From: Bacteroidaceae bacterium | Lineage (GTDB): Bacteria; Bacteroidota; Bacteroidia; Bacteroidales; Bacteroidaceae | Assembly: GCA_017560945.1 (NCBI GenBank) | Contig: JAFZDY010000037.1 | Span: 1-64,000, forward strand | Reading direction: 5' to 3' | DNA length: 64,000 nt | Part shown: positions 1 through 64,000 of the stretch, piece after piece | Layout: each line of letters starts with the position of its first letter | Numbering within the stretch: the first letter of the stretch is position 1 | Notes under the pieces: generated by a model | The model's input: the letters and a program-made list of their open reading frames with translations, nothing else | What the model was told of the DNA's origin: nothing | Database searches by the model: none | Made by a program: the position numbers and the translations under genes

Positions 1-57
1 GTCGGTTGGCGCGTGTGGAAAACGGCCAAGGCCAAACCTGCAGATGAGATAGAGTGA
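1..57 (+). CDS. 3' end of an ABC transporter permease paralogue (partial)
   Basis: The window opens inside a gene. The 18 codons before the TGA encode VGWRVWKTAKAKPADEIE, identical at the base level to the last codons of the gene ending at 2547 and nearly identical to the one ending at 5049. I infer that this is the tail of a third MacB/FtsX-type permease in a tandem array. The spacer after it (58-171) is also almost the same as the one after the next gene. Nothing more can be said because the rest lies outside the window. Confidence 0.85.
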   Translation, partial: VGWRVWKTAKAKPADEIE

Positions 58-171
58 AGAATGAGTTCTCAAATTAAAGAATTAAAAGGATAAAAGGTTA
101 AAGAAAAAAATAAAGCATCCAACCTTAAACCTTGAACTTTGAACTTTGAATTTTGAATTTTTGAATAAAAT
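58..171. repeat. Permease-array spacer, copy 1
   Basis: This spacer is almost identical to 2548-2661, differing only by a few bases in its A-rich part and in the number of TTGAATTT-type units near its 3' end. It contains a short tandem run of TTTGAAC/TTTGAAT units just before the ATG. No TAnnTTTG promoter is visible in it, which fits readthrough transcription of the permease array. Confidence 0.8.
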
Positions 172-2547
172 ATGATTGAGCATAACTTCAAACTTGCATG
201 GCGGCAACTGGTAAAGTACCGCCTGCAATCAGCGGTCAGCATCGTCAGCCTTGCCATTGGCTTTGCTTGCTTTGCCCTTGCAAGCATGTGGATAAAGTAT
301 GAAACCACGTATGATGCATTTCATAAGGATGCAGAGAATCTGTATCTTGTCAGATGTGATAGAGAGAACCATGTATCACGATCGATAAATGTACAGAAAT
401 TACACGAATTTCCTCAATTGGAGCAATTAACCCAAATTTATCAACTATATTCAGATTCCATCAATGGTTTGGATTGGAAAGAATCCCGTCGGCAAGGAGA
501 ATGGGTGATGCTCGACACCAATTTTGTATCGCTTGTAGGTTTGCGCATCAAGGAAGGAACTACCTCCTTTGTACATAATCCCAACGAAGTGGCGGTCGAC
601 GATGTCATGGCCGCCCGCTTGTGGGGGGATGAATCGCCTATTGGGAAAACATTGACAACTGTAGATATATATGGCAAAGATGGAAACTTCAGACGCACAC
701 GCACCGTAACAGCCGTATTTCACTCATGGGGAAGACATTCCAACTTCCGATTCAACATGCTTAGCAGTTTCACACCAGAAGTACCCGAAGATTGCTATAA
801 CGGATATTCATACATGATGGCCCACATCTCTCCGAAGATGGATATCGACGAACTGAACAGGCGATTGGATAGTACCGAATTGAGCAATAAGCATGGATAC
901 GAGGCAGTTGAACGTGCAAATGTAGTCCCCATCACCAAGTTGCGCCATTCGACCGAATCATACGAGCGCAGTGGTCGTGCCAAAATCAATCACATTTACC
1001 TGTTTGCTTTGGCAAGTTGCCTATTAATCTTGTGTGGATTGCTGAATTACCTGACAATGTTCATCAATCGCCTATTCATCCGCAAACGAGAAATGGCCTT
1101 GCGTACAGTATTCGGTGCCACAGGACGAAACATGATATTGCAATTTTTGACCGAATATGGTCTATTGTTGGCCATTGCCATGTTCTTGGGGCTTGTAGTG
1201 ATTGAGCTTTCCTTAGAATGGTTTCTTGCAATGACCGAGTTGCCACGAGATACGGAATTCATTTATGGCGAAACCTTCGTTTACCTATTGTCTGTGACAC
1301 TTATTTCTCTGTTCATTTCGATTCCGGCCATTTGGTACTTCCGTCGCCAGTCGTTGCAAAGCAGTATCACCGGAGTAGGTGCCCTCACCCGCTATTACAT
1401 TTTCCGCCGTTTCAGCATAGGACTACAAATAGCCATCAGCATCTTCTGTATTTTCTGTACAGTCGTGTTTTTGAAGCAATTGAATTGTTTGCGCAGCAAT
1501 AAAAAAGGGTTTGAAATAGAGAATCGTATGCTATTGAGATGCTATAGTAGAGATCGGAGTGAAGAGAATGTCGAATTGCTGCACTTCTTGAAGCAATGCC
1601 CTGAAGTGGACACTGTCTTTTATTCCATGACTTCATATTTTCCTTATACTGGTAGTAGTGGTCGGGTTGTTTCACCGAGTGAATGCCCAGATTTAAAGGT
1701 GAAGACAGTGATTGTAGATCAGGTTATATCCAAAGAACTCGTTGATTTTTACGGAATCCAACTTGTTGAAGGACGTTGGTTGAATGATGCAGATTTAATA
1801 AGGTATGAGAGTAGTGACTTGTTACATAGTAATTGCATTTTGATTAATGAAGCTTTTGTTAATCTGTTAGGGTGGACAGATCCTTTGGAAAAGACCTTTA
1901 TCGGTGATAAAATCGTAGGAGTAGTGAAGGATGTTTATAACCAATCGCCCACTACACCAGCCGAACCGACCATGTACAGATTCAATCCTTTTGATGCAGA
2001 CACAAAGAATATGGCCTTTATCCTGATAAAATACAAGCCTGGTATGAAACAGGTACTGAAGGATAAAGTAGAAGCGTATGCCGAAAAGCGCGGACTTGAA
2101 AGTTTCGATTCCCGTTGTTGGATGGATTGTGAAGAAACATACGAAAGGATTCTTCAAAGCGAACTCAATCTACAGAAACTCCTTAACATCACCACAGGTG
2201 TCTGCATCCTCATCGCCCTCTTTGGCGTATGGTCAATGATAATGCTCACGTGCGAACAACGTCGCAAGGAGATTGCCATCCGAAAGGTATATGGTGCGAC
2301 CACGAAGGACATCCTCGATATGTTCATCATCGAATACATGACCTTGCAAGGTATAGCGGCCATAGTGGCCTTCCCCATTGGCTACGCCTGCATGAAGCCA
2401 TGGCTGGAGCAATATGTGGTACAAACTGAAATCTCGTGGTGGATATACGTAGGCATCTTCCTCATGGTAGCCCTGCTCGTAGCCCTTTGTGTCGGTTGGC
2501 GCGTGTGGAAAACGGCCAAGGCCAAACCTGCAGATGAGATAGAGTGA
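172..2547 (+). CDS. MacB/FtsX-type ABC transporter permease
   Basis: A 791-residue inner-membrane protein with the double-FtsX layout typical of Bacteroidetes. One membrane helix lies near residues 20-42, followed by a periplasmic MacB-like core to about 270. Three helices span about 273-390, a fifth lies near 413-435, then a second periplasmic part, then three C-terminal helices at about 670-778. FtsX signatures are REMALRTVFGATGRN and RRKEIAIRKVYGAT. By family it is the membrane part of a tripartite or mechanotransmission ABC system exporting an envelope-active compound; substrate unknown. No ATPase or membrane-fusion gene is in view. Its first ~50 codons and last ~100 codons are nearly identical to the downstream paralogue while the middle is strongly diverged. 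Confidence 0.88.
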   Translation: MIEHNFKLAWRQLVKYRLQSAVSIVSLAIGFACFALASMWIKYETTYDAFHKDAENLYLVRCDRENHVSRSINVQKLHEFPQLEQLTQIYQLYSDSINGLDWKESRRQGEWVMLDTNFVSLVGLRIKEGTTSFVHNPNEVAVDDVMAARLWGDESPIGKTLTTVDIYGKDGNFRRTRTVTAVFHSWGRHSNFRFNMLSSFTPEVPEDCYNGYSYMMAHISPKMDIDELNRRLDSTELSNKHGYEAVERANVVPITKLRHSTESYERSGRAKINHIYLFALASCLLILCGLLNYLTMFINRLFIRKREMALRTVFGATGRNMILQFLTEYGLLLAIAMFLGLVVIELSLEWFLAMTELPRDTEFIYGETFVYLLSVTLISLFISIPAIWYFRRQSLQSSITGVGALTRYYIFRRFSIGLQIAISIFCIFCTVVFLKQLNCLRSNKKGFEIENRMLLRCYSRDRSEENVELLHFLKQCPEVDTVFYSMTSYFPYTGSSGRVVSPSECPDLKVKTVIVDQVISKELVDFYGIQLVEGRWLNDADLIRYESSDLLHSNCILINEAFVNLLGWTDPLEKTFIGDKIVGVVKDVYNQSPTTPAEPTMYRFNPFDADTKNMAFILIKYKPGMKQVLKDKVEAYAEKRGLESFDSRCWMDCEETYERILQSELNLQKLLNITTGVCILIALFGVWSMIMLTCEQRRKEIAIRKVYGATTKDILDMFIIEYMTLQGIAAIVAFPIGYACMKPWLEQYVVQTEISWWIYVGIFLMVALLVALCVGWRVWKTAKAKPADEIE

Positions 2548-2661
2548 AGAATGAGTTCTCAAATTAAAGAATTAAAAGGATAAAAGGTTAAAGGAAAAAA
2601 ATAAAGCATCCAACCTTAAACCTTGAACTTTGAATTTTGAATTTTGAATTTTGAATAAAAT
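2548..2661. repeat. Permease-array spacer, copy 2
   Basis: Near-identical direct repeat of 58-171, including the GAATGAGTTCTCAAATTAAA start, the AAAGCATCCAACC core and the TTGAATTT run before ATG. A shortened echo of its first bases (GAACGAGTTCTCAA) follows the next permease at 5050. Confidence 0.8.
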
Positions 2662-5049
2662 ATGATTGAGCATAACTTCAAACTTGCATGGCGGCAACTG
2701 GTAAAGTACCGCCTGCAATCATTGGTTAGTATTGTAAGTCTTGCCATTGGCTTTGCCTGCTTCGCACTGGCAAGTATGTGGATAAAGTATGAAACCACGT
2801 ATGATGCATTTCACCGCGATGCGGACAGGATGTATTTCCTCGTCAAAGACCACAGTGAATGGGGCAAGGCGGGCGACATTCTCGAAAATGTCCATACTGT
2901 CTTTTGCGACACCGTCTATAAACACTGTCCCGAAATTGTGGAAAATGCGTTGTTCGAACGCTCATACTTCCAGCCGAAGGAGGGAAAGATGGAACCCTAT
3001 ATAGCCTGCGACAGCAGTTTCTTCGACTTTTTTGATATCCGCTTGCTGGTAGGCGACCGGGGATTCCTGCAACGAAAGGGTGAAATAGCCGTCACCCGCC
3101 AGAAGGCCGAAGAATGGTGGCCGGGTGAGAATCCTTTGGGTAAAGAGTTGGAAGACAAGTACGGCAAACACTTTGTTGTTTCTGCCATCGTAGAGGGATG
3201 GGACACGCATACCAACCTCACATTCGCTTTCCTGTCCGGTGACAGCGAGGTGCGAATGTACCCGAGCTCCGGTGGCCAATACGCTGTCCGGCTGGCTCCG
3301 AAGGCCGATGTGAAAAGCATCAACCGGCGGTTGGATACGCTCAAAATCGATTACTATTATTGGACTAAAACTGGATACCAGAACCACATCGGCTGTTACG
3401 GAGACCTTGAACTGGTGCCAGCCAAGGAACTCCGCCATCGGCTTAACTACGAACAGATGGAGGTGCAAATCCACCACATCTACCTGTTTGCCTTGGCAGG
3501 AGGAATGCTTATCCTATGCGGATTGCTCAACTACCTGACCATGTTTGTCAACCGCCTTTTCATCCGTCAGCGCGAGATAGCCCTGCGCACAGTGTTCGGC
3601 GCTACGGGGCGCAACCTGACGGTGCAATTCCTCACCGAATACGGGTTGCTGCTGCTGATAGCCGCTTTCTTCGGCCTGATCTTCATGAAATGGGTGTTGG
3701 CCGCCTTCCGCCAACTGGCCGAACTGCCCGAGGGATGGGGCTTTTTCTATCGGGAGACGTTCATCAGCATGTTCCTTGTCCTGGGCGTATCGCTTCTCAT
3801 CTCCCTGCCCGTCATCCAGTTCTTCCGCCGACAGGCTCTGCAGAACTCCATACAGGCCCAAGTGGGACTGTTCAGCTACAACAACTTCCGCAAATTGAGC
3901 GTCTGTCTGCAAATCGGCATCAGTATCTTTTTCATCTTCTGTACTGCTGTAATGATGAAGCAGATTGACACCCTGCGCCACTCCGACATCGGCTTTGAAC
4001 GCAAGGACATGGGAATACTGGCCATTCTTACCGGGACAGTGATGACAGATGATGACATGGAAGTATTTAATGAAACCATGGAGGCCGCCTACAGCTATCT
4101 GAAGCAACAACCTGAAGTGACGGAGATATTGGTCAACAGACCCCTCTTCCCCCTCTACGGACAAGCTGCGACAAGTATCAGTAAACATTCCCCTTTATCA
4201 GGTGCGGCCATCAATCCCGACATGGTGGCGGAGTCTTACAGTTTCAAACTATTCGATGACCCCGACGGGGCGTTGTCCCGCTTCTACAATCTGCAGTTGG
4301 TGGAGGGACGTTTCTTTGAAGAGAGCGACGACGAAATGGACATTATCCTCAACGAATCGGCCACTCGCCAGTTCCAGTGGGACAGTGCTGTGGGGAGACA
4401 GATTCTCTATGATGAACATAATGTTTATACTATTGTGGGTGTGGTGAAAGACTTCCAGAATTACGGCCCCACCACACCAGCGAAGCCCTGCATCCTCAAA
4501 AATGAAAAGAACGAAGCGATTGTCAACGGATACCTTGTATTCAAGTATCATCCCGGTACATGGGAAACCTGCGTAGAGAAGGTTACGCAACATCTCAAGG
4601 AGATGGATGTGGCATGTACCTTCAGAAACGTGGAAGCGGAATATGAGAATCTGCTGAGGTCGGAAAAAAATCTGCAACTGCTTCTTAGCGTAACGGCAGG
4701 CACATGTGTTCTCATCGCCCTCTTCGGTGTGTGGTCGATGATAATGCTCACCTGTGAACAACGTCGCAAGGAGATTGCCATCCGCAAGGTACACGGCGCT
4801 ACGGTGAAGGATATCCTCGACATGTTCTTCCTCGAATACATGGCGCTGCAAGCCGTAGCCGCCCTCGTGGCCTTCCCCATTGGTTATGCCTGCATGAAGC
4901 CATGGCTGGAGCAATACGTGGTGCAGACCGAAATCTCGTGGTGGATCTACGTCAGCATCTTCCTCCTCGTAGCCCTGCTGGTTGCCCTCTGCATCGGCTG
5001 GCGCGTGTGGAAAACGGCGAAGGCCAAACCTGCGGATGAGATAGAGTGA
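2662..5049 (+). CDS. MacB/FtsX-type ABC transporter permease, paralogue
   Basis: A 795-residue paralogue of the upstream gene with the same eight-helix, two-periplasmic-domain plan and the signatures REIALRTVFGATGRN and RRKEIAIRKVHGAT. The first helix region and the C-terminal region match the neighbour almost base for base. Residues ~55-270 and ~440-660 (both periplasmic) have little similarity to it. The coding sequence is visibly more GC-rich in the middle than the neighbour's. It is the last member of the array, followed by a strong terminator at 5216-5259. Substrate unknown. Confidence 0.88.
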   Translation: MIEHNFKLAWRQLVKYRLQSLVSIVSLAIGFACFALASMWIKYETTYDAFHRDADRMYFLVKDHSEWGKAGDILENVHTVFCDTVYKHCPEIVENALFERSYFQPKEGKMEPYIACDSSFFDFFDIRLLVGDRGFLQRKGEIAVTRQKAEEWWPGENPLGKELEDKYGKHFVVSAIVEGWDTHTNLTFAFLSGDSEVRMYPSSGGQYAVRLAPKADVKSINRRLDTLKIDYYYWTKTGYQNHIGCYGDLELVPAKELRHRLNYEQMEVQIHHIYLFALAGGMLILCGLLNYLTMFVNRLFIRQREIALRTVFGATGRNLTVQFLTEYGLLLLIAAFFGLIFMKWVLAAFRQLAELPEGWGFFYRETFISMFLVLGVSLLISLPVIQFFRRQALQNSIQAQVGLFSYNNFRKLSVCLQIGISIFFIFCTAVMMKQIDTLRHSDIGFERKDMGILAILTGTVMTDDDMEVFNETMEAAYSYLKQQPEVTEILVNRPLFPLYGQAATSISKHSPLSGAAINPDMVAESYSFKLFDDPDGALSRFYNLQLVEGRFFEESDDEMDIILNESATRQFQWDSAVGRQILYDEHNVYTIVGVVKDFQNYGPTTPAKPCILKNEKNEAIVNGYLVFKYHPGTWETCVEKVTQHLKEMDVACTFRNVEAEYENLLRSEKNLQLLLSVTAGTCVLIALFGVWSMIMLTCEQRRKEIAIRKVHGATVKDILDMFFLEYMALQAVAALVAFPIGYACMKPWLEQYVVQTEISWWIYVSIFLLVALLVALCIGWRVWKTAKAKPADEIE

Positions 5050-5123
5050 AGAACGAGTTCTCAAGGGCGATGAGTAGTGAGTTATGAGCAATGAGCAATT
5101 AGCGAAGAACTGTTCTGAAGTTC

Positions 5124-5547
5124 TTTGACTTGCGTACTTGATGAACGATAGCGAACTAATTTTAAATTTTGAGTCATCAGAATACTATCAGAATGTTCTG
5201 CTCATGACAGAACAAGAACAGGCAAAGAGGGGAACTTCTTTGCCTGTTCTCTTGCTTTTCAAATTAGAAGGGAGTAAACCTATTTCATGACTAAGTTAAA
5301 AACAGGTCAACGTGAATTAAAAATAAAGTTTAACTCAGTCAACCTCGACTATAAATAAGACTCAAAGTAGTCAACTAAAATCGTTAACATACAGAGTCTT
5401 CAAAATACTATCAATAAGTACTGCAATCACACTTAATAGATACTGCAGTACTACTTAATAAGTACTGTAGTACCATAAGGGAAGTACTCGAGTACCATAA
5501 GGCTGGTACTCGAGTACTCCTTAAACGAAATTTTTAGGAGTACTAAT
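5124..5547. repeat. Dispersed AGTACT 22-bp palindrome array, copy A (interrupted)
   Basis: Six consecutive 22-bp units start at 5416, 5438, 5460, 5482, 5504 and 5526. Units 2-5 contain a near-perfect palindrome of the form GTACTNNAGTAC; the last is a diverged AGGAGTACTAAT unit. A conserved tail (GCTGATTATCAG) follows. The conserved left flank seen in copy C lies here at 5124-5190, separated from the array by about 220 bp carrying the terminator. The array sits between convergent genes. Confidence 0.85.
5216..5259 (+). terminator. Strong intrinsic terminator after permease array
   Basis: A perfect 13-bp stem (5216-5228 with 5237-5249, GAACAGGCAAAGA and its complement) with an 8-base loop, followed by a T-rich stretch. 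It lies 170 bp past the last permease stop. A smaller hairpin (TGTTCTG/CAGAACA) precedes it. Confidence 0.75.
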
Positions 5548-5606
5548 TTTGGCTGATTATCAGCGAGTTCTTATAAATATATGCAAAAAGGGACGGGGGT
5601 AAATGT

Positions 5607-6800
5607 CTATTTGTTCTTGCCAGAGGGAAGAATGAGATTCAGTATTACACCCACCAATGCAGACAAACCTATGCCACCAATTGTGATGTTTCCAATCGTC
5701 ATCTCTGCACCACCTATGCCAAGGGTCAAAATGAGTGAAGCAATCACCAGATTGCGTGTGTTGCCCAAGTCGACCTTGTTCTTCACCAAATTATTGACTC
5801 CCACTGAAGCGATGGTACCAAACAACAACAACATGATACCTCCTAAAACTGCATTGGGAATGGTCTTGAGGAATGCACTGATTTTACCCAGCACTGAGAA
5901 CAAAATGCCAAACGTTGCAGCGATACGAATGACAACAGGAGCTGTTATCTTGGTCAACGAGATAGCACCTGTAACCTCGGAATAGGTAGTCACAGGAGGG
6001 CCACCAATGAGTGCGGCAGCTATACAAGCCAATCCGTCGCCCAACATGGTACGATGCAAACCTGGGTCTTTGACAAAGTCCTTACCTGCCACCTCGTTGA
6101 TTGCATATACATCGCCAATGTGTTCAATCACAGGTGCAATGGCTACGGGAATCATGAAGATGATGGCCTCCCAAGAAAACTCGGGACGAACAAATGCCGG
6201 CCATGCAAACCAGGGTGCATCCAATATGGGTTGAAAATCAATCAGACCCAGAACAGATGCCACAATGTAACCTACTACAATGCCTGCAAAGATAGGGATA
6301 AGGCGCAACAAGCCTTTTCCAAACAACGAAACGGCTACAGTGGTCAAGAGGGAAATGATGGCAAGTAACCAATTCTCCTTGGCCATGTCCACACCTGTAC
6401 CTGCCAACGACAAACCAATGAGCATGATGACTGGCCCTACCACAATAGGAGGGAAAAGGCGTGAGACAAACCCTACTCCGCGAAAACGAACCAATGCACT
6501 CATGACACCATACACTGCACCCACGGCTACCAAACCAGACAAGGTGCCTGGTAATCCGTATAACTCTGTAGCTTTCACAATGGGAGCGATGAACGCAAAA
6601 CTACTACCCAGGAATATGGGAACCATTCCTTTGGTAACAACATGGAAAATGAGGGTACCTATACCTGCAGTAAATAGGGCTACTGAGGGATCGAGTCCCA
6701 CCAAAAGTGGAACCAACACCGTGGCACCAAAAGCCACAAACAGGAACTGAGCACCCACCACGATTTTATGAGCAAAGCCCAACTTCTTATCTTCCTTCAT
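5607..6800 (-). CDS. uraA: Uracil/xanthine permease, NCS2 family
   Basis: A polytopic inner-membrane nucleobase:proton symporter of about 397 residues. The NCS2 family signature GGPPVTTYSEVTGAI corresponds to the substrate and proton region of UraA-type carriers. I chose the ATG at 6800 (MKEDKKLGFAHK) because a longer frame to 6860 would run back through the -7 box at 6832-6839. It is divergent from upp, so uptake and conversion of uracil to UMP are encoded back to back. Uracil is the likely substrate from this context; other nucleobases remain possible. Confidence 0.85.
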   Translation of the reverse strand: MKEDKKLGFAHKIVVGAQFLFVAFGATVLVPLLVGLDPSVALFTAGIGTLIFHVVTKGMVPIFLGSSFAFIAPIVKATELYGLPGTLSGLVAVGAVYGVMSALVRFRGVGFVSRLFPPIVVGPVIMLIGLSLAGTGVDMAKENWLLAIISLLTTVAVSLFGKGLLRLIPIFAGIVVGYIVASVLGLIDFQPILDAPWFAWPAFVRPEFSWEAIIFMIPVAIAPVIEHIGDVYAINEVAGKDFVKDPGLHRTMLGDGLACIAAALIGGPPVTTYSEVTGAISLTKITAPVVIRIAATFGILFSVLGKISAFLKTIPNAVLGGIMLLLFGTIASVGVNNLVKNKVDLGNTRNLVIASLILTLGIGGAEMTIGNITIGGIGLSALVGVILNLILPSGKNK

Positions 6801-6831
6801 AATTCTAATAGGAGTTAAATCAATACCACTG

Positions 6832-6839
6832 CAAAAATA
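6832..6839 (-). promoter_or_regulatory. -7 promoter box for uraA
   Basis: CAAAAATA on the plus strand reads TATTTTTG on the minus strand, matching TAnnTTTG, and lies 32 bases before the chosen start. Confidence 0.55.
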
Positions 6840-6921
6840 GGTATATTTACACAAAAACAACCATTTTTTGGAAAAAAAGGAAAAAGTAGGTGCAAAATTC
6901 CCGTGAAATCCAAATTATTGC

Positions 6922-6929
6922 TACTTTTG
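6922..6929 (+). promoter_or_regulatory. -7 promoter box for upp
   Basis: TACTTTTG matches the Bacteroidetes TAnnTTTG element and lies 32 bases upstream of the upp ATG, back to back with the uraA promoter. Confidence 0.6.
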
Positions 6930-6960
6930 CCAACAGAATGAAAAACTAAACTTTTATTGT

Positions 6961-7584
6961 ATGGCCTTACATATCATTAATCATCCGTTGGTGCTGCATA
7001 AGCTAAGTTCTATGCGCGACAAAACGACTTCTACCATGAAGTTCCGTAGTTTACTTGACGAAATATCATTATTGATGGGTTACGAGGTGACACGCGACCT
7101 CCCCCTGACGTACGAAGATATTGAAACCCCCTTGATGCCAATGAGTGCGCCCAAGATAGCTGGTAAAAAGGTAGTTATCGTACCCATCCTGCGAGCAGGA
7201 CTTGGCATGGTGAATGGCCTGACAACACTAATGCCCTCGGCACGCATCGGCCACATTGGTTTATATCGCGATGAAACGACTTGTAAACCTGTGTCCTACT
7301 ACTACAAGATGCCGGCAAACAAGGACAGACTGGTTATCCTCGTTGACCCCATGCTGGCCACAGGAGGAAGTGCGTGCGATGCCATCGCACATCTAAAAGA
7401 GGATGGATACAAACAGATAAGAATGATGTGCCTGGTAGCCTCTCCACAGGGAGTTAAAGCCGTAGAAGAGCAACATCCCGATGTGGACATTTTCCTGGCA
7501 TCCTTGGACGAAGGACTCAATGACAAGAACTACATTCTTCCTGGATTGGGAGATGCAGGCGACCGCATATTTGGAACTAAATAG
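6961..7584 (+). CDS. upp: Uracil phosphoribosyltransferase
   Basis: A 207-residue cytosolic enzyme converting uracil and PRPP to UMP in pyrimidine salvage. The PRPP-binding loop is visible as [15 protein letters not shown] (around residues 125-139), with the family block [12 protein letters not shown] upstream and a C-terminal [13 protein letters not shown] uracil-binding segment. The length is normal for UPRTase. It is divergent from the uracil permease gene and ends eight bases inside the convergent mntH. Confidence 0.93.
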
Positions 7585-8845
7585 CACTGAACAGTAGCAT
7601 CAGGTTCAACACTGTCACCAGCGCAGCTACGGCATAAAGTATCACCGTGGTGGAGTGGCTATTGACATATTGCCCCATTACCCGCTTGGACGAAGTGAGA
7701 CTTACTTGCAGAAATACGGTGATGGGGAGTTGGATGCTGAGCACCATCTGTGAAATGATAAGCCCATAGAAGGGGTCGCTGATAAAGAAGATGACCAACA
7801 GGGCTATACCCAAGGAAAGGAGGACACCCAGGCGCGAATGGGTGTCCTTTATATTATACGCCTCGCCAAAGAAGCCGGCAAATATGGAACCTGCCGCCAT
7901 ACCACTGGTGATGGTGGACGACACACCAGCCAACAACAAGGCAATGGCAAACACAATACCGGCAGCCCTACCCAACAAGGGGTCGAGCAGACTTTGCGCC
8001 TGAGCCAACTCGTCCACCTGTACACCATGTTGGAAGAAGGTAGCAGCAGCCAACACTATCATGGCACTGTTGATAGCCCACCCGATACTCATGGCCAACA
8101 AGGTATCGAAGAACTCGTACTTCAACGCCTTGCGGATGTGAGCGTCGTCCTGCAGATTTACCTGACGGCTCTGTATCACCTCGGAATGAAGGAAGAGGTT
8201 GTGAGGCATTACCACTGCTCCCAACACACTCATCACTATCAGCATACTGCCCTCGGGGATAGAGGGAACCACTGCCGAACGCAAGGCTACAGGCCAATCG
8301 ACATCTATCAGAAATATCTCGTAAAGGAACGAAAATCCAATGAGTGAAACAAAGGCAATGATACCCTTTTCCACCCGTCGATAACTGTTGGTAAAGAGCA
8401 TCACCGTTACAAAAGCGGCCGTCAGCAAGGCGCCCGCCGGAATGGGTACACCAAACAGCATCTGCAACGCTATGGCACCACCCAATATCTCGGCCAACGA
8501 TGTAGATATACTGGCCAATACTGCACTGCCCAGTACAGGAATGGATAACCACTTGGGAAGATACTTGTGTGCAGCCTCGGAGAGACAAAGTCCTGTAGCA
8601 ATACCCAAGTGAGCCACATTGTGCTGCAACAGTATCAACATCACTGTAGAAAGGGTGACCACCCACAAAAGTGTGTAGCCAAACATAGAGCCTGCCGCAA
8701 AATTACTGGCCCAGTTTCCTGGATCGATAAACCCAACCGTCACCAACAAACCAGGACCTATGTATTTCAAAAAGTCCATACCACCCAAGTAGCGGGGATG
8801 GTCCTTTCGCCTCAAATCACTAAAGAAATCTTTCACGCGTCCCAT
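7577..8845 (-). CDS. mntH: Nramp-family divalent metal (Mn2+/Fe2+) transporter
   Basis: A 422-residue multi-helix inner-membrane protein. The metal-binding motifs are intact: DPGN at residues 41-44 in helix 1 and MPHN at 213-216 in helix 6, with HSEV just after. This identifies a proton-coupled importer of Mn2+ and related ions. It overlaps the end of upp by eight bases in a convergent arrangement. No clear TAnnTTTG promoter was found upstream, and no Mn-sensing leader was recognised. Confidence 0.92.
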
Positions 8846-8890
8846 GCTTTCACTCTTCTACAATAACAAACTACTTTAGCAAAAAGTTAG

Positions 8891-8932
8891 GAGGGGTGTC
8901 AAAAATAAATGACATCATTTTGACACACCCTC
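8891..8932 (-). terminator. Intrinsic terminator after nadB
   Basis: A long hairpin, GAGGGGTGTC paired with GACACACCCTC with extra A/T pairs inside, lies between the nadB stop and the mntH start. On the minus strand it is followed by a T-rich stretch. Confidence 0.65.
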
Positions 8933-8950
8933 TAAAAACTATTTACACTT

Positions 8951-10516
8951 TTACTTCTTAGGATAATCGATACTAAAGTGCAAACCACGACTCTCCTTAC
9001 GCTCCATGGCCTGGCGGGTAATGAGGTAGCCGACATTGATCATATTACGCAACTCGCACAATTCGCGTGTAGCCTTACTACCCTTGAACAGGCGTTCGGT
9101 CTCTTCGTAAAGGATATCAAGACGGTTCCATGCACGAGTCAGGCGTGTGTTGCTACGCACAATACCCACGTAGGACTCCATAATCTGGTTTACCTCCTTC
9201 ATGCTCTGAGTGATGAGCACACGCTCTTCGGTACTGATGGTTCCCTCGTCGTTCCATTCGGGAATATCCTCGTTGAAATCGTATCGGTCGATGACACTGA
9301 GCGCATGCTGAGCAGCCGCATCGGCATAGACAATAGCCTCGATGAGCGAATTGCTTGCCAGACGGTTTCCGCCGTGCAAACCTGTGCACGAACATTCGCC
9401 AATGGCATACAAACGACGGATACTGCTCTGTCCGTCGAGATCGACCACAATACCACCACACAGGTAGTGGGCAGCGGGTGCTACAGGAATGTAGTCCTTG
9501 GTAATGTCAATGCCTATGCTCAAGCACTTCTTATAGATGTTAGGGAAGTGTTTCTTGGTCTCCTCGGCATCCTTGTGTGTGACATCGAGATAAACGTGCT
9601 CGTCACCGCGATGCTTCATCTCATTGTCGATGGCACGTGCCACAATGTCGCGTGGAGCAAGTGACAAACGGGGGTCGTACTTATGCATGAATTCCTTACC
9701 ATCCTTGGTACGGAGCACACCGCCATAGCCGCGCATGGCTTCGGTAATCAAGTAAGCAGGTCGGTCACCAGGATTGTATAGTGCCGTGGGATGGAATTGG
9801 ATGAACTCCATATCCTTCACCGCTCCCTTAGCACGATAAACCATGGCTATGCCATCGCCCGTAGCAACCAACGGATTGGTAGTCTGACGGTACACCGCCT
9901 CGCAACCTCCAGTGGCCATGATAGTCACCTTGGAGAGGAAGGTGTCCACTTCGCCAGTCTCCTCGTTCAACACATACGCACCATAGCAACGGATGCCCTG
10001 TGTATAGCGAGTAACGATGATGCCCATGTGGTGCTGAGTAATGATTTCCACCGCAAAGAAATTGGGGAACACGGTGATGTTGGGATGTGCCTTCACCGCT
10101 TCGATGAGCGAAGTCTGTATCTCGGCACCTGTATTGTCCTTGTGATGCAAAATGCGGAACTCGCTATGTCCACCCTCCTTATGAAGGTCAAAAGTCCCAT
10201 CGGGTTTCTTGTCAAAATCGACTCCCCACTTGATCAACTCCTCAATCTGGGAAGGGGCATTGCGAACCACCTTCTCCACCGCAGCCACATCGTTGATGTG
10301 ATCACCTGCAATGAGGGTGTCTTCGATATGCTTTTCGAAATTATCAACTGACAAGTCGGTCACCGAAGCAATACCTCCCTGAGCAAAATAGGTGTTGGCC
10401 TCTTCCAATCCGGCCTTACAAATGAGAGCCACCGTACCCTTGTGAGCCACTTTCAACGCAAAACTCATGCCTGCCAGGCCCGAGCCAATGACTAAGAAAT
10501 CATACTTTCTTACCAT
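8951..10516 (-). CDS. nadB: L-aspartate oxidase
   Basis: A 521-residue FAD flavoenzyme oxidising L-aspartate to iminoaspartate, the first step of de novo NAD synthesis. The N-terminal dinucleotide-binding motif is VIGSGLAGMSFALKVA. The substrate-binding HPTALY block and the GLHGGNRLASNSLIEA block near the FAD site are present, as in NadB and succinate dehydrogenase flavoproteins. NadB rather than SdhA is supported by the length and by the absence of partner subunits. Its pathway partner nadA is 29 kb away at 39235 rather than adjacent; nadC is not in the window. Confidence 0.93.
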   Translation of the reverse strand: MVRKYDFLVIGSGLAGMSFALKVAHKGTVALICKAGLEEANTYFAQGGIASVTDLSVDNFEKHIEDTLIAGDHINDVAAVEKVVRNAPSQIEELIKWGVDFDKKPDGTFDLHKEGGHSEFRILHHKDNTGAEIQTSLIEAVKAHPNITVFPNFFAVEIITQHHMGIIVTRYTQGIRCYGAYVLNEETGEVDTFLSKVTIMATGGCEAVYRQTTNPLVATGDGIAMVYRAKGAVKDMEFIQFHPTALYNPGDRPAYLITEAMRGYGGVLRTKDGKEFMHKYDPRLSLAPRDIVARAIDNEMKHRGDEHVYLDVTHKDAEETKKHFPNIYKKCLSIGIDITKDYIPVAPAAHYLCGGIVVDLDGQSSIRRLYAIGECSCTGLHGGNRLASNSLIEAIVYADAAAQHALSVIDRYDFNEDIPEWNDEGTISTEERVLITQSMKEVNQIMESYVGIVRSNTRLTRAWNRLDILYEETERLFKGSKATRELCELRNMINVGYLITRQAMERKESRGLHFSIDYPKK

Positions 10517-10548
10517 AGTATCTTTCCCTTTTGTTCTTAATTATGCCG

Positions 10549-10556
10549 CAAAACTA
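10549..10556 (-). promoter_or_regulatory. -7 promoter box for nadB
   Basis: CAAAACTA on the plus strand reads TAGTTTTG on the minus strand, 33 bases before the nadB ATG and divergent from the promoter at 10579. Confidence 0.55.
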
Positions 10557-10578
10557 CGAATAATCGATGAAATGGAGT

Positions 10579-10586
10579 ATCTTTGC
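10579..10586 (+). promoter_or_regulatory. -7 promoter box for the PH-like gene and dacB
   Basis: TATCTTTG matches TAnnTTTG. It covers an upstream in-frame ATG at 10583, which therefore cannot be the start, and argues for the ATG at 10604. Confidence 0.6.
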
Positions 10587-10603
10587 AGGCAAATTTCTTT
10601 ATT

Positions 10604-10996
10604 ATGAACCGAATATTTCATGCCCGTGTGCCTTGGTACACCATTCTTTTCTTGATTTTGCTCGCAGGAATCACCATATGGAGTTATTGGGAACGCCTCG
10701 GAGTGGTCGCTCTCATCAGCCTGTTGTGGATGGTGGTCCTCATCGAACGAACCATACATACCACCTACACCGTCACTACTGAGGGTACACTGGTGATACA
10801 TCGCGGACGTTTTTCCAAAGACATCGTCATACCCCTGGCAGAGATACGTCGTATCGAACTCATACGCAGTGCCCGCATAGGAACAGTTTGCATGAAAAGA
10901 TACCTGCTGGTACATTACGGAGAAGACCACACCCTGTCACTGATACCAACGAGAGAGGAAGAAATGGTAATGTACATCAAAGAAAAAAGGAAATGA
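10604..10996 (+). CDS. Small membrane protein with bacterial PH-like domain
   Basis: About 130 residues. Two hydrophobic segments in the first ~50 residues (VPWYTILFLILLAGITIW, then VVALISLLWMVVLI) are followed by a soluble part with the beta-rich pattern of bacterial PH domains (YTVTTEGTLVIHRGRF, then VIPLAEIRRIELIRS). Function unknown. The stop codon overlaps the next start as ATGA at 10993, so the two genes are probably translationally coupled. The assignment to a PH-like family is by pattern only. Confidence 0.7.
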   Translation: MNRIFHARVPWYTILFLILLAGITIWSYWERLGVVALISLLWMVVLIERTIHTTYTVTTEGTLVIHRGRFSKDIVIPLAEIRRIELIRSARIGTVCMKRYLLVHYGEDHTLSLIPTREEEMVMYIKEKRK

Positions 10997-12168
10997 AATA
11001 CATACACTCACTTCTGCTCTTGATAGCCCTGCTTCCCGCCACGATGTCGGCTCAAGGAAGTGCCTTGTCGGCCCGCTTGAATGCGCTATTGGCCGATACG
11101 CTACTGGCTCGCTCAGAAGTAGGACTTGTTGTATATGACCTCGACGACGACACCTTGTTGTTTGACTACCAAGCCGACAAACTTTACCGCCCTGCATCCA
11201 TACAGAAAGTGATGACGGCCGTGACGGCATTGGAGCATTTAGGCCCTGAATACTCCTTCAATACTACACTTTACCACACTGGTGCCATCACACCCGACAG
11301 CACTTTGCAAGGTGACCTCTACATGGTAGGAGGCTTTGACCCGTTAGTCAACCACCTGGACATTGAAGCCTTTGCACAAGCGGTGTACCATATGGGAATA
11401 CGCCACATTGATGGAGGACTCATAGGAAATGCCGCACTGAAGGACACACTCAAATGGGGTAGCGGATGGTGTTGGGACGATGGAATGCCTATACTGACCC
11501 CGCTACTCAGTGAACGTACAGACAGTTTCCTTGTACATCTGCGCCGTTCGCTACTGATACAGGGAATCACGATGGCGGATACCACCGACACCCTTGTGGC
11601 TCAAGCCCCCGACTCGGTGATTTACCAAATAGCAGTATGCCGACGACCTCTGACAGAGATCATGGATCGCATGATGAAGAAGAGTGACAACTTGCATGCC
11701 GAAGCCGTATTCTATCAATTGGCAGCGGCAAAATCGCAACAACCCTATGCCACAGCTGAGGATGGAGCCAAAATGATTCATGAACTCATAAAAGAGGTTG
11801 GCCACCTACCCAACCATTACAATGTGGCGGATGGTAGCGGTGTATCGCTCTACAACTATATGTCACCTCGTCTGATGGCAGATGTACTGCGCCATGTATA
11901 CAGACAACCCGAAATTTATCGACACTTGAAGCAGTCTCTCCCCATAGCTGGTATAGATGGCACATTGAAAAACCGCATGAAAAAGAGTTCTGCTTACCGC
12001 CGCGTGTATGCCAAGACAGGAACGCTCACAGGTGTGGCTTCGCTGGCAGGGTATGCTATAGCCAACAATGGACACACTCTGGCCTTTGTCATTATCAATC
12101 AAAACATTCTCACCTCGAGTCTGGCTCGTGCCTGGCAAGACAAAGTGTGCGAGGCGCTATGCAAATAA
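10993..12168 (+). CDS. dacB: D-alanyl-D-alanine carboxypeptidase, PBP4/S13 family
   Basis: A 391-residue periplasmic enzyme trimming or cutting peptidoglycan peptide cross-links. The signal peptide is MKYIHSLLLLIALLPATMSA. The penicillin-binding triad is complete: SIQK at 69-72, SDN at about 229-231 and KTGT at about 338-341. It is shorter than E. coli PBP4. I chose the ATG inside the ATGA overlap with the preceding gene because it directly begins the signal peptide; a longer frame upstream has no such feature. A cell-wall amidase gene lies 1.3 kb downstream. Confidence 0.9.
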   Translation: MKYIHSLLLLIALLPATMSAQGSALSARLNALLADTLLARSEVGLVVYDLDDDTLLFDYQADKLYRPASIQKVMTAVTALEHLGPEYSFNTTLYHTGAITPDSTLQGDLYMVGGFDPLVNHLDIEAFAQAVYHMGIRHIDGGLIGNAALKDTLKWGSGWCWDDGMPILTPLLSERTDSFLVHLRRSLLIQGITMADTTDTLVAQAPDSVIYQIAVCRRPLTEIMDRMMKKSDNLHAEAVFYQLAAAKSQQPYATAEDGAKMIHELIKEVGHLPNHYNVADGSGVSLYNYMSPRLMADVLRHVYRQPEIYRHLKQSLPIAGIDGTLKNRMKKSSAYRRVYAKTGTLTGVASLAGYAIANNGHTLAFVIINQNILTSSLARAWQDKVCEALCK

Positions 12169-12271
12169 TTTTGATTCTGAAAAAACTGAGATTTATTTCC
12201 TTTCCAACCACTTAGTAAAGAATACATTCCAAAAAAAGAGTCAATATTTTGGAATATTAACGGGATAGATG

Positions 12272-12279
12272 TATCTTTG
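12272..12279 (+). promoter_or_regulatory. Promoter for the 12284 gene
   Basis: The TATCTTTG -7 box has a TTTG at 12248-12251 exactly 20 bases upstream, a near-ideal Bacteroidetes promoter. The ATG follows after only 4 bases, so the message would be leaderless or nearly so. Confidence 0.6.
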
Positions 12280-12283
12280 CGCC

Positions 12284-13354
12284 ATGCAATATATATCTGT
12301 CCGTTCTTTTTGTTTAAAGATGATCTGTGGAGCACTCTTGGCTCTATGGAGCATGAGCGCCGCTGGACAAGAAGAAAAAAAAGCACAAGTAGTATTTGGC
12401 GTTGACTATTCCAGTTTTTTCGATAATCGAGAAGTTAAAAGCCCTTACCAAAAGTCTCAAACGATTTTTGGCTCTCGACTCGTGGGAGAAGTGGGTATCC
12501 AATTTGGCCCCAACCAAATAATGGTGGGTGGTTTAGGAATCAAGGATTTTGGTGATCAAGAGTGGGTAAAATCGGCATTGACCTATTATTACCACTATGA
12601 AGACGGACACTTCTCGGGCGCCTTTGGATTGTTTCCACGCCAAAGATTGAAAAGTGAATTGCCCGACATCTTCATCTACGACTCGTTGCGCTATTACTCG
12701 CCCACCATCAACGGAGCTCTCATCCAATACACCAATGACTATGGTTATGCAGAGATGTATTGCAACTGGATAAGCAAACAGGGATATAACAAACGAGAGG
12801 TATTCGAGATTGTGAGCGACGGACGTTTCGGACACAAAGGCTTCTTTGGCGGATGGAACTTCCAACTCCTGCACTACGCATTGCCGAGCAATACCACGAA
12901 TGAACACATCTACGACAAGCTTATGCTGAATCCGTTTATTGGGTTTGAGACAAATAAAGTGGGATGGTTGGATGCACTGGCCGTGAACGCAGGTGCCGTA
13001 TTGTCATTCAATCGTGACCGTACTGATATGATATGGAGATATCCATTAGGATTTATGGGTGAACTGAAACTGAGGAAATGGCGTTTCGAGTTACATGACC
13101 AATTGTACACAGGTGAACTCCAATATCAAGGTTATGAGAAACACGGCTCTTCCCTCTTCCGTGGAGACCCCTACTACCGTAGCAATTTCTACAATCGAAC
13201 AAACCTGACATTCTACCTGCTGAACAAGGATTACATACAATGCCGCGCAACGGCATCGATGCACTTTACAGAGGGAGAGATTGACAACTCACAACAGATT
13301 ATCCTAAACATCGTATTGGATGAGGAAATCTTGTCGGGCTTGTTCAAATGGTAA
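12284..13354 (+). CDS. Conserved envelope protein of unknown function
   Basis: A 356-residue protein that I cannot assign to a named family. It has an N-terminal signal sequence (a basic start, then CLKMICGALLALWSMSAAGQ) and an aromatic, alternating polar/hydrophobic composition (YYYHYEDGHFSGAFGLF, RYPLGFMGELKLRKWRFEL). That pattern is usual for outer-membrane beta-barrels, and the chain ends in FKW with an aromatic last residue. I chose the ATG at 12284 because the -7 box ends at 12279. It sits between two cell-wall enzyme genes, so an envelope role is inferred. Confidence 0.75.
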   Translation: MQYISVRSFCLKMICGALLALWSMSAAGQEEKKAQVVFGVDYSSFFDNREVKSPYQKSQTIFGSRLVGEVGIQFGPNQIMVGGLGIKDFGDQEWVKSALTYYYHYEDGHFSGAFGLFPRQRLKSELPDIFIYDSLRYYSPTINGALIQYTNDYGYAEMYCNWISKQGYNKREVFEIVSDGRFGHKGFFGGWNFQLLHYALPSNTTNEHIYDKLMLNPFIGFETNKVGWLDALAVNAGAVLSFNRDRTDMIWRYPLGFMGELKLRKWRFELHDQLYTGELQYQGYEKHGSSLFRGDPYYRSNFYNRTNLTFYLLNKDYIQCRATASMHFTEGEIDNSQQIILNIVLDEEILSGLFKW

Positions 13355-13423
13355 AGTATCTCAAAATCACAAAAAGACTAAGAAAAGGGAAGCATTCTTC
13401 CCAATAAAGAATCGTATCTGACA

Positions 13424-14230
13424 ATGAGAATCAAGCAGTTGACAATCATCCTCATGGGATTGATGCTGACCCTGCCATTGAATGCACAGAAGCGAAAAGG
13501 GGAGACGGGTAACGAACCACTTTTCGGAAAAGAACTGGCCTCATACACTGTAGCCTCGAACAAGCTGGCAGGAGCCACATTCTATCTGGTATCGGGTCAT
13601 GGAGGCCCTGACCCAGGTGCCATGGGACTCTATCAGGGACGCCCCCTCTACGAAGATGAATATGCCTACGACATCATACTACGACTGGCACGTGAACTGA
13701 TGATGAGAGGGGTAAAAGTGCATATCATCATTCAAGATAAAAAGGATGGCATACGCGAAGACCGCATCCTACCAGGAAGTGAACGAGAGACTTGCATGGG
13801 AAAAGCCATCCCACTAAAACAAAACGACCGATTGCAACAACGGGCGGCAAAGATAAACGAACTCTATCGCAAGGACAATAGTCGCTACAGACGAGCGGTC
13901 TTCATTCATGTGGATAGCCGTAGTGAGAGCAAGCAAACGGACGTATTCTTCTATCACGCACCTGGGAGCAAGAATGGAAAACGATTGGCCGACAATCTGC
14001 GAAAAACCTTTGCTGACAAATATAAACAACACCAACCTGGACGTGGATTCACAGGTACTGTAAGCGAACGCAACCTGTATGTACTACGCAACACCACACC
14101 CGTAGGTGTATTCTTGGAGTTGGGAAACATTCGCAACAAACAAGACCAAAAACGCCTCATCATCCCCAGCAACCGCCAGGCATTGGCACGTTGGATAGCG
14201 GATGGTATAGAGAAGGACTTCAAACAATGA
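13424..14230 (+). CDS. N-acetylmuramoyl-L-alanine amidase (Amidase_3 family)
   Basis: A 268-residue exported Zn enzyme that cleaves the amide bond between muramic acid and the stem peptide. A signal peptide ends near residue 22 (LTLPLNAQ). The catalytic fold shows the first Zn ligand in GHGGPDPGAMG (H at about 58), a candidate ligand glutamate in YEDEYAYD (about 79-86), HVDSRS with the second histidine, and the catalytic glutamate in VFLELGNIRN near the C-terminus. There is no LysM or AMIN domain. It is followed by a good terminator at 14247-14288. Confidence 0.87.
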   Translation: MRIKQLTIILMGLMLTLPLNAQKRKGETGNEPLFGKELASYTVASNKLAGATFYLVSGHGGPDPGAMGLYQGRPLYEDEYAYDIILRLARELMMRGVKVHIIIQDKKDGIREDRILPGSERETCMGKAIPLKQNDRLQQRAAKINELYRKDNSRYRRAVFIHVDSRSESKQTDVFFYHAPGSKNGKRLADNLRKTFADKYKQHQPGRGFTGTVSERNLYVLRNTTPVGVFLELGNIRNKQDQKRLIIPSNRQALARWIADGIEKDFKQ

Positions 14231-14246
14231 CTCCTGAAAAAAAGAC

Positions 14247-14288
14247 AAGGATGTGCCAAATTTGACATTGACACATCCTTATTTTTTT
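14247..14288 (+). terminator. Intrinsic terminator after the amidase gene
   Basis: AAGGATGTG at 14247-14255 pairs with CACATCCTT at 14272-14280, followed by seven T in a row. Confidence 0.75.
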
Positions 14289-14329
14289 GTCCGTAGGGAA
14301 AAAAGTTTTTTCCTACAGGGGAGAAAATT

Positions 14330-15190
14330 TTACTTCACTTGAATCACCAAATAGCGTGATACACTCCAAAAGAGTGAGGGGTCGAGAATATTCAGTACAT
14401 ACAGCCCCTTCTCGTCCTTGTCCAACTGATATGAACCTTCAGGATGTGTGGTAAGCAACTTGACACTCTTGCTATAGAGTTTGATTTCTGTATCGTGACG
14501 AATATCAATCTGTGTAAAATAATCCTTGTTGAAGTTGGCATTTTGCAACACCTTGTCCTTCGCCAAGAAACGATCGTCAAGGATATTCTGCTCCTTCAAT
14601 TCATCCTTAGTACCATAGACAAACCATGCGACGTTCAAAGCTTTGTCCTGTGCATCGATGATGCGCTCCTTGGCAATGCTATCGGCACGCAACAGGGCCA
14701 CATCGGTCTGTAAATAGACAATCATATCGTCCAACTCAGCGATGCGTACATCCTTAGCAGCCAACTCTGCCTGCAACTCTGCCAATTGTTGCGCCTTTTC
14801 AACCAATTGAGCCGTCAGGTTATTCACCGCCTGCTTCATCTGCGAGGTGGCATTGGTATTGTTTTTTAACTGCTTCTGCAACTCGGCAATCTTCTCGCGA
14901 TTCTGCTTCATCGTCTGTGCAATGAAAGCCATATCTTCCTTCACTTGATCGTGAACTGAGCCTGCACCTTCACCTGCAACCTTCACACGGCCTTCAGCCT
15001 CGTTTATCAGTCGAAATCCCTCTTGAATGAGATTGAAGGTATTCATAAACTCCTCCACCTCAGCATTCTTCTGACTCAGAGCCGTTTGCAACGAATCATT
15101 CTGTTGCTGCAAGTTTCTCTGTTTGTTTCCCAAACCATCGCAAGCGGTCAACATGACCACGCAAGCGACCCATAAAAATAGTTTTTTCAT
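14330..15190 (-). CDS. Coiled-coil lipoprotein of unknown function
   Basis: A 286-residue predicted lipoprotein: MKKLFLWVACVVMLTAC gives a lipobox with the modified Cys at 17. Residues ~25-170 are a long charged heptad-rich region (NLQQQNDSLQTALSQKNAEV, then AQQLAELQAELAAKDVRIAEL) expected to form a coiled coil. A C-terminal domain of ~100 residues ends in WSVSRYLVIQVK. It lies 24 bases downstream of rsmI and is probably cotranscribed. No enzymatic motif was seen; an envelope spacer or scaffold role is only a guess. Confidence 0.8.
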   Translation of the reverse strand: MKKLFLWVACVVMLTACDGLGNKQRNLQQQNDSLQTALSQKNAEVEEFMNTFNLIQEGFRLINEAEGRVKVAGEGAGSVHDQVKEDMAFIAQTMKQNREKIAELQKQLKNNTNATSQMKQAVNNLTAQLVEKAQQLAELQAELAAKDVRIAELDDMIVYLQTDVALLRADSIAKERIIDAQDKALNVAWFVYGTKDELKEQNILDDRFLAKDKVLQNANFNKDYFTQIDIRHDTEIKLYSKSVKLLTTHPEGSYQLDKDEKGLYVLNILDPSLFWSVSRYLVIQVK

Positions 15191-15214
15191 ACCTGTTCCT
15201 TACTTACAATTTTA

Positions 15215-15928
15215 TTACTCTTCTTCAACATCTGAAGTGGTGTTTACATTCTCCTTATTGTTACATCCGGCCAACAGGATGACAATCTCGCCCTTCGGCT
15301 CGTGCTTCTTGAAGTGATCGACTACCTCCGTAAGGGTACCGCGCACACACTCCTCATGTATCTTTGAAATCTCGCGACACACAGCTACCTGTCTGCCAGC
15401 TCCGTAGTATTCGATGAATTGGGTGAGTGTCTTTACCAGTCGGTAGGGCGACTCGTAGAAAATCATTGTACGCTCCTCGGCTTGAAGGGATATCAAACGT
15501 GTCATACGCCCCTTCTTCTGCGGAAGGAATCCCTCGAAGCAAAATCGCTCGCAGGGCAATGAACTGCTGACCAGTGCAGGCACAAAGGCCGTAGCACCAG
15601 GCAGACACTGCACCTCGATACCGGCGCGTACACATTCCCTAACTACCAAAAATCCCGGGTCGCTGATACCAGGTGTACCCGCATCGCTAATCAAGGCCAC
15701 AGTGGCCCCACCACGTATACGATTTACAACACTTTCCACCATCTGATGTTCATTGAACTTATGATGAGATTGCATCGGATTCTTTATCTCATAATGCTTC
15801 AACAATTTGGCAGAAGTACGAGTGTCCTCAGCCAAAATCAAGTCGGCCTCCTTTAACACACGAATGGCCCTAAAGGTCATGTCCTCCATATTTCCTACTG
15901 GCGTAGGTACAACATATAGTAATCCCAT
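15215..15928 (-). CDS. rsmI: 16S rRNA (cytidine-1402-2'-O)-methyltransferase
   Basis: A 237-residue SAM-dependent enzyme of the tetrapyrrole-methylase fold that modifies C1402 in the ribosomal P site. The family blocks are VVPTPVGNMEDMTFRA at the N-terminus, LAEDTRTSAKLLKHY, and ISDAGTPGISDPG in the SAM-binding loop, with FYESPYRL later. It is slightly shorter than the E. coli enzyme, and its C-terminus is acidic (NTTSDVEEE). A minus-strand TAnnTTTG box lies at 15956-15963. Confidence 0.93.
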   Translation of the reverse strand: MGLLYVVPTPVGNMEDMTFRAIRVLKEADLILAEDTRTSAKLLKHYEIKNPMQSHHKFNEHQMVESVVNRIRGGATVALISDAGTPGISDPGFLVVRECVRAGIEVQCLPGATAFVPALVSSSLPCERFCFEGFLPQKKGRMTRLISLQAEERTMIFYESPYRLVKTLTQFIEYYGAGRQVAVCREISKIHEECVRGTLTEVVDHFKKHEPKGEIVILLAGCNNKENVNTTSDVEEE

Positions 15929-15955
15929 ATCTTTACTGGCAATAAGTTACGAGTG

Positions 15956-15963
15956 CAAATGTA
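15956..15963 (-). promoter_or_regulatory. -7 promoter box for rsmI
   Basis: CAAATGTA on the plus strand reads TACATTTG on the minus strand, 28 bases upstream of the rsmI start. Confidence 0.5.
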
Positions 15964-16091
15964 GGAAGAATTCAGTGGGAAATACAGAAAATGGTGCATC
16001 TTTTAACAGTTGTTTTACATAATATGGGAGAAAATAGCGAGAAACGATTGTTCTTTTCAACGAGAATAGTGCGTAAATAATGAAAAATCAC

Positions 16092-16099
16092 TACCTTTG
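16092..16099 (+). promoter_or_regulatory. -7 promoter box for the AI-2E family gene
   Basis: TACCTTTG lies 25 bases before the ATG at 16125. It falls inside a longer open frame that starts at 16080 and so excludes that earlier start. Confidence 0.6.
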
Positions 16100-16124
16100 C
16101 TTCCGTCCTAATACAATAGAAGAT

Positions 16125-17381
16125 ATGTTAGAAAAGCAAATTACTTTCGATAGTTTCATCCGTGGTGCACTGACAGTAGCAGGTATAGTAGCATTCTTTT
16201 GGTTACTCAACCGCTTGAGCGGAGTACTCCTCCCCTTTTTCCTTGCTTGGCTGGTGGCTTATTTCCTATATCCACTGGTAAAATTCTACCAATACCGCCT
16301 GCGGATGAAAAACAGAGTGGCCTCCATCTTTGCTGCCATGCTTACAGTAATAGTTGCACTCACGCTGGCAGGCATATTCTTTGTCCCCTCTGTGGTAGAG
16401 GAATTCATGAGACTCAAAGATTTGGTGTTGCAGTACTTCACTCAAGGCAGTCACAACGCCACCATCCCAGGTACGGTAGAAAACTTCATCAAAGAGAACA
16501 TCGACCTATACAACCTGCAACAATTCTTTACCGAGGAGAACCTGATAAACACTGTGCGTGAACTTATGCCCAAAGTATGGAACCTCCTGCACCACTCAGT
16601 AAGTTTTGTAGTAGGTATCCTCGCCTCGTTCATCATTCTGCTCTACATCTTCTTTATCCTGCTCGACTATGAATCCATCGCAAGCGGTTGGATCAAACTT
16701 GTCCCTGCCAAACATCGCGACTTCATACAAGCCGTTGTCAACGATGTGGAGGTGGGCATGAACCGCTACTTCCGTGGCCAATCGCTCGTAGCATTTCTCG
16801 TGGGTGTTCTTTTCAGCATCGGATTTCTTCTCATAGATTTTCCCTTAGCCATCGGCTTTGGTCTCTTCATTGGCCTGCTCAACATGGTTCCCTATTTACA
16901 ACTGGTCGCACTTGTACCCACCGTGCTATTAGCCCTGTTGAAAGCGGCCGACACAGGACAAAACTTTTGGGTCATATTGGCATTAGCTTTAGCCGTATTC
17001 TGTGTGGTACAGCTCATTCAAGACGGAATCATAGTCCCCAAAGTCATGGGAAAAATCACAGAACTGAACCCCGCCATTATTCTGCTCTCCCTCTCTGTAT
17101 GGGGAAGCCTGCTTGGCATGCTCGGCATGATCATTGCGTTACCACTCACAACGCTCATTTTGGCTTACTACAACCAGTTTCTACACTACAACGAAACAGG
17201 CATTCAGCCATCCCCCGGTCAACCCTTGCCACTCACACCTTCCGACTCCGTCCCCACAAAGTCGCGCAAACGTCGACGGAAACACACCTCATCCAAGCCT
17301 TCGCAAGCATCCGCTACGGATAAGGGGAAGACACCAAATAAAAGGGAAAAAGCATCTTCTGATGGTCCTATAGAGGCATAA
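16125..17381 (+). CDS. AI-2E family (PurR-regulated permease PerM-like) transporter
   Basis: A 418-residue inner-membrane protein with about eight predicted helices: two close pairs at the N-terminus, a long extracytoplasmic stretch (~90-165), then helices including FLVGVLFSIGFLLIDFPLAIG and GLLNMVPYLQLVALVPTVLL. The family has been linked to autoinducer-2 export and to Na+/H+ exchange, so the substrate is uncertain. The last ~65 residues are a low-complexity basic and proline/serine-rich cytosolic tail (TKSRKRRRKHTSSKPS) that most family members lack. Confidence 0.85.
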   Translation: MLEKQITFDSFIRGALTVAGIVAFFWLLNRLSGVLLPFFLAWLVAYFLYPLVKFYQYRLRMKNRVASIFAAMLTVIVALTLAGIFFVPSVVEEFMRLKDLVLQYFTQGSHNATIPGTVENFIKENIDLYNLQQFFTEENLINTVRELMPKVWNLLHHSVSFVVGILASFIILLYIFFILLDYESIASGWIKLVPAKHRDFIQAVVNDVEVGMNRYFRGQSLVAFLVGVLFSIGFLLIDFPLAIGFGLFIGLLNMVPYLQLVALVPTVLLALLKAADTGQNFWVILALALAVFCVVQLIQDGIIVPKVMGKITELNPAIILLSLSVWGSLLGMLGMIIALPLTTLILAYYNQFLHYNETGIQPSPGQPLPLTPSDSVPTKSRKRRRKHTSSKPSQASATDKGKTPNKREKASSDGPIEA

Positions 17382-17436
17382 ATGACGCTTCATTAACCCT
17401 GTTTTTGCTTATTTTCTCCAATTTCTCGGGAAAAAG

Positions 17437-17468
17437 TTTGGTCAATTCACACAAAGACAGTATCTTTG
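17437..17468 (+). promoter_or_regulatory. tRNA-Lys promoter
   Basis: TTTG at 17437-17440 and TATCTTTG at 17461-17468, with 20 bases between them, form a full Bacteroidetes-type promoter. The tRNA begins 28 bases after the -7 box. Confidence 0.65.
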
Positions 17469-17496
17469 CACCCGCTTAACGGCAATCAATAGGTTT

Positions 17497-17572
17497 GATT
17501 CGCTAGCTCAGCAGGTAGAGCACAACACTTTTAATGTTGGGGTCCTGGGTTCGAGCCCCAGGCGGATCACCA
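17497..17572 (+). tRNA. tRNA-Lys (anticodon TTT), CCA encoded
   Basis: A full cloverleaf can be read. The acceptor stem GATTCGC pairs with GCGGATC (one G-U pair), the D-arm contains AGCTCAGCAGGTAGAGC, and the anticodon arm CAACA-CTTTTAA-TGTTG has anticodon TTT. The T-arm is CTGGGTTCGAGCCCCAG, then discriminator A and an encoded CCA. The last 14 bases, including CCA, are the start of a 79-bp sequence repeated at 20298-20376. An intrinsic terminator follows at 17581-17611. Confidence 0.95.
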
Positions 17573-17637
17573 AGAAAAAGGAGAGTTACAGATATGTGAC
17601 TCTCTTTTTTTATACTCTTTTCGCATCATGTTTACAC
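17559..17637 (+). repeat. att-like direct repeat, tRNA-proximal copy
   Basis: 79 bp beginning in the tRNA-Lys T-arm/acceptor 3' strand and running through the terminator to TTTACAC. It matches 20298-20376 at 77 of 79 positions by my reading (G/A and A/G differences only). A repeat of a tRNA 3' end bounding a segment is the usual footprint of site-specific integration. Confidence 0.8.
17581..17611 (+). terminator. tRNA-Lys terminator
   Basis: GAGAGTTAC pairs with GTGACTCTC (one G-U pair), followed by seven T. The same terminator is duplicated at about 20320-20350 within the direct repeat. Confidence 0.8.
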
Positions 17638-17711
17638 GATTATGTAAACCAACATAGAATCTGAAATTCATATTTTTCATGCGAAATAGCAACAAAGTCA
17701 TATAAAGTAAG

Positions 17712-17719
17712 TAACTTTG
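17712..17719 (+). promoter_or_regulatory. -7 promoter box for the receptor gene
   Basis: TAACTTTG matches TAnnTTTG, 66 bases before the ATG at 17786, inside the repeat-bounded segment. The segment therefore carries its own promoter. Confidence 0.5.
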
Positions 17720-17785
17720 CACCAATTCTAATTGATTTTCATAAATTTTGATATTTAACATTGTAACTATATTACCCTAAGCCGT

Positions 17786-20158
17786 ATGACGAGATATTTT
17801 TACCACATGCTATGTATGTTCATAATTATGGTCATAGTACCCTTATTTAGTAATGTAAACCTCCATGCTCAACATTCTAAATGTACGATTGCAGGTAAAG
17901 TTATAGATGAAAGGGGAAATCCTATAGAATACACATCTGTGGCCATATACGAGGCTGAGACACCTATTGTGGGTGTAGTTACTGATAACGAAGGAAAGTT
18001 CTCGCTAAAAGTCAATCAACGAAATAATGAACATCGCTTGGTTGTAGGGTTTGTTGGCTATACAAAATACGAAGCACCAATATCCCTAAACACATCGCAC
18101 ATAAACCTCGGCACTATAACACTACACGAGGATATTATATCGATTGGAGAAATGGTGGTAACAGCAAAAGAAGTAGCACAAAAGTCCACCGTGGAGCATA
18201 CAACCATCAACGCATCAGCAAATATGTCCTCTGGTAAGGGCACCGCCATTGACATTCTTCGCTCGTCTTCGTCGGTAAGTATTACAAACAATGAGATTTC
18301 CATCCGCGGTAATAGTAATATTCTTGTTTTAATAGACGGCACACCGACAACTGCGAGCGACCTCTCGACAATACCTGCAGCCAACATTCAGAGCATAGAA
18401 GTTATCACTAACCCCGATGCTTCGCATGACGCAGGGGGCACAGGAGGCCTCATCAATATCATATCGAAACGTACAAATTCCGAGAATTTTAGCGGTATTG
18501 TAGCGACAAATTATGGATTCAATCACTTTGCAAATGGCAATATTATCCTTGCTCTAAACCGAAAGAAGGCATCATGGAGATTTAGTTACAACACAAAATA
18601 TGAAGACGATGTTGTAAACACCACACTTAATCGCAAGATACATAGCGCAGAGTACGAACTATTCCAACAGATGCAATCTACGCGCTATACCTTCAACAAT
18701 AACATCACGTTTGGCACCGACCTCCGCATCAATGAGAGCAATCGTATAAGTGTCGATTTGAAGGCTATCATTCCTCGTCTAAACATCAAGCAGGTGTTAC
18801 ACAATACATTTACTAAAAACGAAACTTTGCATGAGGAGTTCCGCCACAACGATGTCAATTGGAATCGTGAGAGTTACGAGGGCTCACTCTCCTACACTCA
18901 TGACATCATACCAGAGGTATCTGACATAACTATCCGCGGTTCGATATCAAAAATTTGGGGTGAGCGCCCTTCATACTACTCTCTCGGTGGTGAGCAGATA
19001 AATCGTTCGGTGTCAGGGGGAAATCCACATATCTCGATGTTGCAAGCAGACTACAAGTACAAGTTCAAGACAGGCACATTTACTGCTGGTGCCAAATTTA
19101 CACATCGAAAAAACCATATCTACCACCAGTTCTATACAATGAATGATGGTCAGTGGATTTACGAAGATGTTATGAGCAACGATTTGCTACACACCGAAAT
19201 AGTACCAGCCTTGTATGCAATGTTTTCATCACGTATTGGTAATAAATTCACCTATAAAATTGGGCTTCGAGAAGAGTTTAGTACAGTTACACTCAATAGC
19301 GAGCATAAGTCTGTAGATACCCAAAATAATAGTTTCTTCCTTGCTCCGAGCCTTTCATTTACATATAAACTCTCCAAAAACCAAGAACTTTCATCGGCCA
19401 TATCACGCCGTATTGGTCGCCCTACATACCCACAACTCACGCCTTATATGAGTATGGTAGATGCCACTACCTACGAACAGGGCAATATGTACCTTAAACC
19501 TGAAAAGTCAACAAAGGTAGACTTAAGTTACAACCTTCGAGGAGAAGTTATGACGTTCTTCACCAATGGTTATGTAAATTACACCACAGACTACATCTCG
19601 CAAATTATGTTGCTTGATAACGAACGTCTTATAACCACCTATGTAAATGCTGACAAAGACCTAAAAATGGGTGTCGAATTTTCGTTTAAGGCAGAACCTA
19701 TCAGGTGGGCAAATCTTTCGGTTGGAACAAATACTTATTATGTCACCACTAGTGGCACATACGAGGAGTCAGATATTGACAATTCTGGTTGGACAAATAA
19801 TAGCAATCTTACACTCAACTTTATGGCATGGAGAGGTAACGATATACAAGTTCAGTACATTGTCACAACACCACAATACTACCCACAACTCACCACCTCA
19901 CTTACTCATCAGATGGATATCGGCATTAAGCAACGTCTTTTGAAAGATGCTATGACATTTTCTCTACTCGTGACGGATGTTCTCAATACAGCAAAGTGGA
20001 AGGTACAATCGAACAACGATCTTTTTGAACTCAAAAATAGCAGTAAGAATAAAAGCCGTATGTTATGGCTTGGTATGTCGTACAATTTCAACTCATTTAA
20101 GCAAAAGAGTAGTCAAAAAGACGAAACAGATCGCAGCCTCATTAGATTGGGAATGTAA
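17786..20158 (+). CDS. TonB-dependent-receptor-like outer-membrane protein
   Basis: 790 residues. After a signal peptide (~1-28), residues ~32-115 form a carboxypeptidase-regulatory-like beta-sandwich (GKVIDERGNPIEYTSVAIYE). A plug-like domain follows (ISIRGNSNILVLIDGTPTTA, then DASHDAGGTGGLINIISKR), and ~480 residues of beta-barrel resemble the outer-membrane beta-barrel family 3. No clear TonB box is visible between the first two domains. The substrate is unknown and no SusD-like partner is present. The gene is the only one within a 2.7 kb segment bounded by direct repeats of the tRNA-Lys 3' end, so it is probably acquired cargo. Confidence 0.87.
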   Translation: MTRYFYHMLCMFIIMVIVPLFSNVNLHAQHSKCTIAGKVIDERGNPIEYTSVAIYEAETPIVGVVTDNEGKFSLKVNQRNNEHRLVVGFVGYTKYEAPISLNTSHINLGTITLHEDIISIGEMVVTAKEVAQKSTVEHTTINASANMSSGKGTAIDILRSSSSVSITNNEISIRGNSNILVLIDGTPTTASDLSTIPAANIQSIEVITNPDASHDAGGTGGLINIISKRTNSENFSGIVATNYGFNHFANGNIILALNRKKASWRFSYNTKYEDDVVNTTLNRKIHSAEYELFQQMQSTRYTFNNNITFGTDLRINESNRISVDLKAIIPRLNIKQVLHNTFTKNETLHEEFRHNDVNWNRESYEGSLSYTHDIIPEVSDITIRGSISKIWGERPSYYSLGGEQINRSVSGGNPHISMLQADYKYKFKTGTFTAGAKFTHRKNHIYHQFYTMNDGQWIYEDVMSNDLLHTEIVPALYAMFSSRIGNKFTYKIGLREEFSTVTLNSEHKSVDTQNNSFFLAPSLSFTYKLSKNQELSSAISRRIGRPTYPQLTPYMSMVDATTYEQGNMYLKPEKSTKVDLSYNLRGEVMTFFTNGYVNYTTDYISQIMLLDNERLITTYVNADKDLKMGVEFSFKAEPIRWANLSVGTNTYYVTTSGTYEESDIDNSGWTNNSNLTLNFMAWRGNDIQVQYIVTTPQYYPQLTTSLTHQMDIGIKQRLLKDAMTFSLLVTDVLNTAKWKVQSNNDLFELKNSSKNKSRMLWLGMSYNFNSFKQKSSQKDETDRSLIRLGM

Positions 20159-20297
20159 TCGCATAGTGGTTAGAAACAACATCAAACTACAAGTGAATTC
20201 GTTAACTGTGTTACACCACTATAATGAACATCTTTTGTAAGGTTAGGACCTTAAAAAAGAAAGAGATAACGCAAGGAAAACCGAAAGGTTCAAAATT

Positions 20298-20376
20298 CAG
20301 GCGGATCACCAAGAAAAAAGAGAGTTACAGATATGTGACTCTCTTTTTTTATGCTCTTTTCGCATCATGTTTACAC
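20298..20376 (+). repeat. att-like direct repeat, distal copy
   Basis: The second copy of the 79-bp sequence containing the tRNA-Lys 3' end, CCA and terminator. Just upstream, GGTTCAAAATTC resembles a decayed T-arm (compare GGTTCGAGCCCC in the tRNA), but no tRNA could fold here. The stretch 20159-20541 otherwise holds no gene, only this repeat and the next promoter. Confidence 0.8.
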
Positions 20377-20515
20377 AAGCACGTACCCCCAAAATGAATT
20401 TCATCGTTTGGGATATTTGCTTCAAAACCAAGTTTTGAGAGTTGAGGGAAGTGATTCATTATACGAACGTTACATATTTTCACCGCTCAAAGTAAGATAT
20501 TTGGGAAATATGTAT

Positions 20516-20523
20516 TATGTTTG
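20516..20523 (+). promoter_or_regulatory. -7 promoter box for the 20542 gene
   Basis: TATGTTTG matches TAnnTTTG. It overlaps a possible TTG start at 20521 and so favours the ATG at 20542. Confidence 0.55.
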
Positions 20524-20541
20524 CACAAAATATTTAGTTAT

Positions 20542-21390
20542 ATGGCACGTGAGATCATTATATATAACAAAAAGTTTATCAAACGCCCGTTAAACATTGA
20601 AGACATAATTGGTAGTGAAAATTATGGTTATGGCATTTCTGATGAACATTTCCGACTTGACATAGGTAAGACATTGGGAGGGCCTTTGATGGTTTTCGAC
20701 AAAAACAATATAGGCAGAGGAGTACATATTGTTGACTTAACGAACAAAAAGGAACTGCGTCTTTCTTTGTCTGTTCCTGCTACAGAAAACGATGTGAAGA
20801 TGCTATATAAATTAGCAAGCAGAATAGCATCATTATGGAATACAAAACATATTTTCGTAGAAAAGGAAAAAATTGATATTCAAGATGTTGACATATACAT
20901 TCAGCGCGATATTGATTTTAGTAAAAAACTACTAAAGGACGTAAATGAAACGTTAGAACTCGACAAAACGTTATTCCCTTGCGCTATGATTCCTATCACG
21001 ATCAGTATTGCCCAATTACAAGATTTTGCATCCGATTTCGATAGTTTCAGTACTTATTTACACAAGAAGCAAGAAATTGGTGCCTACTTTTCAACACCAT
21101 TGTTTAATCATGTGAACGATATATTTCGTGTGATATACGTAGTTTTCGACGATGGTCATATTATCTTGCCAAATACTCCTCAGATGACATTACATTTCGA
21201 AGGCAATAATGTAAATTGTGATCAATCTTTAGTAGTGTGCTCAAACTTGTTCCCCGATGAGAAATTGAGCAAAATCTCTTTCACTAATTTTATGGATAGA
21301 GTTCCTGCAGAAAAGAAATCAACATTCGACATTGCGCACACTCTTATCGAGCCAATGTCCATTGAAGAGTTGCAGTCAATATTTCGCTGA
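20542..21390 (+). CDS. Hypothetical protein, 282 residues
   Basis: Begins MAREIIIYNKKFIKRPLNIE with no signal peptide or membrane helix, so it is probably cytosolic. The N-terminal ~100 residues look like a compact beta-rich unit (RGVHIVDLTNKKELRLSLSV). The middle is mixed alpha/beta, and the C-terminus ends in IEPMSIEELQSIFR. The layout is reminiscent of the poorly known DUF4299 family, but I cannot confirm this. It lies just outside the tRNA-Lys repeat and is followed by palindrome array copy B. Function unknown. Confidence 0.7.
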   Translation: MAREIIIYNKKFIKRPLNIEDIIGSENYGYGISDEHFRLDIGKTLGGPLMVFDKNNIGRGVHIVDLTNKKELRLSLSVPATENDVKMLYKLASRIASLWNTKHIFVEKEKIDIQDVDIYIQRDIDFSKKLLKDVNETLELDKTLFPCAMIPITISIAQLQDFASDFDSFSTYLHKKQEIGAYFSTPLFNHVNDIFRVIYVVFDDGHIILPNTPQMTLHFEGNNVNCDQSLVVCSNLFPDEKLSKISFTNFMDRVPAEKKSTFDIAHTLIEPMSIEELQSIFR

Positions 21391-21489
21391 ATATCCACAC
21401 TTCCAATAAAATGGAAGTGTAAACCTTTTCAGTAGGGCTTTTGGAAAAGACAAACAAGTACTCCACCCAGCCATCAAAATCCTCTTAAT

Positions 21490-21645
21490 AAGTACTGGAA
21501 TCACACTTAACAGATACCGCAGTACTACATAAGAAGTACTGGAGTACTACATAGGAAATACTGCAGTACCAATTAGCTGGTACTGCAGTACTCCTTAATC
21601 GAAATTTTAAGGAGTACTAATTTTAGCTGATTATCAGCGAGTTTT
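21490..21645. repeat. Dispersed AGTACT 22-bp palindrome array, copy B
   Basis: Six 22-bp units starting at 21490, 21512, 21534, 21556, 21578 and 21600, followed by the conserved tail with GCTGATTATCAG. Each unit aligns with the same-numbered unit of copies A and C without gaps. Central bases of the palindromes differ (CG in A, GC here), but the arms GTACT/AGTAC are mostly kept. It lies in a 448-bp gap between convergent genes that holds nothing else recognisable. Confidence 0.85.
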
Positions 21646-21838
21646 ATTAAAATAGCAGTTTTGACTGATGATTGTGTGTCAACGATTTCAGTTTACTTGT
21701 TTTACCTATTTTTGTCATTGGGAATCTTCCCCAAAAAGATAAAGACGACAAGGGCGAAAGACACAAATCTTCACTCCTCATCGTCCTTATCTTTTGATAC
21801 CTAATTATATATAAGGTATAGTAACTACATATATAAGT

Positions 21839-23380
21839 TTACCGCTCTGCCCAATTCTCGCGGTCGAGATTGCGATAACCAATGGCTTCGGCAATATGCA
21901 TGGATTGTACAGTGGGGGAAGCATCCATATCGGCAATGGTACGCGCCACCTTCAATATACGGTCGTAGGCACGGGCTGAGAGATTGAGACGCTCCATGGC
22001 ACTACGCAACAACTGAAGCCCATTTTCATCGGGAGTCGCATATTCAGCAAGCATCTTTGGAGTCATTTGAGCATTGCAATGTATGCCTGGCACATTAGCA
22101 AAACGTTGTTCCTGTATCTTGCGTGCGGCTATCACTCGTTGACGGATAACTTCGCTGGATTCACTGGGTCGGGCCTCGGAAAGTTTTTCAAAAGGTACAG
22201 GTACGATCTCAACTTGTATATCTATACGGTCGAGTAAAGGGCCTGATATGCGGTTGAGGTATTTCTGAACTTGTCCAGGATTGCATACGCAAGCCTTTGT
22301 GGGGTGATTGTAATATCCACATGGGCAAGGATTCATACTGGCGATGAGCATGAATGAAGCGGGATACTCCACCGTATATTTGGCTCGTGAGATGCTGATA
22401 GTACGGTCTTCCAAGGGCTGACGGAGCATCTCCAAAACGGTGCGATTAAACTCGGGTAATTCGTCGGCAAACAGTACACCATTGTGCGCTAAACTGATTT
22501 CACCAGGTTGTGGATTGCTGCCTCCTCCAACAAGGGCTACTGATGAGATGGTGTGGTGAGGACTACGAAAAGGACGGTGAGCAATCAGGGATGTATTTTT
22601 CCCAAGTTTACCAGCCACAGAATGAATCTGTGTAGTCTCCAAACTTTCGGCCAGTGACAATGGAGGAAGAATAGATGGTAATCGCTTGGCCATCATAGAC
22701 TTTCCACTTCCTGGAGGGCCTATCATAATCAGATTGTGTCCGCCAGCGGCAGCCACCTCAAGGGCACGTTTCACACTCTCCTGCCCTTTCACTTCGGCAA
22801 AATCGTATTCAAAATCGTTTTGCTGAGCATAAAATTCTTCGCGTGTATTTACCTCTGTAACCTCCAACTCACGCTCGTCATTCATAAATTCAATGACTTC
22901 CTTCAAGGTTTCCACTCCATACACTTTCAGTCGGTTTACAACGGCAGCTTCGCGGACATTCTCTTTGGGGACAATCAATCCCTCGAATCCCTGTTCACGA
23001 GCGCGTATGGCAATGGGAAGAGCACCTTTCACCGGTTGTAGAGTTCCGTCCAAGCTAAGTTCTCCAATCATCATGAATCGACTCAACTTGTCAGTTGAAA
23101 CGGTCCCATTGGCCGCCATAATACCTATAGCTAACGGAAGGTCGTAAGCAGAACCTTCCTTTCGAATGTCGGCTGGTGCCATGTTGATGATAATTTGTGC
23201 TACGGGGAATTTGTAACCATTCACCTGAAGAGCCGATAAGATTCGCTCGTGACTCTCCTTGACAGCATTATCGGGAAGTCCAACGAGGAAATATTTTATT
23301 CCTCGTGAGAGATTTACCTCGATTGTGATGGTGGTGGCTTCAATGCCTTGAACAGCCGCACTGAAAACTTTGACAAGCAT
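21839..23380 (-). CDS. YifB/ComM-type Mg chelatase-like AAA+ ATPase
   Basis: A 513-residue protein of the ComM/YifB family. The N-terminal domain is of the Lon-substrate-binding/ChlI type (~1-180), with LPDNAVKESHERILSAL. The AAA+ core has Walker A GPPGSGKS (~221-228) and FADELPEF in the Walker B region. A four-cysteine cluster occurs in PCPCGYYNHPTKACVCNPG, and a C-terminal Mg-chelatase helical domain follows. Characterised members are hexameric helicases promoting branch migration during natural transformation; the role here is inferred from that. Confidence 0.9.
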   Translation of the reverse strand: MLVKVFSAAVQGIEATTITIEVNLSRGIKYFLVGLPDNAVKESHERILSALQVNGYKFPVAQIIINMAPADIRKEGSAYDLPLAIGIMAANGTVSTDKLSRFMMIGELSLDGTLQPVKGALPIAIRAREQGFEGLIVPKENVREAAVVNRLKVYGVETLKEVIEFMNDERELEVTEVNTREEFYAQQNDFEYDFAEVKGQESVKRALEVAAAGGHNLIMIGPPGSGKSMMAKRLPSILPPLSLAESLETTQIHSVAGKLGKNTSLIAHRPFRSPHHTISSVALVGGGSNPQPGEISLAHNGVLFADELPEFNRTVLEMLRQPLEDRTISISRAKYTVEYPASFMLIASMNPCPCGYYNHPTKACVCNPGQVQKYLNRISGPLLDRIDIQVEIVPVPFEKLSEARPSESSEVIRQRVIAARKIQEQRFANVPGIHCNAQMTPKMLAEYATPDENGLQLLRSAMERLNLSARAYDRILKVARTIADMDASPTVQSMHIAEAIGYRNLDRENWAER

Positions 23381-23392
23381 ATATATACGACG

Positions 23393-24469
23393 TTATTTAC
23401 GATTCTTTATTTTTTCCTTTTTCTTCTCCTGCTCTTTCTTCTTTTGCTCCTTTTCCCAGTTGTCCAGTTGCTTTTCCAGGAATTTTTCAAGTTGTACACC
23501 CCAGATGTTTGTGGCAATAATCTTACCAGAAGTATTGGCAATGTATAGCGCAGGGATATCTTGAGTATTGGTTTGTTTGGCCAACGATGTATCCCATCCT
23601 CTGAAATCACACAAGTGTACTCCACCCAACTGCTTTTCACGCACTACAGACAACCAAGCTTCGCGGTCACTATCGAGCGAGAGACTCACAAATTTCACGG
23701 GTCGGTCGGCCAATGCTTCAATGGCTGTTTGCAATGAATCTTGCATTTCTATACTTTCGGGATGCCATGATGCCCATAGGGAAAGAACAGTAAATTTATT
23801 CTTGTACTCACTTGTATTTATAACAGTTCCTGTGGTATCGGGAAGTGCGGATATCTGCAATATTTTTTCTTTGTTCGTTTGATTGCTAAGTGTATTTTGT
23901 AAACGACTAATGTAGTGATTGTCGTGCATATTTCCACTCAATTGCTTGATCATGGTCTTGATCAAATCGCTATTTGGAGAAGGGACCTGCACAAAATATC
24001 TTTGTATCAAGTAGATACTGACAATAGATTGGGGGTGTTTTACAATAAAACTATCTGCCTCCTGGCGTATGTCTACAAAACTTTCCAGGTGGCTGATACC
24101 ATTTCTGAATGTATTGTATTCTTCCTGAGCCTCTCCACCCATAATGGTCAATCTGTGCAATTGGGATGTATCGCCCTTTACATGTATCTTCACACCTTTA
24201 TCTGCAAAGATAGGATATTCCATTTGGCTACTTTCCAATAACATGTACATGGGAGTAATGGTGTCCAAGGGAAGTTGGCAACTAAACTTTCCATCTTCCA
24301 CAGGTATTTCAATGATACTATCAGGCACAGAAAAAATGCCATACAACATAACGATAGAATCACCTAACCCTTGAATTTCACCTGTTAGTGTAAAAAGGTT
24401 CTTCTCCTTTTGACAACTACAAATAGTCAAGAATATACCCAAAAAGAGTGGCAGAAAGAATTTCTTCAT
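23393..24469 (-). CDS. TlpA/AhpC-like lipoprotein with DUF4369-type N-terminus, no CxxC
   Basis: 358 residues. MKKFFLPLFLGIFLTICSC gives a lipobox. Residues ~25-130 resemble the DUF4369 beta domain often placed before thioredoxin folds in Bacteroidetes. The thioredoxin-like domain (~215-330) has the usual strand, but where TlpA proteins carry WCxxC this one reads LSLWASWHPESIEMQ. Both redox cysteines are absent, so thiol-disulfide exchange is unlikely. The last ~25 residues are an extreme Lys/Glu tail (QKKKEQEKKKEKIKNRK). It sits 12 bases downstream-side of the ComM-like gene's start. Confidence 0.82.
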   Translation of the reverse strand: MKKFFLPLFLGIFLTICSCQKEKNLFTLTGEIQGLGDSIVMLYGIFSVPDSIIEIPVEDGKFSCQLPLDTITPMYMLLESSQMEYPIFADKGVKIHVKGDTSQLHRLTIMGGEAQEEYNTFRNGISHLESFVDIRQEADSFIVKHPQSIVSIYLIQRYFVQVPSPNSDLIKTMIKQLSGNMHDNHYISRLQNTLSNQTNKEKILQISALPDTTGTVINTSEYKNKFTVLSLWASWHPESIEMQDSLQTAIEALADRPVKFVSLSLDSDREAWLSVVREKQLGGVHLCDFRGWDTSLAKQTNTQDIPALYIANTSGKIIATNIWGVQLEKFLEKQLDNWEKEQKKKEQEKKKEKIKNRK

Positions 24470-24490
24470 ATTATAATATATAAGAAAAAG

Positions 24491-24555
24491 ATAAGAGTTA
24501 AAGGTTAGCCACGGGGACTTTCGTCTCGCATGAGGCTCTAACCTTTAACTCTTAT
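24491..24555 (-). terminator. Long perfect hairpin after the TPR lipoprotein gene
   Basis: An 18-bp perfect inverted repeat (24491-24508 with 24538-24555) closes a GC-rich 29-base loop. On the minus strand it is followed by a T-rich stretch. It lies between the TPR lipoprotein stop and the next start. Confidence 0.7.
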
Positions 24556-24581
24556 TATTGTTGTAAGTTAATAGTTATTTC

Positions 24582-26291
24582 TTACTTCAGTGCGTTCAAG
24601 AAGTCTGTGCTAGTAACATACTTAGCGAACTCAACGTCGTTCATAGCCTTTTCAGCCAAAGCCTTGTCCTTCTTAACAGCAGTAGCCAAGTTTGAAACAA
24701 CCATTGAAGCATTGTTTGTACGAGCACCTACGATAGCCTTCAAATAACTTGTGTAAGCATCGGGAGTAGCAATAGCATCCAATGTGTTCTTTGCCTTGTT
24801 GTAGTCCTTAGCCATGATCTGAGCTACAGCTGCACTGTTAGTCTTAGCATCAGCAAATGAACTTACTGCACGATCGTACTGACCCTGAGCGATGTAAAGG
24901 TTACCCATAGCCTCGTTCAACTTGCTAGCACCAGTGCTCTTAGACAAGTAAGAAGCAGCCTTTTCCTTGTCACCATTAACCAAAGCAACCAATCCCAAGT
25001 TGTTGTTAACTTCTGCTGCAGCTGCATTCAAATTAGCAGCCTTCTGCAAGTAAGAAGTAGCCTTAGCCATATCACCGTTCTTGTAAGCAATTTCAGCCAA
25101 GTTGTTGTATGCACGGTAGTCGTTAGGATAGATAGAAGTAGTCTTCTCATAAACGGCTCTCTTGTCAGCTTCGCTCTTAACCAAAGTAGCAGCGTACAAC
25201 ATTTCCTCTACGCTCAAATCCTTGGGAGAAGTAGAATAAGTACTCAAGATTTCATCATCGCTGCGACCGATAACCTCGTAGTTCAAAGTCAAACGTGCAC
25301 GACGCAACTGGGGCAAAATCTCGTCAGCCAAAGTAGCGTATACAGAAGAAAGGTTCTTGATTTCAGCCTCACGCTTTTCGGGATCATTGTACATAGAAAG
25401 TACGCGCAAGATAACTTCCTTGTCCTGGATTTTGCTCTTCTCAACCAAAGTCTTGAAGCCGTCCCAGTCTTCAGCAGTGTACTTAGTGTCAACGTTACCT
25501 TCCATCTTTTGCTTCTTCATCTGATTCTTGATGTATTTAGCAGCGTTGTTCTCACGGTTACCAGCCAAAGTTTCGTTCAAACCGAGTGCACCATCAGGAG
25601 AAGCGTAAGCAGTAACTTCAACATTTGTCAAAGCCAAGCCCTTAGTATCTGCTACGATGTTACCCATCTGCTCGTTCAAAGCATTCATCTCGTCAGTCTT
25701 CAACTGATTAGCACGTACGTTAGCCTGCTGGATAAGGAACATGATGTTAGCCTCCTTAGCCTCTTTGATGATACGCTGATACTTGTCAGTGCTCTGTGAA
25801 GGAGTAGAAGCACCTACTGTATACTTAGCATTAGTCAAAATTTCACCAGTAGCCAATACACCGTCAGCAATCTTCACTTCAGGAATCTCAACTTGCTTCT
25901 TACCAACCTTTGCAGTAAACTGAAGATAAAGTTCACTCTTAGCCATCTCAGGCACATAGTTGAAAGTTGTCTTCATAGTGTAAGAACCACCAGCCTTGTA
26001 TGCAATTGTCTGGTCGTTGCCTTCCACCTTCTCACCCTGGAATGTTGCAGGAGTTCCAACAGCCTGTCCACCTTCCCACTTCAACACGGGAGTAACAGTA
26101 ACAACAGCCTTCTTCTTGAAGAACTTTTCAGGAAACTTTCCGTTGATGGTTACAGGAACTTTACCACCTACAGCCTCCAACACCTGAGGATTTGTAGTGA
26201 AGTAGTCAGCAGACAAATCCCCCAATTTGCCGCAAGAAGTCAACGCGGCAACCATTGCCACCAAAAGGGGCATGTACAATTTTTTAATCAT
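24582..26291 (-). CDS. Lipoprotein with OmpA-like middle and TPR C-terminus
   Basis: 569 residues from the ATG at 26291 (MIKKLYMPLLVAMVAALTSC, lipobox Cys at 20). N-terminal ~120 residues are beta-rich. The middle has an OmpA-like pattern: VEVTAYASPDGALGLNETLA followed by NRENNAAKYIKNQ. The C-terminal ~220 residues are tetratricopeptide repeats (YNNLAEIAYKNGDMAKATSY, VNNNLGLVALVNGDKEKAAS, GNLYIAQGQYDRAVSSF). It is likely an outer-membrane-anchored protein binding peptidoglycan or partners. A good minus-strand -7 box at 26368 gives a ~70-base leader; codon use suggests high expression. Confidence 0.82.
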   Translation of the reverse strand: MIKKLYMPLLVAMVAALTSCGKLGDLSADYFTTNPQVLEAVGGKVPVTINGKFPEKFFKKKAVVTVTPVLKWEGGQAVGTPATFQGEKVEGNDQTIAYKAGGSYTMKTTFNYVPEMAKSELYLQFTAKVGKKQVEIPEVKIADGVLATGEILTNAKYTVGASTPSQSTDKYQRIIKEAKEANIMFLIQQANVRANQLKTDEMNALNEQMGNIVADTKGLALTNVEVTAYASPDGALGLNETLAGNRENNAAKYIKNQMKKQKMEGNVDTKYTAEDWDGFKTLVEKSKIQDKEVILRVLSMYNDPEKREAEIKNLSSVYATLADEILPQLRRARLTLNYEVIGRSDDEILSTYSTSPKDLSVEEMLYAATLVKSEADKRAVYEKTTSIYPNDYRAYNNLAEIAYKNGDMAKATSYLQKAANLNAAAAEVNNNLGLVALVNGDKEKAASYLSKSTGASKLNEAMGNLYIAQGQYDRAVSSFADAKTNSAAVAQIMAKDYNKAKNTLDAIATPDAYTSYLKAIVGARTNNASMVVSNLATAVKKDKALAEKAMNDVEFAKYVTSTDFLNALK

Positions 26292-26367
26292 TGTTAAATC
26301 AATTAAAGGTATTAATAATTTATTTCTTCTCTCCTTTTTAATAAACACACTCTTTGCAGAGTGCGTA

Positions 26368-26375
26368 CAAAGGTA
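26368..26375 (-). promoter_or_regulatory. -7 promoter box for the TPR lipoprotein
   Basis: CAAAGGTA on the plus strand reads TACCTTTG on the minus strand. It also argues against the longer frame starting at 26348 as the main start, although that ATG is still downstream of the box. Confidence 0.55.
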
Positions 26376-26460
26376 AAAAAATAGCGTTTCCGTAGTACAT
26401 ACTTCTTGTAATAATTAATATTTTTTAATCTTTTAATCCCAAAGAATTGAATTTTATCAC

Positions 26461-26468
26461 TACCTTTG
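26461..26468 (+). promoter_or_regulatory. -7 promoter box for the methyltransferase gene
   Basis: TACCTTTG lies 30 bases before the ATG at 26499, divergent from the lipoprotein promoter 86 bases away. Confidence 0.6.
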
Positions 26469-26498
26469 CGCACACTTTCACGTAAAACATAGAATAAA

Positions 26499-27233
26499 AT
26501 GAACAGATCTTTACTTTCGAAAGATAAAGACCCTATGGGAAAAGCGATAGCAGATTTCTACAGTAACGGGCGTGCAGATTTGTTAAGAGTTTTCTCTTCC
26601 CAATTCGAAGAAGATGAAATTCCGGTCAAGCAACTATTCCGTACAATAAGTCAAATGCCAGGCATTGAACAGAAATCATTACAAATGGCTAAGGGGCGCA
26701 TCTTAGATGTTGGCGCAGGAAGTGGATGTCATTCATTGGCTCTGCAAGACATGGGAAAAGAAGTTCTTGCCATCGATATATCGCCATTGTCGGTAGAAAC
26801 AATGCAAAGTCGCGGTGTGCATCAAGTACGTCAAATAAATCTGTTCGATGAGAGTTTTTGTGATACTTTCGACACCATACTAATGCTTATGAATGGATCG
26901 GGAATTGTGGGTCGTTTGGAAAACCTACCTATGTTTTTTCGTTGTATGAAACGACTACTGCGTCCAGGAGGAAGTATATTGATGGATTCAAGCGATTTGC
27001 GATATATATTTGAGGAAGAGGACGGAAGTTTCTCCATTGACTTGGCTGCGAAATATTATGGAGAAGTAGACTTCCAAATGCAATATAAGAAAATTAAAGG
27101 AGAACCTTTCGATTGGCTCTACATAGACTTCCAAACCCTTTCCTTTTATGCCGCAGAAAATGGTTTTCACGCCGAACTAATTATGGAAGGTGAGCACTAC
27201 GACTATTTGGCCCAATTGACAATCATCAATTAG
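26499..27233 (+). CDS. Class I SAM-dependent methyltransferase
   Basis: 244 residues. The SAM-binding motif I is ILDVGAGSGCHSLALQ (~68-83), followed by VLAIDISPLSVE (motif post-I). TILMLMNGSGIVG corresponds to motif IV, and LLRPGGSILMDSSD to the usual motif VI region. The N-terminal ~60 residues and the C-terminus are not diagnostic. Substrate unknown. The gene's last eight bases overlap the convergent permease gene. Confidence 0.83.
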   Translation: MNRSLLSKDKDPMGKAIADFYSNGRADLLRVFSSQFEEDEIPVKQLFRTISQMPGIEQKSLQMAKGRILDVGAGSGCHSLALQDMGKEVLAIDISPLSVETMQSRGVHQVRQINLFDESFCDTFDTILMLMNGSGIVGRLENLPMFFRCMKRLLRPGGSILMDSSDLRYIFEEEDGSFSIDLAAKYYGEVDFQMQYKKIKGEPFDWLYIDFQTLSFYAAENGFHAELIMEGEHYDYLAQLTIIN

Positions 27234-28452
27234 TCAATCTTCTACTCAAATATTTTACCGGATACAATACAGATAAACATCCCATTACCAATACGGTAAA
27301 GAATATCAATACAACGTCGCCAATTTGCACGCTTACAGGATAGGAATCAACTACAAACCCACCCTGTGAGCCGAGGCTTATCAAGCCATAATGTTCCTGC
27401 AAAAGACAAAGGCCTATACCTGCCACAATGCCTATTAGTGCTCCAATCAACGCAATAAAACATCCTTCAACAAAGAATATACGAACAATCAAAGGGTTGT
27501 CAGCACCCAGGTTTCGCAAGGTTTTTACATCCTCTTTTTTGTCTATAATCAACATTGAAAGTGACCCAATGATGTTAAAGCAGGCTACCAGCAATATAAA
27601 AGAAAGAAAAAGATAAGAGATAAATTTTTCTATCTCCATTATACGGAAAACATCCGACTGTTGTTCGTAACGATTTTGCACACGGAAGCGTTCTCCTAAT
27701 AAATTTTGGATATTCCTTTGCACTTTCTCCGTATTAACTCCATCTTTTAACCTCAATTCCAAAGAAGTAACTTCGGTATTATAGTCGAATAATCGGCGAG
27801 CAAAATCCAACGAAGCAAGTATATATGTGGCATCGTATTTCTCTTGATTTACTGCAAACACCACACCTGGAGAGAACAAATAATCTTGTTGAAAACTACT
27901 GGTAGGATTGGCCATATTTACCTGTTGTCCTCGTTTGGGAGCATACACCTTTATTGGGTCAATGGGACGCACACCTGTTCCCAAAGTCGAGGTCAACTGC
28001 ACACCAAATATACCATAGTCAACTATTTCATCGTGTAAAATAAAGTCTCCATAGCCATACAATATGCTATCAATCTCTGTCAGTTGTTCAAAATTATCTT
28101 CAACTCCCTTGATAGTTACCACGGTCTGTCTACCTTTGTATTGCACCATGGCATTTTCCTCAATAGAGAGGGTGGAAATTTCCACTTCGGGCAACTCCCT
28201 TACACGAATTATTAGAGAATCTCGACTATCAAAAAACTTGTTGTCGATAGATGTAATCTTAAGCTCTGGGTCAAAAGCAGTAAAAAGTCCTGCGACCAAT
28301 TCCTGAAATCCATTAAAAACCGACAAAGTACACACCAAAGCCAGCGTAGCAAGGGCTACACCACACACAGATATCCCCGAAATGATATTTATTGCGTTAT
28401 GCGATTTCTTCGAGAATAAATATCGCTTGGCAATATACAGCGATAGGTTCAT
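27226..28452 (-). CDS. LolC/LolE-like FtsX-family ABC permease
   Basis: A 408-residue inner-membrane protein with one N-terminal helix after IAKRYLFSKKSHNAINIISG, a ~230-residue periplasmic domain, and three C-terminal helices starting near FLSFILLVACFNIIGSLSML. The conserved FtsX-type motif is KKEDVKTLRNLGADNPLIVRIF. The family releases lipoproteins from the inner membrane together with a LolD ATPase, but no ATPase is adjacent. It is the last gene of the aroQ-methyltransferase-rbfA run, 14 bases after rbfA. A lipoprotein-release role is inferred from family only. Confidence 0.86.
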   Translation of the reverse strand: MNLSLYIAKRYLFSKKSHNAINIISGISVCGVALATLALVCTLSVFNGFQELVAGLFTAFDPELKITSIDNKFFDSRDSLIIRVRELPEVEISTLSIEENAMVQYKGRQTVVTIKGVEDNFEQLTEIDSILYGYGDFILHDEIVDYGIFGVQLTSTLGTGVRPIDPIKVYAPKRGQQVNMANPTSSFQQDYLFSPGVVFAVNQEKYDATYILASLDFARRLFDYNTEVTSLELRLKDGVNTEKVQRNIQNLLGERFRVQNRYEQQSDVFRIMEIEKFISYLFLSFILLVACFNIIGSLSMLIIDKKEDVKTLRNLGADNPLIVRIFFVEGCFIALIGALIGIVAGIGLCLLQEHYGLISLGSQGGFVVDSYPVSVQIGDVVLIFFTVLVMGCLSVLYPVKYLSRRLTN

Positions 28453-28466
28453 GGAACAGGATGTAA

Positions 28467-28799
28467 TTACTTTAACAATTTGTCAATATTTTCGATATAA
28501 TCCAATGAATCATCTACGAAAAATTTCAATTCAGGAATAATGCGCAATTGATGACGTACACGATTGCCCAATTCGTAGCGAATTGATTTCATATTATCAT
28601 TTATATTCTTTACAATCTCTTCACTTCGTTCCGAAGGGAATACACTCAAGTAAGCACGCGCTACACTCATATCAGGACTGATACGTACCACACTAACACT
28701 CACTAATACTCCATTCATTGCCTTTGTCTGTAGCAAAAATATATCACTCAACTCTTTTTGAATCAGACGTGCAATTTTGTTTTGTCTTGTTGTTTCCAT
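28467..28799 (-). CDS. rbfA: Ribosome-binding factor A
   Basis: A 110-residue KH-like protein needed for maturation of the 30S subunit 16S rRNA 5' end. Family features are the N-terminal RQNKIARLIQKELSDIF, the central VSVVRISPDMSVARAYLSVF and the C-terminal LRIIPELKFFVDDSLDYI, and the length is typical. It lies between an O-methyltransferase gene and a LolC/E-like permease gene on the same strand with short gaps. Confidence 0.92.
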   Translation of the reverse strand: METTRQNKIARLIQKELSDIFLLQTKAMNGVLVSVSVVRISPDMSVARAYLSVFPSERSEEIVKNINDNMKSIRYELGNRVRHQLRIIPELKFFVDDSLDYIENIDKLLK

Positions 28800-28828
28800 A
28801 AATTCTCTATTCGATTATCAGATTTTTG

Positions 28829-29458
28829 TCACTTTTTTCTAATTATTGTCAATCCATCTCTCAATGGCAATATCACTTTTTCCACTCTTGTGTCTTTTGC
28901 TACAAGGTCATTGAAAGCCTTTATACCTAATGTTTGTCGGTCAGTATAGTGGGTATCGCTTTCAAGAACATGACCATCCCACAAAGTGTTGTCAGCAATG
29001 ATATATCCTCCAGGAGACAAATGTTCAAAAACCATTTCATAGTAGTCAATATAGCGGCGTTTATCACCATCTACAAAAGCTAAGTCAAATTGAACCCCCA
29101 TTTGAGGCACCAATTCGAGAGCATCTCCAATATGAAACGTTATTTTCTCTGCCCAGGGAGATTTTTCCAACCACGGACGAGTAAAATCTTCTTGCTCGTC
29201 ATTTATTTCAAAGGTATGTAACATCCCCCCCTCGGACAATCCTTCGGCCAAACACAATGCAGAGTATCCACTATAAGTGCCTATCTCCAAAATATTCTTA
29301 GGACGTATCATTTCCACAAACATTTTCAGCATTCGTCCTTGCAAATGCCCTGAAGCCATACGCGGTCGCAATAGCTTTACGTGCGTTGCCCGATAGAGGG
29401 CTTTCAAGTAGTCGCTCTCGGAGTCAATATGTGCTAATATGTATTCGTCAAGCGTCAT
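28829..29458 (-). CDS. O-methyltransferase, caffeoyl-CoA-type family
   Basis: A 209-residue SAM-dependent enzyme of the small metal-dependent O-methyltransferase family. Motif I region is ILEIGTYSGYSALCLAEGL (~56-74), and the metal/substrate acid region is DLAFVDGDKRRYIDYYE with later ADNTLWDGHV. Bacterial members methylate catechols or tRNA hydroxyuridine (TrmR-like); the substrate here is unknown. Its ATG overlaps the aroQ stop (29455-29458), indicating translational coupling. Confidence 0.87.
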   Translation of the reverse strand: MTLDEYILAHIDSESDYLKALYRATHVKLLRPRMASGHLQGRMLKMFVEMIRPKNILEIGTYSGYSALCLAEGLSEGGMLHTFEINDEQEDFTRPWLEKSPWAEKITFHIGDALELVPQMGVQFDLAFVDGDKRRYIDYYEMVFEHLSPGGYIIADNTLWDGHVLESDTHYTDRQTLGIKAFNDLVAKDTRVEKVILPLRDGLTIIRKK

Positions 29459-29874
29459 AATTCAATTATTGCTTCCACCGCCAATCTATACGAATTCATA
29501 CCAAATCCACAAATGACACCTGCACAAGCACATGAAATCATCGACTTATGACGAAACTCTTCACGTTTATGCACATTAGAGATATGTACTTCTACGACAG
29601 GAGTTTTCACTGCTCTGATGGCATCCTGCAAAGCTACTGACGTGTGTGTATAAGCACCTGCATTCAAAATGATGCCATCATAGTTGAAACCTACTTCATG
29701 TATCTTGTCAATCAGTTCACCTTCGATATTGCTTTGGTAGTAATCCAATTGCAAATTTGGATAGCGTCCACGCAACTCATTCAGATAATCTTCGAACGAA
29801 GTAGCACCATATACTCCTGGCTCACGCTTTCCCAATAGGTTAAGATTTGGGCCGTTGATGATTTGTATTTTCAT
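29455..29874 (-). CDS. aroQ: 3-dehydroquinate dehydratase, type II
   Basis: A 139-residue dodecameric enzyme converting 3-dehydroquinate to 3-dehydroshikimate. Motifs are INGPNLNLLGKREPGVYG with the catalytic Tyr, NAGAYTHTSVALQDA, and EVHISNVHKREEFRHKS with the catalytic His and Arg. I chose the ATG at 29874, which starts MKIQIINGPNLN as in the family, over a longer frame that begins close to the promoter. Confidence 0.93.
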   Translation of the reverse strand: MKIQIINGPNLNLLGKREPGVYGATSFEDYLNELRGRYPNLQLDYYQSNIEGELIDKIHEVGFNYDGIILNAGAYTHTSVALQDAIRAVKTPVVEVHISNVHKREEFRHKSMISCACAGVICGFGMNSYRLAVEAIIEL

Positions 29875-29914
29875 TATTTTCTCTATTATATTTTGTTCTC
29901 CAAACAAGTTACAC

Positions 29915-29922
29915 TATCTTTG
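29915..29922 (+). promoter_or_regulatory. -7 promoter box for xerD
   Basis: TATCTTTG, 23 bases before the xerD ATG. It lies only six bases to the left of the aroQ -7 box on the other strand, so the two transcripts would overlap at their 5' ends. Confidence 0.55.
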
Positions 29923-29928
29923 CTCGTG

Positions 29929-29936
29929 CAAAAGTA
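29929..29936 (-). promoter_or_regulatory. -7 promoter box for aroQ
   Basis: CAAAAGTA on the plus strand reads TACTTTTG on the minus strand. Its predicted start point falls within the xerD -7 box region. Confidence 0.5.
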
Positions 29937-29945
29937 GGAAAAATA

Positions 29946-30875
29946 ATGGAAATAGACAAAAACAGACGACTCTTTGAGCGCTATGACCAATATTTGAAGT
30001 TAGAAAAGTCCTTTTCATCCAATACATTGGACGCATATCACAAGGATTTGGGCAAACTACAAAAGTATGTCAGTAGCGAACATATAGACCTGCTTGATGT
30101 AACTCCCGATCATCTACACCACTTCATTGCAGGATTACACGATGTGGGGATTCATCCTCGCTCACAAGCCCGCATTTTGTCTGGTATACGCTCATTTTAT
30201 CATTTCCTATTACTTGAAGATTATATCCAATCTGACCCTACTGAACTAATAGAAAATCCACGCATAGGAAGACACTTGCCCGACGTACTTACTGTACAAG
30301 AGATTGATGCCATCATAAATACCATCGACTTGAGTAAAGCAGAAGGCCAACGTGACCGAGCCATTCTGGAAGTTCTCTATAGTTGTGGCTTGCGCGTTAG
30401 CGAGCTTTGCAACCTTCGTATGACCGACCTTTATCTTAATGAAGGATTTATACGTGTCATTGGAAAAGGAAATAAACAACGCCTAATACCCATCTCGGCG
30501 CGCGCTATAGATGAGTTAGAATATTATTTCGAACAACGTACCACCATTGTTCCTAAACACAATCATGAGGACTACGTCTTCCTCAGTTTTCGTAGAGGAA
30601 CTAAACTCTCCCGCATTATGATATTCCACATTGTCAAAGTTCAAGTCGATGTAGCGGGTATCAATAAAACAGTTAGTCCTCACACTTTCCGCCACTCTTT
30701 CGCCACCCATCTACTTGAAGGGGGAGCCAATTTACGAGCTATACAAACAATGTTAGGACATGAAAGCATCACTACTACGGAGATATATAGCCACGTTGAT
30801 ACTCATCGACTTCGTCAAGAAATAATAGATTGTCACCCACGAAATATAAAGTATAATAAAGAAAGGAGAGATTGA
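29946..30875 (+). CDS. xerD: Site-specific tyrosine recombinase XerD
   Basis: A 309-residue recombinase resolving chromosome dimers at dif. It has an N-terminal SAM-like core-binding domain (~10-100) and a catalytic domain with all signature residues: Arg in SCGLRVSELCNLR, Lys in GKGNKQR, HxxR in HTFRHSFATHL, His in LGHESITTTEIYSH and the Tyr nucleophile in that last block. The length and the adjacent housekeeping genes indicate XerD rather than an integrase of a mobile element. No dif site was identified in the window. Confidence 0.92.
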   Translation: MEIDKNRRLFERYDQYLKLEKSFSSNTLDAYHKDLGKLQKYVSSEHIDLLDVTPDHLHHFIAGLHDVGIHPRSQARILSGIRSFYHFLLLEDYIQSDPTELIENPRIGRHLPDVLTVQEIDAIINTIDLSKAEGQRDRAILEVLYSCGLRVSELCNLRMTDLYLNEGFIRVIGKGNKQRLIPISARAIDELEYYFEQRTTIVPKHNHEDYVFLSFRRGTKLSRIMIFHIVKVQVDVAGINKTVSPHTFRHSFATHLLEGGANLRAIQTMLGHESITTTEIYSHVDTHRLRQEIIDCHPRNIKYNKERRD

Positions 30876-30922
30876 AAAAGTCTCTCCCTACTTATCGCGA
30901 TTAAATTTCCTTATTCTTAATT

Positions 30923-32896
30923 CTATTTCTTCTTCTTTGGCATTCTGCGTGCCCATCCTTCTTCTGCAAAGTTTGGTTCTTCTCCACGCAAGGGACGGTC
31001 ATCATGTTGAAAGAATTGTTTCCAATCATCTTTTTTCTTAGGACCTCGTGGGGTTGTATATCCACGTTCTTCGCGTGAAAGTTTACGGCCACCCTGCACC
31101 TCTGGTTGTTTCTTTTTCGATTTCTTTTGAAACTTTTCAAAGGGGTCCGCATCGATAAAATCTTGATCTTTGCGACTTGTTTTTTTCTCTTTCTTAGGAG
31201 ATTGTTGTCTCTTATTGTTCATTGGACGTGAGGTCTTTTCGGATGCGTCTCCCTCATCTGCCATTTCGACCACCACTTTTCTTCCGCCCACTTTCACTCC
31301 ACGATTCAGTGCTTTTACCACACGTGTAGCATCCTCTTCCGCTACTTCAAAGAATGAGAAATTCTTCATCAAGTCAATGCGTCCTATTTGTGGTTTGCCC
31401 TGTACATTGCGATTTACCAAATCTATAATTTGTGCGGCAAAGAAGTTGTCCATTTTTCCCAAGTTCAAGAATAAGCGGGTGTACCCTTCTTCGGCCTTGC
31501 GTGCGCCTTGAGAGCCTTGCCGTTTATTTCCTTTCTCTCCTTGGGTGGTTTCCTTTCGCGAACGTTCAACGGGGACTTCTATTTCGGGCATCTTACTATA
31601 ATAATCTATGAAACGACTCATTTCACGACTAACGATGCGCTTGATGAGGTCTTCCTTCTCCAACCACTCTAGTTTTCGCAACACCTCGTGCATGAATGGT
31701 GCTATCATCTCCTCGTTGACCTGTACACGTTCGATATCGTCTATACCTTTATATAACTGTTTCTCACAAATCTGCTGACCTGTAGGAATTTCTCCTTTTT
31801 GGAATTTTTTACCAATGATTCGTTCGATATCACGCATTTTACCACGTTCGCGTACATGAATGATGGCAATGCTGGTACCTGTCTTTCCTGCTCGTCCTGT
31901 TCGTCCACTACGATGAGTATAACTCTCTGTATCATCGGGTAGTCCGTAGTTGATAACGTGTGTCAAGTCATCCACATCCAATCCGCGAGCGGCTACATCT
32001 GTTGCCACCAATAACTGAATGCGACGTTGGCGAAACTTCTGCATAGTCAAGTCTCTCTGTTGTTGAGAAAGTTCACCATGCAAAGCATCTGCATTGTATC
32101 CATCCTGAATGAGTTTGTCGGCTATCTCTTGTGTCTCGAGTCGTGTACGACAAAATACGATGGCATATATCTTAGGATTGTAATCTGCAATACGCTTTAA
32201 AGCCAGGTATTTATCTTTAGCATGAACAAGGTAATACACATGGTTCACATTCTTGCTTCCCTCGTTCTTTGTCCCAATAATTATTTCTCTTGCGTTACGC
32301 AAATAATTTTTGCTAATCCGAGAAATTTCAGGGCTCATTGTGGCCGAAAAGAGTAAGGTATTTCGCTCCTCTGGCACATGTGCTAAAATGGAATTGATGC
32401 TATCAGTAAATCCCATGTTCAACATCTCGTCAGCCTCGTCCATCACTACATTTTCGATGGCATCCAGACTAACCACTCCTCTCTCCATCAAGTCTATGAG
32501 ACGACCAGGTGTGGCTACGATGATGTGTACACCTCTGCGGAGTGAACGTATCTGACTTTCAATGGACGAACCTCCATAGACGGGCAACACGTGCAAGTTG
32601 TCGATGTATTTGGAATAGTCGTTCAAGTCACCTGCTATCTGTAAGCAAAGTTCGCGAGTGGGACACAATATGAGAGCCTGAGGAACCACCTGCTTCACAT
32701 CGATTTTTTGCAACAATGGCAAACCAAAAGCTGCTGTTTTTCCAGTACCTGTTTGTGCCAATGCCACCACATCATTTCTATTGCCGAGTAAGTAGGGGAT
32801 TACCTCTTCCTGTACAGGCATCGGGCTTTCGTAGCCCATCTCTTCAATGGCGCGGCGTATAGGTTCGCACACGCCCAATTCTTCAAATGTCTTCAA
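30923..32896 (-). CDS. deaD: DEAD-box RNA helicase, DeaD/CsdA type
   Basis: About 657 residues. Helicase core: Q-motif region ending PMPVQ, Walker A AQTGTGKT, motif II DEAD, SAT, and HRSGRTGRAG. A DbpA-like RNA-binding domain follows (~460-535, RLFLNLGKMDNFFAAQIIDL), then a Lys/Arg-rich tail ending RRMPKKKK. The role is ribosome assembly and cold-shock RNA remodelling. Start choice: the upstream TTG at 32926 lies inside the -7 box. The next plausible start is the in-frame TTG at 32896, giving MKTFEELGV as in relatives; no suitable ATG exists before residue 20 of that frame. Confidence 0.87.
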   Translation of the reverse strand: MKTFEELGVCEPIRRAIEEMGYESPMPVQEEVIPYLLGNRNDVVALAQTGTGKTAAFGLPLLQKIDVKQVVPQALILCPTRELCLQIAGDLNDYSKYIDNLHVLPVYGGSSIESQIRSLRRGVHIIVATPGRLIDLMERGVVSLDAIENVVMDEADEMLNMGFTDSINSILAHVPEERNTLLFSATMSPEISRISKNYLRNAREIIIGTKNEGSKNVNHVYYLVHAKDKYLALKRIADYNPKIYAIVFCRTRLETQEIADKLIQDGYNADALHGELSQQQRDLTMQKFRQRRIQLLVATDVAARGLDVDDLTHVINYGLPDDTESYTHRSGRTGRAGKTGTSIAIIHVRERGKMRDIERIIGKKFQKGEIPTGQQICEKQLYKGIDDIERVQVNEEMIAPFMHEVLRKLEWLEKEDLIKRIVSREMSRFIDYYSKMPEIEVPVERSRKETTQGEKGNKRQGSQGARKAEEGYTRLFLNLGKMDNFFAAQIIDLVNRNVQGKPQIGRIDLMKNFSFFEVAEEDATRVVKALNRGVKVGGRKVVVEMADEGDASEKTSRPMNNKRQQSPKKEKKTSRKDQDFIDADPFEKFQKKSKKKQPEVQGGRKLSREERGYTTPRGPKKKDDWKQFFQHDDRPLRGEEPNFAEEGWARRMPKKKK

Positions 32897-32923
32897 TGTA
32901 GGAAAGTTTTCGTTCTTAGCGCA

Positions 32924-32931
32924 CAAAGGTA
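32924..32931 (-). promoter_or_regulatory. -7 promoter box for deaD
   Basis: CAAAGGTA on the plus strand reads TACCTTTG on the minus strand and would place the transcript start near 32917, leaving a ~20-base leader before the TTG at 32896. Confidence 0.55.
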
Positions 32932-32952
32932 ATGAGAAAAAAGGAATTTCTC

Positions 32953-34017
32953 CTATATCTCTTCCGCAAATTTTTCCAACGTATCTACAATACGATATTC
33001 ATCATCGGTAAGAGTGAGCAACAAGTTCTTATATTTACCCTTTTCTATCAAGTACTCCAATAGTCGGTAAACGGGCATCTCCTGTGCCCAATATTCCACT
33101 CCTAAGAATATCATAGGGCTTGCATAACCAAGGCTAAGATAGTGATTTTGTACTGCTTCTTGAAAAATTTCCTGCAAGGTTCCTGCACTTCCTGGTGAAT
33201 AGATAAGTCCGCCTTTGGCAATGGTGAGCAGACCATCCTCGCGCAGAGCATTCTCGAAGTACTTGGCTATGTGAGTGGCAAATGGAGTAGAGGGTTCATG
33301 ACCATAAAGCCAAGTGGGAATACCCAAACTCACATAGTGCTCTTGCGGAAAACACTCACGTACTTTAAAAGCTGTATCCAACCACTCACTATCCTTGAAC
33401 GAAGGAGCCTGTTCAAGCATTTCCAATGCTTCGTCCAACTCTTCTTGAGTACGCCCAGCCATCCAAGCACCCAAGTGAGTAGCCTCCATGGCACCAGGTC
33501 CTCCACCACTTACGAGTAAAAAATCCATTTCAGTGAGTCGTTTGCTGATGCTTACAATCTTACGAAAAGCCTTATCAGTGCGCAACAAACCATGACCACC
33601 CATAATACCTACGATTTGACGCTCATCATAGTTTGCCAAAAAACGATTCATGGCACGCGTAATTGCATGGTCATGTAGTGTACGAGACAATGTCTCGCGC
33701 ATATCGGATGTGTATTTCCCCTTCTTCAAGTAGTGCTGATACACTCGATTATCATAGCACTCGGCATAACTTTCAGGTTTACCTATACAATATCCTTCGT
33801 AAAGAGTTTCAGGTGTATAGAGTGTTTGGCGATACTTATCAGAAATTTGCTTCTCTTGAGCCAAAGTAATGAGTGTATCGATAATTTCTACCTCCTGATA
33901 AGGAACTGACTTCTTCTTTTCAACTTTCACTTGCGGATGCTTTTGCTTGGATTTTTGCCAAGCCACTTTGCGTGCCAAGTATTGCTCGTATTGTTTTTCC
34001 AGATAATTGTCTGCCAT
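32953..34017 (-). CDS. LOG-family Rossmann nucleotide-binding protein
   Basis: 354 residues. The C-terminal two thirds carry the lysine-decarboxylase-like/LOG fold: VSGGGPGAMEATHLGAWMAG (phosphate-binding region) and YSPGSAGTLQEIFQEAVQNH, the equivalent of the PGGxGTxxE catalytic motif with Ser-Ala in place of the second Gly pair. The family hydrolyses nucleotide monophosphates such as AMP or cytokinin ribotides. The ~110-residue N-terminal extension with basic residues and tyrosines is unassigned. It is larger than classic LOG proteins, similar to the PpnN-type class. Confidence 0.83.
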   Translation of the reverse strand: MADNYLEKQYEQYLARKVAWQKSKQKHPQVKVEKKKSVPYQEVEIIDTLITLAQEKQISDKYRQTLYTPETLYEGYCIGKPESYAECYDNRVYQHYLKKGKYTSDMRETLSRTLHDHAITRAMNRFLANYDERQIVGIMGGHGLLRTDKAFRKIVSISKRLTEMDFLLVSGGGPGAMEATHLGAWMAGRTQEELDEALEMLEQAPSFKDSEWLDTAFKVRECFPQEHYVSLGIPTWLYGHEPSTPFATHIAKYFENALREDGLLTIAKGGLIYSPGSAGTLQEIFQEAVQNHYLSLGYASPMIFLGVEYWAQEMPVYRLLEYLIEKGKYKNLLLTLTDDEYRIVDTLEKFAEEI

Positions 34018-34152
34018 AGATTTACCATTTTGGGGGCGAAGTTAATGTAAACTTACAGAACGACAAAGGGATGTGACTAAATTTTTTGTTAATGAAAGAT
34101 TTATTCCTATCCAAATAACCTTTGTGAAAAGAAAAAATAAACCTCTGTTTAT

Positions 34153-34183
34153 TTTGTTCTTCGCTCGTCTTACACTATCTTTG
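34153..34183 (+). promoter_or_regulatory. Promoter for glycosyltransferase pair
   Basis: TTTG at 34153-34156 and TATCTTTG at 34176-34183, spacing 19, lie 15 bases before the ATG at 34199. Confidence 0.6.
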
Positions 34184-34198
34184 CCCAAAATATCTATT

Positions 34199-35470
34199 AT
34201 GAGAGTACTCATCGTCAATACATCAGAACGTGGAGGTGGGGCTGCCGTAGCGGCCCACCGATTGACCGAAGCGTTGAATAATAATGGGGTAAAAGCAAAA
34301 ATGTTGGTTCGTGACAAACAAACCGATAACATCACTACTGTACCCCTGCCTTCTTCATGGAAACAAAAGTGGAATTTTCTATGGGAACGATTCATTATTT
34401 GGATGAAAAATGGATTTAATCGAAAAAATCTTTTCTCTGTTTCCATTGCTAATACTGGTACCGACATTACTAACCTCCCTGAATTTAGAGAAGCAGACAT
34501 CATACACTTGCATTGGATTAACCAAGGAATGCTTTCGCTGAAAAACATCAAGAAGATTTTATCTTCAGGAAAACCCGTTGTATGGACTATGCACGACATG
34601 TGGCCTTGTACTGGTATTTGTCACTATGCACGCGAATGCAACAGATTTCATGATAAATGTGGACAGTGTTGGCAACTCAGTTACCCTAAAAGCAAGGATC
34701 TTTCGTACAGTGTATTGGTACAAAAACAACAGATGTATGAAGTAGCTCCCATCCACTTTGTCACATGTAGTCAATGGTTGGAAAATTTAGCACGAAAAAG
34801 TCATTTATTGGCAAAGAAGTCCATTTCTACTATACACAATCCACTGAATACGTCCTTATTCAAACCCGATGATAAAGACGCGGCACGCAAACGATTAAAC
34901 TTGCCTAAAGACAAAAAATTAATACTCTTTGGAGCCGTAAAAATTACGGATGAACGCAAGGGATTTAACTACTTCGTAGAGGCTTGTCAACATTTGGTTC
35001 AACAGGACAACACTCAAAAAGAACAAATAGGCATAGTAGTGTTTGGAAACAATGCCTCAGACTTGCAATCGATATTGCCCTTCAACGTGTATTCATTAGG
35101 TTACATAAGCAGTGAGAGCCAAATGACTGACGTGTACAATGCAGTAGACCTGTATGCAACTCCATCACTCGAAGACAATCTACCCAATACCATAGCCGAA
35201 GCCCAAGCTTGTGGTACTCCATGCATAGGATTTCGCATTGGAGGAATACCAGAAATGATCAATCATCTGGAAAATGGATATGTGGCTGAATACCGCGATT
35301 CTAAAGATTTTGCACAAGGTATAAATTGGATATTGAACGAAGCAGATACTCAATCACTCTGTGAACAAGCCCGCCATAAAGCCATTGTTTCGTATGGTGA
35401 AGATTGCGTGACAAAACATTACATAAAACTCTATGAAGAGATTCTAAAAAAGAACAATGAAGAATATTAA
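34199..35470 (+). CDS. Glycosyltransferase family 4-type
   Basis: 423 residues from ATG 34199 (MRVLIVNTSERGGGAAVAAH), chosen because the promoter lies just upstream and a longer frame would run through it. GT-B fold: the N-terminal domain has the glycine-rich acceptor loop and VWTMHDMWPCTG with a Cys/His-rich insertion (GICHYARECNRFHDKCGQC, possibly metal-binding). The C-terminal domain has the nucleotide-sugar motif in SLEDNLPNTIAEAQACGTPC. It is likely a cytosolic-face enzyme building surface polysaccharide. It overlaps the next glycosyltransferase gene by 14 bases. Confidence 0.87.
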   Translation: MRVLIVNTSERGGGAAVAAHRLTEALNNNGVKAKMLVRDKQTDNITTVPLPSSWKQKWNFLWERFIIWMKNGFNRKNLFSVSIANTGTDITNLPEFREADIIHLHWINQGMLSLKNIKKILSSGKPVVWTMHDMWPCTGICHYARECNRFHDKCGQCWQLSYPKSKDLSYSVLVQKQQMYEVAPIHFVTCSQWLENLARKSHLLAKKSISTIHNPLNTSLFKPDDKDAARKRLNLPKDKKLILFGAVKITDERKGFNYFVEACQHLVQQDNTQKEQIGIVVFGNNASDLQSILPFNVYSLGYISSESQMTDVYNAVDLYATPSLEDNLPNTIAEAQACGTPCIGFRIGGIPEMINHLENGYVAEYRDSKDFAQGINWILNEADTQSLCEQARHKAIVSYGEDCVTKHYIKLYEEILKKNNEEY

Positions 35471-36215
35471 GTTTACTATCATCACAGTTACTTACAACGC
35501 AGGATTTACATTAGAACGTACCTTACGAAGTGTGGCCGAGCAAACCTATCCGCACATTGAACACATCATCATCGATGGCGCATCCAAAGATAATACATTG
35601 GAGATAGCTCAAATTCATGGAAAACACTTGGCAAAAGTAGTAAGTGAACCTGATAAAGGGCTTTACGATGCCATGAATAAGGGACTTCTCCTTGCCACAG
35701 GTGACTATATATGTTTTCTAAATGCAGGCGACAAACTTCACTCAACGGACACGTTGGAAAGAATCAATGACAACATACAAATGTCGTGCGATTCGTCCTC
35801 GTCAACCAATCTACCTGGTGTTCTCTATGGACACACCAATATTGTGGACAATGACGAGCGATTCATAGCTCCACGTCGTCTCTCCCCACACGATGGATTG
35901 ACTTGGAAAAGTTTTAAGGAAGGAATGCTTGTGTGTCATCAAGCCTTTTATGCCAGACGCGACCTTTGTCCAAAGTATAATACTGATTTCCGCTTTTCGG
36001 CTGACTTTGATTGGTGCATACGTGTAATGAAGCAGACTCATCATCTTCTTCACCTACCATTCCCTATAGCCGACTACTTGCAGGAAGGTATGACCACTCA
36101 AAACCATCGTGCCTCACTCATTGAACGTTTCCGCCTAATGTGCCAACACTATGGTGTATTCACCACCATCGTTCAGCACTTGTGGTTCGTCATAAGGGCC
36201 ATAATACGTAAGTAA
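35457..36215 (+). CDS. Glycosyltransferase family 2
   Basis: A 252-residue GT-A enzyme. The N-terminal ITVTYNAGFTLERTLRSVAE and IIIDGASKDNT form the nucleotide-sugar-binding part; GDYICFLNAGDKLH carries the DxD-equivalent (NAGD). ADFDWCIRVM provides the probable base. Its start overlaps the preceding glycosyltransferase, so the two act from one message, probably in capsule, exopolysaccharide or O-antigen assembly. No other polysaccharide genes are nearby, so this is a small stand-alone pair. Confidence 0.88.
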   Translation: MKNIKFTIITVTYNAGFTLERTLRSVAEQTYPHIEHIIIDGASKDNTLEIAQIHGKHLAKVVSEPDKGLYDAMNKGLLLATGDYICFLNAGDKLHSTDTLERINDNIQMSCDSSSSTNLPGVLYGHTNIVDNDERFIAPRRLSPHDGLTWKSFKEGMLVCHQAFYARRDLCPKYNTDFRFSADFDWCIRVMKQTHHLLHLPFPIADYLQEGMTTQNHRASLIERFRLMCQHYGVFTTIVQHLWFVIRAIIRK

Positions 36216-36394
36216 AAGGTAATAAACAACCTCACAATATCGTCCATTACCTTAACTAAATTTTTGTAGCGTTGGAAAAAAAAATTTCCCTGGTTAGCAA
36301 AAAAAAGAATAGATGAAAATCACAAAGATTGTAATAAAGGTTGGTAAAAACTTAAAAAATCAAGCAAAAGTTTGCGCGTATCATTTTTAAACCT

Positions 36395-36402
36395 TACCTT
36401 TG
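36395..36402 (+). promoter_or_regulatory. -7 promoter box for greA
   Basis: TACCTTTG. The transcript would start near 36409 and have a ~145-base leader containing a terminator hairpin and alternative pairings. Confidence 0.55.
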
Positions 36403-36426
36403 CCCAAGAATAAAACGAAAAGGGGT

Positions 36427-36503
36427 TCCGACACATCATAATGTCGGGATTCTTTTTTGTTATATCCCAAACGCCCGACATGAAGTATCTGAGCGGGTTT
36501 GGG
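36427..36503 (+). promoter_or_regulatory. greA leader attenuator-like structure
   Basis: Segment 1 (36427-36433, TCCGACA) pairs with segment 2 (36442-36449, TGTCGGGA), followed by a T-rich run TTCTTTTTT, forming an intrinsic terminator. Segment 2 can instead pair perfectly over 7 bp with segment 3 (CCCGACA, 36474-36480). Segment 3 also pairs with segment 4: CCCAAACGCCCG at 36466-36477 with CGGGTTTGGG at 36494-36503. These pairings are mutually exclusive, as in transcription attenuators. No known riboswitch aptamer or leader-peptide codon run was recognised. Confidence 0.6.
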
Positions 36504-36540
36504 GAAATACCTTAAATTGTGTAACAAATTAAAAATTACA

Positions 36541-36546
36541 GGAGGA
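36541..36546 (+). promoter_or_regulatory. Strong Shine-Dalgarno of greA
   Basis: GGAGGA six bases before the greA ATG is a near-consensus ribosome-binding site, unusual in this phylum and not seen at the other genes here. Confidence 0.6.
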
Positions 36547-36552
36547 TAAAAA

Positions 36553-37017
36553 ATGGCATACATGTCAGAAGAAGGCTATAACAAACTATTGGCCGAACTA
36601 AGAGAAATGGAAACCATACAGCGTCCCGAAATCTCACGTCAGATTGCCGAGGCACGCGATAAGGGAGACTTATCTGAAAATTCAGAGTACGATGCAGCGA
36701 AGGAAGCACAAGGTATGTTGGAAATGAAAATAAGCAACCTGAAGGCAATCATCAGCGAAGCAAAGATTATCGATACATCTAAATTGGACACCAGCACCGT
36801 ACAAATACTCTCAAAAGTAGAGATGAAAAATGTGAAAAACAATATGAAGATGGTGTACACTATCGTATCAGAAAGCGAAGCTAACTTGAAAGAAGGCAAA
36901 ATATCTGTGAACACACCCATTGCCCAAGGTTTGCTTGGTAAGAAAGTAGGTGATATAGCAGAGATTACCATTCCTCAGGGAAAGATTACATTGGAAATCG
37001 TTAACATTTCATTCTAA
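36553..37017 (+). CDS. greA: Transcription elongation factor GreA
   Basis: A 154-residue factor that binds the RNA polymerase secondary channel and stimulates cleavage of backtracked RNA. The N-terminal coiled coil contains the acidic tip region ARDKGDLSENSEYDAAKEAQ with the catalytic acidic residues D and E. The C-terminal FKBP-like domain includes VSESEANLKEGKISVNTPIA and GLLGKKVGDIAEI. The length is typical. It is preceded by an unusual leader (36403-36552) and followed 36 bases later by a HIT gene. Confidence 0.94.
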   Translation: MAYMSEEGYNKLLAELREMETIQRPEISRQIAEARDKGDLSENSEYDAAKEAQGMLEMKISNLKAIISEAKIIDTSKLDTSTVQILSKVEMKNVKNNMKMVYTIVSESEANLKEGKISVNTPIAQGLLGKKVGDIAEITIPQGKITLEIVNISF

Positions 37018-37053
37018 TTAAGCGACCAGCTGGCTACTAAAAAAAGTAATAGT

Positions 37054-37449
37054 ATGGCAACAATATTCAGTAAAATCGTAGCAGGAGAGATTCCTAGCTA
37101 TAAGGTGGCAGAAAATGACCGCTTTTATGCGTTTCTTGACATCAATCCCGTTCAAAAGGGTCATACATTGGTTATACCAAAACGAGAAGTAGACTACATT
37201 TTTGATCTTGAGGATGAAGAATTAGCCGCTATGCACCTTTTTGCTAAACAAGTGGCTGGTGCTATCCGTCGTGCTTTTCAATGTAAAAAGGTAGGTGTAG
37301 CCGTTATGGGAATGGAAGTTCCTCATGCCCACATCCACCTCATCCCTATCAATCAAGAAAAGGATATGATATTTACTAATCCTAAGCAACAACTTACTTC
37401 AGAAGAATTTGTAGCCATAGCACAAGCTATTGCAAATGAAATGAAGTAA
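37054..37449 (+). CDS. HIT-family (histidine triad) nucleotide-binding protein
   Basis: A 131-residue cytosolic protein with the histidine triad PHAHIHLIPIN near residues 90-100, an N-terminal FSKIVAGEIPSYKVAEND, and the central NPVQKGHTLVIPKREVDYI. HIT proteins hydrolyse nucleoside phosphoramidates or dinucleoside polyphosphates. It is close downstream of greA and ends at a good terminator at 37478-37520. Confidence 0.92.
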   Translation: MATIFSKIVAGEIPSYKVAENDRFYAFLDINPVQKGHTLVIPKREVDYIFDLEDEELAAMHLFAKQVAGAIRRAFQCKKVGVAVMGMEVPHAHIHLIPINQEKDMIFTNPKQQLTSEEFVAIAQAIANEMK

Positions 37450-37477
37450 TAACAATACATTATATAATATATAATAG

Positions 37478-37520
37478 AGGTGTGTTTGGTGTATATAAAC
37501 CGACACACCCCTATTTTTTT
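37478..37520 (+). terminator. Intrinsic terminator after greA-HIT
   Basis: GGTGTGT pairs with ACACACC around a loop that contains a secondary GGT/ACC pair, followed by TATTTTTTT. Confidence 0.7.
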
Positions 37521-37583
37521 ATAAAAACTCCTTATCTGATTGAAAGTAAGTTAATATACCATCCAAGTAAAGAAATTTATGCT

Positions 37584-37591
37584 TATTTTTG
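37584..37591 (+). promoter_or_regulatory. -7 promoter box for the DUF4294 gene
   Basis: TATTTTTG ends five bases before the ATG at 37596, which excludes longer upstream frames and implies a leaderless or very short leader. Confidence 0.5.
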
Positions 37592-37595
37592 CCAC

Positions 37596-38195
37596 ATGCT
37601 AGGAAAAATACGCATAATGTTGTTGATAGGATCGTTGATAACTTTAGGAGTATCAACCTTACAGGCACAGGCACAACGTACCTTTGCAAGGAGTAGTATA
37701 TACAAGGGTGATACTATACTTTGGGTAGAATTAAAGCCTGTATATGTGTACAAGCCACTGAAATTTAAAAACAAACAACAACAACAAAGTTATAATCGAT
37801 TGGTTAGAAATGTAAAAAAAACATTACCTATAGCCAAAGAAATCAAAGGAATCATCATACAAACGGCTATCATATTAGATTCCATTCCTACTGAAAAAGA
37901 ACGCAAGCAATACATCAATCAAATAGAAAAACAACTGAAGGAAACTTATACTCCACGCATGAAAAAGCTAACTCTTTCGCAAGGAAAATTACTCATAAAG
38001 TTAGTTGATAGGGAGTGTGATAAGACTTCGTATCAACTTGTAAAGTCTTTCATGGGTTCGTTCAAGGCAGCATTTTATCAAACTTTTGCTTCCATCTTTG
38101 GTGCCAGTCTTAAAAAAGAATATGATCCTGACAATGTAGAGGATGATGCTATGACTGAACGCGTCATTGTGTTGGTAGAAAACGGACAACTTTAA
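37596..38195 (+). CDS. DUF4294 family exported protein
   Basis: About 199 residues. A signal peptide (MLGKIRIMLLIGSLITLGVS, then TLQAQAQ) precedes a conserved domain recognised by KFKNKQQQQSYNRLVRNVKK and LSQGKLLIKLVDRECDKTSY, characteristic of the Bacteroidetes-restricted DUF4294 family. It is strongly basic and helical. Its function is unknown. It ends four bases before the convergent methyltransferase stop. Confidence 0.85.
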   Translation: MLGKIRIMLLIGSLITLGVSTLQAQAQRTFARSSIYKGDTILWVELKPVYVYKPLKFKNKQQQQSYNRLVRNVKKTLPIAKEIKGIIIQTAIILDSIPTEKERKQYINQIEKQLKETYTPRMKKLTLSQGKLLIKLVDRECDKTSYQLVKSFMGSFKAAFYQTFASIFGASLKKEYDPDNVEDDAMTERVIVLVENGQL

Positions 38196-38198
38196 TCT

Positions 38199-38735
38199 CT
38201 ACTTCTCTACCAACAACTTTTTCGCAAATTCCCAAATGATAATACCTGCAGTAACAGAAACATTGAGCGAATGTTTTGTACCAAATTGGGGAATTTCTAT
38301 ACACCCATCGCACATATTCACAACCTCTTGTTTAACGCCTTTCACTTCATTACCAAGGATAACGGCATATTTTCTTCCCTTTTCCAACTCCATGTGTTGC
38401 AACATAGTACTTCCCTCGCATTGTTCGATGGCCAATACAGTGTAACCTGCTTGATGCAAATGTTGTACTGCCTCACGCGTGTCCTTGTAATAAAACCACT
38501 CAACGGTGTCTTCGGCTCCTAAGGCTGTTTTATGAATCTCTGGTTGAGGCGGTGTAGCCGTGATACCGCACAAACAAATACCCTTTACACGAAAAGCATC
38601 GCTACTACGAAATACCGAACCTACATTGTGTAAACTACGTACTTCGTCCAATACTACCATTAAAGGTAACTTATCTGCCTTCTTGAATTCTTCCGCACTG
38701 ATGCGGTTCATTTCCAATATACTCAGTTTTTTCAT
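38199..38735 (-). CDS. TrmH/SpoU-family RNA 2'-O-methyltransferase
   Basis: About 178 residues of the SPOUT class, short for TrmH. Motif 1 is VVLDEVRSLHNVGSVFRSSDAF, motif 2 is AVILGNEVKGVKQEVV, and motif 3 is IEIPQFGTKHSLNVSVTAGI. These form the trefoil-knot SAM site and carry the conserved Asn, Arg and Ser. It probably methylates tRNA or rRNA ribose; the target is not predictable. ATG 38735 (MKKLSILEMNRIS) was chosen; a longer frame would run back into a promoter-like TACCTTCG. Confidence 0.87.
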   Translation of the reverse strand: MKKLSILEMNRISAEEFKKADKLPLMVVLDEVRSLHNVGSVFRSSDAFRVKGICLCGITATPPQPEIHKTALGAEDTVEWFYYKDTREAVQHLHQAGYTVLAIEQCEGSTMLQHMELEKGRKYAVILGNEVKGVKQEVVNMCDGCIEIPQFGTKHSLNVSVTAGIIIWEFAKKLLVEK

Positions 38736-38779
38736 ATCTGTCTGCGAAGGTAGTACAATTTTGAAGAAAATCAAAGAAA

Positions 38780-39180
38780 AGCAGTCAACAATTTATTTTC
38801 AACAGTTGTTAATAACTTGTGGAAATATGGTTAAAACTAGGGAGTATAAAAAGTGAATAATAAATTTGCATATTTAAGAAAACCATATATCCCAATAGAT
38901 GATATGAAATATCCAAAAATAAACCTATAAAGTTAATTATGGTGTATAAACACACTTTTCATCAGTTTTTGACCATATATATCGCATAAAGTTCTTAACT
39001 TTGCCCACAATTAACAAGGTGTGAATAAGTATACGAAAGAAAGAGAAAATATCACTCATTCTCAGTACATAAAGCAATTATTCAATCTGTTAATAACTTG
39101 GTGATAACTGATGGTAAGTATCTAATAACTTAATAGACAAAAAAAGTGATAAATAATTATCCACCTTATCAACAGCCTAT
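38780..39180. other. Candidate replication origin (oriC-like AT-rich region)
   Basis: A gene-free, very AT-rich 500-bp gap between a methyltransferase gene and nadA. It contains many 9-mers close to the DnaA box TTWTNCACA: TTATTCACA on the minus strand at 39020-39028 is exact, and TTATCCACC at 39157 and TTATCAACA at 39166 each differ at one base. TTATACACC (minus, 38941), TTATTAACA (minus, 38807 and 39088) and TTTTCAACA (38796) also differ at one base. Plus-strand genes to the left tend to have C at or above G, while mutS to the right has G clearly above C, in the lines I counted. dnaA is not in the window. Confidence 0.45.
38996..39003 (+). promoter_or_regulatory. Possible nadA promoter inside the AT-rich gap
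   Basis: TAACTTTG matches TAnnTTTG but lies 231 bases before nadA, giving a long leader through the DnaA-box-like cluster. TAAATTTG at 38861 is another match. Confidence 0.4.
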
Positions 39181-39234
39181 AATCATCAACATACATTTTT
39201 CTATTAAAAAAGAAAAAATATAAAATAATAAATT

Positions 39235-40227
39235 ATGGTGAACGAAAACTGGTTGAAGAAGGGATTTGTAGACTTATCTATAGATAAGTCATTAGACTTG
39301 AAAAAAGAGATAGATAAACTACGTCGTGAAAAGAATGCCGTCATCCTGGGGCACTACTATCAGAGTGGCGAGATTCAGGATATAGCCAACTTTGTAGGCG
39401 ATAGTTTGGCACTGGCTCAGTGGGCAGCACGTACAGATGCTGACATTATCGTGATGTGTGGAGTACATTTCATGGGAGAAACAGCCAAGGTTTTATGTCC
39501 TGATAAGAAAGTATTAGTACCCGACTTGAATGCTGGATGTTCGTTGGCCGATAGTTGTCAAGCCGATGCTTTTGCACGCTTTGTGTCCGAACACCCCGAT
39601 CATACGGTAATCTCTTACGTAAACACCACGGCTGCTGTAAAGGCAGTAACAGATGTGGTAGTTACTTCTACCAACGCTCGCCAAATAGTAGAAAGTTTCC
39701 CCCACGAGGAAAAAATTATTTTCGGACCTGATAGAAATTTAGGAAGTTATATCAATGCCGTAACGGGTCGTCAGATGCTTTTATGGGATGGTGCTTGCCA
39801 CGTTCACGAACAATTTTCTGTGAAGAAGATTATAGAGTTAAAGCAACAATATCCTGATGCTTTGGTATTGGCTCATCCTGAGTGTAAAGGAGCGGTAGTA
39901 AAGTTGGCTGATGTGGTAGGATCTACTGCTGCTTTATTGAAGCATGCGGTGCAGAGCAATAGACAAAATTTCATTGTAGCCACCGAAAGCGGTATTTTAC
40001 ACGAAATGCAGAAGCAATGTCCTGAGAAAAACTTTATACCTGCTCCACCAGAAGACAGTACTTGCGCTTGCAATGAGTGTAACTATATGCGTTTAAACAC
40101 ACTGGAAAAACTCTATAACACATTGAAGTACGAATGGCCAGCCATAGAAGTTGATAAAGAAATAGCTGAAAAAGCCGTACGTCCCATTCATCGTATGTTG
40201 GAGATTTCTGCCAAGTTAGGACTTTGA
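39235..40227 (+). CDS. nadA: Quinolinate synthase
   Basis: A 330-residue 4Fe-4S enzyme condensing iminoaspartate with dihydroxyacetone phosphate to quinolinate, the second NAD biosynthesis step. Family blocks are VILGHYYQSGEIQDIANFVG, CGVHFMGETAKVL, VPDLNAGCSLADSC with a cluster Cys, HPECKGAVV, ATESGILHEM and CACNECNYMRLNT with the C-terminal cluster Cys. The N-terminal ~30 residues are family-variable. It is followed by a strong terminator at 40248. Confidence 0.94.
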   Translation: MVNENWLKKGFVDLSIDKSLDLKKEIDKLRREKNAVILGHYYQSGEIQDIANFVGDSLALAQWAARTDADIIVMCGVHFMGETAKVLCPDKKVLVPDLNAGCSLADSCQADAFARFVSEHPDHTVISYVNTTAAVKAVTDVVVTSTNARQIVESFPHEEKIIFGPDRNLGSYINAVTGRQMLLWDGACHVHEQFSVKKIIELKQQYPDALVLAHPECKGAVVKLADVVGSTAALLKHAVQSNRQNFIVATESGILHEMQKQCPEKNFIPAPPEDSTCACNECNYMRLNTLEKLYNTLKYEWPAIEVDKEIAEKAVRPIHRMLEISAKLGL

Positions 40228-40247
40228 GAACTAAATATTTACAATAA

Positions 40248-40298
40248 GAGTGTGTGAACATATTAACCTTCTTGTAGGTTAATTACACACTTTGTTTT
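40248..40298 (+). terminator. Intrinsic terminator after nadA
   Basis: AGTGTGTG with ATTAACC pairs with GGTTAATTACACACT, with an 8-base loop and a T-rich tail. Confidence 0.75.
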
Positions 40299-40342
40299 GC
40301 AATATTATCAAAAGTTTTTCGGTTTTATATGATTTATTTAAC

Positions 40343-40350
40343 TATATTTG
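40343..40350 (+). promoter_or_regulatory. -7 promoter box for the outer-membrane barrel gene
   Basis: TATATTTG, 23 bases before ATG 40374. Confidence 0.55.
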
Positions 40351-40373
40351 CAGCGTTAAACTTCTAAAATCAA

Positions 40374-41036
40374 ATGACAATGAAAAAGATTATCAGTACT
40401 TTATTTGTGGCTGTAGCATTGATGTTTACAGGTGTTCAGTCAATTCACGCTCAGTTCAGTTGGGGTATAAAAGGTGGTTTAAACCTTCAGAAAGCAGACT
40501 TTGAAAATGCAAGGAATAATGTAAAACCTGAGAATTTCACTGGATACTTCATAGGTCCTATGGCTGAGTTTACTATCCCTGTTATAGGATTAGGTTTGGA
40601 TGGTGCATTGCTCTATTCTCAGTCAGGTTTGTCATATTCAGTAGAGGATGGTTTCGGTATTGATGAAACATTGAAGAGTCATAGTATCGAAGTACCCATC
40701 AACTTGAAGTATTCATTGGGTCTTGGTAAGTTGGCTTCAATATTCGCAGCTGCTGGTCCTCAATTTGCTTTTGCTCTTTCACAAGACGAATGGAAGAGTG
40801 ACTTGGAGAATTATAAATCAAAACCTTTCAAAAAGAGTCAGCTTAGTTTAAATCTTGGTGTAGGTGTTAAGTTGCTTGGTCACTTGCAAGCAGGTGTTGC
40901 TTACAATATACCTTTGGGTGATACTGTTGAATTCGAGGATTATGATTATGATTCTTTAGATGAATACGACGTTTTGAAAACATTGTCTACTGCTGAGAAT
41001 AAGACTTGGAAACTTCACGTAGCATATACTTTCTAA
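40374..41036 (+). CDS. Outer-membrane beta-barrel protein (PorT/OmpW-like size class)
   Basis: 220 residues: signal peptide MKKIISTLFVAVALMFTGVQ ending near SIHAQ, then FSWGIKGGLNLQKADFEN. That glycine/aromatic pattern is typical of the outer-membrane beta-barrel domain family (OMP_b-brl_2) in Bacteroidetes. Alternating strands follow (LGLDGALLYSQSGLSYSV, SIFAAAGPQFAFALSQ, LSLNLGVGVKLLGHLQAGVA), ending with the barrel-type aromatic C-terminus HVAYTF. Ligand or role unknown. ATG 40380 is an alternative start two codons on. It is followed by a terminator and the 22-bp CCCTAA array. Confidence 0.85.
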   Translation: MTMKKIISTLFVAVALMFTGVQSIHAQFSWGIKGGLNLQKADFENARNNVKPENFTGYFIGPMAEFTIPVIGLGLDGALLYSQSGLSYSVEDGFGIDETLKSHSIEVPINLKYSLGLGKLASIFAAAGPQFAFALSQDEWKSDLENYKSKPFKKSQLSLNLGVGVKLLGHLQAGVAYNIPLGDTVEFEDYDYDSLDEYDVLKTLSTAENKTWKLHVAYTF

Positions 41037-41061
41037 AAAAAAATAAGTACATAAGTTTTTT

Positions 41062-41104
41062 AAAAGTCATCGGTCTTACTTAAATGATCGGTGACTTTTT
41101 CTTT
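41062..41104 (+). terminator. Intrinsic terminator after the barrel gene
   Basis: AAAAGTCATCGG pairs with CGGTGACTTTT (one mismatch or bulge), followed by TTTTTCTTTT. Confidence 0.65.
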
Positions 41105-41111
41105 TATTTAT

Positions 41112-41264
41112 AGGTGAGTAACCCTTAACCCTAAGATGAGTAACCCTTAACCCTAAGATGAGCAACCCTTAACCCTAAGATGAGCAACCCTTAACCCTAA
41201 GATGAGCAACCCTTATCCCTAAGATGAGCAACCCTTATCCCTAAGATGAGTAATCCTTATCCTA
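41112..41264. repeat. 22-bp tandem array with CCCTAA-type units (7 copies)
   Basis: Seven head-to-tail units of exactly 22 bp starting at 41112, 41134, 41156, 41178, 41200, 41222 and 41244; unit form AGATGAGCAACCCTTAACCCTA. Variation is limited to three positions: GTAA/GCAA, TTAACCC/TTATCCC, and the first and last units. Each unit holds the small dyad CTTA-4 bases-TAAG. It lies between an outer-membrane protein gene and mutS, upstream of the mutS promoter. No coding meaning, since 22 is not a multiple of 3. Confidence 0.92.
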
Positions 41265-41373
41265 TGCTTCTTCATACTTAATGTCAGTGCTTGGGTTAAA
41301 ATAACACTCTGCAAAAAAAATATATTAGCTTATTTTTTTGTATAATCATTATCGTATATTCTCATTTTTTTCT

Positions 41374-41381
41374 TACCTTTG
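41374..41381 (+). promoter_or_regulatory. -7 promoter box for mutS
   Basis: TACCTTTG, 34 bases before the GTG start of mutS and 110 bases after the 22-bp array. Confidence 0.55.
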
Positions 41382-41415
41382 TTTCCTATTAAAGTAAAAA
41401 TTATATCTTGTAACT

Positions 41416-44031
41416 GTGGCCAAACAAAAAGCAGGGGAATTAACCCCTATGATGCAGCAATTTTATGATTTCAAGGCAAAACACCCTGATGCGGTGCTAT
41501 TGTTTCGTTGTGGTGACTTCTACGAAACCTATGGTGAAGATGCCGTAGTAGCATCGGAAATTTTGGGTATTACCTTAACTCGACGCAACAATGGTGGTCA
41601 ATCAGACGCGTTGGAAATGGCTGGATTTCCTTACCACGCATTGGATACTTACCTTCCTCGTTTGGTAAGGGCTGGTCGTCGTGTAGCCATTTGTGATCAA
41701 TTGGAAGATCCTAAGTTGACCAAGAAATTAGTAAAGCGAGGTATCACAGAATTGGTAACACCAGGTGTGGCTACACAGGATAATGTATTGAGTTACAAGG
41801 AAAACAATTTCTTGGCTGCTGTACATTGGGGAAAAGGAGTAACTGGTGTGGCTTTACTTGATATCTCGACTGGTGAATTCTTAACTGCTGAAGGTACTAC
41901 TGATTATATAGATAAATTATTAGCCGGATTTGCTCCTAAAGAAATATTGTACGAACGTGGACGAAAGGAACAATTTGAATCTGCTTTTGGTACTAAATAT
42001 TTCACTTATCAGTTAGACGATTGGGTATTTACTTCACAACAAGCACGTGAAAGGTTGACCCGTCACTTTGAGACTAAGAACTTGAAAGGATTCGGTGTGG
42101 AGCACCTTCAATGCGGAATCATTGCGGCAGGTGCCATCATGCAATACTTGGAGATGACGCAACATACGCAGATAAAACACATCACCAGTTTGCGACGCAT
42201 TGAGGAAGATCGTCACGTGAGAATGGATAAGTTCACCATCCGTAGTTTGGAGTTGATATCATCGATGAACGAGGGAGGAACTAGTCTATTGGATGTGGTA
42301 GATCGTACCATTAGCCCTATGGGAGCACGTATGTTGAAAAGGTGGATAGTATTTCCTCTAAAGGATGTAGCCCCCATTGTACAACGTCAGGAGGTAGTAG
42401 AACACTTCTTCCGTCATCCTGAAATGAGGGAAGATGTACGTACATTACTTACTCGTATAGGCGATTTAGAACGTATTATTTCTAAGGTAGCCGTAGGACG
42501 TGTAAACCCACGTGAAATGGTTCAATTGCGTGTAGCATTGGAAGCCATTGAACCTATTCGTAACCTCTGTATGGAAGAGGGAAATGATAGCCTTCGTATT
42601 TTAGGTGAACAATTGAATCCATGCCAGAGTATACGTGGACGAATTGCTCGTGAAGTGAAAAGTGACCCACCTTTGTTGATAGCCAAAGGTGGAATCATAG
42701 CCGACGGAGTGAATGCTGAATTGGACGAATTACGTCGTATTGCTTATAGTGGTAAGGAATACTTGTTGGAAATGCAACAACGCGAAGTAGAACGTACCGG
42801 TATCCAAAGTTTAAAGATAGCCTATAACAATGTATTTGGATATTATATTGAGGTACGCAATACATACAAGGAAATGGTGCCACCTGAATGGATACGTAAG
42901 CAGACATTGGTAAATGCCGAACGTTACATTACTGAAGAACTCAAGCAATACGAGGAAAAAATTTTGGGTGCGGAGGAAAAAATTTTGGCTTTGGAAAGTC
43001 GTCTTTTCCAAGAATTGGTATTGGCTGTTTCCGATTTCATACCCGCTATACAAGTGAATGCTACTGCAATAGCACAACTTGATTGCTTGTTGAGTATGGC
43101 TACTGTAGCAATGGAGAATCGCTATGTACGTCCCATCATTGAGGATAGCGATGTGTTGGATATTCGTCAGGGAAGACATCCAGTAATTGAGCGTCAGATG
43201 CCTGTAGGTGAACACTATGTAGCTAATGATGTAAAGTTGGATACTGACCAACAACAAGTTATCATCATCACAGGACCAAATATGGCGGGTAAGAGTGCTT
43301 TACTTCGTCAAACAGCACTTATCACTCTGTTGGCACAAACAGGTAGTTTTGTACCTGCCGAAAGTGCACGCATTGGATTGGTAGACAAGATATTTACTCG
43401 TGTAGGAGCAAGTGATAATATTTCAGTAGGTGAATCAACCTTTATGGTAGAGATGAACGAGGCTGCTGACATCCTTAACAATTTGTCACCGCGTAGTTTG
43501 GTATTATTCGACGAATTAGGACGAGGAACATCTACTTACGATGGTATTTCCATTGCATGGGCTATTGTGGAGCATATTCACGAGCACCCACGTGCCAAAG
43601 CACGTACTTTATTTGCCACCCACTACCATGAACTTAACGAAATGGAAACTTCGTTCTCACGTATCAAGAACTACAATGTGTCGGTGCGTGAAGTGGACGG
43701 AAAGGTTATATTTCTACGTCGTTTAGAACGTGGAGGTAGTGAGCACTCCTTTGGTATCCACGTGGCAAAATTAGCTGGAATGCCGCAAAGTATCGTGAAG
43801 CGTGCTACACAGATTTTAGGACAATTGGAAAGGGACAATCGTCAACAGGACATCAGTGTAAAACCATTGAATGAAGTAGCCACCGAGCGTGAGGGAATGC
43901 AACTTAGTTTTTTCCAATTGGATGACCCCGTTCTTTGTCAAATACGCGACGAATTGTTACACTTGGATGTAAATAGTCTGACACCCTTGGAAGCACTAAA
44001 CAAATTAGATGCTATTAAGAGATTGTTGTGA
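41416..44031 (+). CDS. mutS: DNA mismatch repair protein MutS
   Basis: An 871-residue protein that recognises mismatches and recruits MutL. The Phe-x-Glu mismatch-contact motif is present in [13 protein letters not shown] (~30-42). The ATPase domain has Walker [14 protein letters not shown], Walker [17 protein letters not shown] and the conserved [11 protein letters not shown]. The C-terminal helix-turn-helix region ends [17 protein letters not shown]. The start is GTG at 41416; ATG codons occur only at residue 12-13, which would remove conserved residues. It ends at the symmetrical hairpin 44080-44120. Confidence 0.95.
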
Positions 44032-44079
44032 GTTATTATGAGTCTTTAATTTACTTATTAATAAACTTATCACATCTAT

Positions 44080-44120
44080 AACAAAGTTGTAATCTATTAT
44101 CAACGGATTACAACTTTGTT
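44080..44120. terminator. Bidirectional hairpin between mutS and the CotH gene
   Basis: A perfect 15-bp inverted repeat (44080-44094 with 44106-44120) overlaps the last codons and stop of the minus-strand CotH gene. It can serve as terminator for both convergent genes. Confidence 0.65.
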
Positions 44121-45539
44121 TCCATTTATAATGTAGATTCCTTTTTGTAGTGTACGTTCACTATCCATCTTTCTTCCCGAAAGATCGTATATTGTTTGGG
44201 TATTGTTTTCTTTGGATGTAGGTAGATCTTCTATACTTTCCACATCAGATTGTAGTTGTACGTTTATCCATTCAAACCTTTTTCTTAACCAAGATGCTGC
44301 ATCTTCTATTTCAGTTGCTAATATAGTGTTGTTATCGTCCCATCGTTGTTTATTTATTTGTCTGCTTTCATTAATAGCAATACCTTTAAGTTGGTTTATA
44401 TCATATAGATAACTAATCAATTCATCGTACAATGTACTTCGTATATTTTCCCATAAAGTTATATATGTGGAATAAAAATCTTGTCGTTTCAATAGTTTGG
44501 TAAAATAGAAACTATATGATATATTATGTATGTAACTCCAAGTGTTCAAACACTTGAATGTAGCATCAAAATCCCATAGTACTCCCATTTGTAAAGGAGT
44601 ATTGAATGGATTTGCAGGATCAAAATCTTTTTTGTACAAATATCGGTTTGTACCTCCACTATCACCTTGTCCTAAAATGTCTTGAGACAATAACCATGCG
44701 GCAAAACTCAATAAATCTATATGTGACGTAATATCTTTGTTATTGACAAGCAGTTCCTCAAATTCAAGAATGTAATTTTTTATATTGTTTATAATAGAGT
44801 CATTAATATTGTCAGTATCAGGATATTTAAAAGTATATCCTGTTTTGTATGTGAGTATGTTTCCTTTGAAATAAATGTCTTCGTTCCACCAATAGGCATC
44901 GTCTTCAATGATATAACCAGTGTCATCAATGTTGATTCGTCCTTTTTCTTTTTCTACACTTTCTATGAGTATGTAGTCACCTTTGTAATCTCCATTGATT
45001 ACCAAGTTAACATATTCCCATTGAGGTTGCCATCCAAGTCCTATCAATTTACCTAATTGATTACCAGTGAAGAAGCGAGTTAGAAATCCATCATAAACAC
45101 GAAGAAGTATCCAATCTTTATCTTTATATTTTGAATCATTTCTAAAAAGTAAATCTTCCTTTTTTGAAAGTTTTATTTTGTATGGTTTCTTTTCCCAATA
45201 ATAACTACTGGTGTTTCCGCGTAGTCTTATTCGTATTCCACTGATATCTTCGATATATTCACCACTTTCATAAAGTGTGATACCATTCAGTGACACCTTC
45301 ATATGTCCAGTGACATATTCATTGTTTATTAAACCTACTCCCCATAATTCTTCAGGAGCTGTAATGTGCTCACCTGTGGGTTCTTTCCCTTCGGTTGTCC
45401 ATATTTCAATTAGTGGAGTTTGTATGTTACGTAGTAAAGAGTCATATTGTGATATAGGAAGCGAATTATTGGCTTGTAAATTTTTTATTATCAGACAATA
45501 AATAAAAAATATAAATACTTTATTAATATTTCTACCCAT
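44100..45539 (-). CDS. CotH-kinase-family secreted protein with C-terminal sorting-like tail
   Basis: 479 residues: N-terminal hydrophobic export segment (VFIFFIYCLIIKNLQANN), then a CotH domain: GIRIRLRGNTSSYYWEKKPY, DWILLRVYDGFLTRFFTGNQ, YKGDYILIESVEKEKGRINI and DFDATF. CotH members are atypical kinases that phosphorylate extracytoplasmic proteins. The last ~30 residues (TIYDLSGRKMDSERTLQKGI) match the short secretion-tail pattern common on Bacteroidetes surface proteins. It follows the PorZ-like gene by nine bases and may be its partner or substrate. Confidence 0.83.
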   Translation of the reverse strand: MGRNINKVFIFFIYCLIIKNLQANNSLPISQYDSLLRNIQTPLIEIWTTEGKEPTGEHITAPEELWGVGLINNEYVTGHMKVSLNGITLYESGEYIEDISGIRIRLRGNTSSYYWEKKPYKIKLSKKEDLLFRNDSKYKDKDWILLRVYDGFLTRFFTGNQLGKLIGLGWQPQWEYVNLVINGDYKGDYILIESVEKEKGRINIDDTGYIIEDDAYWWNEDIYFKGNILTYKTGYTFKYPDTDNINDSIINNIKNYILEFEELLVNNKDITSHIDLLSFAAWLLSQDILGQGDSGGTNRYLYKKDFDPANPFNTPLQMGVLWDFDATFKCLNTWSYIHNISYSFYFTKLLKRQDFYSTYITLWENIRSTLYDELISYLYDINQLKGIAINESRQINKQRWDDNNTILATEIEDAASWLRKRFEWINVQLQSDVESIEDLPTSKENNTQTIYDLSGRKMDSERTLQKGIYIINGNKVVIR

Positions 45540-45548
45540 AATGAAAAA

Positions 45549-47861
45549 TTATTTAATCATCACTATTTTCGTTACAACTCCTTCCTGTCCATTTTCATTT
45601 GTAGCCAAAACATGATATACACCCGAAGCTACCCGATTTCCTTTACTATTTCTTCCATTCCATGAAAAAGATCCACCTGTTGACATACCTTCGCATATAA
45701 TGCTACCGAATGAATCTGTTATTTTCACTTGAGAATTCATCATAAGTCCATCTATACGTATATATCCTTGGTAGTCAGGTCTTACAGGGTTAGGATAAGC
45801 ACGTACATTACTTTCTTCAAACGAAGGTTGTGCTTCGGTTGCATCACTTTGATAAGCCACAAGTCCTTTACTTGTACCGATGTATACCATTCCTGTGACC
45901 TCATCAGTAGCAATACTACGTACTTCATCAGATGGTAAAGGGCTATTTTCAGTTGTAAAGTGGTGGATGGCTTCTAAACCATCTGCAGAAATTAAGTAAA
46001 TACCATTCTTTTCTGTTCCAATCCACTTTCGATTCGCACCATCTATGGCTATGCTGAGTACTGTAACCCCTTCAAGTAAATAATCTGCAAGATTAGTACC
46101 ATCGTTGCGTGGTACTTTTACTTGGGTTACTGTAACAGTACCATTTTGTGCAGCCATCAGTTGTGTAGGATTTGTGATGAGCCATGTGCCATTGGTGGTA
46201 CCTAACCATATAACACCCTCTTTATCCTCTATGGCACAATGTACCTGTTGATGTTCCAATAAAGTTCCATCCTGATTATGGAAACGATTGATGAAAAGGC
46301 TCTTATCATCAGCCGTATTTTCTAAAGTTTCATTGGTATTGAGTATGAATACACCATTATCATTATGGTGCGGAGTAACTGCCCACATCCATCCTCTTAC
46401 GTCAAAAAATGTATTGCGTAGAGTTGATTTTTTTGAAAAATTACTATTAAAAAGTTTTATCCAACGCTTATCATGTGTAAGGATTGATATTGTACTATCT
46501 GCTTTAGCGCATAAACACCAAAGATTCTTATTTTTATCATAGGCTAATCCGTTTACGCGAATAATATTGGGATATCGATAATCACTACTAATGCTGCTAT
46601 TTAAAGGAGTGTGTAAAGTTACTAACTCTCCATTCAGAAATTCATATACTCCCTCTCCTGCAGATGAAGCATAAACATGATTGTCATTATTAGGGTCGAC
46701 TGCTAAAGAGGTGATATCTTGGTATAGTTTTCCACTAATATTTGTTATACCTTCTTCTTGAAATATTTGCCAATTATTATTAGAATTAAGAACTTGAATA
46801 GTTCCAGGTAAAGAATATCTGTCTAAATAAATACCACCTCCGCAAGTATACAATTTACCATTGTGCATAAACATTTGGTAAAAGAGGTTGCGACGAGGTG
46901 CATTCAATTCTATATGATTTGTAGTAAGTTGCATTTCATTTTCAACCAGCTTATATCCTGTGAGTTTTTCTTCAGTGCTGGCAATCCAATATGTTGAATT
47001 TCCGTAAGCAATATCTATCATGCCTTTCGGAATACTAATCTCATTGTATTCCTTGGGTGAATTGAATACATAAAGTTTACCATCAGCATTTCCTGCAAAT
47101 AGTTTACCATTTACGTTTTTCAAAAAGGTAAAATTATCTTTTACCACCAGTTCATAAGATTTTTTTTCTGGATCTACGGTGAGCAGTGCATATCCCGGTA
47201 TACAGGCATATACGACACCCTTTGTAGTTTTCAACAATGTGAAGGTATTTGTCATCATGCGCGTCCACTTGTCCTTTTCCAACAAATTGTCAGTCAATTT
47301 ACCATAGTACAATCCATCTCCTGGGGCGGTGGCTGCCATTATGTAATCACCTATTACAGATGTGGCCACAATTTTCTTTTCCAATGTATAGGTGGTACTG
47401 ATTACTCGCTTGGCAATATCGAGTACCACAATACCGAAATTGGTGGCCATATAAGCTTTACTACCTTCTACATTTATATTGTTTATTGTCTTATCCGTTA
47501 CATTGCTATTCTTCAGGTCAGTTATGTTATAAACCTCTTCCCTTTCATTCATCAAATCAATGTTACCATTTTCATAGACAATGAGCAATTTTTTTTGTGC
47601 AGGACATGTAGCCAAGTGTGTGATATTTATGTCACTCATGGGATATACAAGGTCGAATGTTTGTATATCCTCGTCTTCAGGGTCGTATGAAATAAGGGAT
47701 CCCTCGGAAACGGCATACACCTTTCCGTTGAAAAATACACAAGTGGAGGTTTTATCATATGCCATGAAAGCCTGCCATTCGCCTAAAGGCAGGCGTGCTT
47801 GCAATTGGCATTTCCATCCGAAAGCAAAAATAATAAGTAGGATAAGAGTGAGTCGTTTCAT
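45549..47861 (-). CDS. PorZ-like beta-propeller protein (type IX secretion associated)
   Basis: 770 residues. After the signal peptide, LPLGEWQAFMAYDKTSTCVF and VYAVSEGSLISYDPEDEDIQ open a series of propeller blades running to ~680, including two-component-regulator-propeller-type repeats (EDKEGVIWLGTTNGTWLITN, IATDEVTGMVYIGTSKGLVA). The C-terminal ~90 residues are a FlgD-like/sorting domain (AYPNPVRPDYQGYIRI to GVVTKIVMIK). This matches the PorZ architecture, a surface component that presents anionic lipopolysaccharide in type IX secretion. No other secretion gene is in the window, so assignment to a functioning system is inference. Confidence 0.78.
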   Translation of the reverse strand: MKRLTLILLIIFAFGWKCQLQARLPLGEWQAFMAYDKTSTCVFFNGKVYAVSEGSLISYDPEDEDIQTFDLVYPMSDINITHLATCPAQKKLLIVYENGNIDLMNEREEVYNITDLKNSNVTDKTINNINVEGSKAYMATNFGIVVLDIAKRVISTTYTLEKKIVATSVIGDYIMAATAPGDGLYYGKLTDNLLEKDKWTRMMTNTFTLLKTTKGVVYACIPGYALLTVDPEKKSYELVVKDNFTFLKNVNGKLFAGNADGKLYVFNSPKEYNEISIPKGMIDIAYGNSTYWIASTEEKLTGYKLVENEMQLTTNHIELNAPRRNLFYQMFMHNGKLYTCGGGIYLDRYSLPGTIQVLNSNNNWQIFQEEGITNISGKLYQDITSLAVDPNNDNHVYASSAGEGVYEFLNGELVTLHTPLNSSISSDYRYPNIIRVNGLAYDKNKNLWCLCAKADSTISILTHDKRWIKLFNSNFSKKSTLRNTFFDVRGWMWAVTPHHNDNGVFILNTNETLENTADDKSLFINRFHNQDGTLLEHQQVHCAIEDKEGVIWLGTTNGTWLITNPTQLMAAQNGTVTVTQVKVPRNDGTNLADYLLEGVTVLSIAIDGANRKWIGTEKNGIYLISADGLEAIHHFTTENSPLPSDEVRSIATDEVTGMVYIGTSKGLVAYQSDATEAQPSFEESNVRAYPNPVRPDYQGYIRIDGLMMNSQVKITDSFGSIICEGMSTGGSFSWNGRNSKGNRVASGVYHVLATNENGQEGVVTKIVMIK

Positions 47862-47870
47862 ACTGATAGT

Positions 47871-48452
47871 TCATCGATTTTTCAGGAATTCCACCAGTTT
47901 TTCCACTGCTCGTGCACGATGACTTATACGGTTCTTTACCTCATCACCCAAGTGTGCAAAAGAGTGGTCGTAACCATCGGGACGGAAGATGGGGTCATAG
48001 CCAAAACCTTCTCCCTCTTCTCGTTCTTCCAAAATGGTACCAGTGACTATACCATCAAAGAGGTATTCCTTTCCTTCCTTTATTAACGCAATAACAGTAC
48101 GAAATTGTGCACGACGGTCACTTTTTCCTTTCAATTCGGTCAAAAGTTTTTGCATATTGGCTTCCGAATCGTGTCCTGGTCCTGCATAACGTGCAGAATA
48201 TACACCTGGTGCTCCATTGAGTGCATCCACTTCCAACCCCGTGTCATCTGCAAAACAATCGACACCATAGCGTTCATAGATGTATCGTGCCTTCATCAGC
48301 GCGTTACCTTCGAGTGTATCTGCTGTTTCGGGTATATCGTCGGTACAACCTATGTCACGTAAGTTCTTCAAGGAGAATTTTCCGCCCAACATGGCGTTTA
48401 CCTCTTGCAGTTTATGGGGGTTATTGGTTACAAATATCATTTCGTTTACCAT
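47871..48452 (-). CDS. rdgB: XTP/dITP (non-canonical purine NTP) pyrophosphatase
   Basis: A 193-residue HAM1/RdgB enzyme removing xanthine and hypoxanthine nucleotides. Blocks: [72 protein letters not shown] and [11 protein letters not shown]. Two in-frame ATGs are possible, 48452 or 48440 ([10 protein letters not shown]); the second fits the family start better. It lies in the leuS-yitT-rdgB-PorZ run. Confidence 0.92.
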
Positions 48453-48530
48453 TTATAATTTACCATTTACCATTCGTTTCATCATGTACAAATTGAGTTG
48501 TACAATGTACGTGGTAAATGGTACCTACAT

Positions 48531-49439
48531 TCATTTCTTTTTCTTGCTTTTTACCTTTATTTGGTCAAATCCTTCTCCATATACACCCACCACATTGCTC
48601 TGTGATATGAAGGCGTTGGGATCTATATCCTTCACCAAACGGAAAATGTGGATGGCTTCGCTCTTCTTTGCCAAAATGCAGAGAACCTTTATGGGTTGTT
48701 TGCTATAGAAACCTGTACCATCGAGTACAGTCACACCACGTTTCACATCAGCCATTACCGCTTCGCCTATCTCCTCATATTTTTTGCTGAATATGAGGAA
48801 CTGTACACTCTGTCTGGCACTGTTTACAATGTAGTCGATGGCCACACTGATGATGATAAGGGTGACAAATCCGAATACCACACGTCGCCAATCTTGGAAA
48901 ATAAAGTAGCACGACGAAATGATAATGATATCACACACCATTATCATACGTCCGAAAGTGACTGCTTTATACTTGTTTACAATGGCGGCTATGATGTCCG
49001 TACCGCCTGTACTTCCTCCTACAATGAAGACCACCGCAATACCCGCTCCGCAGAAGGTGGCACCTATGACACAGGCCATAAAGTCCTGTCCTGGTCCGAT
49101 GATTTGCAAGAATTCACCCGTCTGTGGGTCCTTCATCATCTCTTGGAATATGTCGAGAAAGAAGGTTAGTGTTGCTACTGAGAAGATGGTCTTCAGGCAA
49201 AATTTAAAGCCCAATACTTTCAGGGCAACGATCAAAAATGCTGTATTGATGACGAAGTAGGAATATTGCATCTCAATGCCTGTAGCATAGTAAATGATAG
49301 CCGAGATACCAGTTACTCCTCCGGTAGTAATTTGATAAGGGAGCAGAAACAGAGCCCATCCAAGCGCATAAGCCATCAATCCAAATGCGATGATGGTATA
49401 GTCTTTGGCTTCGCGCCAAAGGTTTGAGGAATTATTCAT
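48531..49439 (-). CDS. YitT family membrane protein
   Basis: 302 residues with five to six N-terminal helices (YTIIAFGLMAYALGWALFLL, VTGISAIIYYATGIEMQYSY and others, to about residue 185). A cytoplasmic DUF2179-type domain follows (QFLIFSKKYEEIGEAVMADV, GVTVLDGTGFYSKQPIKVL). The whole is the standard YitT layout. The substrate is not established for the family. It is separated from leuS by a terminator hairpin. Confidence 0.88.
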   Translation of the reverse strand: MNNSSNLWREAKDYTIIAFGLMAYALGWALFLLPYQITTGGVTGISAIIYYATGIEMQYSYFVINTAFLIVALKVLGFKFCLKTIFSVATLTFFLDIFQEMMKDPQTGEFLQIIGPGQDFMACVIGATFCGAGIAVVFIVGGSTGGTDIIAAIVNKYKAVTFGRMIMVCDIIIISSCYFIFQDWRRVVFGFVTLIIISVAIDYIVNSARQSVQFLIFSKKYEEIGEAVMADVKRGVTVLDGTGFYSKQPIKVLCILAKKSEAIHIFRLVKDIDPNAFISQSNVVGVYGEGFDQIKVKSKKKK

Positions 49440-49460
49440 AATTTTTAGTTGACGAGTTGA

Positions 49461-49522
49461 CTAAAAAAACAAGTTGACGAGGAGATTGTGCCACCATGGC
49501 CTTGTCGCCTCCTCAACTTGTT
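49461..49522 (-). terminator. Intrinsic terminator after leuS
   Basis: AACAAGTTGACGAGGAG (49468-49484) pairs with CTCCTCAACTTGTT (49509-49522) apart from a 3-base bulge; on the minus strand a run of seven T follows. Confidence 0.75.
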
Positions 49523-49537
49523 CTTGTCAATCAAATT

Positions 49538-52372
49538 TTATAGTACGATATTTACAATCTTTTTCGGTACGATGATAACCTTTTTCGGAGTCTTTCCTTC
49601 GATCCACTTCTGACTCTGTTCGTCGGCCATCACGGTACTTTCAATGGTTGCATTGTCAGCATCAGCAGCAAATTCCATGGTGAAGCGTGCCTTTCCGTTG
49701 AACGAGATGGTGTACTTTACAGTGTCCTCCACCAGGTAACTTTCGTTGCACACGGGCCATTGGGCATCGCACACACTGCCCTCGCCCTTCAGCATCTCCC
49801 ACAACTCCTCTGCCAAGTGAGGGGCAAATGGTGCAATCAGCACAGTCAACAGACGCAACACCTCTGTCGAGCGGCACTTGAGTGAAGTCAGTTCGTTCAC
49901 GCAAATCATGAATGCACTGATGCTGGTGTTGTACGAGAAGGTCTCGATGTCTCCTGTCACCTTCTTGATGAGCTTATGAATGCTCTTCAGTTCCTCCTTG
50001 GTGGCTGCAACGTCGGTAGGCAGGAACTCGTCAGTGCGGCTGTAGAACAATCCCCACAATTTCTTCAGGAAGCGGTGTACGCCATCGATACCGTTGGTGT
50101 CCCATGGCTTGCTCTGTTCTACAGGACCGAGGAACATTTCGTACATGCGCAGTGTGTCGGCACCGTATTTCTCTACAATCATGTCGGGGTTCACCACGTT
50201 GAACATCGACTTTGACATCTTCTCTACGGCCCATCCACAGATGTATTTACCATCTTCAAGGATGAATTCAGCATTGTTATATTCGGGACGCCAAGCCTTG
50301 AACGCTTCTACGTCGAGCACATCGGCGCTCACGATGTTCACATCCACGTGTAGCGGAGTCACATCGTACTGATCTTTCAAACCAAGTGACACGAAGGTGT
50401 TTGTATCCTTGATTCGATATACGAAGTTGCTTCGTCCCTGAATCATACCCTGGTTCACCAGTTTCTGGAAGGGTTCGTCCTTCACACTTACGCCCAAGTC
50501 ATAGAGGAACTTGTTCCAGAAACGGCTATATATCAAGTGGCCTGTAGCGTGTTCAGTACCACCTACGTAGAGGTCCACGTTCTGCCAATACTCGGCAGCC
50601 TTTTCGCTCAACAAGGCATTGTTGTTCTGGGGATCCATGTAGCGCAGATAGTAGGCACTCGAGCCTGCAAAGCCAGGCATTGTGTTCAGTTCGAGGGGGA
50701 ACACGTTCACATTGTCAATGAGTGTATTGTCCACTACTTCACCCTTCTGTACATCCCATGCCCAACGTGTGGCATTGCCCAACGGTGGTTCGCCTGTCTC
50801 TGTGGGTAAGAACTTGCTTACTTCGGGTAATTCGAGGGGTAATTTACTACTGTCAATCATGTAGGGCATTCCGTCCTTGTAATATACGGGGAAAGGTTCG
50901 CCCCAATAGCGTTGGCGGCTGAAGATGGCGTCGCGCAAGCGGAAGTTCACCTTCACACGACCTAATCCGTGTTCTTTCACATACTTCTTGGTAGCGGCAA
51001 TGGCTTCCTTGATGGTAAGACCGTTCAGTACAAGGTCGCAGTAAGGGGTTGCACCCTCTTTGGGAGAATTGGTTACGATACCTTCCTTGGCATCGAAGCT
51101 CTCTTCGTTCACGTCGCAACCCTCTACCAAGGGGATGATGGTGAGGTCAAAGTGTTTGGCAAAGGCATAGTCGCGGCTATCGTGGGCAGGCACAGCCATG
51201 ATGGCTCCTGTTCCATATCCGGCCAACACGTAATCGCTGATCCAGATGGGCACTGCCTCACCTGTAAATGGATTGATGGCATACGAACCGCTGAACACGC
51301 CTGTCACCTTACGGTCGGCAATGCGTTCGCGTTCGGTACGTTTCTTGGTGCGGTCGAGATAAGCCTCCACTTCAGCTTTCTGTTCATCGGTAGTCAATTG
51401 GGGAACCAATTCACTTTCAGGAGCCAACACCATGAAGGTCACACCAAACATAGTATCTGCACGGGTGGTGAAGATGGTGAACTCCATGTCCGAGTCTTTC
51501 ACCTTGAACTGCACCTCGGCACCCTCTGAGCGGCCAATCCAGTTCTTCTGTGTCTCCTTCAGTGATTCTGTCCAGTCTATTCCGTCCAATCCATCCAACA
51601 GGCGCTGGGCGTATGCACTCACGCGCAAGCACCATTGGCGCATCTTCTTCTGTACCACGGGGTGTCCACCACGTTCGCTCACACCATCTACCACTTCATC
51701 ATTGGCAAGCACAGTTCCCAAAGCAGGGCACCAGTTTACCATGGTCTCTCCCAGGTAAGCGATGCGGTAGTTCATCAGGATTTCCTGCTGTTCCTTTTCA
51801 TTCTTGGCATTCCACTCTTCAGCGGTGAAAGTGAGTTCCTCGCCTTGTGCTACGTCCAGTCCTTCGGTACCCTTCTGTGTAAAGTGTTCCACCAATTTTG
51901 TGATGGGCACAGCCTTTTGGCAGGCGTTGCAATAGAAGTGTTCAAACATTTGCTGGAAGGCCCACTGAGTCCAGTGGTAATAGCCCGGTTCGCATGTGCG
52001 CACCTCGCGGTCCCAGTCGAAGCAGAATCCAATCTTATCCAACTGTTCGCGGTAGCGGTTGATGTTGGCCTTGGTGGTTACATCGGGGTGTTGGCCTGTC
52101 TGTATGGCATACTGCTCAGCGGGCAATCCGTAAGCATCGTAGCCCATGGGGTTCAGCACGTTGAATCCTTGCAAGCGCTTGTAGCGGGCATAGATGTCGC
52201 TGGCGATGTATCCCAGCGGATGTCCCACGTGAAGTCCCGCACCCGAGGGGTAGGGGAACATATTGAGTACGTAGAATTTCTTCTTACTTTCGTCTTCGGT
52301 CACCTTGTAGGTTTTCTTTTCCACCCACTGGTTTTGCCATTTTTTCTCTATTTCTCTAAAGTTATATTCCAT
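49538..52372 (-). CDS. leuS: Leucyl-tRNA synthetase
   Basis: A 944-residue class Ia synthetase. The HIGH-type motif is HVGHPLGY (~48-55) within [19 protein letters not shown], and KMSKS is intact in [10 protein letters not shown] (~700). The editing (CP1) domain is present with [19 protein letters not shown] and [16 protein letters not shown]; the C-terminal anticodon domain ends [18 protein letters not shown]. The length is at the upper end of the usual range. It has its own promoter box at 52425. Confidence 0.96.
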
Positions 52373-52424
52373 AGCGGATATAGTTAGTTTTTAATGATTA
52401 TACTTTTGTACTTTCAACAGGGTG

Positions 52425-52432
52425 CAAAGATA
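52425..52432 (-). promoter_or_regulatory. -7 promoter box for leuS
   Basis: CAAAGATA on the plus strand reads TATCTTTG on the minus strand, giving a ~45-base leader. No T-box or other leader structure was recognised. Confidence 0.55.
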
Positions 52433-52590
52433 GGTAAAATCTTCCGATTACAAGCCTGTCGTGTTCAAGAATTTATCACAATCATCCCATCCTCCATCAG
52501 TTTGTCCTCCATGCGACCAAAAGATAGGGATGTTGTCACCCTTGCCCAGTGACGATGTAGCCATACGATATGGGCAAGTCTCCCTCCTCC

Positions 52591-52724
52591 AAAGGGCATT
52601 TTCCCCACCCCTGCAAAGGCACATTTTTTATGTCTTTATGCACTCCATTTTTCTCCCCTGCCTGAGAAATATTTTTCCCTTGTCTGAGAAAAATATTTTC
52701 CTGACATAAGAAAAAACGCATCTA
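52591..52724. repeat. Loose 22-25 bp periodic array
   Basis: Two clear 22-bp units (TGCCTGAGAAATATTTTTCC at 52659 and TGTCTGAGAAAAATATTTTC at 52681) are flanked by weaker copies sharing a CATTTT/ATTTTTCCC core at about 24-bp steps back to 52591. It is C- and T-rich on the plus strand. It lies in an 881-bp gap (52373-53253) without genes that also holds palindrome array copy C. Confidence 0.45.
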
Positions 52725-52897
52725 CCCATCCCCCTCCATTTTCACTAAAAACAGGTAAAAATCCAATTTTTCAAAAAACGAGTGTATGAAAATCATACAA
52801 TTTTGCCCTTAAAAATACGATTTTTGTTTTTTTTCGATTTTTTTTGCACGTTTCAATAATTTTGTGAGGCAAAGTAGCAGGCAATCGTTCCCATAAA

Positions 52898-53125
52898 CTT
52901 TGACTTGCGCAGCTTGATGAACGATAGCGAACTAATTTTAAATTTTGAGTCATCAAAATACTATCAATAAGTACTGCAATCACACTTAATAGATACTGCA
53001 GTACTACTTAATAAGTACTGTAGTACCATAAGGGAAGTACTCGAGTACCAATAGGCTGGTACTGGAGTACTCCCTAAACGGAATTTTTAGGAGTACTAAT
53101 TTTTGCTGATTATCAGTGATTTTCG
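52898..53125. repeat. Dispersed AGTACT 22-bp palindrome array, copy C (uninterrupted)
   Basis: A contiguous element. The left flank (52898-52968) is the same as 5124-5190 of copy A, then six 22-bp units start at 52969, 52991, 53013, 53035, 53057 and 53079, then the tail TGCTGATTATCAG. It is nearly identical to copy A unit by unit and more distant from copy B. It lies downstream of the minus-strand gene ending at 53254 and far upstream of leuS. Confidence 0.87.
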
Positions 53126-53206
53126 CTGAATTTGAGGATCTTGATAAAAATTGCAGAGTAACGATTTCCGTTGACTATATTTCCTCCATATTGATGGTGG
53201 GAAAAG

Positions 53207-53252
53207 TGGATAGTCTACCATCTCCATCGAAGTTGTAAACCCATGTCTTCGC
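53207..53252 (-). pseudogene. Remnant of the 3' end of an HhH/outer-membrane-protein paralogue
   Basis: Read on the minus strand, codons encode EDMGLQLRWRW followed by TAG, almost the exact C-terminus (EDMGLQLRWRM) of the gene ending at 56764. Nineteen bases (53234-53252) are identical to 56783-56801. The following codons differ mainly at synonymous positions, so this is a decayed paralogous fragment rather than a fresh copy. Nothing of the rest of such a gene remains upstream. Confidence 0.6.
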
Positions 53253-53253
53253 T

Positions 53254-54264
53254 TTAGTTTCTTATTGCCGCTTTTCCACTCTCGCGCCGTCCATCGGGGT
53301 AGGTTACGATGTAGAGGTACGTGGCGGGAGTCTTGCCCACCTTTACCATGGCTTCACCGTTTGTAAAGACAGATTCACCTACCTTCACAACATCCATGGT
53401 GTAGACCTCCAGTTTCACGGCATTAGGAGAGGTGCAAGAAACCACTCCATTATTTGCTTGGATAATGAACGGACTTACATCGGCCACCTCACCAATAGTG
53501 GAAGGATTCAATGCGCAATCATCTTCTTTGAAGTGATCGTAATGACTACTATCAAAATAGAAACCAAATCGGGAGTCATACACATCTTTTATTCGTGGAT
53601 TACAGTAGACCACACTACTATCTGCTGAACAGAAATAGTTTAATGTTCGGTAACAAGAACAATCTACCATCGCATGGCCAAATGGAACAAGCAAGTCATA
53701 CGTAGAACCAACTCCTCCAATCCAAATATCTATATAGTATTTGTGGTTTTTAGCCTTAATCCCCATCCTTCTGAAAGAATGCTTATCATCCGTTTGAAGA
53801 GTATCAACCCTAAATATTATTGTTGTATCAACAGGATTACCCTCCAAAGTCGTTCTTTGACAAAATTCGTCACCCATATTCAGTGAGAAATCATAGAGAA
53901 TGTAATCGTTTCCTTCTTCTTTAAATCGTATGAAATCTTTAAAACGTGAATAATTATCAAAATCTTCTTTTCGTATATAAACCTTTTCTCCTTCTTGACG
54001 TATACGACAGACGGCTTTTTCTTTCCCTTCTTCATATTCACAAGTGGTGTACTCAACCAACGGATAATAAGTAAGTTCGTCAATTACTTCCGGTCGGTCA
54101 AGTACAGTATATCTGAAATACGAATAGTCTTCAAAGTCATAGTCGTAATAACTCCACACTGCTCCTACCCATGAACATACAGACTCCTTCTCTTGTGCTC
54201 TCATTGATGTGAAACAGAGACATAAAAGAATGCTTAGGTAGATTGAATATTTATTTTTCTTCAT
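53254..54264 (-). CDS. Secreted protein of unknown function with C-terminal sorting-like domain
   Basis: 336 residues. A signal peptide (YSIYLSILLCLCFTSMRAQ) is followed by a Tyr/Asp/Glu-rich domain (WVGAVWSYYDYDFEDYSYFR) and several cysteines (CSCYRTLNYFC). The last ~75 residues (VKLEVYTMDVVKVGESVFTN to TYPDGRRESGKAAIRN) resemble the beta-sandwich secretion domain found on type IX cargo. I do not recognise the main domain. The gene after it on the same strand is only a remnant. Confidence 0.75.
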   Translation of the reverse strand: MKKNKYSIYLSILLCLCFTSMRAQEKESVCSWVGAVWSYYDYDFEDYSYFRYTVLDRPEVIDELTYYPLVEYTTCEYEEGKEKAVCRIRQEGEKVYIRKEDFDNYSRFKDFIRFKEEGNDYILYDFSLNMGDEFCQRTTLEGNPVDTTIIFRVDTLQTDDKHSFRRMGIKAKNHKYYIDIWIGGVGSTYDLLVPFGHAMVDCSCYRTLNYFCSADSSVVYCNPRIKDVYDSRFGFYFDSSHYDHFKEDDCALNPSTIGEVADVSPFIIQANNGVVSCTSPNAVKLEVYTMDVVKVGESVFTNGEAMVKVGKTPATYLYIVTYPDGRRESGKAAIRN

Positions 54265-54310
54265 GACAATCCGTTATTAGTAGCTATTTAATGATAAGAG
54301 TTCCTCCCAA

Positions 54311-54366
54311 TTCCTCGTCCATCCGAGTTTGTAGCTCGGATGTCTCGAGTATTAGCATTTATAATG
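54311..54366. repeat. Dispersed 56-bp repeat, copy 1
   Basis: Aligns without gaps to 55842-55897 with about 44 of 56 matches. Read on the minus strand both encode a related peptide (INANTRDIRATNSDGRG here). It contains a CCGAG/CTCGG hairpin. The rest of the 54265-54570 gap holds GCATTGCAAATGC-like and CGCGTTGCAAACGCG palindromes (54415-54466) but no gene. Confidence 0.55.
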
Positions 54367-54570
54367 CACTTATGAGTTTCTTTGTCAATCTTATATTGAC
54401 ATTTGTTTGAAATTCAGCGCATTGCAAATGCTTATACTCACAACCTTCGCGTTGCAAACGCGAAGGGATGGGGGTGTCCAATCTCTTCGTTTGTAAACTA
54501 TTTTTTACTACTATTATTGTAGCTTGATACAGTTTATTTTACACTCTCGGGGAAGGTGAAAACCTCACGA

Positions 54571-55410
54571 TTACTTAGGACGTTTAAAAAGACAGAAATT
54601 ATACCACACATTTAGATGTAATGAAGATATGTCCATATCGTCAGCCACCTTGTTAAAATCCTGACAATAAGAGACTCCTATTCCTATACGTTTATACTCC
54701 ATTCCGACTCCCACATTCAAGGCACACTGAAATCTTCCCCAAGCGTCATCCCCCATGGCATAATCAGAACTTCTCTTCCCATCATCAAAAAGATCATAGG
54801 TTTTAGACTCCGAATCAATCCACCCTGCCACATTCCAACGAAAATTCAATCCTATATTAGGTAAAACGGAAACATCCTTTCCTAATGAATATCTGTATCC
54901 TACCCCAATAGGTAACCTCAAAGAAACCAAACGCGTGTCAGACTTTTTTATACGATAATCTTGCACTTCTGTATATTGAATACCAATACAAGTTTCGAGG
55001 TACAAAGGATGTAGCTTCGACAAATTATATTTTTCCGAAATAAGCAAACCAAACCCAATCGCATCATTTGCTTTACGAACCGCCGGTATATACGAAAACA
55101 TCAAACTTGAAAGCCCTGTTCCCGAAACAGAGAATTTTTCTAAAGGAGGAAGAATCTTTTTTTCAACAACTTCACAATCTTCCGCAAGAGCAACTTCATC
55201 ATTCTTTTTAATGGTAAACACATCCGTCTTTCCTATTTTGTGTATAGTTGCACCATGTTTATTTTCAGTAGTATAGAAAATTGACTCTTTTCCAATCTCT
55301 ACATTATAGACGGTTTTTACTTCTCCATTCTTCAACACTAATATATCCTGTGCATTAATCGCAGGAATAAACAAAACTAACAAACAAAAATAAATAAGTA
55401 TTCTTTTCAT
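54571..55410 (-). CDS. Outer-membrane barrel-type protein of unknown function
   Basis: 279 residues. A signal peptide (ILIYFCLLVLFIPAINAQ) is followed by a ~70-residue domain with ILVLKNGEVKTVYNVEIGKE and IHKIGKTDVFTIKKNDE. That pattern is common in Bacteroidetes proteins where a short beta unit precedes an outer-membrane barrel. From ~95 on come alternating strands (TGLSSLMFSYIPAVRK, LRLPIGVGYRYSLGKDV, VGVGMEYKRIGIGVSYCQDF). The structured RNA at 55461-55680 lies immediately upstream on the same strand and ends in a terminator, so this gene probably needs another promoter or readthrough. Confidence 0.75.
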   Translation of the reverse strand: MKRILIYFCLLVLFIPAINAQDILVLKNGEVKTVYNVEIGKESIFYTTENKHGATIHKIGKTDVFTIKKNDEVALAEDCEVVEKKILPPLEKFSVSGTGLSSLMFSYIPAVRKANDAIGFGLLISEKYNLSKLHPLYLETCIGIQYTEVQDYRIKKSDTRLVSLRLPIGVGYRYSLGKDVSVLPNIGLNFRWNVAGWIDSESKTYDLFDDGKRSSDYAMGDDAWGRFQCALNVGVGMEYKRIGIGVSYCQDFNKVADDMDISSLHLNVWYNFCLFKRPK

Positions 55411-55460
55411 TATCGATATTTTAAATTATTCATTCATTAGGACTGGATGAAAACAACAAT

Positions 55461-55680
55461 AAAAAAGCGTGGACTCAAACTTCGTCTACGCTTATCGAGG
55501 TATCGCCAAACACCATTGCACCATATACGAGTAAAAGCCCACGCCAAAGAGCGTGAGCATCAACTTTTACTCTCGGTGCTTATTTCAATTGGCGATTTTC
55601 GATAAGCAAGAATAAAGCTAACGCTTCTTTATCAATATGTCTTTTGTCCGTTATGTTACATAGGCTTCAATTTTTTTCAT
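55461..55680 (-). ncRNA. ssrS: Structured RNA with 6S RNA (SsrS)-like architecture
   Basis: A minus-strand transcript of ~220 bases is predicted from a TACTTTTG box (55687-55694) and an intrinsic terminator (stem 55465-55474 with 55484-55493, then A-run/T-run 55461-55466). Folding by eye gives a closing stem (55589-55607 with 55490-55509, split by small internal loops) and an open central bubble. An apical arm follows (GCACC/GGTGC and a 9-bp GAGTAAAAG stem), with a terminal CACGC/GCGTG hairpin. This closing stem-bubble-terminal stem plan is that of 6S RNA, which sequesters RNA polymerase. Name inferred from shape only. Confidence 0.55.
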
Positions 55681-55686
55681 TCGTCG

Positions 55687-55694
55687 CAAAAGTA
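55687..55694 (-). promoter_or_regulatory. -7 promoter box of the 6S-like RNA
   Basis: CAAAAGTA on the plus strand reads TACTTTTG on the minus strand, with no open frame directly behind it. Confidence 0.55.
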
Positions 55695-55725
55695 ACTATA
55701 ATCTTTCAAACAACAAAGAAAATTA

Positions 55726-55956
55726 TTAGTGTCTGCTAAAAATAATGTACGATTTTAAAGTTAGGGCAGAGCTCCTATTTTGAAGGAGCTTCCCTTTGTG
55801 GTTATCTTTGAGTAAAATATAACCATGGGCAAAAGTACACATTCCTCGTCCATTCGAGTTTGCAACGCGGATATTCTGAGCTTCAGCATTTACAATGGAA
55901 ATTATTAATGCGACAAAGATAATGCTTTTTACCGGAAATAATGAGCTGAAAAACAA
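55726..55956 (-). other. Possible small frame with signal-like start, probably a remnant
   Basis: A 76-codon frame starting MFFSSLFPVKSIIFVALIIS and running into NAEAQNIRVANSNGRG, the peptide version of the 56-bp repeat. The hydrophobic start could be a signal sequence, but the rest has no family look and there is no promoter. It is probably a decayed gene or chance frame around the repeat. Confidence 0.2.
55842..55897. repeat. Dispersed 56-bp repeat, copy 2
   Basis: Partner of 54311-54366, about 79% identical by eye and gap-free, in the same orientation, on the other side of the 54571 gene and the 6S-like RNA. Confidence 0.55.
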
Positions 55957-56178
55957 AGAATTTAAGAAGATGTGTGTAGAACATAATTTTGTTTCGGGTT
56001 ATTTTTCGAATTATTGGCATTCAATGTGAAATATAAGTGTTCTTTTTCTTTACACCCTCTGGTAATAAATCCCATATTCCTATTTCCTTTCTATTTCATC
56101 CAAGGAGAAGGCTCTGTGAGAGTTTTTTTGGGGTATATATATGCAATGTCCGAAGGCCGGAAGACAGAAGACGGGAAG

Positions 56179-56289
56179 TGCGTCTGCACAAGTTCTGCCA
56201 GCTGTGTGCAGACGGTCGGCGGAGTTTCTGCAGACACTATACTATAGCTTCTGCAGACGGACAATAGAGGTTGTGCACACGGACAGGGG
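56179..56289. repeat. 22-bp phased TGCA palindrome array (5 units)
   Basis: TGCA-centred dyads of the type TCTGCAGAC or GTGCACAC have TGCA at 56185, 56207, 56229, 56252 and 56274, i.e. steps of 22, 22, 23 and 22. Several units continue with ACGG. It lies in the 56.0-56.75 kb stretch, which has no convincing gene; the rest of that stretch holds further small palindromes (GCGCGAGAATCGCG, and a CTTACCTC/GAGGTAAG hairpin near 56475-56510). Confidence 0.7.
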
Positions 56290-56763
56290 GAAATGTGACT
56301 GCAAACGGGTGAAATGTATAACTCCCATAATTATACAATCCGACTGTATAAATATGCAAAACTGACCGCGCGAGAATCGCGTATATGGGCGCGACTTTTC
56401 TTTCGGACGAATATAAGCGAGAATTTTGAAAGGCGGATATGTCGTTGACTATCAGCAGGAAGATAATAAAACTTACCTCGGAGTTAACGTTTCTTTGTCT
56501 CTGAGGTAAGGTAATGAAAAAACGCTTTTTTCGATTTCTTGACAATGGGGAAATAAAATTCTTTACAGAAGGGAAGTTCCTCCAATTCTCCTGAATGGGG
56601 AGGAATCAAAACAGAAATGAATGGCTCAAATCCAGGTGGCTTATTTTATACGCGGATTTTTCGTCTTATTGAACCTTGAACCCTGAAACCCCGCGCTTTA
56701 GCGCATTGAACCTTGAACCTTTGAATAAGACGTGTCATTCGTAACTTGTAGTTCGTCACTGAA

Positions 56764-58821
56764 TCACATCCTCCACCTCAACTGTAAACCCATGTCTTCG
56801 CGGTGAGGTTGGTTGATAAGTTCGGTGCCGTTGCCTATGGTTGCACGGTCGTAGTAATGGGTGTGCGAGAGGTGTGCAAGGAGTGTAAATTGCGAACAGA
56901 TGTTCCACTGGCAAGTGGCGGAGGTGTGTAGGCCGTGACCATAGTACGAGGGGAAAGAGAAGGTGTGAAGCAAGCCACGTTCGTAGATGCTGATGCGGGT
57001 ATCGTAGTTGTCGGTATGAAAGTACGATAGGTTGGCATAGAGGGACAAGGGGTATGCCTGAGGTTGCCAGGTGATGCGCTGGGTGCACATGGCTCCGTAG
57101 TAGGTCTTTCCCGCGAAGTCGAGGCGTGTAGCATTGACGAGAGTCCCCATTGAGAGTGAGGGAATGGGAGTATAGTCGTGTTGCAAGAGCAAGCGGTGCT
57201 GGGTGTGAAGGGTCAGGGGGCGTGAGGGGTGGTTTGTATTGTCGCGCTCCTTCAGTTTGAGCTTGTAGCGTACGGTGGTGCGGTGCGTGTCGTTGGGGGT
57301 ATAGACGAGTCGAACCATGCCTTCGCCAGCGTACGAGGCGTTGCTCACCAGGTATTTGACCCATGGGAAATAGCAGAAGTCGGCATACGCTGATAGTTGC
57401 CAGTGGGTCCACAAAGGGGTGTCGAGACCCAGGTAGAGACCACTTTCGTTGCGCAGAACACTATTTTCACTGAACGAGTTTGCCCACAGGGCGGTGTAGT
57501 GGTGGGCATAATATCGTTGTACCAATGTGAGGGTTTGTCTGTCGGCCAGGCGTAGTTGCAACTTGTTGACGGTAGCCAGTGCACCGCCTTGGTCGATGGC
57601 TGTCTCACCTGCCAACTGGAGGCGTGGATGGAGGTACATATAATCCATGCCCATGGTGGTGAACTTCTGGCCTTGTGGGTAGTATTTTCGATATAGTTGT
57701 TCACCGGGATTCAGTGCGCGGTTGAAAAAGTTATGAACAACTGTTAATCCACCGTGAAAACCTCCATGGTGAACGGTTAAGTTGCCGCCATACAAGGTGT
57801 TACGTATGTTTTCACGCTTGCTGTATTCGAGTGGAGTACGGTGAAGTCCATCAGTTTTCAACGAAGTTATTAACAGGTCCTTGTTAAGTGTGGCATCCAT
57901 TGTGCGGTGTGAAACGAAGGCTGTGACCTCTGCCCCACTCCACAGATTGACGGTGGTGGCAACACCGCGAAAAGCCGATTGTTCGCTGGTGGAGGTATGT
58001 CGTTTGATGCCTCGTGAACCCCACCCTATGGAGTTGAGGGTGGCTGTCTTTCCCATGTTGAACCCGGTGTTTATCACTACGCCCTGTCCGAAGTGCAGAC
58101 GATAATCGCCTATTACAAGGTTTTTCAATCGGCCTACATTGCTGAGCATCACGTGAAGGCTGGTGTAGTCGTACCCATTGAATCCGCCCTTGAACAGGGC
58201 TTCGCCGGCATCCTTTTCCACCACCAATCCTATGGCAAGTTTGTTCGCAAAGCGGTACTGGTACTTCAGGTTGTGGTAAAAGGGTTCGCCCAGGTACTGG
58301 CGGTTGGGGTATTGGGTCAGTATCTCCTCGGGGTATGTTTGGTATCCAGCCTTTTTATAGAAGGGTATGTTGAGTCGGGTGATGGCCTCGTGTGTGCCAT
58401 ACTTCAGCAAGTTGTCGAGTGTAAGTCGCTTGCTTGCAGGTTCGTCCTTGGAGATTGGGGCGGTGTAAACAAAGTGTCGGAGCAGGTGGCGTGTGTGGTA
58501 ATCGATGCTATCGATGAGCAGTAGTTCGCCTGTGCTGAGCAGTTCGCCATTGTACTGAATATAACGGTGTATGGCTTGTATGTGTGAGGGGTTCAGGAAT
58601 GGGAGTTTGCCGAGTTCTTCGGCCGTGGCGGTGTTTATGTTCAACGGATGTGCATACAGGTGGCTCAGTTCCTCGAAAAGCAACTCTTGTTGTGCGGCGG
58701 TGGTTTCTTCACCACCCTCCTCGAGCAGTTCTTCATAAATGCGTTGCCAATCGTCCTGTGCCATCGTGGGGATGATGGCGGTGAGGGTTATGCACAAGGT
58801 TATAAACAATGTTTTCAACAT
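56764..58821 (-). CDS. Helix-hairpin-helix domain outer-membrane protein
   Basis: 685 residues. The signal peptide is TLFITLCITLTAIIPTMAQD. A helix-hairpin-helix pair follows at ~55-115 (PLNINTATAEELGKLPFLNP, HIQAIHRYIQYNGELLSTGE), similar to ComEA-type DNA-binding units. Then ~550 residues have a beta-barrel pattern with many aromatics, ending QLRWRM. This unusual HhH-plus-barrel build recurs in Bacteroidetes; DNA binding or uptake is a possible but unproven role. It overlaps folK by seven bases as the last gene of the 63-57 kb cluster. Confidence 0.8.
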   Translation of the reverse strand: MLKTLFITLCITLTAIIPTMAQDDWQRIYEELLEEGGEETTAAQQELLFEELSHLYAHPLNINTATAEELGKLPFLNPSHIQAIHRYIQYNGELLSTGELLLIDSIDYHTRHLLRHFVYTAPISKDEPASKRLTLDNLLKYGTHEAITRLNIPFYKKAGYQTYPEEILTQYPNRQYLGEPFYHNLKYQYRFANKLAIGLVVEKDAGEALFKGGFNGYDYTSLHVMLSNVGRLKNLVIGDYRLHFGQGVVINTGFNMGKTATLNSIGWGSRGIKRHTSTSEQSAFRGVATTVNLWSGAEVTAFVSHRTMDATLNKDLLITSLKTDGLHRTPLEYSKRENIRNTLYGGNLTVHHGGFHGGLTVVHNFFNRALNPGEQLYRKYYPQGQKFTTMGMDYMYLHPRLQLAGETAIDQGGALATVNKLQLRLADRQTLTLVQRYYAHHYTALWANSFSENSVLRNESGLYLGLDTPLWTHWQLSAYADFCYFPWVKYLVSNASYAGEGMVRLVYTPNDTHRTTVRYKLKLKERDNTNHPSRPLTLHTQHRLLLQHDYTPIPSLSMGTLVNATRLDFAGKTYYGAMCTQRITWQPQAYPLSLYANLSYFHTDNYDTRISIYERGLLHTFSFPSYYGHGLHTSATCQWNICSQFTLLAHLSHTHYYDRATIGNGTELINQPHREDMGLQLRWRM

Positions 58822-59300
58822 ACCTCTTCATCTTGTAGTTCGCTGCACAGGGTATGTATATCCTTTTGCAAAACGGGGTGTACGAGGGTGGGTGCAATTT
58901 CTGCCAACGGTTGTAGTACGAAGAGCCTGCGGTGCAACAGGGGGTGTGGCAGGGTCAGTGCAGGGGTGTCCATCACCACATCGTCGTAGAAAAGGATGTC
59001 GATGTCGATGAGGCGGTCGGAGTATTGTCGGTTTACGGTCTTGTGTGTGCGCCCCAACGAGCGTTCGATGCGTTGGGTAGTTTCGAGTAACTCTTCGGGA
59101 CTGAGATTGGTTTCCACCACCACGGCATTGTTGAGGAATGAGTTTTCCGAGGTAAATCCCCATGGGGCAGAAACATAAGGAGCAGATTGGGACACAATGG
59201 TCCCAACCTGCTCCTCTATAAGTGTAAGAGCTATGTGCAAATTCTGTGCCTTGTTGCCCAGATTTGTTCCTAAGGATAAGTAGGCAAGGTGGCTTGTCAT
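58815..59300 (-). CDS. folK: 2-amino-4-hydroxy-6-hydroxymethyldihydropteridine pyrophosphokinase
   Basis: A 161-residue folate-pathway enzyme transferring pyrophosphate from ATP to hydroxymethyl-dihydropterin. Motifs: LSLGTNLGNKAQNL, QSAPYVSAPWGF, NNAVVVETNLSPEELL, the metal-binding DRLIDIDILFYDD and TLPHPLLHRRLFVLQPLAEI. It lies three bases after queA and overlaps the following HhH gene. Confidence 0.93.
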   Translation of the reverse strand: MTSHLAYLSLGTNLGNKAQNLHIALTLIEEQVGTIVSQSAPYVSAPWGFTSENSFLNNAVVVETNLSPEELLETTQRIERSLGRTHKTVNRQYSDRLIDIDILFYDDVVMDTPALTLPHPLLHRRLFVLQPLAEIAPTLVHPVLQKDIHTLCSELQDEEVC

Positions 59301-59303
59301 TTG

Positions 59304-60362
59304 TTATCTGTTGATAATCAACATGGCATCGCCGTAGGTACCGAAGCGGTAGCCCTCTTTCACGGCTGTCTTGTACGCATTCATCACAAGGTCGTATCCA
59401 CCGAAGGCCGCTACCATCATAAGCAATGTGGAGAGTGGCAGATGGAAGTTTGACACCATGCTGGTTGCTACACTGAAGTCGTAGGGAGGGAAGATGAACT
59501 TGTTTGTCCAGCCCTCGTACTCTTTCAGGTTTCCGTCGGTGCCGGCAGCAGTTTCCAATGCACGCATGGTGGTGGTGCCGATGGCACATACCTCGTGTTC
59601 GCCTTCCTTGGCGGCATTTACTATGTCACAGGCTTCGCGCTCTACGAACATCTGTTCGCTATCGGTCTTGTGCTTGGTCAGGTCCTCCACATCAATGTCG
59701 CGGAAATTTCCAAGACCTGCATGCAGGGTGACAAAGGCGCGATCCACACCTCTAATCTCCATGCGCTTGAGCAACTCGCGGCTGAAGTGCAAGCCGGCTG
59801 TAGGAGCCGTTACTGCTCCTTCGTGGCGTGCAAAGAGGGTTTGGAAACGCTCTTCATCCTCCTCCTCCACGGGGCGGTTTACGATTTCTTTTGGGATGGG
59901 TGTTTCACCGAGTGCGTACAATGCACGCTTGAACTCGTCGTGAGGTCCGTCATAGAGGAAACGCAGGGTACGTCCGCGTGAAGTGGTATTGTCGATGACC
60001 TCGGCTACCATTGAATCGTCCTCGCCGAAGTAGAGCTTGTTGCCAATACGGATTTTGCGGGCAGGATCTACCAATACATCCCACAAGCGGAACTCTTCAT
60101 TCAGTTCGCGCAACAGAAACACTTCGATGCGGGCACCGGTCTTCTCCTTGTTTCCATAGAGACGAGCGGGGAATACTTTGGTGTCGTTGAACACGAACAC
60201 ATCCTTTTCGTCGAAATATTCCAGGATGTCCTTGAACATGCGGTGCTCTATCAGCCCACTCTTCTTGTGTACCACCATCAGACGCGATTCGTCGCGATGA
60301 TTGGTGGGGTGAAGTGCTATCTGCTCCTCAGGGAGTTTAAACTTGAATTGTGATAGTTTCAT
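59304..60362 (-). CDS. queA: S-adenosylmethionine:tRNA ribosyltransferase-isomerase
   Basis: A 352-residue enzyme forming epoxyqueuosine in tRNA from preQ1 and SAM. Blocks: [77 protein letters not shown] and [20 protein letters not shown]. The length is normal. It lies between truB and folK with gaps of 3-13 bases, so it is certainly cotranscribed. Confidence 0.94.
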
Positions 60363-60375
60363 ACCTTATATGTAT

Positions 60376-61089
60376 TTATTGATTTATTGTCGTTTCGATC
60401 TGTTGTTCATCCAACCATTGGGGGAAGGTTTCGAGGTCGAGGCAATCCTCCAATCTGACCTCTCCTACACGGGTGCGGCACAATCCGATGAGGTGTGCAC
60501 CACTGTCGAGTGCCTGGCCGATGTCGCGTGCGAGAGCTCGGATGTAAGTGCCCTTGCTACACACTACGCGTATCTTGATGACCATTTCCTCGAGGTTGCA
60601 TTCCAACAGTTCTATTTCGTCGATGACGAGGGTCTTGGCCTTCAATTCCACCTCTTCACCTTTGCGAGCCAGGTCGTATGCGCGTTTGCCATCAACCTTA
60701 CAGGCCGAGAATGCGGGCGGTATCTGTTCGATGGTTCCCAGGAAACGCTTCAGCACCTCCTCCACCAGAGGGCGGGTGATGTGTGCGGTGGGATAGGTGG
60801 CATCAATCTCCTTTTCCAAATCGAAAGAGGGTGTGGTGGCTCCCAACTTCAGGGTAGCTACGTACTCTTTGGTGTGGTATTGAAATTCCTCGATGCGCTT
60901 TGTGGCGCGGCCAGTGCACACAATCATGACACCTGTAGCCAATGGATCCAGTGTGCCTGCGTGTCCTACCTTCATCTTCTTGATGCCCAACTTGCGGCAC
61001 AAGTGATAACGTGCCTTCCCCACTACAGCAAACGAGGTGAGACGCAGGGGCTTATTGAAACAAAGTACTTCTCCTTCTATGAAATTCAT
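60376..61089 (-). CDS. truB: tRNA pseudouridine-55 synthase
   Basis: A 237-residue enzyme making pseudouridine 55 in the tRNA T-loop. The catalytic Asp is in GHAGTLDPLATGVM (~41-54); other blocks are PPAFSACKVDGKRAYDLARK and CSKGTYIRALARDIG. It is shorter than E. coli TruB, lacking much of the PUA domain as in other Bacteroidetes. The start overlaps the uppP stop as TGATG. Confidence 0.94.
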   Translation of the reverse strand: MNFIEGEVLCFNKPLRLTSFAVVGKARYHLCRKLGIKKMKVGHAGTLDPLATGVMIVCTGRATKRIEEFQYHTKEYVATLKLGATTPSFDLEKEIDATYPTAHITRPLVEEVLKRFLGTIEQIPPAFSACKVDGKRAYDLARKGEEVELKAKTLVIDEIELLECNLEEMVIKIRVVCSKGTYIRALARDIGQALDSGAHLIGLCRTRVGEVRLEDCLDLETFPQWLDEQQIETTINQ

Positions 61090-61934
61090 CAGATAATCTC
61101 TAAACTATGTCCGGTCATTAACAGGATAAGAATAACTGCACCCACCACGATGCGGTACCATCCGAAAGCTTTGAAACCATATTTGGTGACAAAACTGATG
61201 AAGAACTTGATGGCCAGCAGGGCTACGATGAAAGCCACGGCATTGCCCACGATGAGGGTGGTGAGGTTGTCGGTGATAAGTTCTACTCCACCTTCCTTGA
61301 TGAGTTTGTACACCTTATACACAGTGGCTCCCAACATGGTAGGTACGGCCAAGAAGAACGAGAACTCGGCTGCAGCCTTGCGTGTCAGGCGTTGCGACAT
61401 TCCACCTACGATGGTGGCCATCGAGCGCGACACGCCAGGTATCATGGAGATGCATTGGAAGATACCCACCATCAATGCACGTTTTTCGGTGAACGGTGTA
61501 TCCTCGCTTCCCTTGTTGAAGATGCGGTCGCAAAAGAGCATGAACACACCACCCAATACAAGGGTGATGGCTACTACTTCGACGCGTTCGAGCATGGCAT
61601 CAATGGCGTCGCTGAACAGAAGTCCGAAGACGGCGGCAGGAAGGAAGGCGATGAACAGTTTCCAATAGAAGTCGTACTTGTGCAACAACTTCCTGAAGGC
61701 TGAAGCGCCCTTGGGGGCTGGTGTGTGATTCAGTTGGAAGAAACGCTTCCAATAGAGGCATACTACGGACAGGATGGCGCCGAACTGAATGATGAATGTG
61801 AAGGCTTTCACAAATGTGGTGCTCTCCACACCCAATAGGTTTTGTGCAATAATCATGTGGCCAGTGGACGATACAGGCAGAAACTCTGTCAGTCCTTCCA
61901 CGATGGCGATGATGATGGTTTGTAGTGTATCCAT
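61089..61934 (-). CDS. uppP: Undecaprenyl-diphosphatase
   Basis: A 281-residue integral membrane enzyme recycling undecaprenyl diphosphate for cell-wall and glycan synthesis (BacA family). The active-site motif [17 protein letters not shown] is at ~14-30 and the second motif [13 protein letters not shown] is near residue 165. It lies between DUF3098 and truB. Confidence 0.95.
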
Positions 61935-61944
61935 TGGCTATATA

Positions 61945-62199
61945 TCAATCCTCTTTTCCTTCTACTTCGTTACAGTTGCACTTGGGTTTGCACAAGATGC
62001 CGTAAATCATGAAGATGAATCCGAAGAAGCATACGGCGGGAGCCACTTTGATGCGACGCACACTGAAGATGTCTGGCTCGAAGTGTGTCTCGGTAGAGCC
62101 AGGTCCGCTCATCAAGATAAATCCCAGGATGATGATAACCATGCCGATAGCCAGCAGGATGTAATTCTTTTTGCCAAAGGCCAATGTCTTTTTGTCCAT
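61945..62199 (-). CDS. DUF3098 family small membrane protein
   Basis: 84 residues with two hydrophobic helices (YILLAIGMVIIILGFILM, VAPAVCFFGFIFMIYGILC), as in DUF3098, a Bacteroidetes family nearly always between ftsX and uppP. The C-terminal tail is acidic. Its function is unknown; conserved order suggests a link to FtsEX-dependent wall hydrolysis. Confidence 0.87.
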   Translation of the reverse strand: MDKKTLAFGKKNYILLAIGMVIIILGFILMSGPGSTETHFEPDIFSVRRIKVAPAVCFFGFIFMIYGILCKPKCNCNEVEGKED

Positions 62200-62254
62200 A
62201 TCTATTTTTTCTTTTTTTTATTCTCTAACTTTTTGTTGAAAAATGATTCGTTGC

Positions 62255-63124
62255 TTACGCATAGTACAGTGTGTCGGTCTTCATCCGCAAGTAGCGATTG
62301 ATGCTGATGTAGGCACACAATACGGTGATGCAGATTCCGAATATCATGACTGCGCCCATCACCATCAGCATCGTGTCGGTGTTGATGATGTGTATCAGTT
62401 GGGGCTCGTAGCTTACCAACCAATGTCCGCCGGTTATCAGCAATCCGTTGGCAAGCAATCCTGAGATGAAGCCTACCCACAGGTTTCTTATCAGGAAGGG
62501 GCGGCGGATGAAACTCCAATCGGCACCTACCAGCTTCATCGTGTGGATGAGGAAACGCTTGGCATAGATGGTCAATCGAATGGTGTTGTTGATGAGCGAG
62601 AAGGAGATGACCATGAGCAATGCGGCCAGGGCCAACAGTACGGCACTTATCTTCTGCACATTGCGATTCACTGTGTCGACCAGTGCCTCGGGGTAGATGA
62701 TTTCCTGAATGTTGCCCCTCTTCAAGATGTCTTTCTCTATCCAAGCAAGGCTATCGGAATTGGCATATTCGGAGTTCAACTGAATCTCGATAGATGCAGT
62801 GAAGGGGTTGTATCCGATGAACTCCTGAGGGTCGGTACCCATGGCTTCTGTCTCCTCCTGCAATGCCTGCTCCTTGGATATGTAGGTGGTGGCTTTCACA
62901 TAGGGTTGTGCGTCCAGTGCCTTTTGGAGTTTCATGATGTCGGTCTCCCTCATCTTGTCACTCAAAAGGGCGGAGAAACAGATGTTCTCACGGACATACA
63001 CCGACAGGTTACCGGCGGATAATACAAAGAACACCACCATGCCCAGCAACAGCAATACCATAGTGGTACTGATGCAGGATGTGATGAACTGCATATTGAA
63101 GAAAGAATAATGCTTATTACTCAT
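62255..63124 (-). CDS. ftsX: Cell division protein FtsX
   Basis: About 289 residues from MSNKHYSFFNMQFITSC; ATG 63133 is an alternative. One N-terminal helix (TTMVLLLLGMVVFFVLSAG) precedes a periplasmic domain (~45-165) and three C-terminal helices. The motif FLIHTMKLVGADWSFIRRPF is the FtsX signature. With FtsE it transmits ATP hydrolysis across the membrane to activate peptidoglycan hydrolases. ftsE is not adjacent here. Confidence 0.92.
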   Translation of the reverse strand: MSNKHYSFFNMQFITSCISTTMVLLLLGMVVFFVLSAGNLSVYVRENICFSALLSDKMRETDIMKLQKALDAQPYVKATTYISKEQALQEETEAMGTDPQEFIGYNPFTASIEIQLNSEYANSDSLAWIEKDILKRGNIQEIIYPEALVDTVNRNVQKISAVLLALAALLMVISFSLINNTIRLTIYAKRFLIHTMKLVGADWSFIRRPFLIRNLWVGFISGLLANGLLITGGHWLVSYEPQLIHIINTDTMLMVMGAVMIFGICITVLCAYISINRYLRMKTDTLYYA

Positions 63125-63275
63125 GGGGTACAATACACCTAAATTTGGTGCAAAATAACAAATTATTCCCCTATTTATGGGGTTTCGTTAGGGTTATTTA
63201 ACGCGAGCGTGTACATAATTGTCTTCTGTGTGCGTACTTTTCCCTCAAATTCTTGTCGCATCTGAAAAGTTTGCC

Positions 63276-63283
63276 TATATTTG
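63276..63283 (+). promoter_or_regulatory. -7 promoter box for the DUF4254 gene
   Basis: TATATTTG, 38 bases before the ATG at 63322; it excludes a longer frame from 63253. Confidence 0.55.
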
Positions 63284-63321
63284 CACCTATAAAAAGTTTT
63301 TTATCATATCATCGCGAAAAT

Positions 63322-63927
63322 ATGACATTTACAGAACTCAGCAAGCCTATTTTTGAGCAAGCGATTGCCGATTATCATGTGACGGACAATGTGGATACTC
63401 CTATCAGCAATCCCTATCCGTTGAAAACTATTGAGTATTATCTTTATCTGAAGAACTGGATTGACACCGTTCAGTGGCACTTCGAGGACATCATCCGTGA
63501 CCCCGAAATTGACCCCGCCGCTGCCCTTGTGCTCAAGCGCCGTATCGACAAGAGCAACCAGGATCGTACTGACTTGGTGGAGCTTATCGATAGCTATTTC
63601 CTTGACAAGTACAAGGATGTGGCTCCCCTGGCCGAGGCTACTATCAACACCGAGAGTCCTGCATGGGCTATCGACCGCCTCTCTATCCTGGCTCTGAAGA
63701 TTTACCACATGCGTCAGGAGACTGAGCGCACCGATGTGGACGATGCTCACCGCTCGGCTTGTCAGGCTAAGTTGGATGTGTTGCTCGAGCAACAGCGCGA
63801 CCTCTCATCTGCTATCGACCAGTTGATTGCCGACATCGAGGCAGGACGCAAGTACATGAAGGTGTACAAGCAGATGAAGATGTACAACGACCCCGCCCTT
63901 AATCCTGTACTCTACGGAGGAAAGTAA
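63322..63927 (+). CDS. DUF4254 family protein
   Basis: About 201 residues, soluble and mostly helical, with PYPLKTIEYYLYLKNWIDTV, VQWHFEDIIRDPEIDPAAAL and INTESPAWAIDRLSILALKI typical of DUF4254. The family occurs next to heptosyltransferase-like genes, and a family 9 glycosyltransferase starts 18 bases downstream, so a role in lipopolysaccharide or glycan assembly is inferred. Biochemistry unknown. Confidence 0.87.
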   Translation: MTFTELSKPIFEQAIADYHVTDNVDTPISNPYPLKTIEYYLYLKNWIDTVQWHFEDIIRDPEIDPAAALVLKRRIDKSNQDRTDLVELIDSYFLDKYKDVAPLAEATINTESPAWAIDRLSILALKIYHMRQETERTDVDDAHRSACQAKLDVLLEQQRDLSSAIDQLIADIEAGRKYMKVYKQMKMYNDPALNPVLYGGK

Positions 63928-63944
63928 AAAAATAAGAGAGTAAA

Positions 63945-64000
63945 ATGCATCTCCTCGTTACCCGCTTTTCAGCTTTCGGTGATGTGGCTATGACGGTACC
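63945..64000 (+). CDS. Glycosyltransferase family 9 (heptosyltransferase-like), 5' end only
   Basis: Eighteen codons before the window edge read MHLLVTRFSAFGDVAMTV, matching the conserved N-terminus of family 9 glycosyltransferases (phosphate-loop-like FSAxGDV). It is probably cotranscribed with the DUF4254 gene. Confidence 0.75.
   Translation, partial: MHLLVTRFSAFGDVAMTV

Follow-up and report, generated by a model that had tools for sequence, protein, structure and literature searches.

Dispersed rows of palindromic boxes at gene ends in gut Bacteroidota and DUF6078 as their candidate protein partner

A stretch of 64,000 nucleotides from a Bacteroidaceae bacterium, referred to here as the window, contains three copies of a tandem palindromic element, which raises the question of what this element is and which molecule might recognise it. 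All three copies lie on the forward strand, with arrays of AGTACT-type boxes at a 22-bp pitch in positions 5416-5547 (copy 1), 21490-21621 (copy 2) and 52969-53100 (copy 3), and with the tail palindrome GCTGATTATCAG at 5552-5563, 21626-21637 and 53105-53116, respectively. The entire conserved stretches cover 5394-5569, 21468-21643 and 52947-53122; over these, copies 2 and 3 align to copy 1 as ungapped repeats with 84% and 95% identity. A first-pass annotation had reported these three copies, their pitch, the unit-to-unit register, the GTACT/AGTAC arms, the variable central dinucleotide and the tail, all of which were found as described. In the first box pair of the window copies, the second box is degenerate (AATCAC). 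When 20-nt dyads recurring every 22 bp were sought irrespective of sequence, copy 2 was flagged, with copies 1 and 3 under the cut-off, and shuffled sequence gave no matches (three shuffles at cut-off 20, five at cut-off 19). When the entire window was compared with Rfam at gathering score, tRNA was the only match, and the arrays thus correspond to no known RNA family.

Copies 1 and 2 occupy gaps between convergent gene ends. Copy 1 is faced by the 3' ends of an FtsX/MacB permease gene (2662-5049, + strand) and a xanthine/uracil permease gene (5607-6860, - strand), and a terminator-like hairpin was seen by eye ahead of it at about 5210-5259. Copy 2 lies between a DUF4299 gene (20521-21390, + strand) and a ChlI/Mg-chelatase-like gene (21839-23380, - strand), both of which point their 3' ends towards it. 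Copy 3 is located downstream of a gene at 53254-54264 (- strand) and also upstream of the leucyl-tRNA synthetase gene (49538-52372, - strand), so that the original statement that all copies are downstream of genes is mostly, but not entirely, correct. By blastn against its own genome (G000), 16 distinct copies (L001-L016) were found, two of them cut by contig ends. An association with FtsX/MacB permeases was discarded, as it came mainly from paralogs within this genome, with a single example from a different genus (L085) when the cut-off was relaxed.

The same design was found in relatives. In three Phocaeicola-type genomes (G362, G386 and G236), all 44 uncut copies had an exact 88-bp layout of eight AGTACT boxes at alternating distances of 8 and 14 bp, and the eight-box design was also present in 12 of 12 elements in 1.595 Mb of P. 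plebeius sequence; 6, 9 or 12 boxes were counted at other loci. The six units noted initially hence describe the window's lineage rather than the element in general, and the conserved tail holds within the window's genus, while no tail is conserved in Phocaeicola flanks. Information content over the 44 oriented elements was 1.88 bits in boxes, 0.81 in linkers, 0.31 in central dinucleotides and about 0.2 in flanks. The outer bases were C on the left in 44 elements and G on the right in 39; outside the boxes only this C/G pair recurs, the next pair being complementary in 4 of 22 cases vs. 10.3 expected. No clear excess of pairing between or within units was detected in the linkers of 22 distinct Phocaeicola elements, where some cells fell under the shuffles; in mixed genomes, a pairing signal at l1:l10 corresponded to the outer base of the boxes (AGTACC/GGTACT), a position outside the Phocaeicola linker test. 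An exact AGTACT-N8-AGTACT pair isolated from any array occurred once in P. plebeius vs. none at control spacings. Box sequences are lineage-specific, with dyad symmetry retained: in 52 arrays represented by one unit each, arm positions 4-7 showed complementary changes (z 3.8-7.2; the set had been found with an AGT..ACT motif, and therefore positions 4-9 alone were testable). In sum, a dispersed element with dyads in fixed phase is supported as real; both arms and phasing are kept in relatives, and nothing in the copies was recognised as the end of a known transposon, so that neither result named beforehand as refuting the element was obtained. Among the open-access papers listed in a literature search, none bore a title describing such arrays.

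With regard to gene context, elements were found in 22 convergent, 18 codirectional and 3 divergent gaps vs. 45, 180 and 97 gaps of these types in P. plebeius, which alone served as background, the Phocaeicola counts including orthologous copies. The convergent excess gave p values of 0.002, 0.002 and 0.0002 in the individual genomes. The 18 codirectional cases lay at a median of 33.5 bp from the upstream stop codon vs. 117.5 bp to the next start. Judged from these contexts, the AGTACT type is dispersed and sits mostly behind genes and between convergent genes. A terminator-like hairpin preceded the element at 20 of 62 facing gene ends, so that the transcript probably stops short of some copies.

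Orthologous copies also allowed us to compare divergence within the element. In five pairs, differences amounted to 3/240 in boxes, 44/160 in linkers and 8/30 in central dinucleotides (52/190 in all spacers; p 3e-16 for boxes vs. linkers), and two more pairs outside this count had 1/48 box differences each. A further comparison used 11 pairs that differed at 10 sites at most and had passed a similarity and flank filter (two orthologs with 7 and 9 differences fell out); here the values were 5/528, 10/352 and 7/66 (p 0.06 for boxes vs. linkers and 8e-5 for boxes vs. central dinucleotides). As boxes are far less diverged than spacers at fixed chromosomal sites, these alignments show that strong purifying selection acts in place on the boxes and spares the spacers. 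Quasi-palindrome correction as a source of box conservation was disfavoured by reasoning alone, since linkers and central dinucleotides are not palindromic.

A candidate partner is DUF6078, a small protein of unannotated function with Pfam PF19555 as its only Pfam match. Its link to the arrays, like the lineage-specific box sequences, was absent from the first-pass annotation because it lies outside the window. We searched 260-bp flanks with a sequence-blind test for 22-bp-pitch dyads (best of all offsets, with shuffles handled alike), taking the 99th percentile of shuffles as threshold. Arrays were detected on the 3' side of DUF6078 genes in 48 of 84 cases, on the 5' side in 3 of 85 and behind ordinary genes in 76 of 1436; the remaining 36 of the 84 DUF6078 3' flanks passed no array test. 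In separate collections, 7 of 9 DUF6078 3' flanks scored at 0/200 shuffles. The idea that other DUF6078 copies are without arrays proved true only for AGTACT boxes, as the 3'-flank test revealed arrays of other codes. The AGTACT type, which belongs to DUF6078 type A, reached 8 to at least 23 copies per genome in the four genomes examined closely. An order-wide scan (2/247: the window's own genome and one match with three mismatches) had suggested restriction to one family, which was refuted by Parabacteroides distasonis, where an AGTACT array lies behind DUF6078.

Stem sequence tracked the DUF6078 clade, with a Mantel r of 0.71 (0/2000 permutations) and of 0.61 when only pairs with less than 60% protein identity were compared, although part of this match reflects common descent because gene and array adjoin. 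This set comprised 89 of 94 loci, leaving out L305 (frameshifted), L316 (internal stop), L377 and L383 (near contig ends) and L418 (Treponema); the stop-bearing or frameshifted copy L317 was translated with X at stops, as was L305 in a separate comparison. Among nine same-genome paralog pairs, array similarity was at most 0.18 in eight and 0.42 in one. The survey thus shows, at the level of genome sequence, that DUF6078 genes often bear an array right after the stop codon and that box sequence follows the clade and not the genome. Further, the AGTGCG-type copies elsewhere in G177 and the AGTTTT/AGTCCT-type copies in G372 matched the array beside their own DUF6078 gene. Arrays were present in 28 of 31 genomes with type-A-like DUF6078 and in 75 of 368 others, a co-occurrence that is partly built in, as the array beside the DUF6078 gene itself was counted. 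Type-A genes followed by an array were found in 8 of 16 AGTACT carriers and in none of 15 non-carriers; these 31 genomes, and the 19 of a second DUF6078 survey, were hand-chosen, the carriers being picked by patterns. No DUF6078 match at E 1e-3 was obtained in the array-bearing genomes G026 (99% complete), G200, G285, G079, G386, G401, G260 and G413, and of 74 stretches in viral contigs that fitted the type-A peptide pattern none was confirmed.

As for the protein itself, its AlphaFold2 model (pLDDT 89.5) had no PDB match at E 0.001, and consequently no DNA-binding fold was recognised. Two DUF6078 proteins fell into no NCBIfam family at E 0.1, and matches to PHROGs and PADLOC were weak (E 0.078 and 0.01).

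Taken together, a sequence-specific partner, as already proposed in the first-pass annotation, is judged likely, and DUF6078 is probably that partner. With slightly better than even confidence, we read the element as an array of sites recognised by a protein of the DUF6078 family. DUF6078 would bind the boxes as double-stranded DNA, with several molecules side by side both next to its own gene and on the dispersed arrays; the arrays may act at gene ends in transcript termination, supercoiling or chromosome structure. We lean, modestly, to the broader proposal that DUF6078 and its arrays make up a class of protein-array system that had gone unrecognised in gut Bacteroidota. In such a system, each paralog would have a private box code behind its gene, with several codes per genome, some of them copied to many gene ends and their boxes kept by selection, as an analogue of REPIN-RAYT built on a non-transposase protein.

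The location of elements close behind stop codons and the 3' preference at DUF6078 genes would also suit transcribed rows of 3' untranslated hairpins that stabilise or end transcripts, with DUF6078 as an RNA-binding regulator and its own message as one target, an explanation we regard as rather unlikely. The compensatory arm changes are compatible with an RNA or single-stranded DNA hairpin as well, MFE z values ranged from -4.4 to -9.4 (eight sequences), UUCG-type loops occur in several units, and L013, L100 and L074 (by eye, also G307 and G170) fold chiefly as one long hairpin. RNA pairing should make G-T commoner than A-C on the sense strand; counts from 50 arrays picked for high dyad score, with orthologous copies included for Phocaeicola, leaned this way in all three comparisons (62 vs. 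47, 58 vs. 50 and 46 vs. 35), but none was significant. Further, the copies probably placed beyond the transcript speak against this explanation, as do conserved stems with nearly free loop centres, which are unusual for RNA hairpin recognition. Consensus folding of the 15 own copies gave no ground for a single RNA fold, with double changes in just 2 of 32 pairs and an RNAalifold covariation term of +0.33. The structured RNA first raised as an alternative is thereby neither favoured nor eliminated.

Recognition by DUF6078 also has to be weighed against mobility. A resident gene beside an array together with a dispersed population in one genome, as in G177 and G372, recalls a REPtron, and the arrays could be a REPIN-like miniature mobile element mobilised by DUF6078, or by a Y1 transposase for some codes, with the dispersed arrays as its non-autonomous copies, maintained because they move and not because the host uses them. 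One occupied/empty site pair (G386 vs. G362, 156 bp) fits this; at that single site no clear target duplication was visible. We nevertheless consider such an origin unlikely: boxes are selected in place, clear terminal repeats or target duplications were not recognised, and inspection of the DUF6078 alignment by eye revealed no HUH motif. Moreover, for 14 of 23 G386 sites one or both flanks fell within the sampled P. plebeius sequence, and 11 of these sites were occupied there (9 of 12 with both flanks), and at least 5 of 8 G236 sites had orthologs in G362 or G386. The Y1 domain PF01797 was found in 6 of 61 genus genomes, three of which (G026, G300 and G308) also have generic-pattern arrays with box codes other than AGTACT, so that Y1 enzymes are possible partners for those arrays. 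As partner of the AGTACT type, a Y1 transposase was rejected, PF01797 being absent from G000 and from 14 of 14 array carriers searched. Finally, it is highly improbable that the element is a minisatellite, or what is left of a known MITE (BrickBuilt, for example), with no partner protein: passages of the BrickBuilt report (PMC4596501) describe intergenic tandem units of similar length in 19 copies in one strain, but here unit number was fixed in three genomes (44/44) with no slippage, IS5-type inverted ends were not seen and the dyad boxes are under selection.

If the DUF6078 reading is correct, a family of unassigned function that is present across common gut bacteria gains a concrete, testable target and is tied to an ordered DNA design that strong selection maintains at the ends of genes. 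Resident proteins with populations of dispersed palindromes would then have arisen a second time, independently, and the diverged pairs of protein and box would offer natural material for studying recognition.

Several known systems share parts of this design. The met boxes of MetJ are palindromes 8 bp apart that are read by several dimers in short runs in promoters; the tandem dyads 8 bp apart are alike, whereas our arrays lie behind genes with almost no isolated sites. In the type III toxin-antitoxin system ToxIN, a small protein gene is likewise located beside a tandem structured repeat, yet the antitoxin repeats are upstream and not dispersed, while the DUF6078 arrays lie behind the gene and throughout the genome. 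BrickBuilt of Porphyromonas gingivalis resembles the arrays in its order (Bacteroidales), intergenic location, about 20 copies, short tandem units and predicted stem-loops. In the passages available (PMC4596501), it consists of 23-nt direct repeats in strain-variable numbers (1 to 22.8 units), with leader and tail bearing IS5-type inverted ends and putative target duplications, in contrast with a 22-bp pitch and a constant eight boxes in three genomes; the arrays are not BrickBuilt. REP palindromes, according to parts of PMC3733652, are dispersed and intergenic, mostly in codirectional and convergent gaps, a bias shared by the arrays (22/18/3 vs. 45/180/97), and REPINs, according to parts of PMC8049555, are tied to a resident, single-copy, vertically inherited RAYT gene, to which DUF6078 with its cognate palindrome, nearly always 3', is analogous. 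AGTACT arrays lack two defining REP/RAYT features, a Y1 transposase in the genome and a conserved GTAG foot: GTAG at the unit foot is possible only where the spacer dinucleotide, variable at 0.31 bits, is GT. In place of a conserved GTAG (GTRG) foot and a Y1 transposase, they have fixed rows of boxes at 22-bp pitch, DUF6078 as the adjoining gene and boxes shown to be selected in place.

Re-reading of the window sequence confirmed the three array copies reported in the first-pass annotation, at 5416-5547, 21490-21621 and 52969-53100, each with GTACT-NN-AGTAC dyads at a 22-bp pitch and then a short tail palindrome. By blastn, 16 distinct copies were found in the genome of origin, G000 (2.35 Mb, 57 contigs, 82% complete). 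Two of its contigs (C53 and C29; loci L012 and L015) begin inside an array; assembly breaks at the element are therefore likely, and the true copy number may be higher. The array copies had no match in Rfam, no similar DNA was present in the plasmid collection, and the tail was found in the window's genus.

Four arrays of this genome lie behind FtsX/MacB-type permease genes. Similar genes of this type stand in tandem at window 1-5064, with their 3' ends repeated, and the stretch at 5137-5201, after an FtsX/MacB gene, repeats 52913-52977 (left flank and first bases of the third copy) with no array behind it and is a partial or lost copy. A tandem repeat at 41090-41287 (AGATGAGCAACCCTTAACCCTA type) has a 22-bp unit, the pitch of the arrays, and no evident dyad; repeats of 54-57 bp, direct and inverted, surround a gene (54310-54366, 55841-55897, 54420-54473) and showed no sequence relation to the arrays. 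By eye, another dispersed repeat (GTTGACTACTTT...GTTGACTGAGTT type) adjoins several arrays in the window's genus (flanks of L001, L006, L031, L038, L041 and L043).

We prefer to read the arrays as putative recognition sites of DUF6078 (Pfam PF19555), whose gene was the only one to recur at the ends of arrays from different genera when neighbouring genes were clustered. In a set of 31 chosen genomes with 30 DUF6078 genes, eight of the genes are followed by an AGTACT-type array, and these eight formed one clade, type A (99/99), spanning two genera. With a profile of this clade (E 1e-40), matches were obtained in 31 of the 399 genomes of the family sample, and most of the matched genes had an array 2-81 bp after the stop codon; in G224, the array and the end of the reading frame overlap. 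Behind type-A-like genes, boxes were often changed with dyad symmetry kept (AGTCCT/AGGACT, AGTGCG/CGCACT, AGTTTT/AAAACT, GGTGTT/GACACT), and other DUF6078 clades carried other box sequences, or codes (e.g. TCTGCCA/TGGCAGA, TGTGCAT/ATGCACA, TGTGNCA/TGNCACA). In a sequence-blind test with the 99th percentile of shuffles as threshold, arrays were detected in the 3' flanks of 26/33 type-A-like and of 12/22 and 10/29 other DUF6078 genes, in 3/85 DUF6078 5' flanks and at the ends of 76/1436 ordinary genes, where AGTACT arrays made up 18 of the 76. Seven of nine DUF6078 genes from separate collections had arrays at 0/200 shuffles; MT835733 (12/200) and Treponema saccharophilum (174/200) stayed below significance.

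Array code followed the protein. Across 50 loci scoring at least 17, protein identity predicted array similarity (Mantel r 0.71, 0/2000; 0.61 under 60% identity); in eight of nine same-genome paralog pairs the arrays were nearly unrelated, and P. distasonis has two array-bearing DUF6078 genes with different codes. Among the matches listed, dispersed copies had the same code as the array beside DUF6078 in several genomes (AGTACT), in G177 (AGTGCG) and in G372 (AGTTTT/AGTCCT). A blind scan of 418 kb of G000 at cut-off 19, which missed some known AGTACT copies, returned three AGTACT arrays and a TGGCAG array next to a further DUF6078 gene, and a motif search of 418 kb added one possible dispersed TGCC-type copy. 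An other-code array (TTAAATGTACTTGCATTTCA type; P. plebeius C3:26815, L250 ~6815) lies away from DUF6078, between glycoside-hydrolase-like and cytochrome-bd-oxidase-like genes (named by eye).

The strict array pattern occurred in 46 stretches of the named species collection, 42 of them labelled Bacteroidaceae, Prevotellaceae, Bacteroidales or a member genus, including Phocaeicola plebeius, Bacteroides mediterraneensis, a Paraprevotella and many herbivore gut assemblies. The remaining four stretches (L054, L062, L069, L084) and the sole viral-contig match (L094) look like chance ATACT-type matches. In the family sample, 17/399 genomes carried the pattern and 0/399 its reversed control; in the P. 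plebeius genus, 14/61 did, with up to 73 matches per genome and no control matches. The generic three-unit pattern was found in 103/399 genomes, its reversed control, among the matches listed, in 18, with 1-8 matches each.

Box design was fixed in the elements of three Phocaeicola-type genomes (G362, G386, G236), where 44 of 45 consisted of precisely eight AGTACT boxes whose steps alternate between 14 and 8 bp, the 45th being cut by a contig end. With its bounding bases, the element measures 88 bp, equal to eight 11-bp half-sites of alternating direction. In 1.595 Mb of P. plebeius, 12/12 elements had eight boxes, besides one chance-like three-box run; outside them, AGTACT-NN-AGTACT had no exact and a single one-mismatch occurrence, AGTACT-N8-AGTACT was found once as an exact match, and control spacings gave no exact and 0-5 one-mismatch occurrences. 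Box number varies elsewhere (six at a G224 locus, nine in G407, twelve at a G000 locus), and spacing departs in a split row of G400 and, by eye, in one longer unit of G054. In an oriented alignment, boxes held 1.88 bits per position, 8-bp linkers 0.81, dinucleotides 0.31 and flanks ~0.2. Between G362 and G386 (11 orthologous pairs), 5/528 box, 10/352 linker and 7/66 dinucleotide positions differed (boxes vs linkers alone, p 0.06); between G236 and these two (five pairs), 3/240, 44/160 and 8/30 did (boxes vs linkers, p 3e-16). These differences place the boxes under strong purifying selection at their chromosomal sites. A phased DNA-binding array would be expected to show this combination of boxes fixed in sequence and spacers fixed in length and free in sequence.

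An element acting at the RNA level is a less likely alternative. The arm covariation proposed for checking proved strong between lineages, whichever of the two possible pairing registers was considered, so that it alone cannot decide between DNA and RNA. All three counts of G-T versus A-C lean toward RNA, with no significant asymmetry (62 v 47, 58 v 50, 46 v 35). A terminator-like hairpin precedes the element at 20/62 facing gene ends, which probably leaves some copies outside the transcript. The conserved stem sequence, the nearly free loop centres and the 22-bp pitch across the codes read, a pitch built into the array detector, favour double-stranded DNA.

Several results count against recognition by DUF6078. 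No DUF6078 match was found in array-bearing G026, G200, G285 and G079, nor in G386, G401, G260 and G413; in G386, an element lies at a contig end, at the site where P. plebeius carries the DUF6078 gene, so a gap in the assembly may account for this absence. Only 8/16 chosen AGTACT carriers had a type-A gene with an array, and 36/84 DUF6078 3' flanks failed the array test. The DUF6078 structure model, of high confidence (pLDDT 89.5), matched no solved fold at E 0.001, and DNA binding is thus something we infer rather than recognise.

In G026, G300 and G308, arrays of the generic pattern occur together with a match to Y1 transposase, which also tells against DUF6078 as the partner and would agree with a REPIN-like mobile element. 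Array sites were fairly stable. Both flanks lay in the P. plebeius part for 12 of the 23 G386 sites, and 9/12 were occupied, as were two further sites with one flank each; one was clearly empty and two were rearranged or replaced. The neighbouring genes were diverse and chiefly housekeeping. The 43 scored Phocaeicola elements lay in 22 convergent, 18 codirectional and 3 divergent gaps, against 45, 180 and 97 among gaps of 130 bp or more in P. plebeius, and in codirectional gaps they kept close to the upstream stop codon (median 33.5 vs 117.5 bp). Contig C16 of G407 carries an identical array with an identical DUF6078-side flank in duplicate, at 1667 and 20375 (L051, L061), 18.7 kb from each other.

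A search of open-access papers turned up no account of these arrays or of what DUF6078 does. In comparison with the literature (PMC4596501, PMC8049555, PMC3733652, PMC8266576), identity with BrickBuilt, a MITE, was rejected. The AGTACT type lacks the Y1 transposase and the conserved GTAG foot that define REPtrons, whereas in layout REPtrons and AGTACT arrays are alike.
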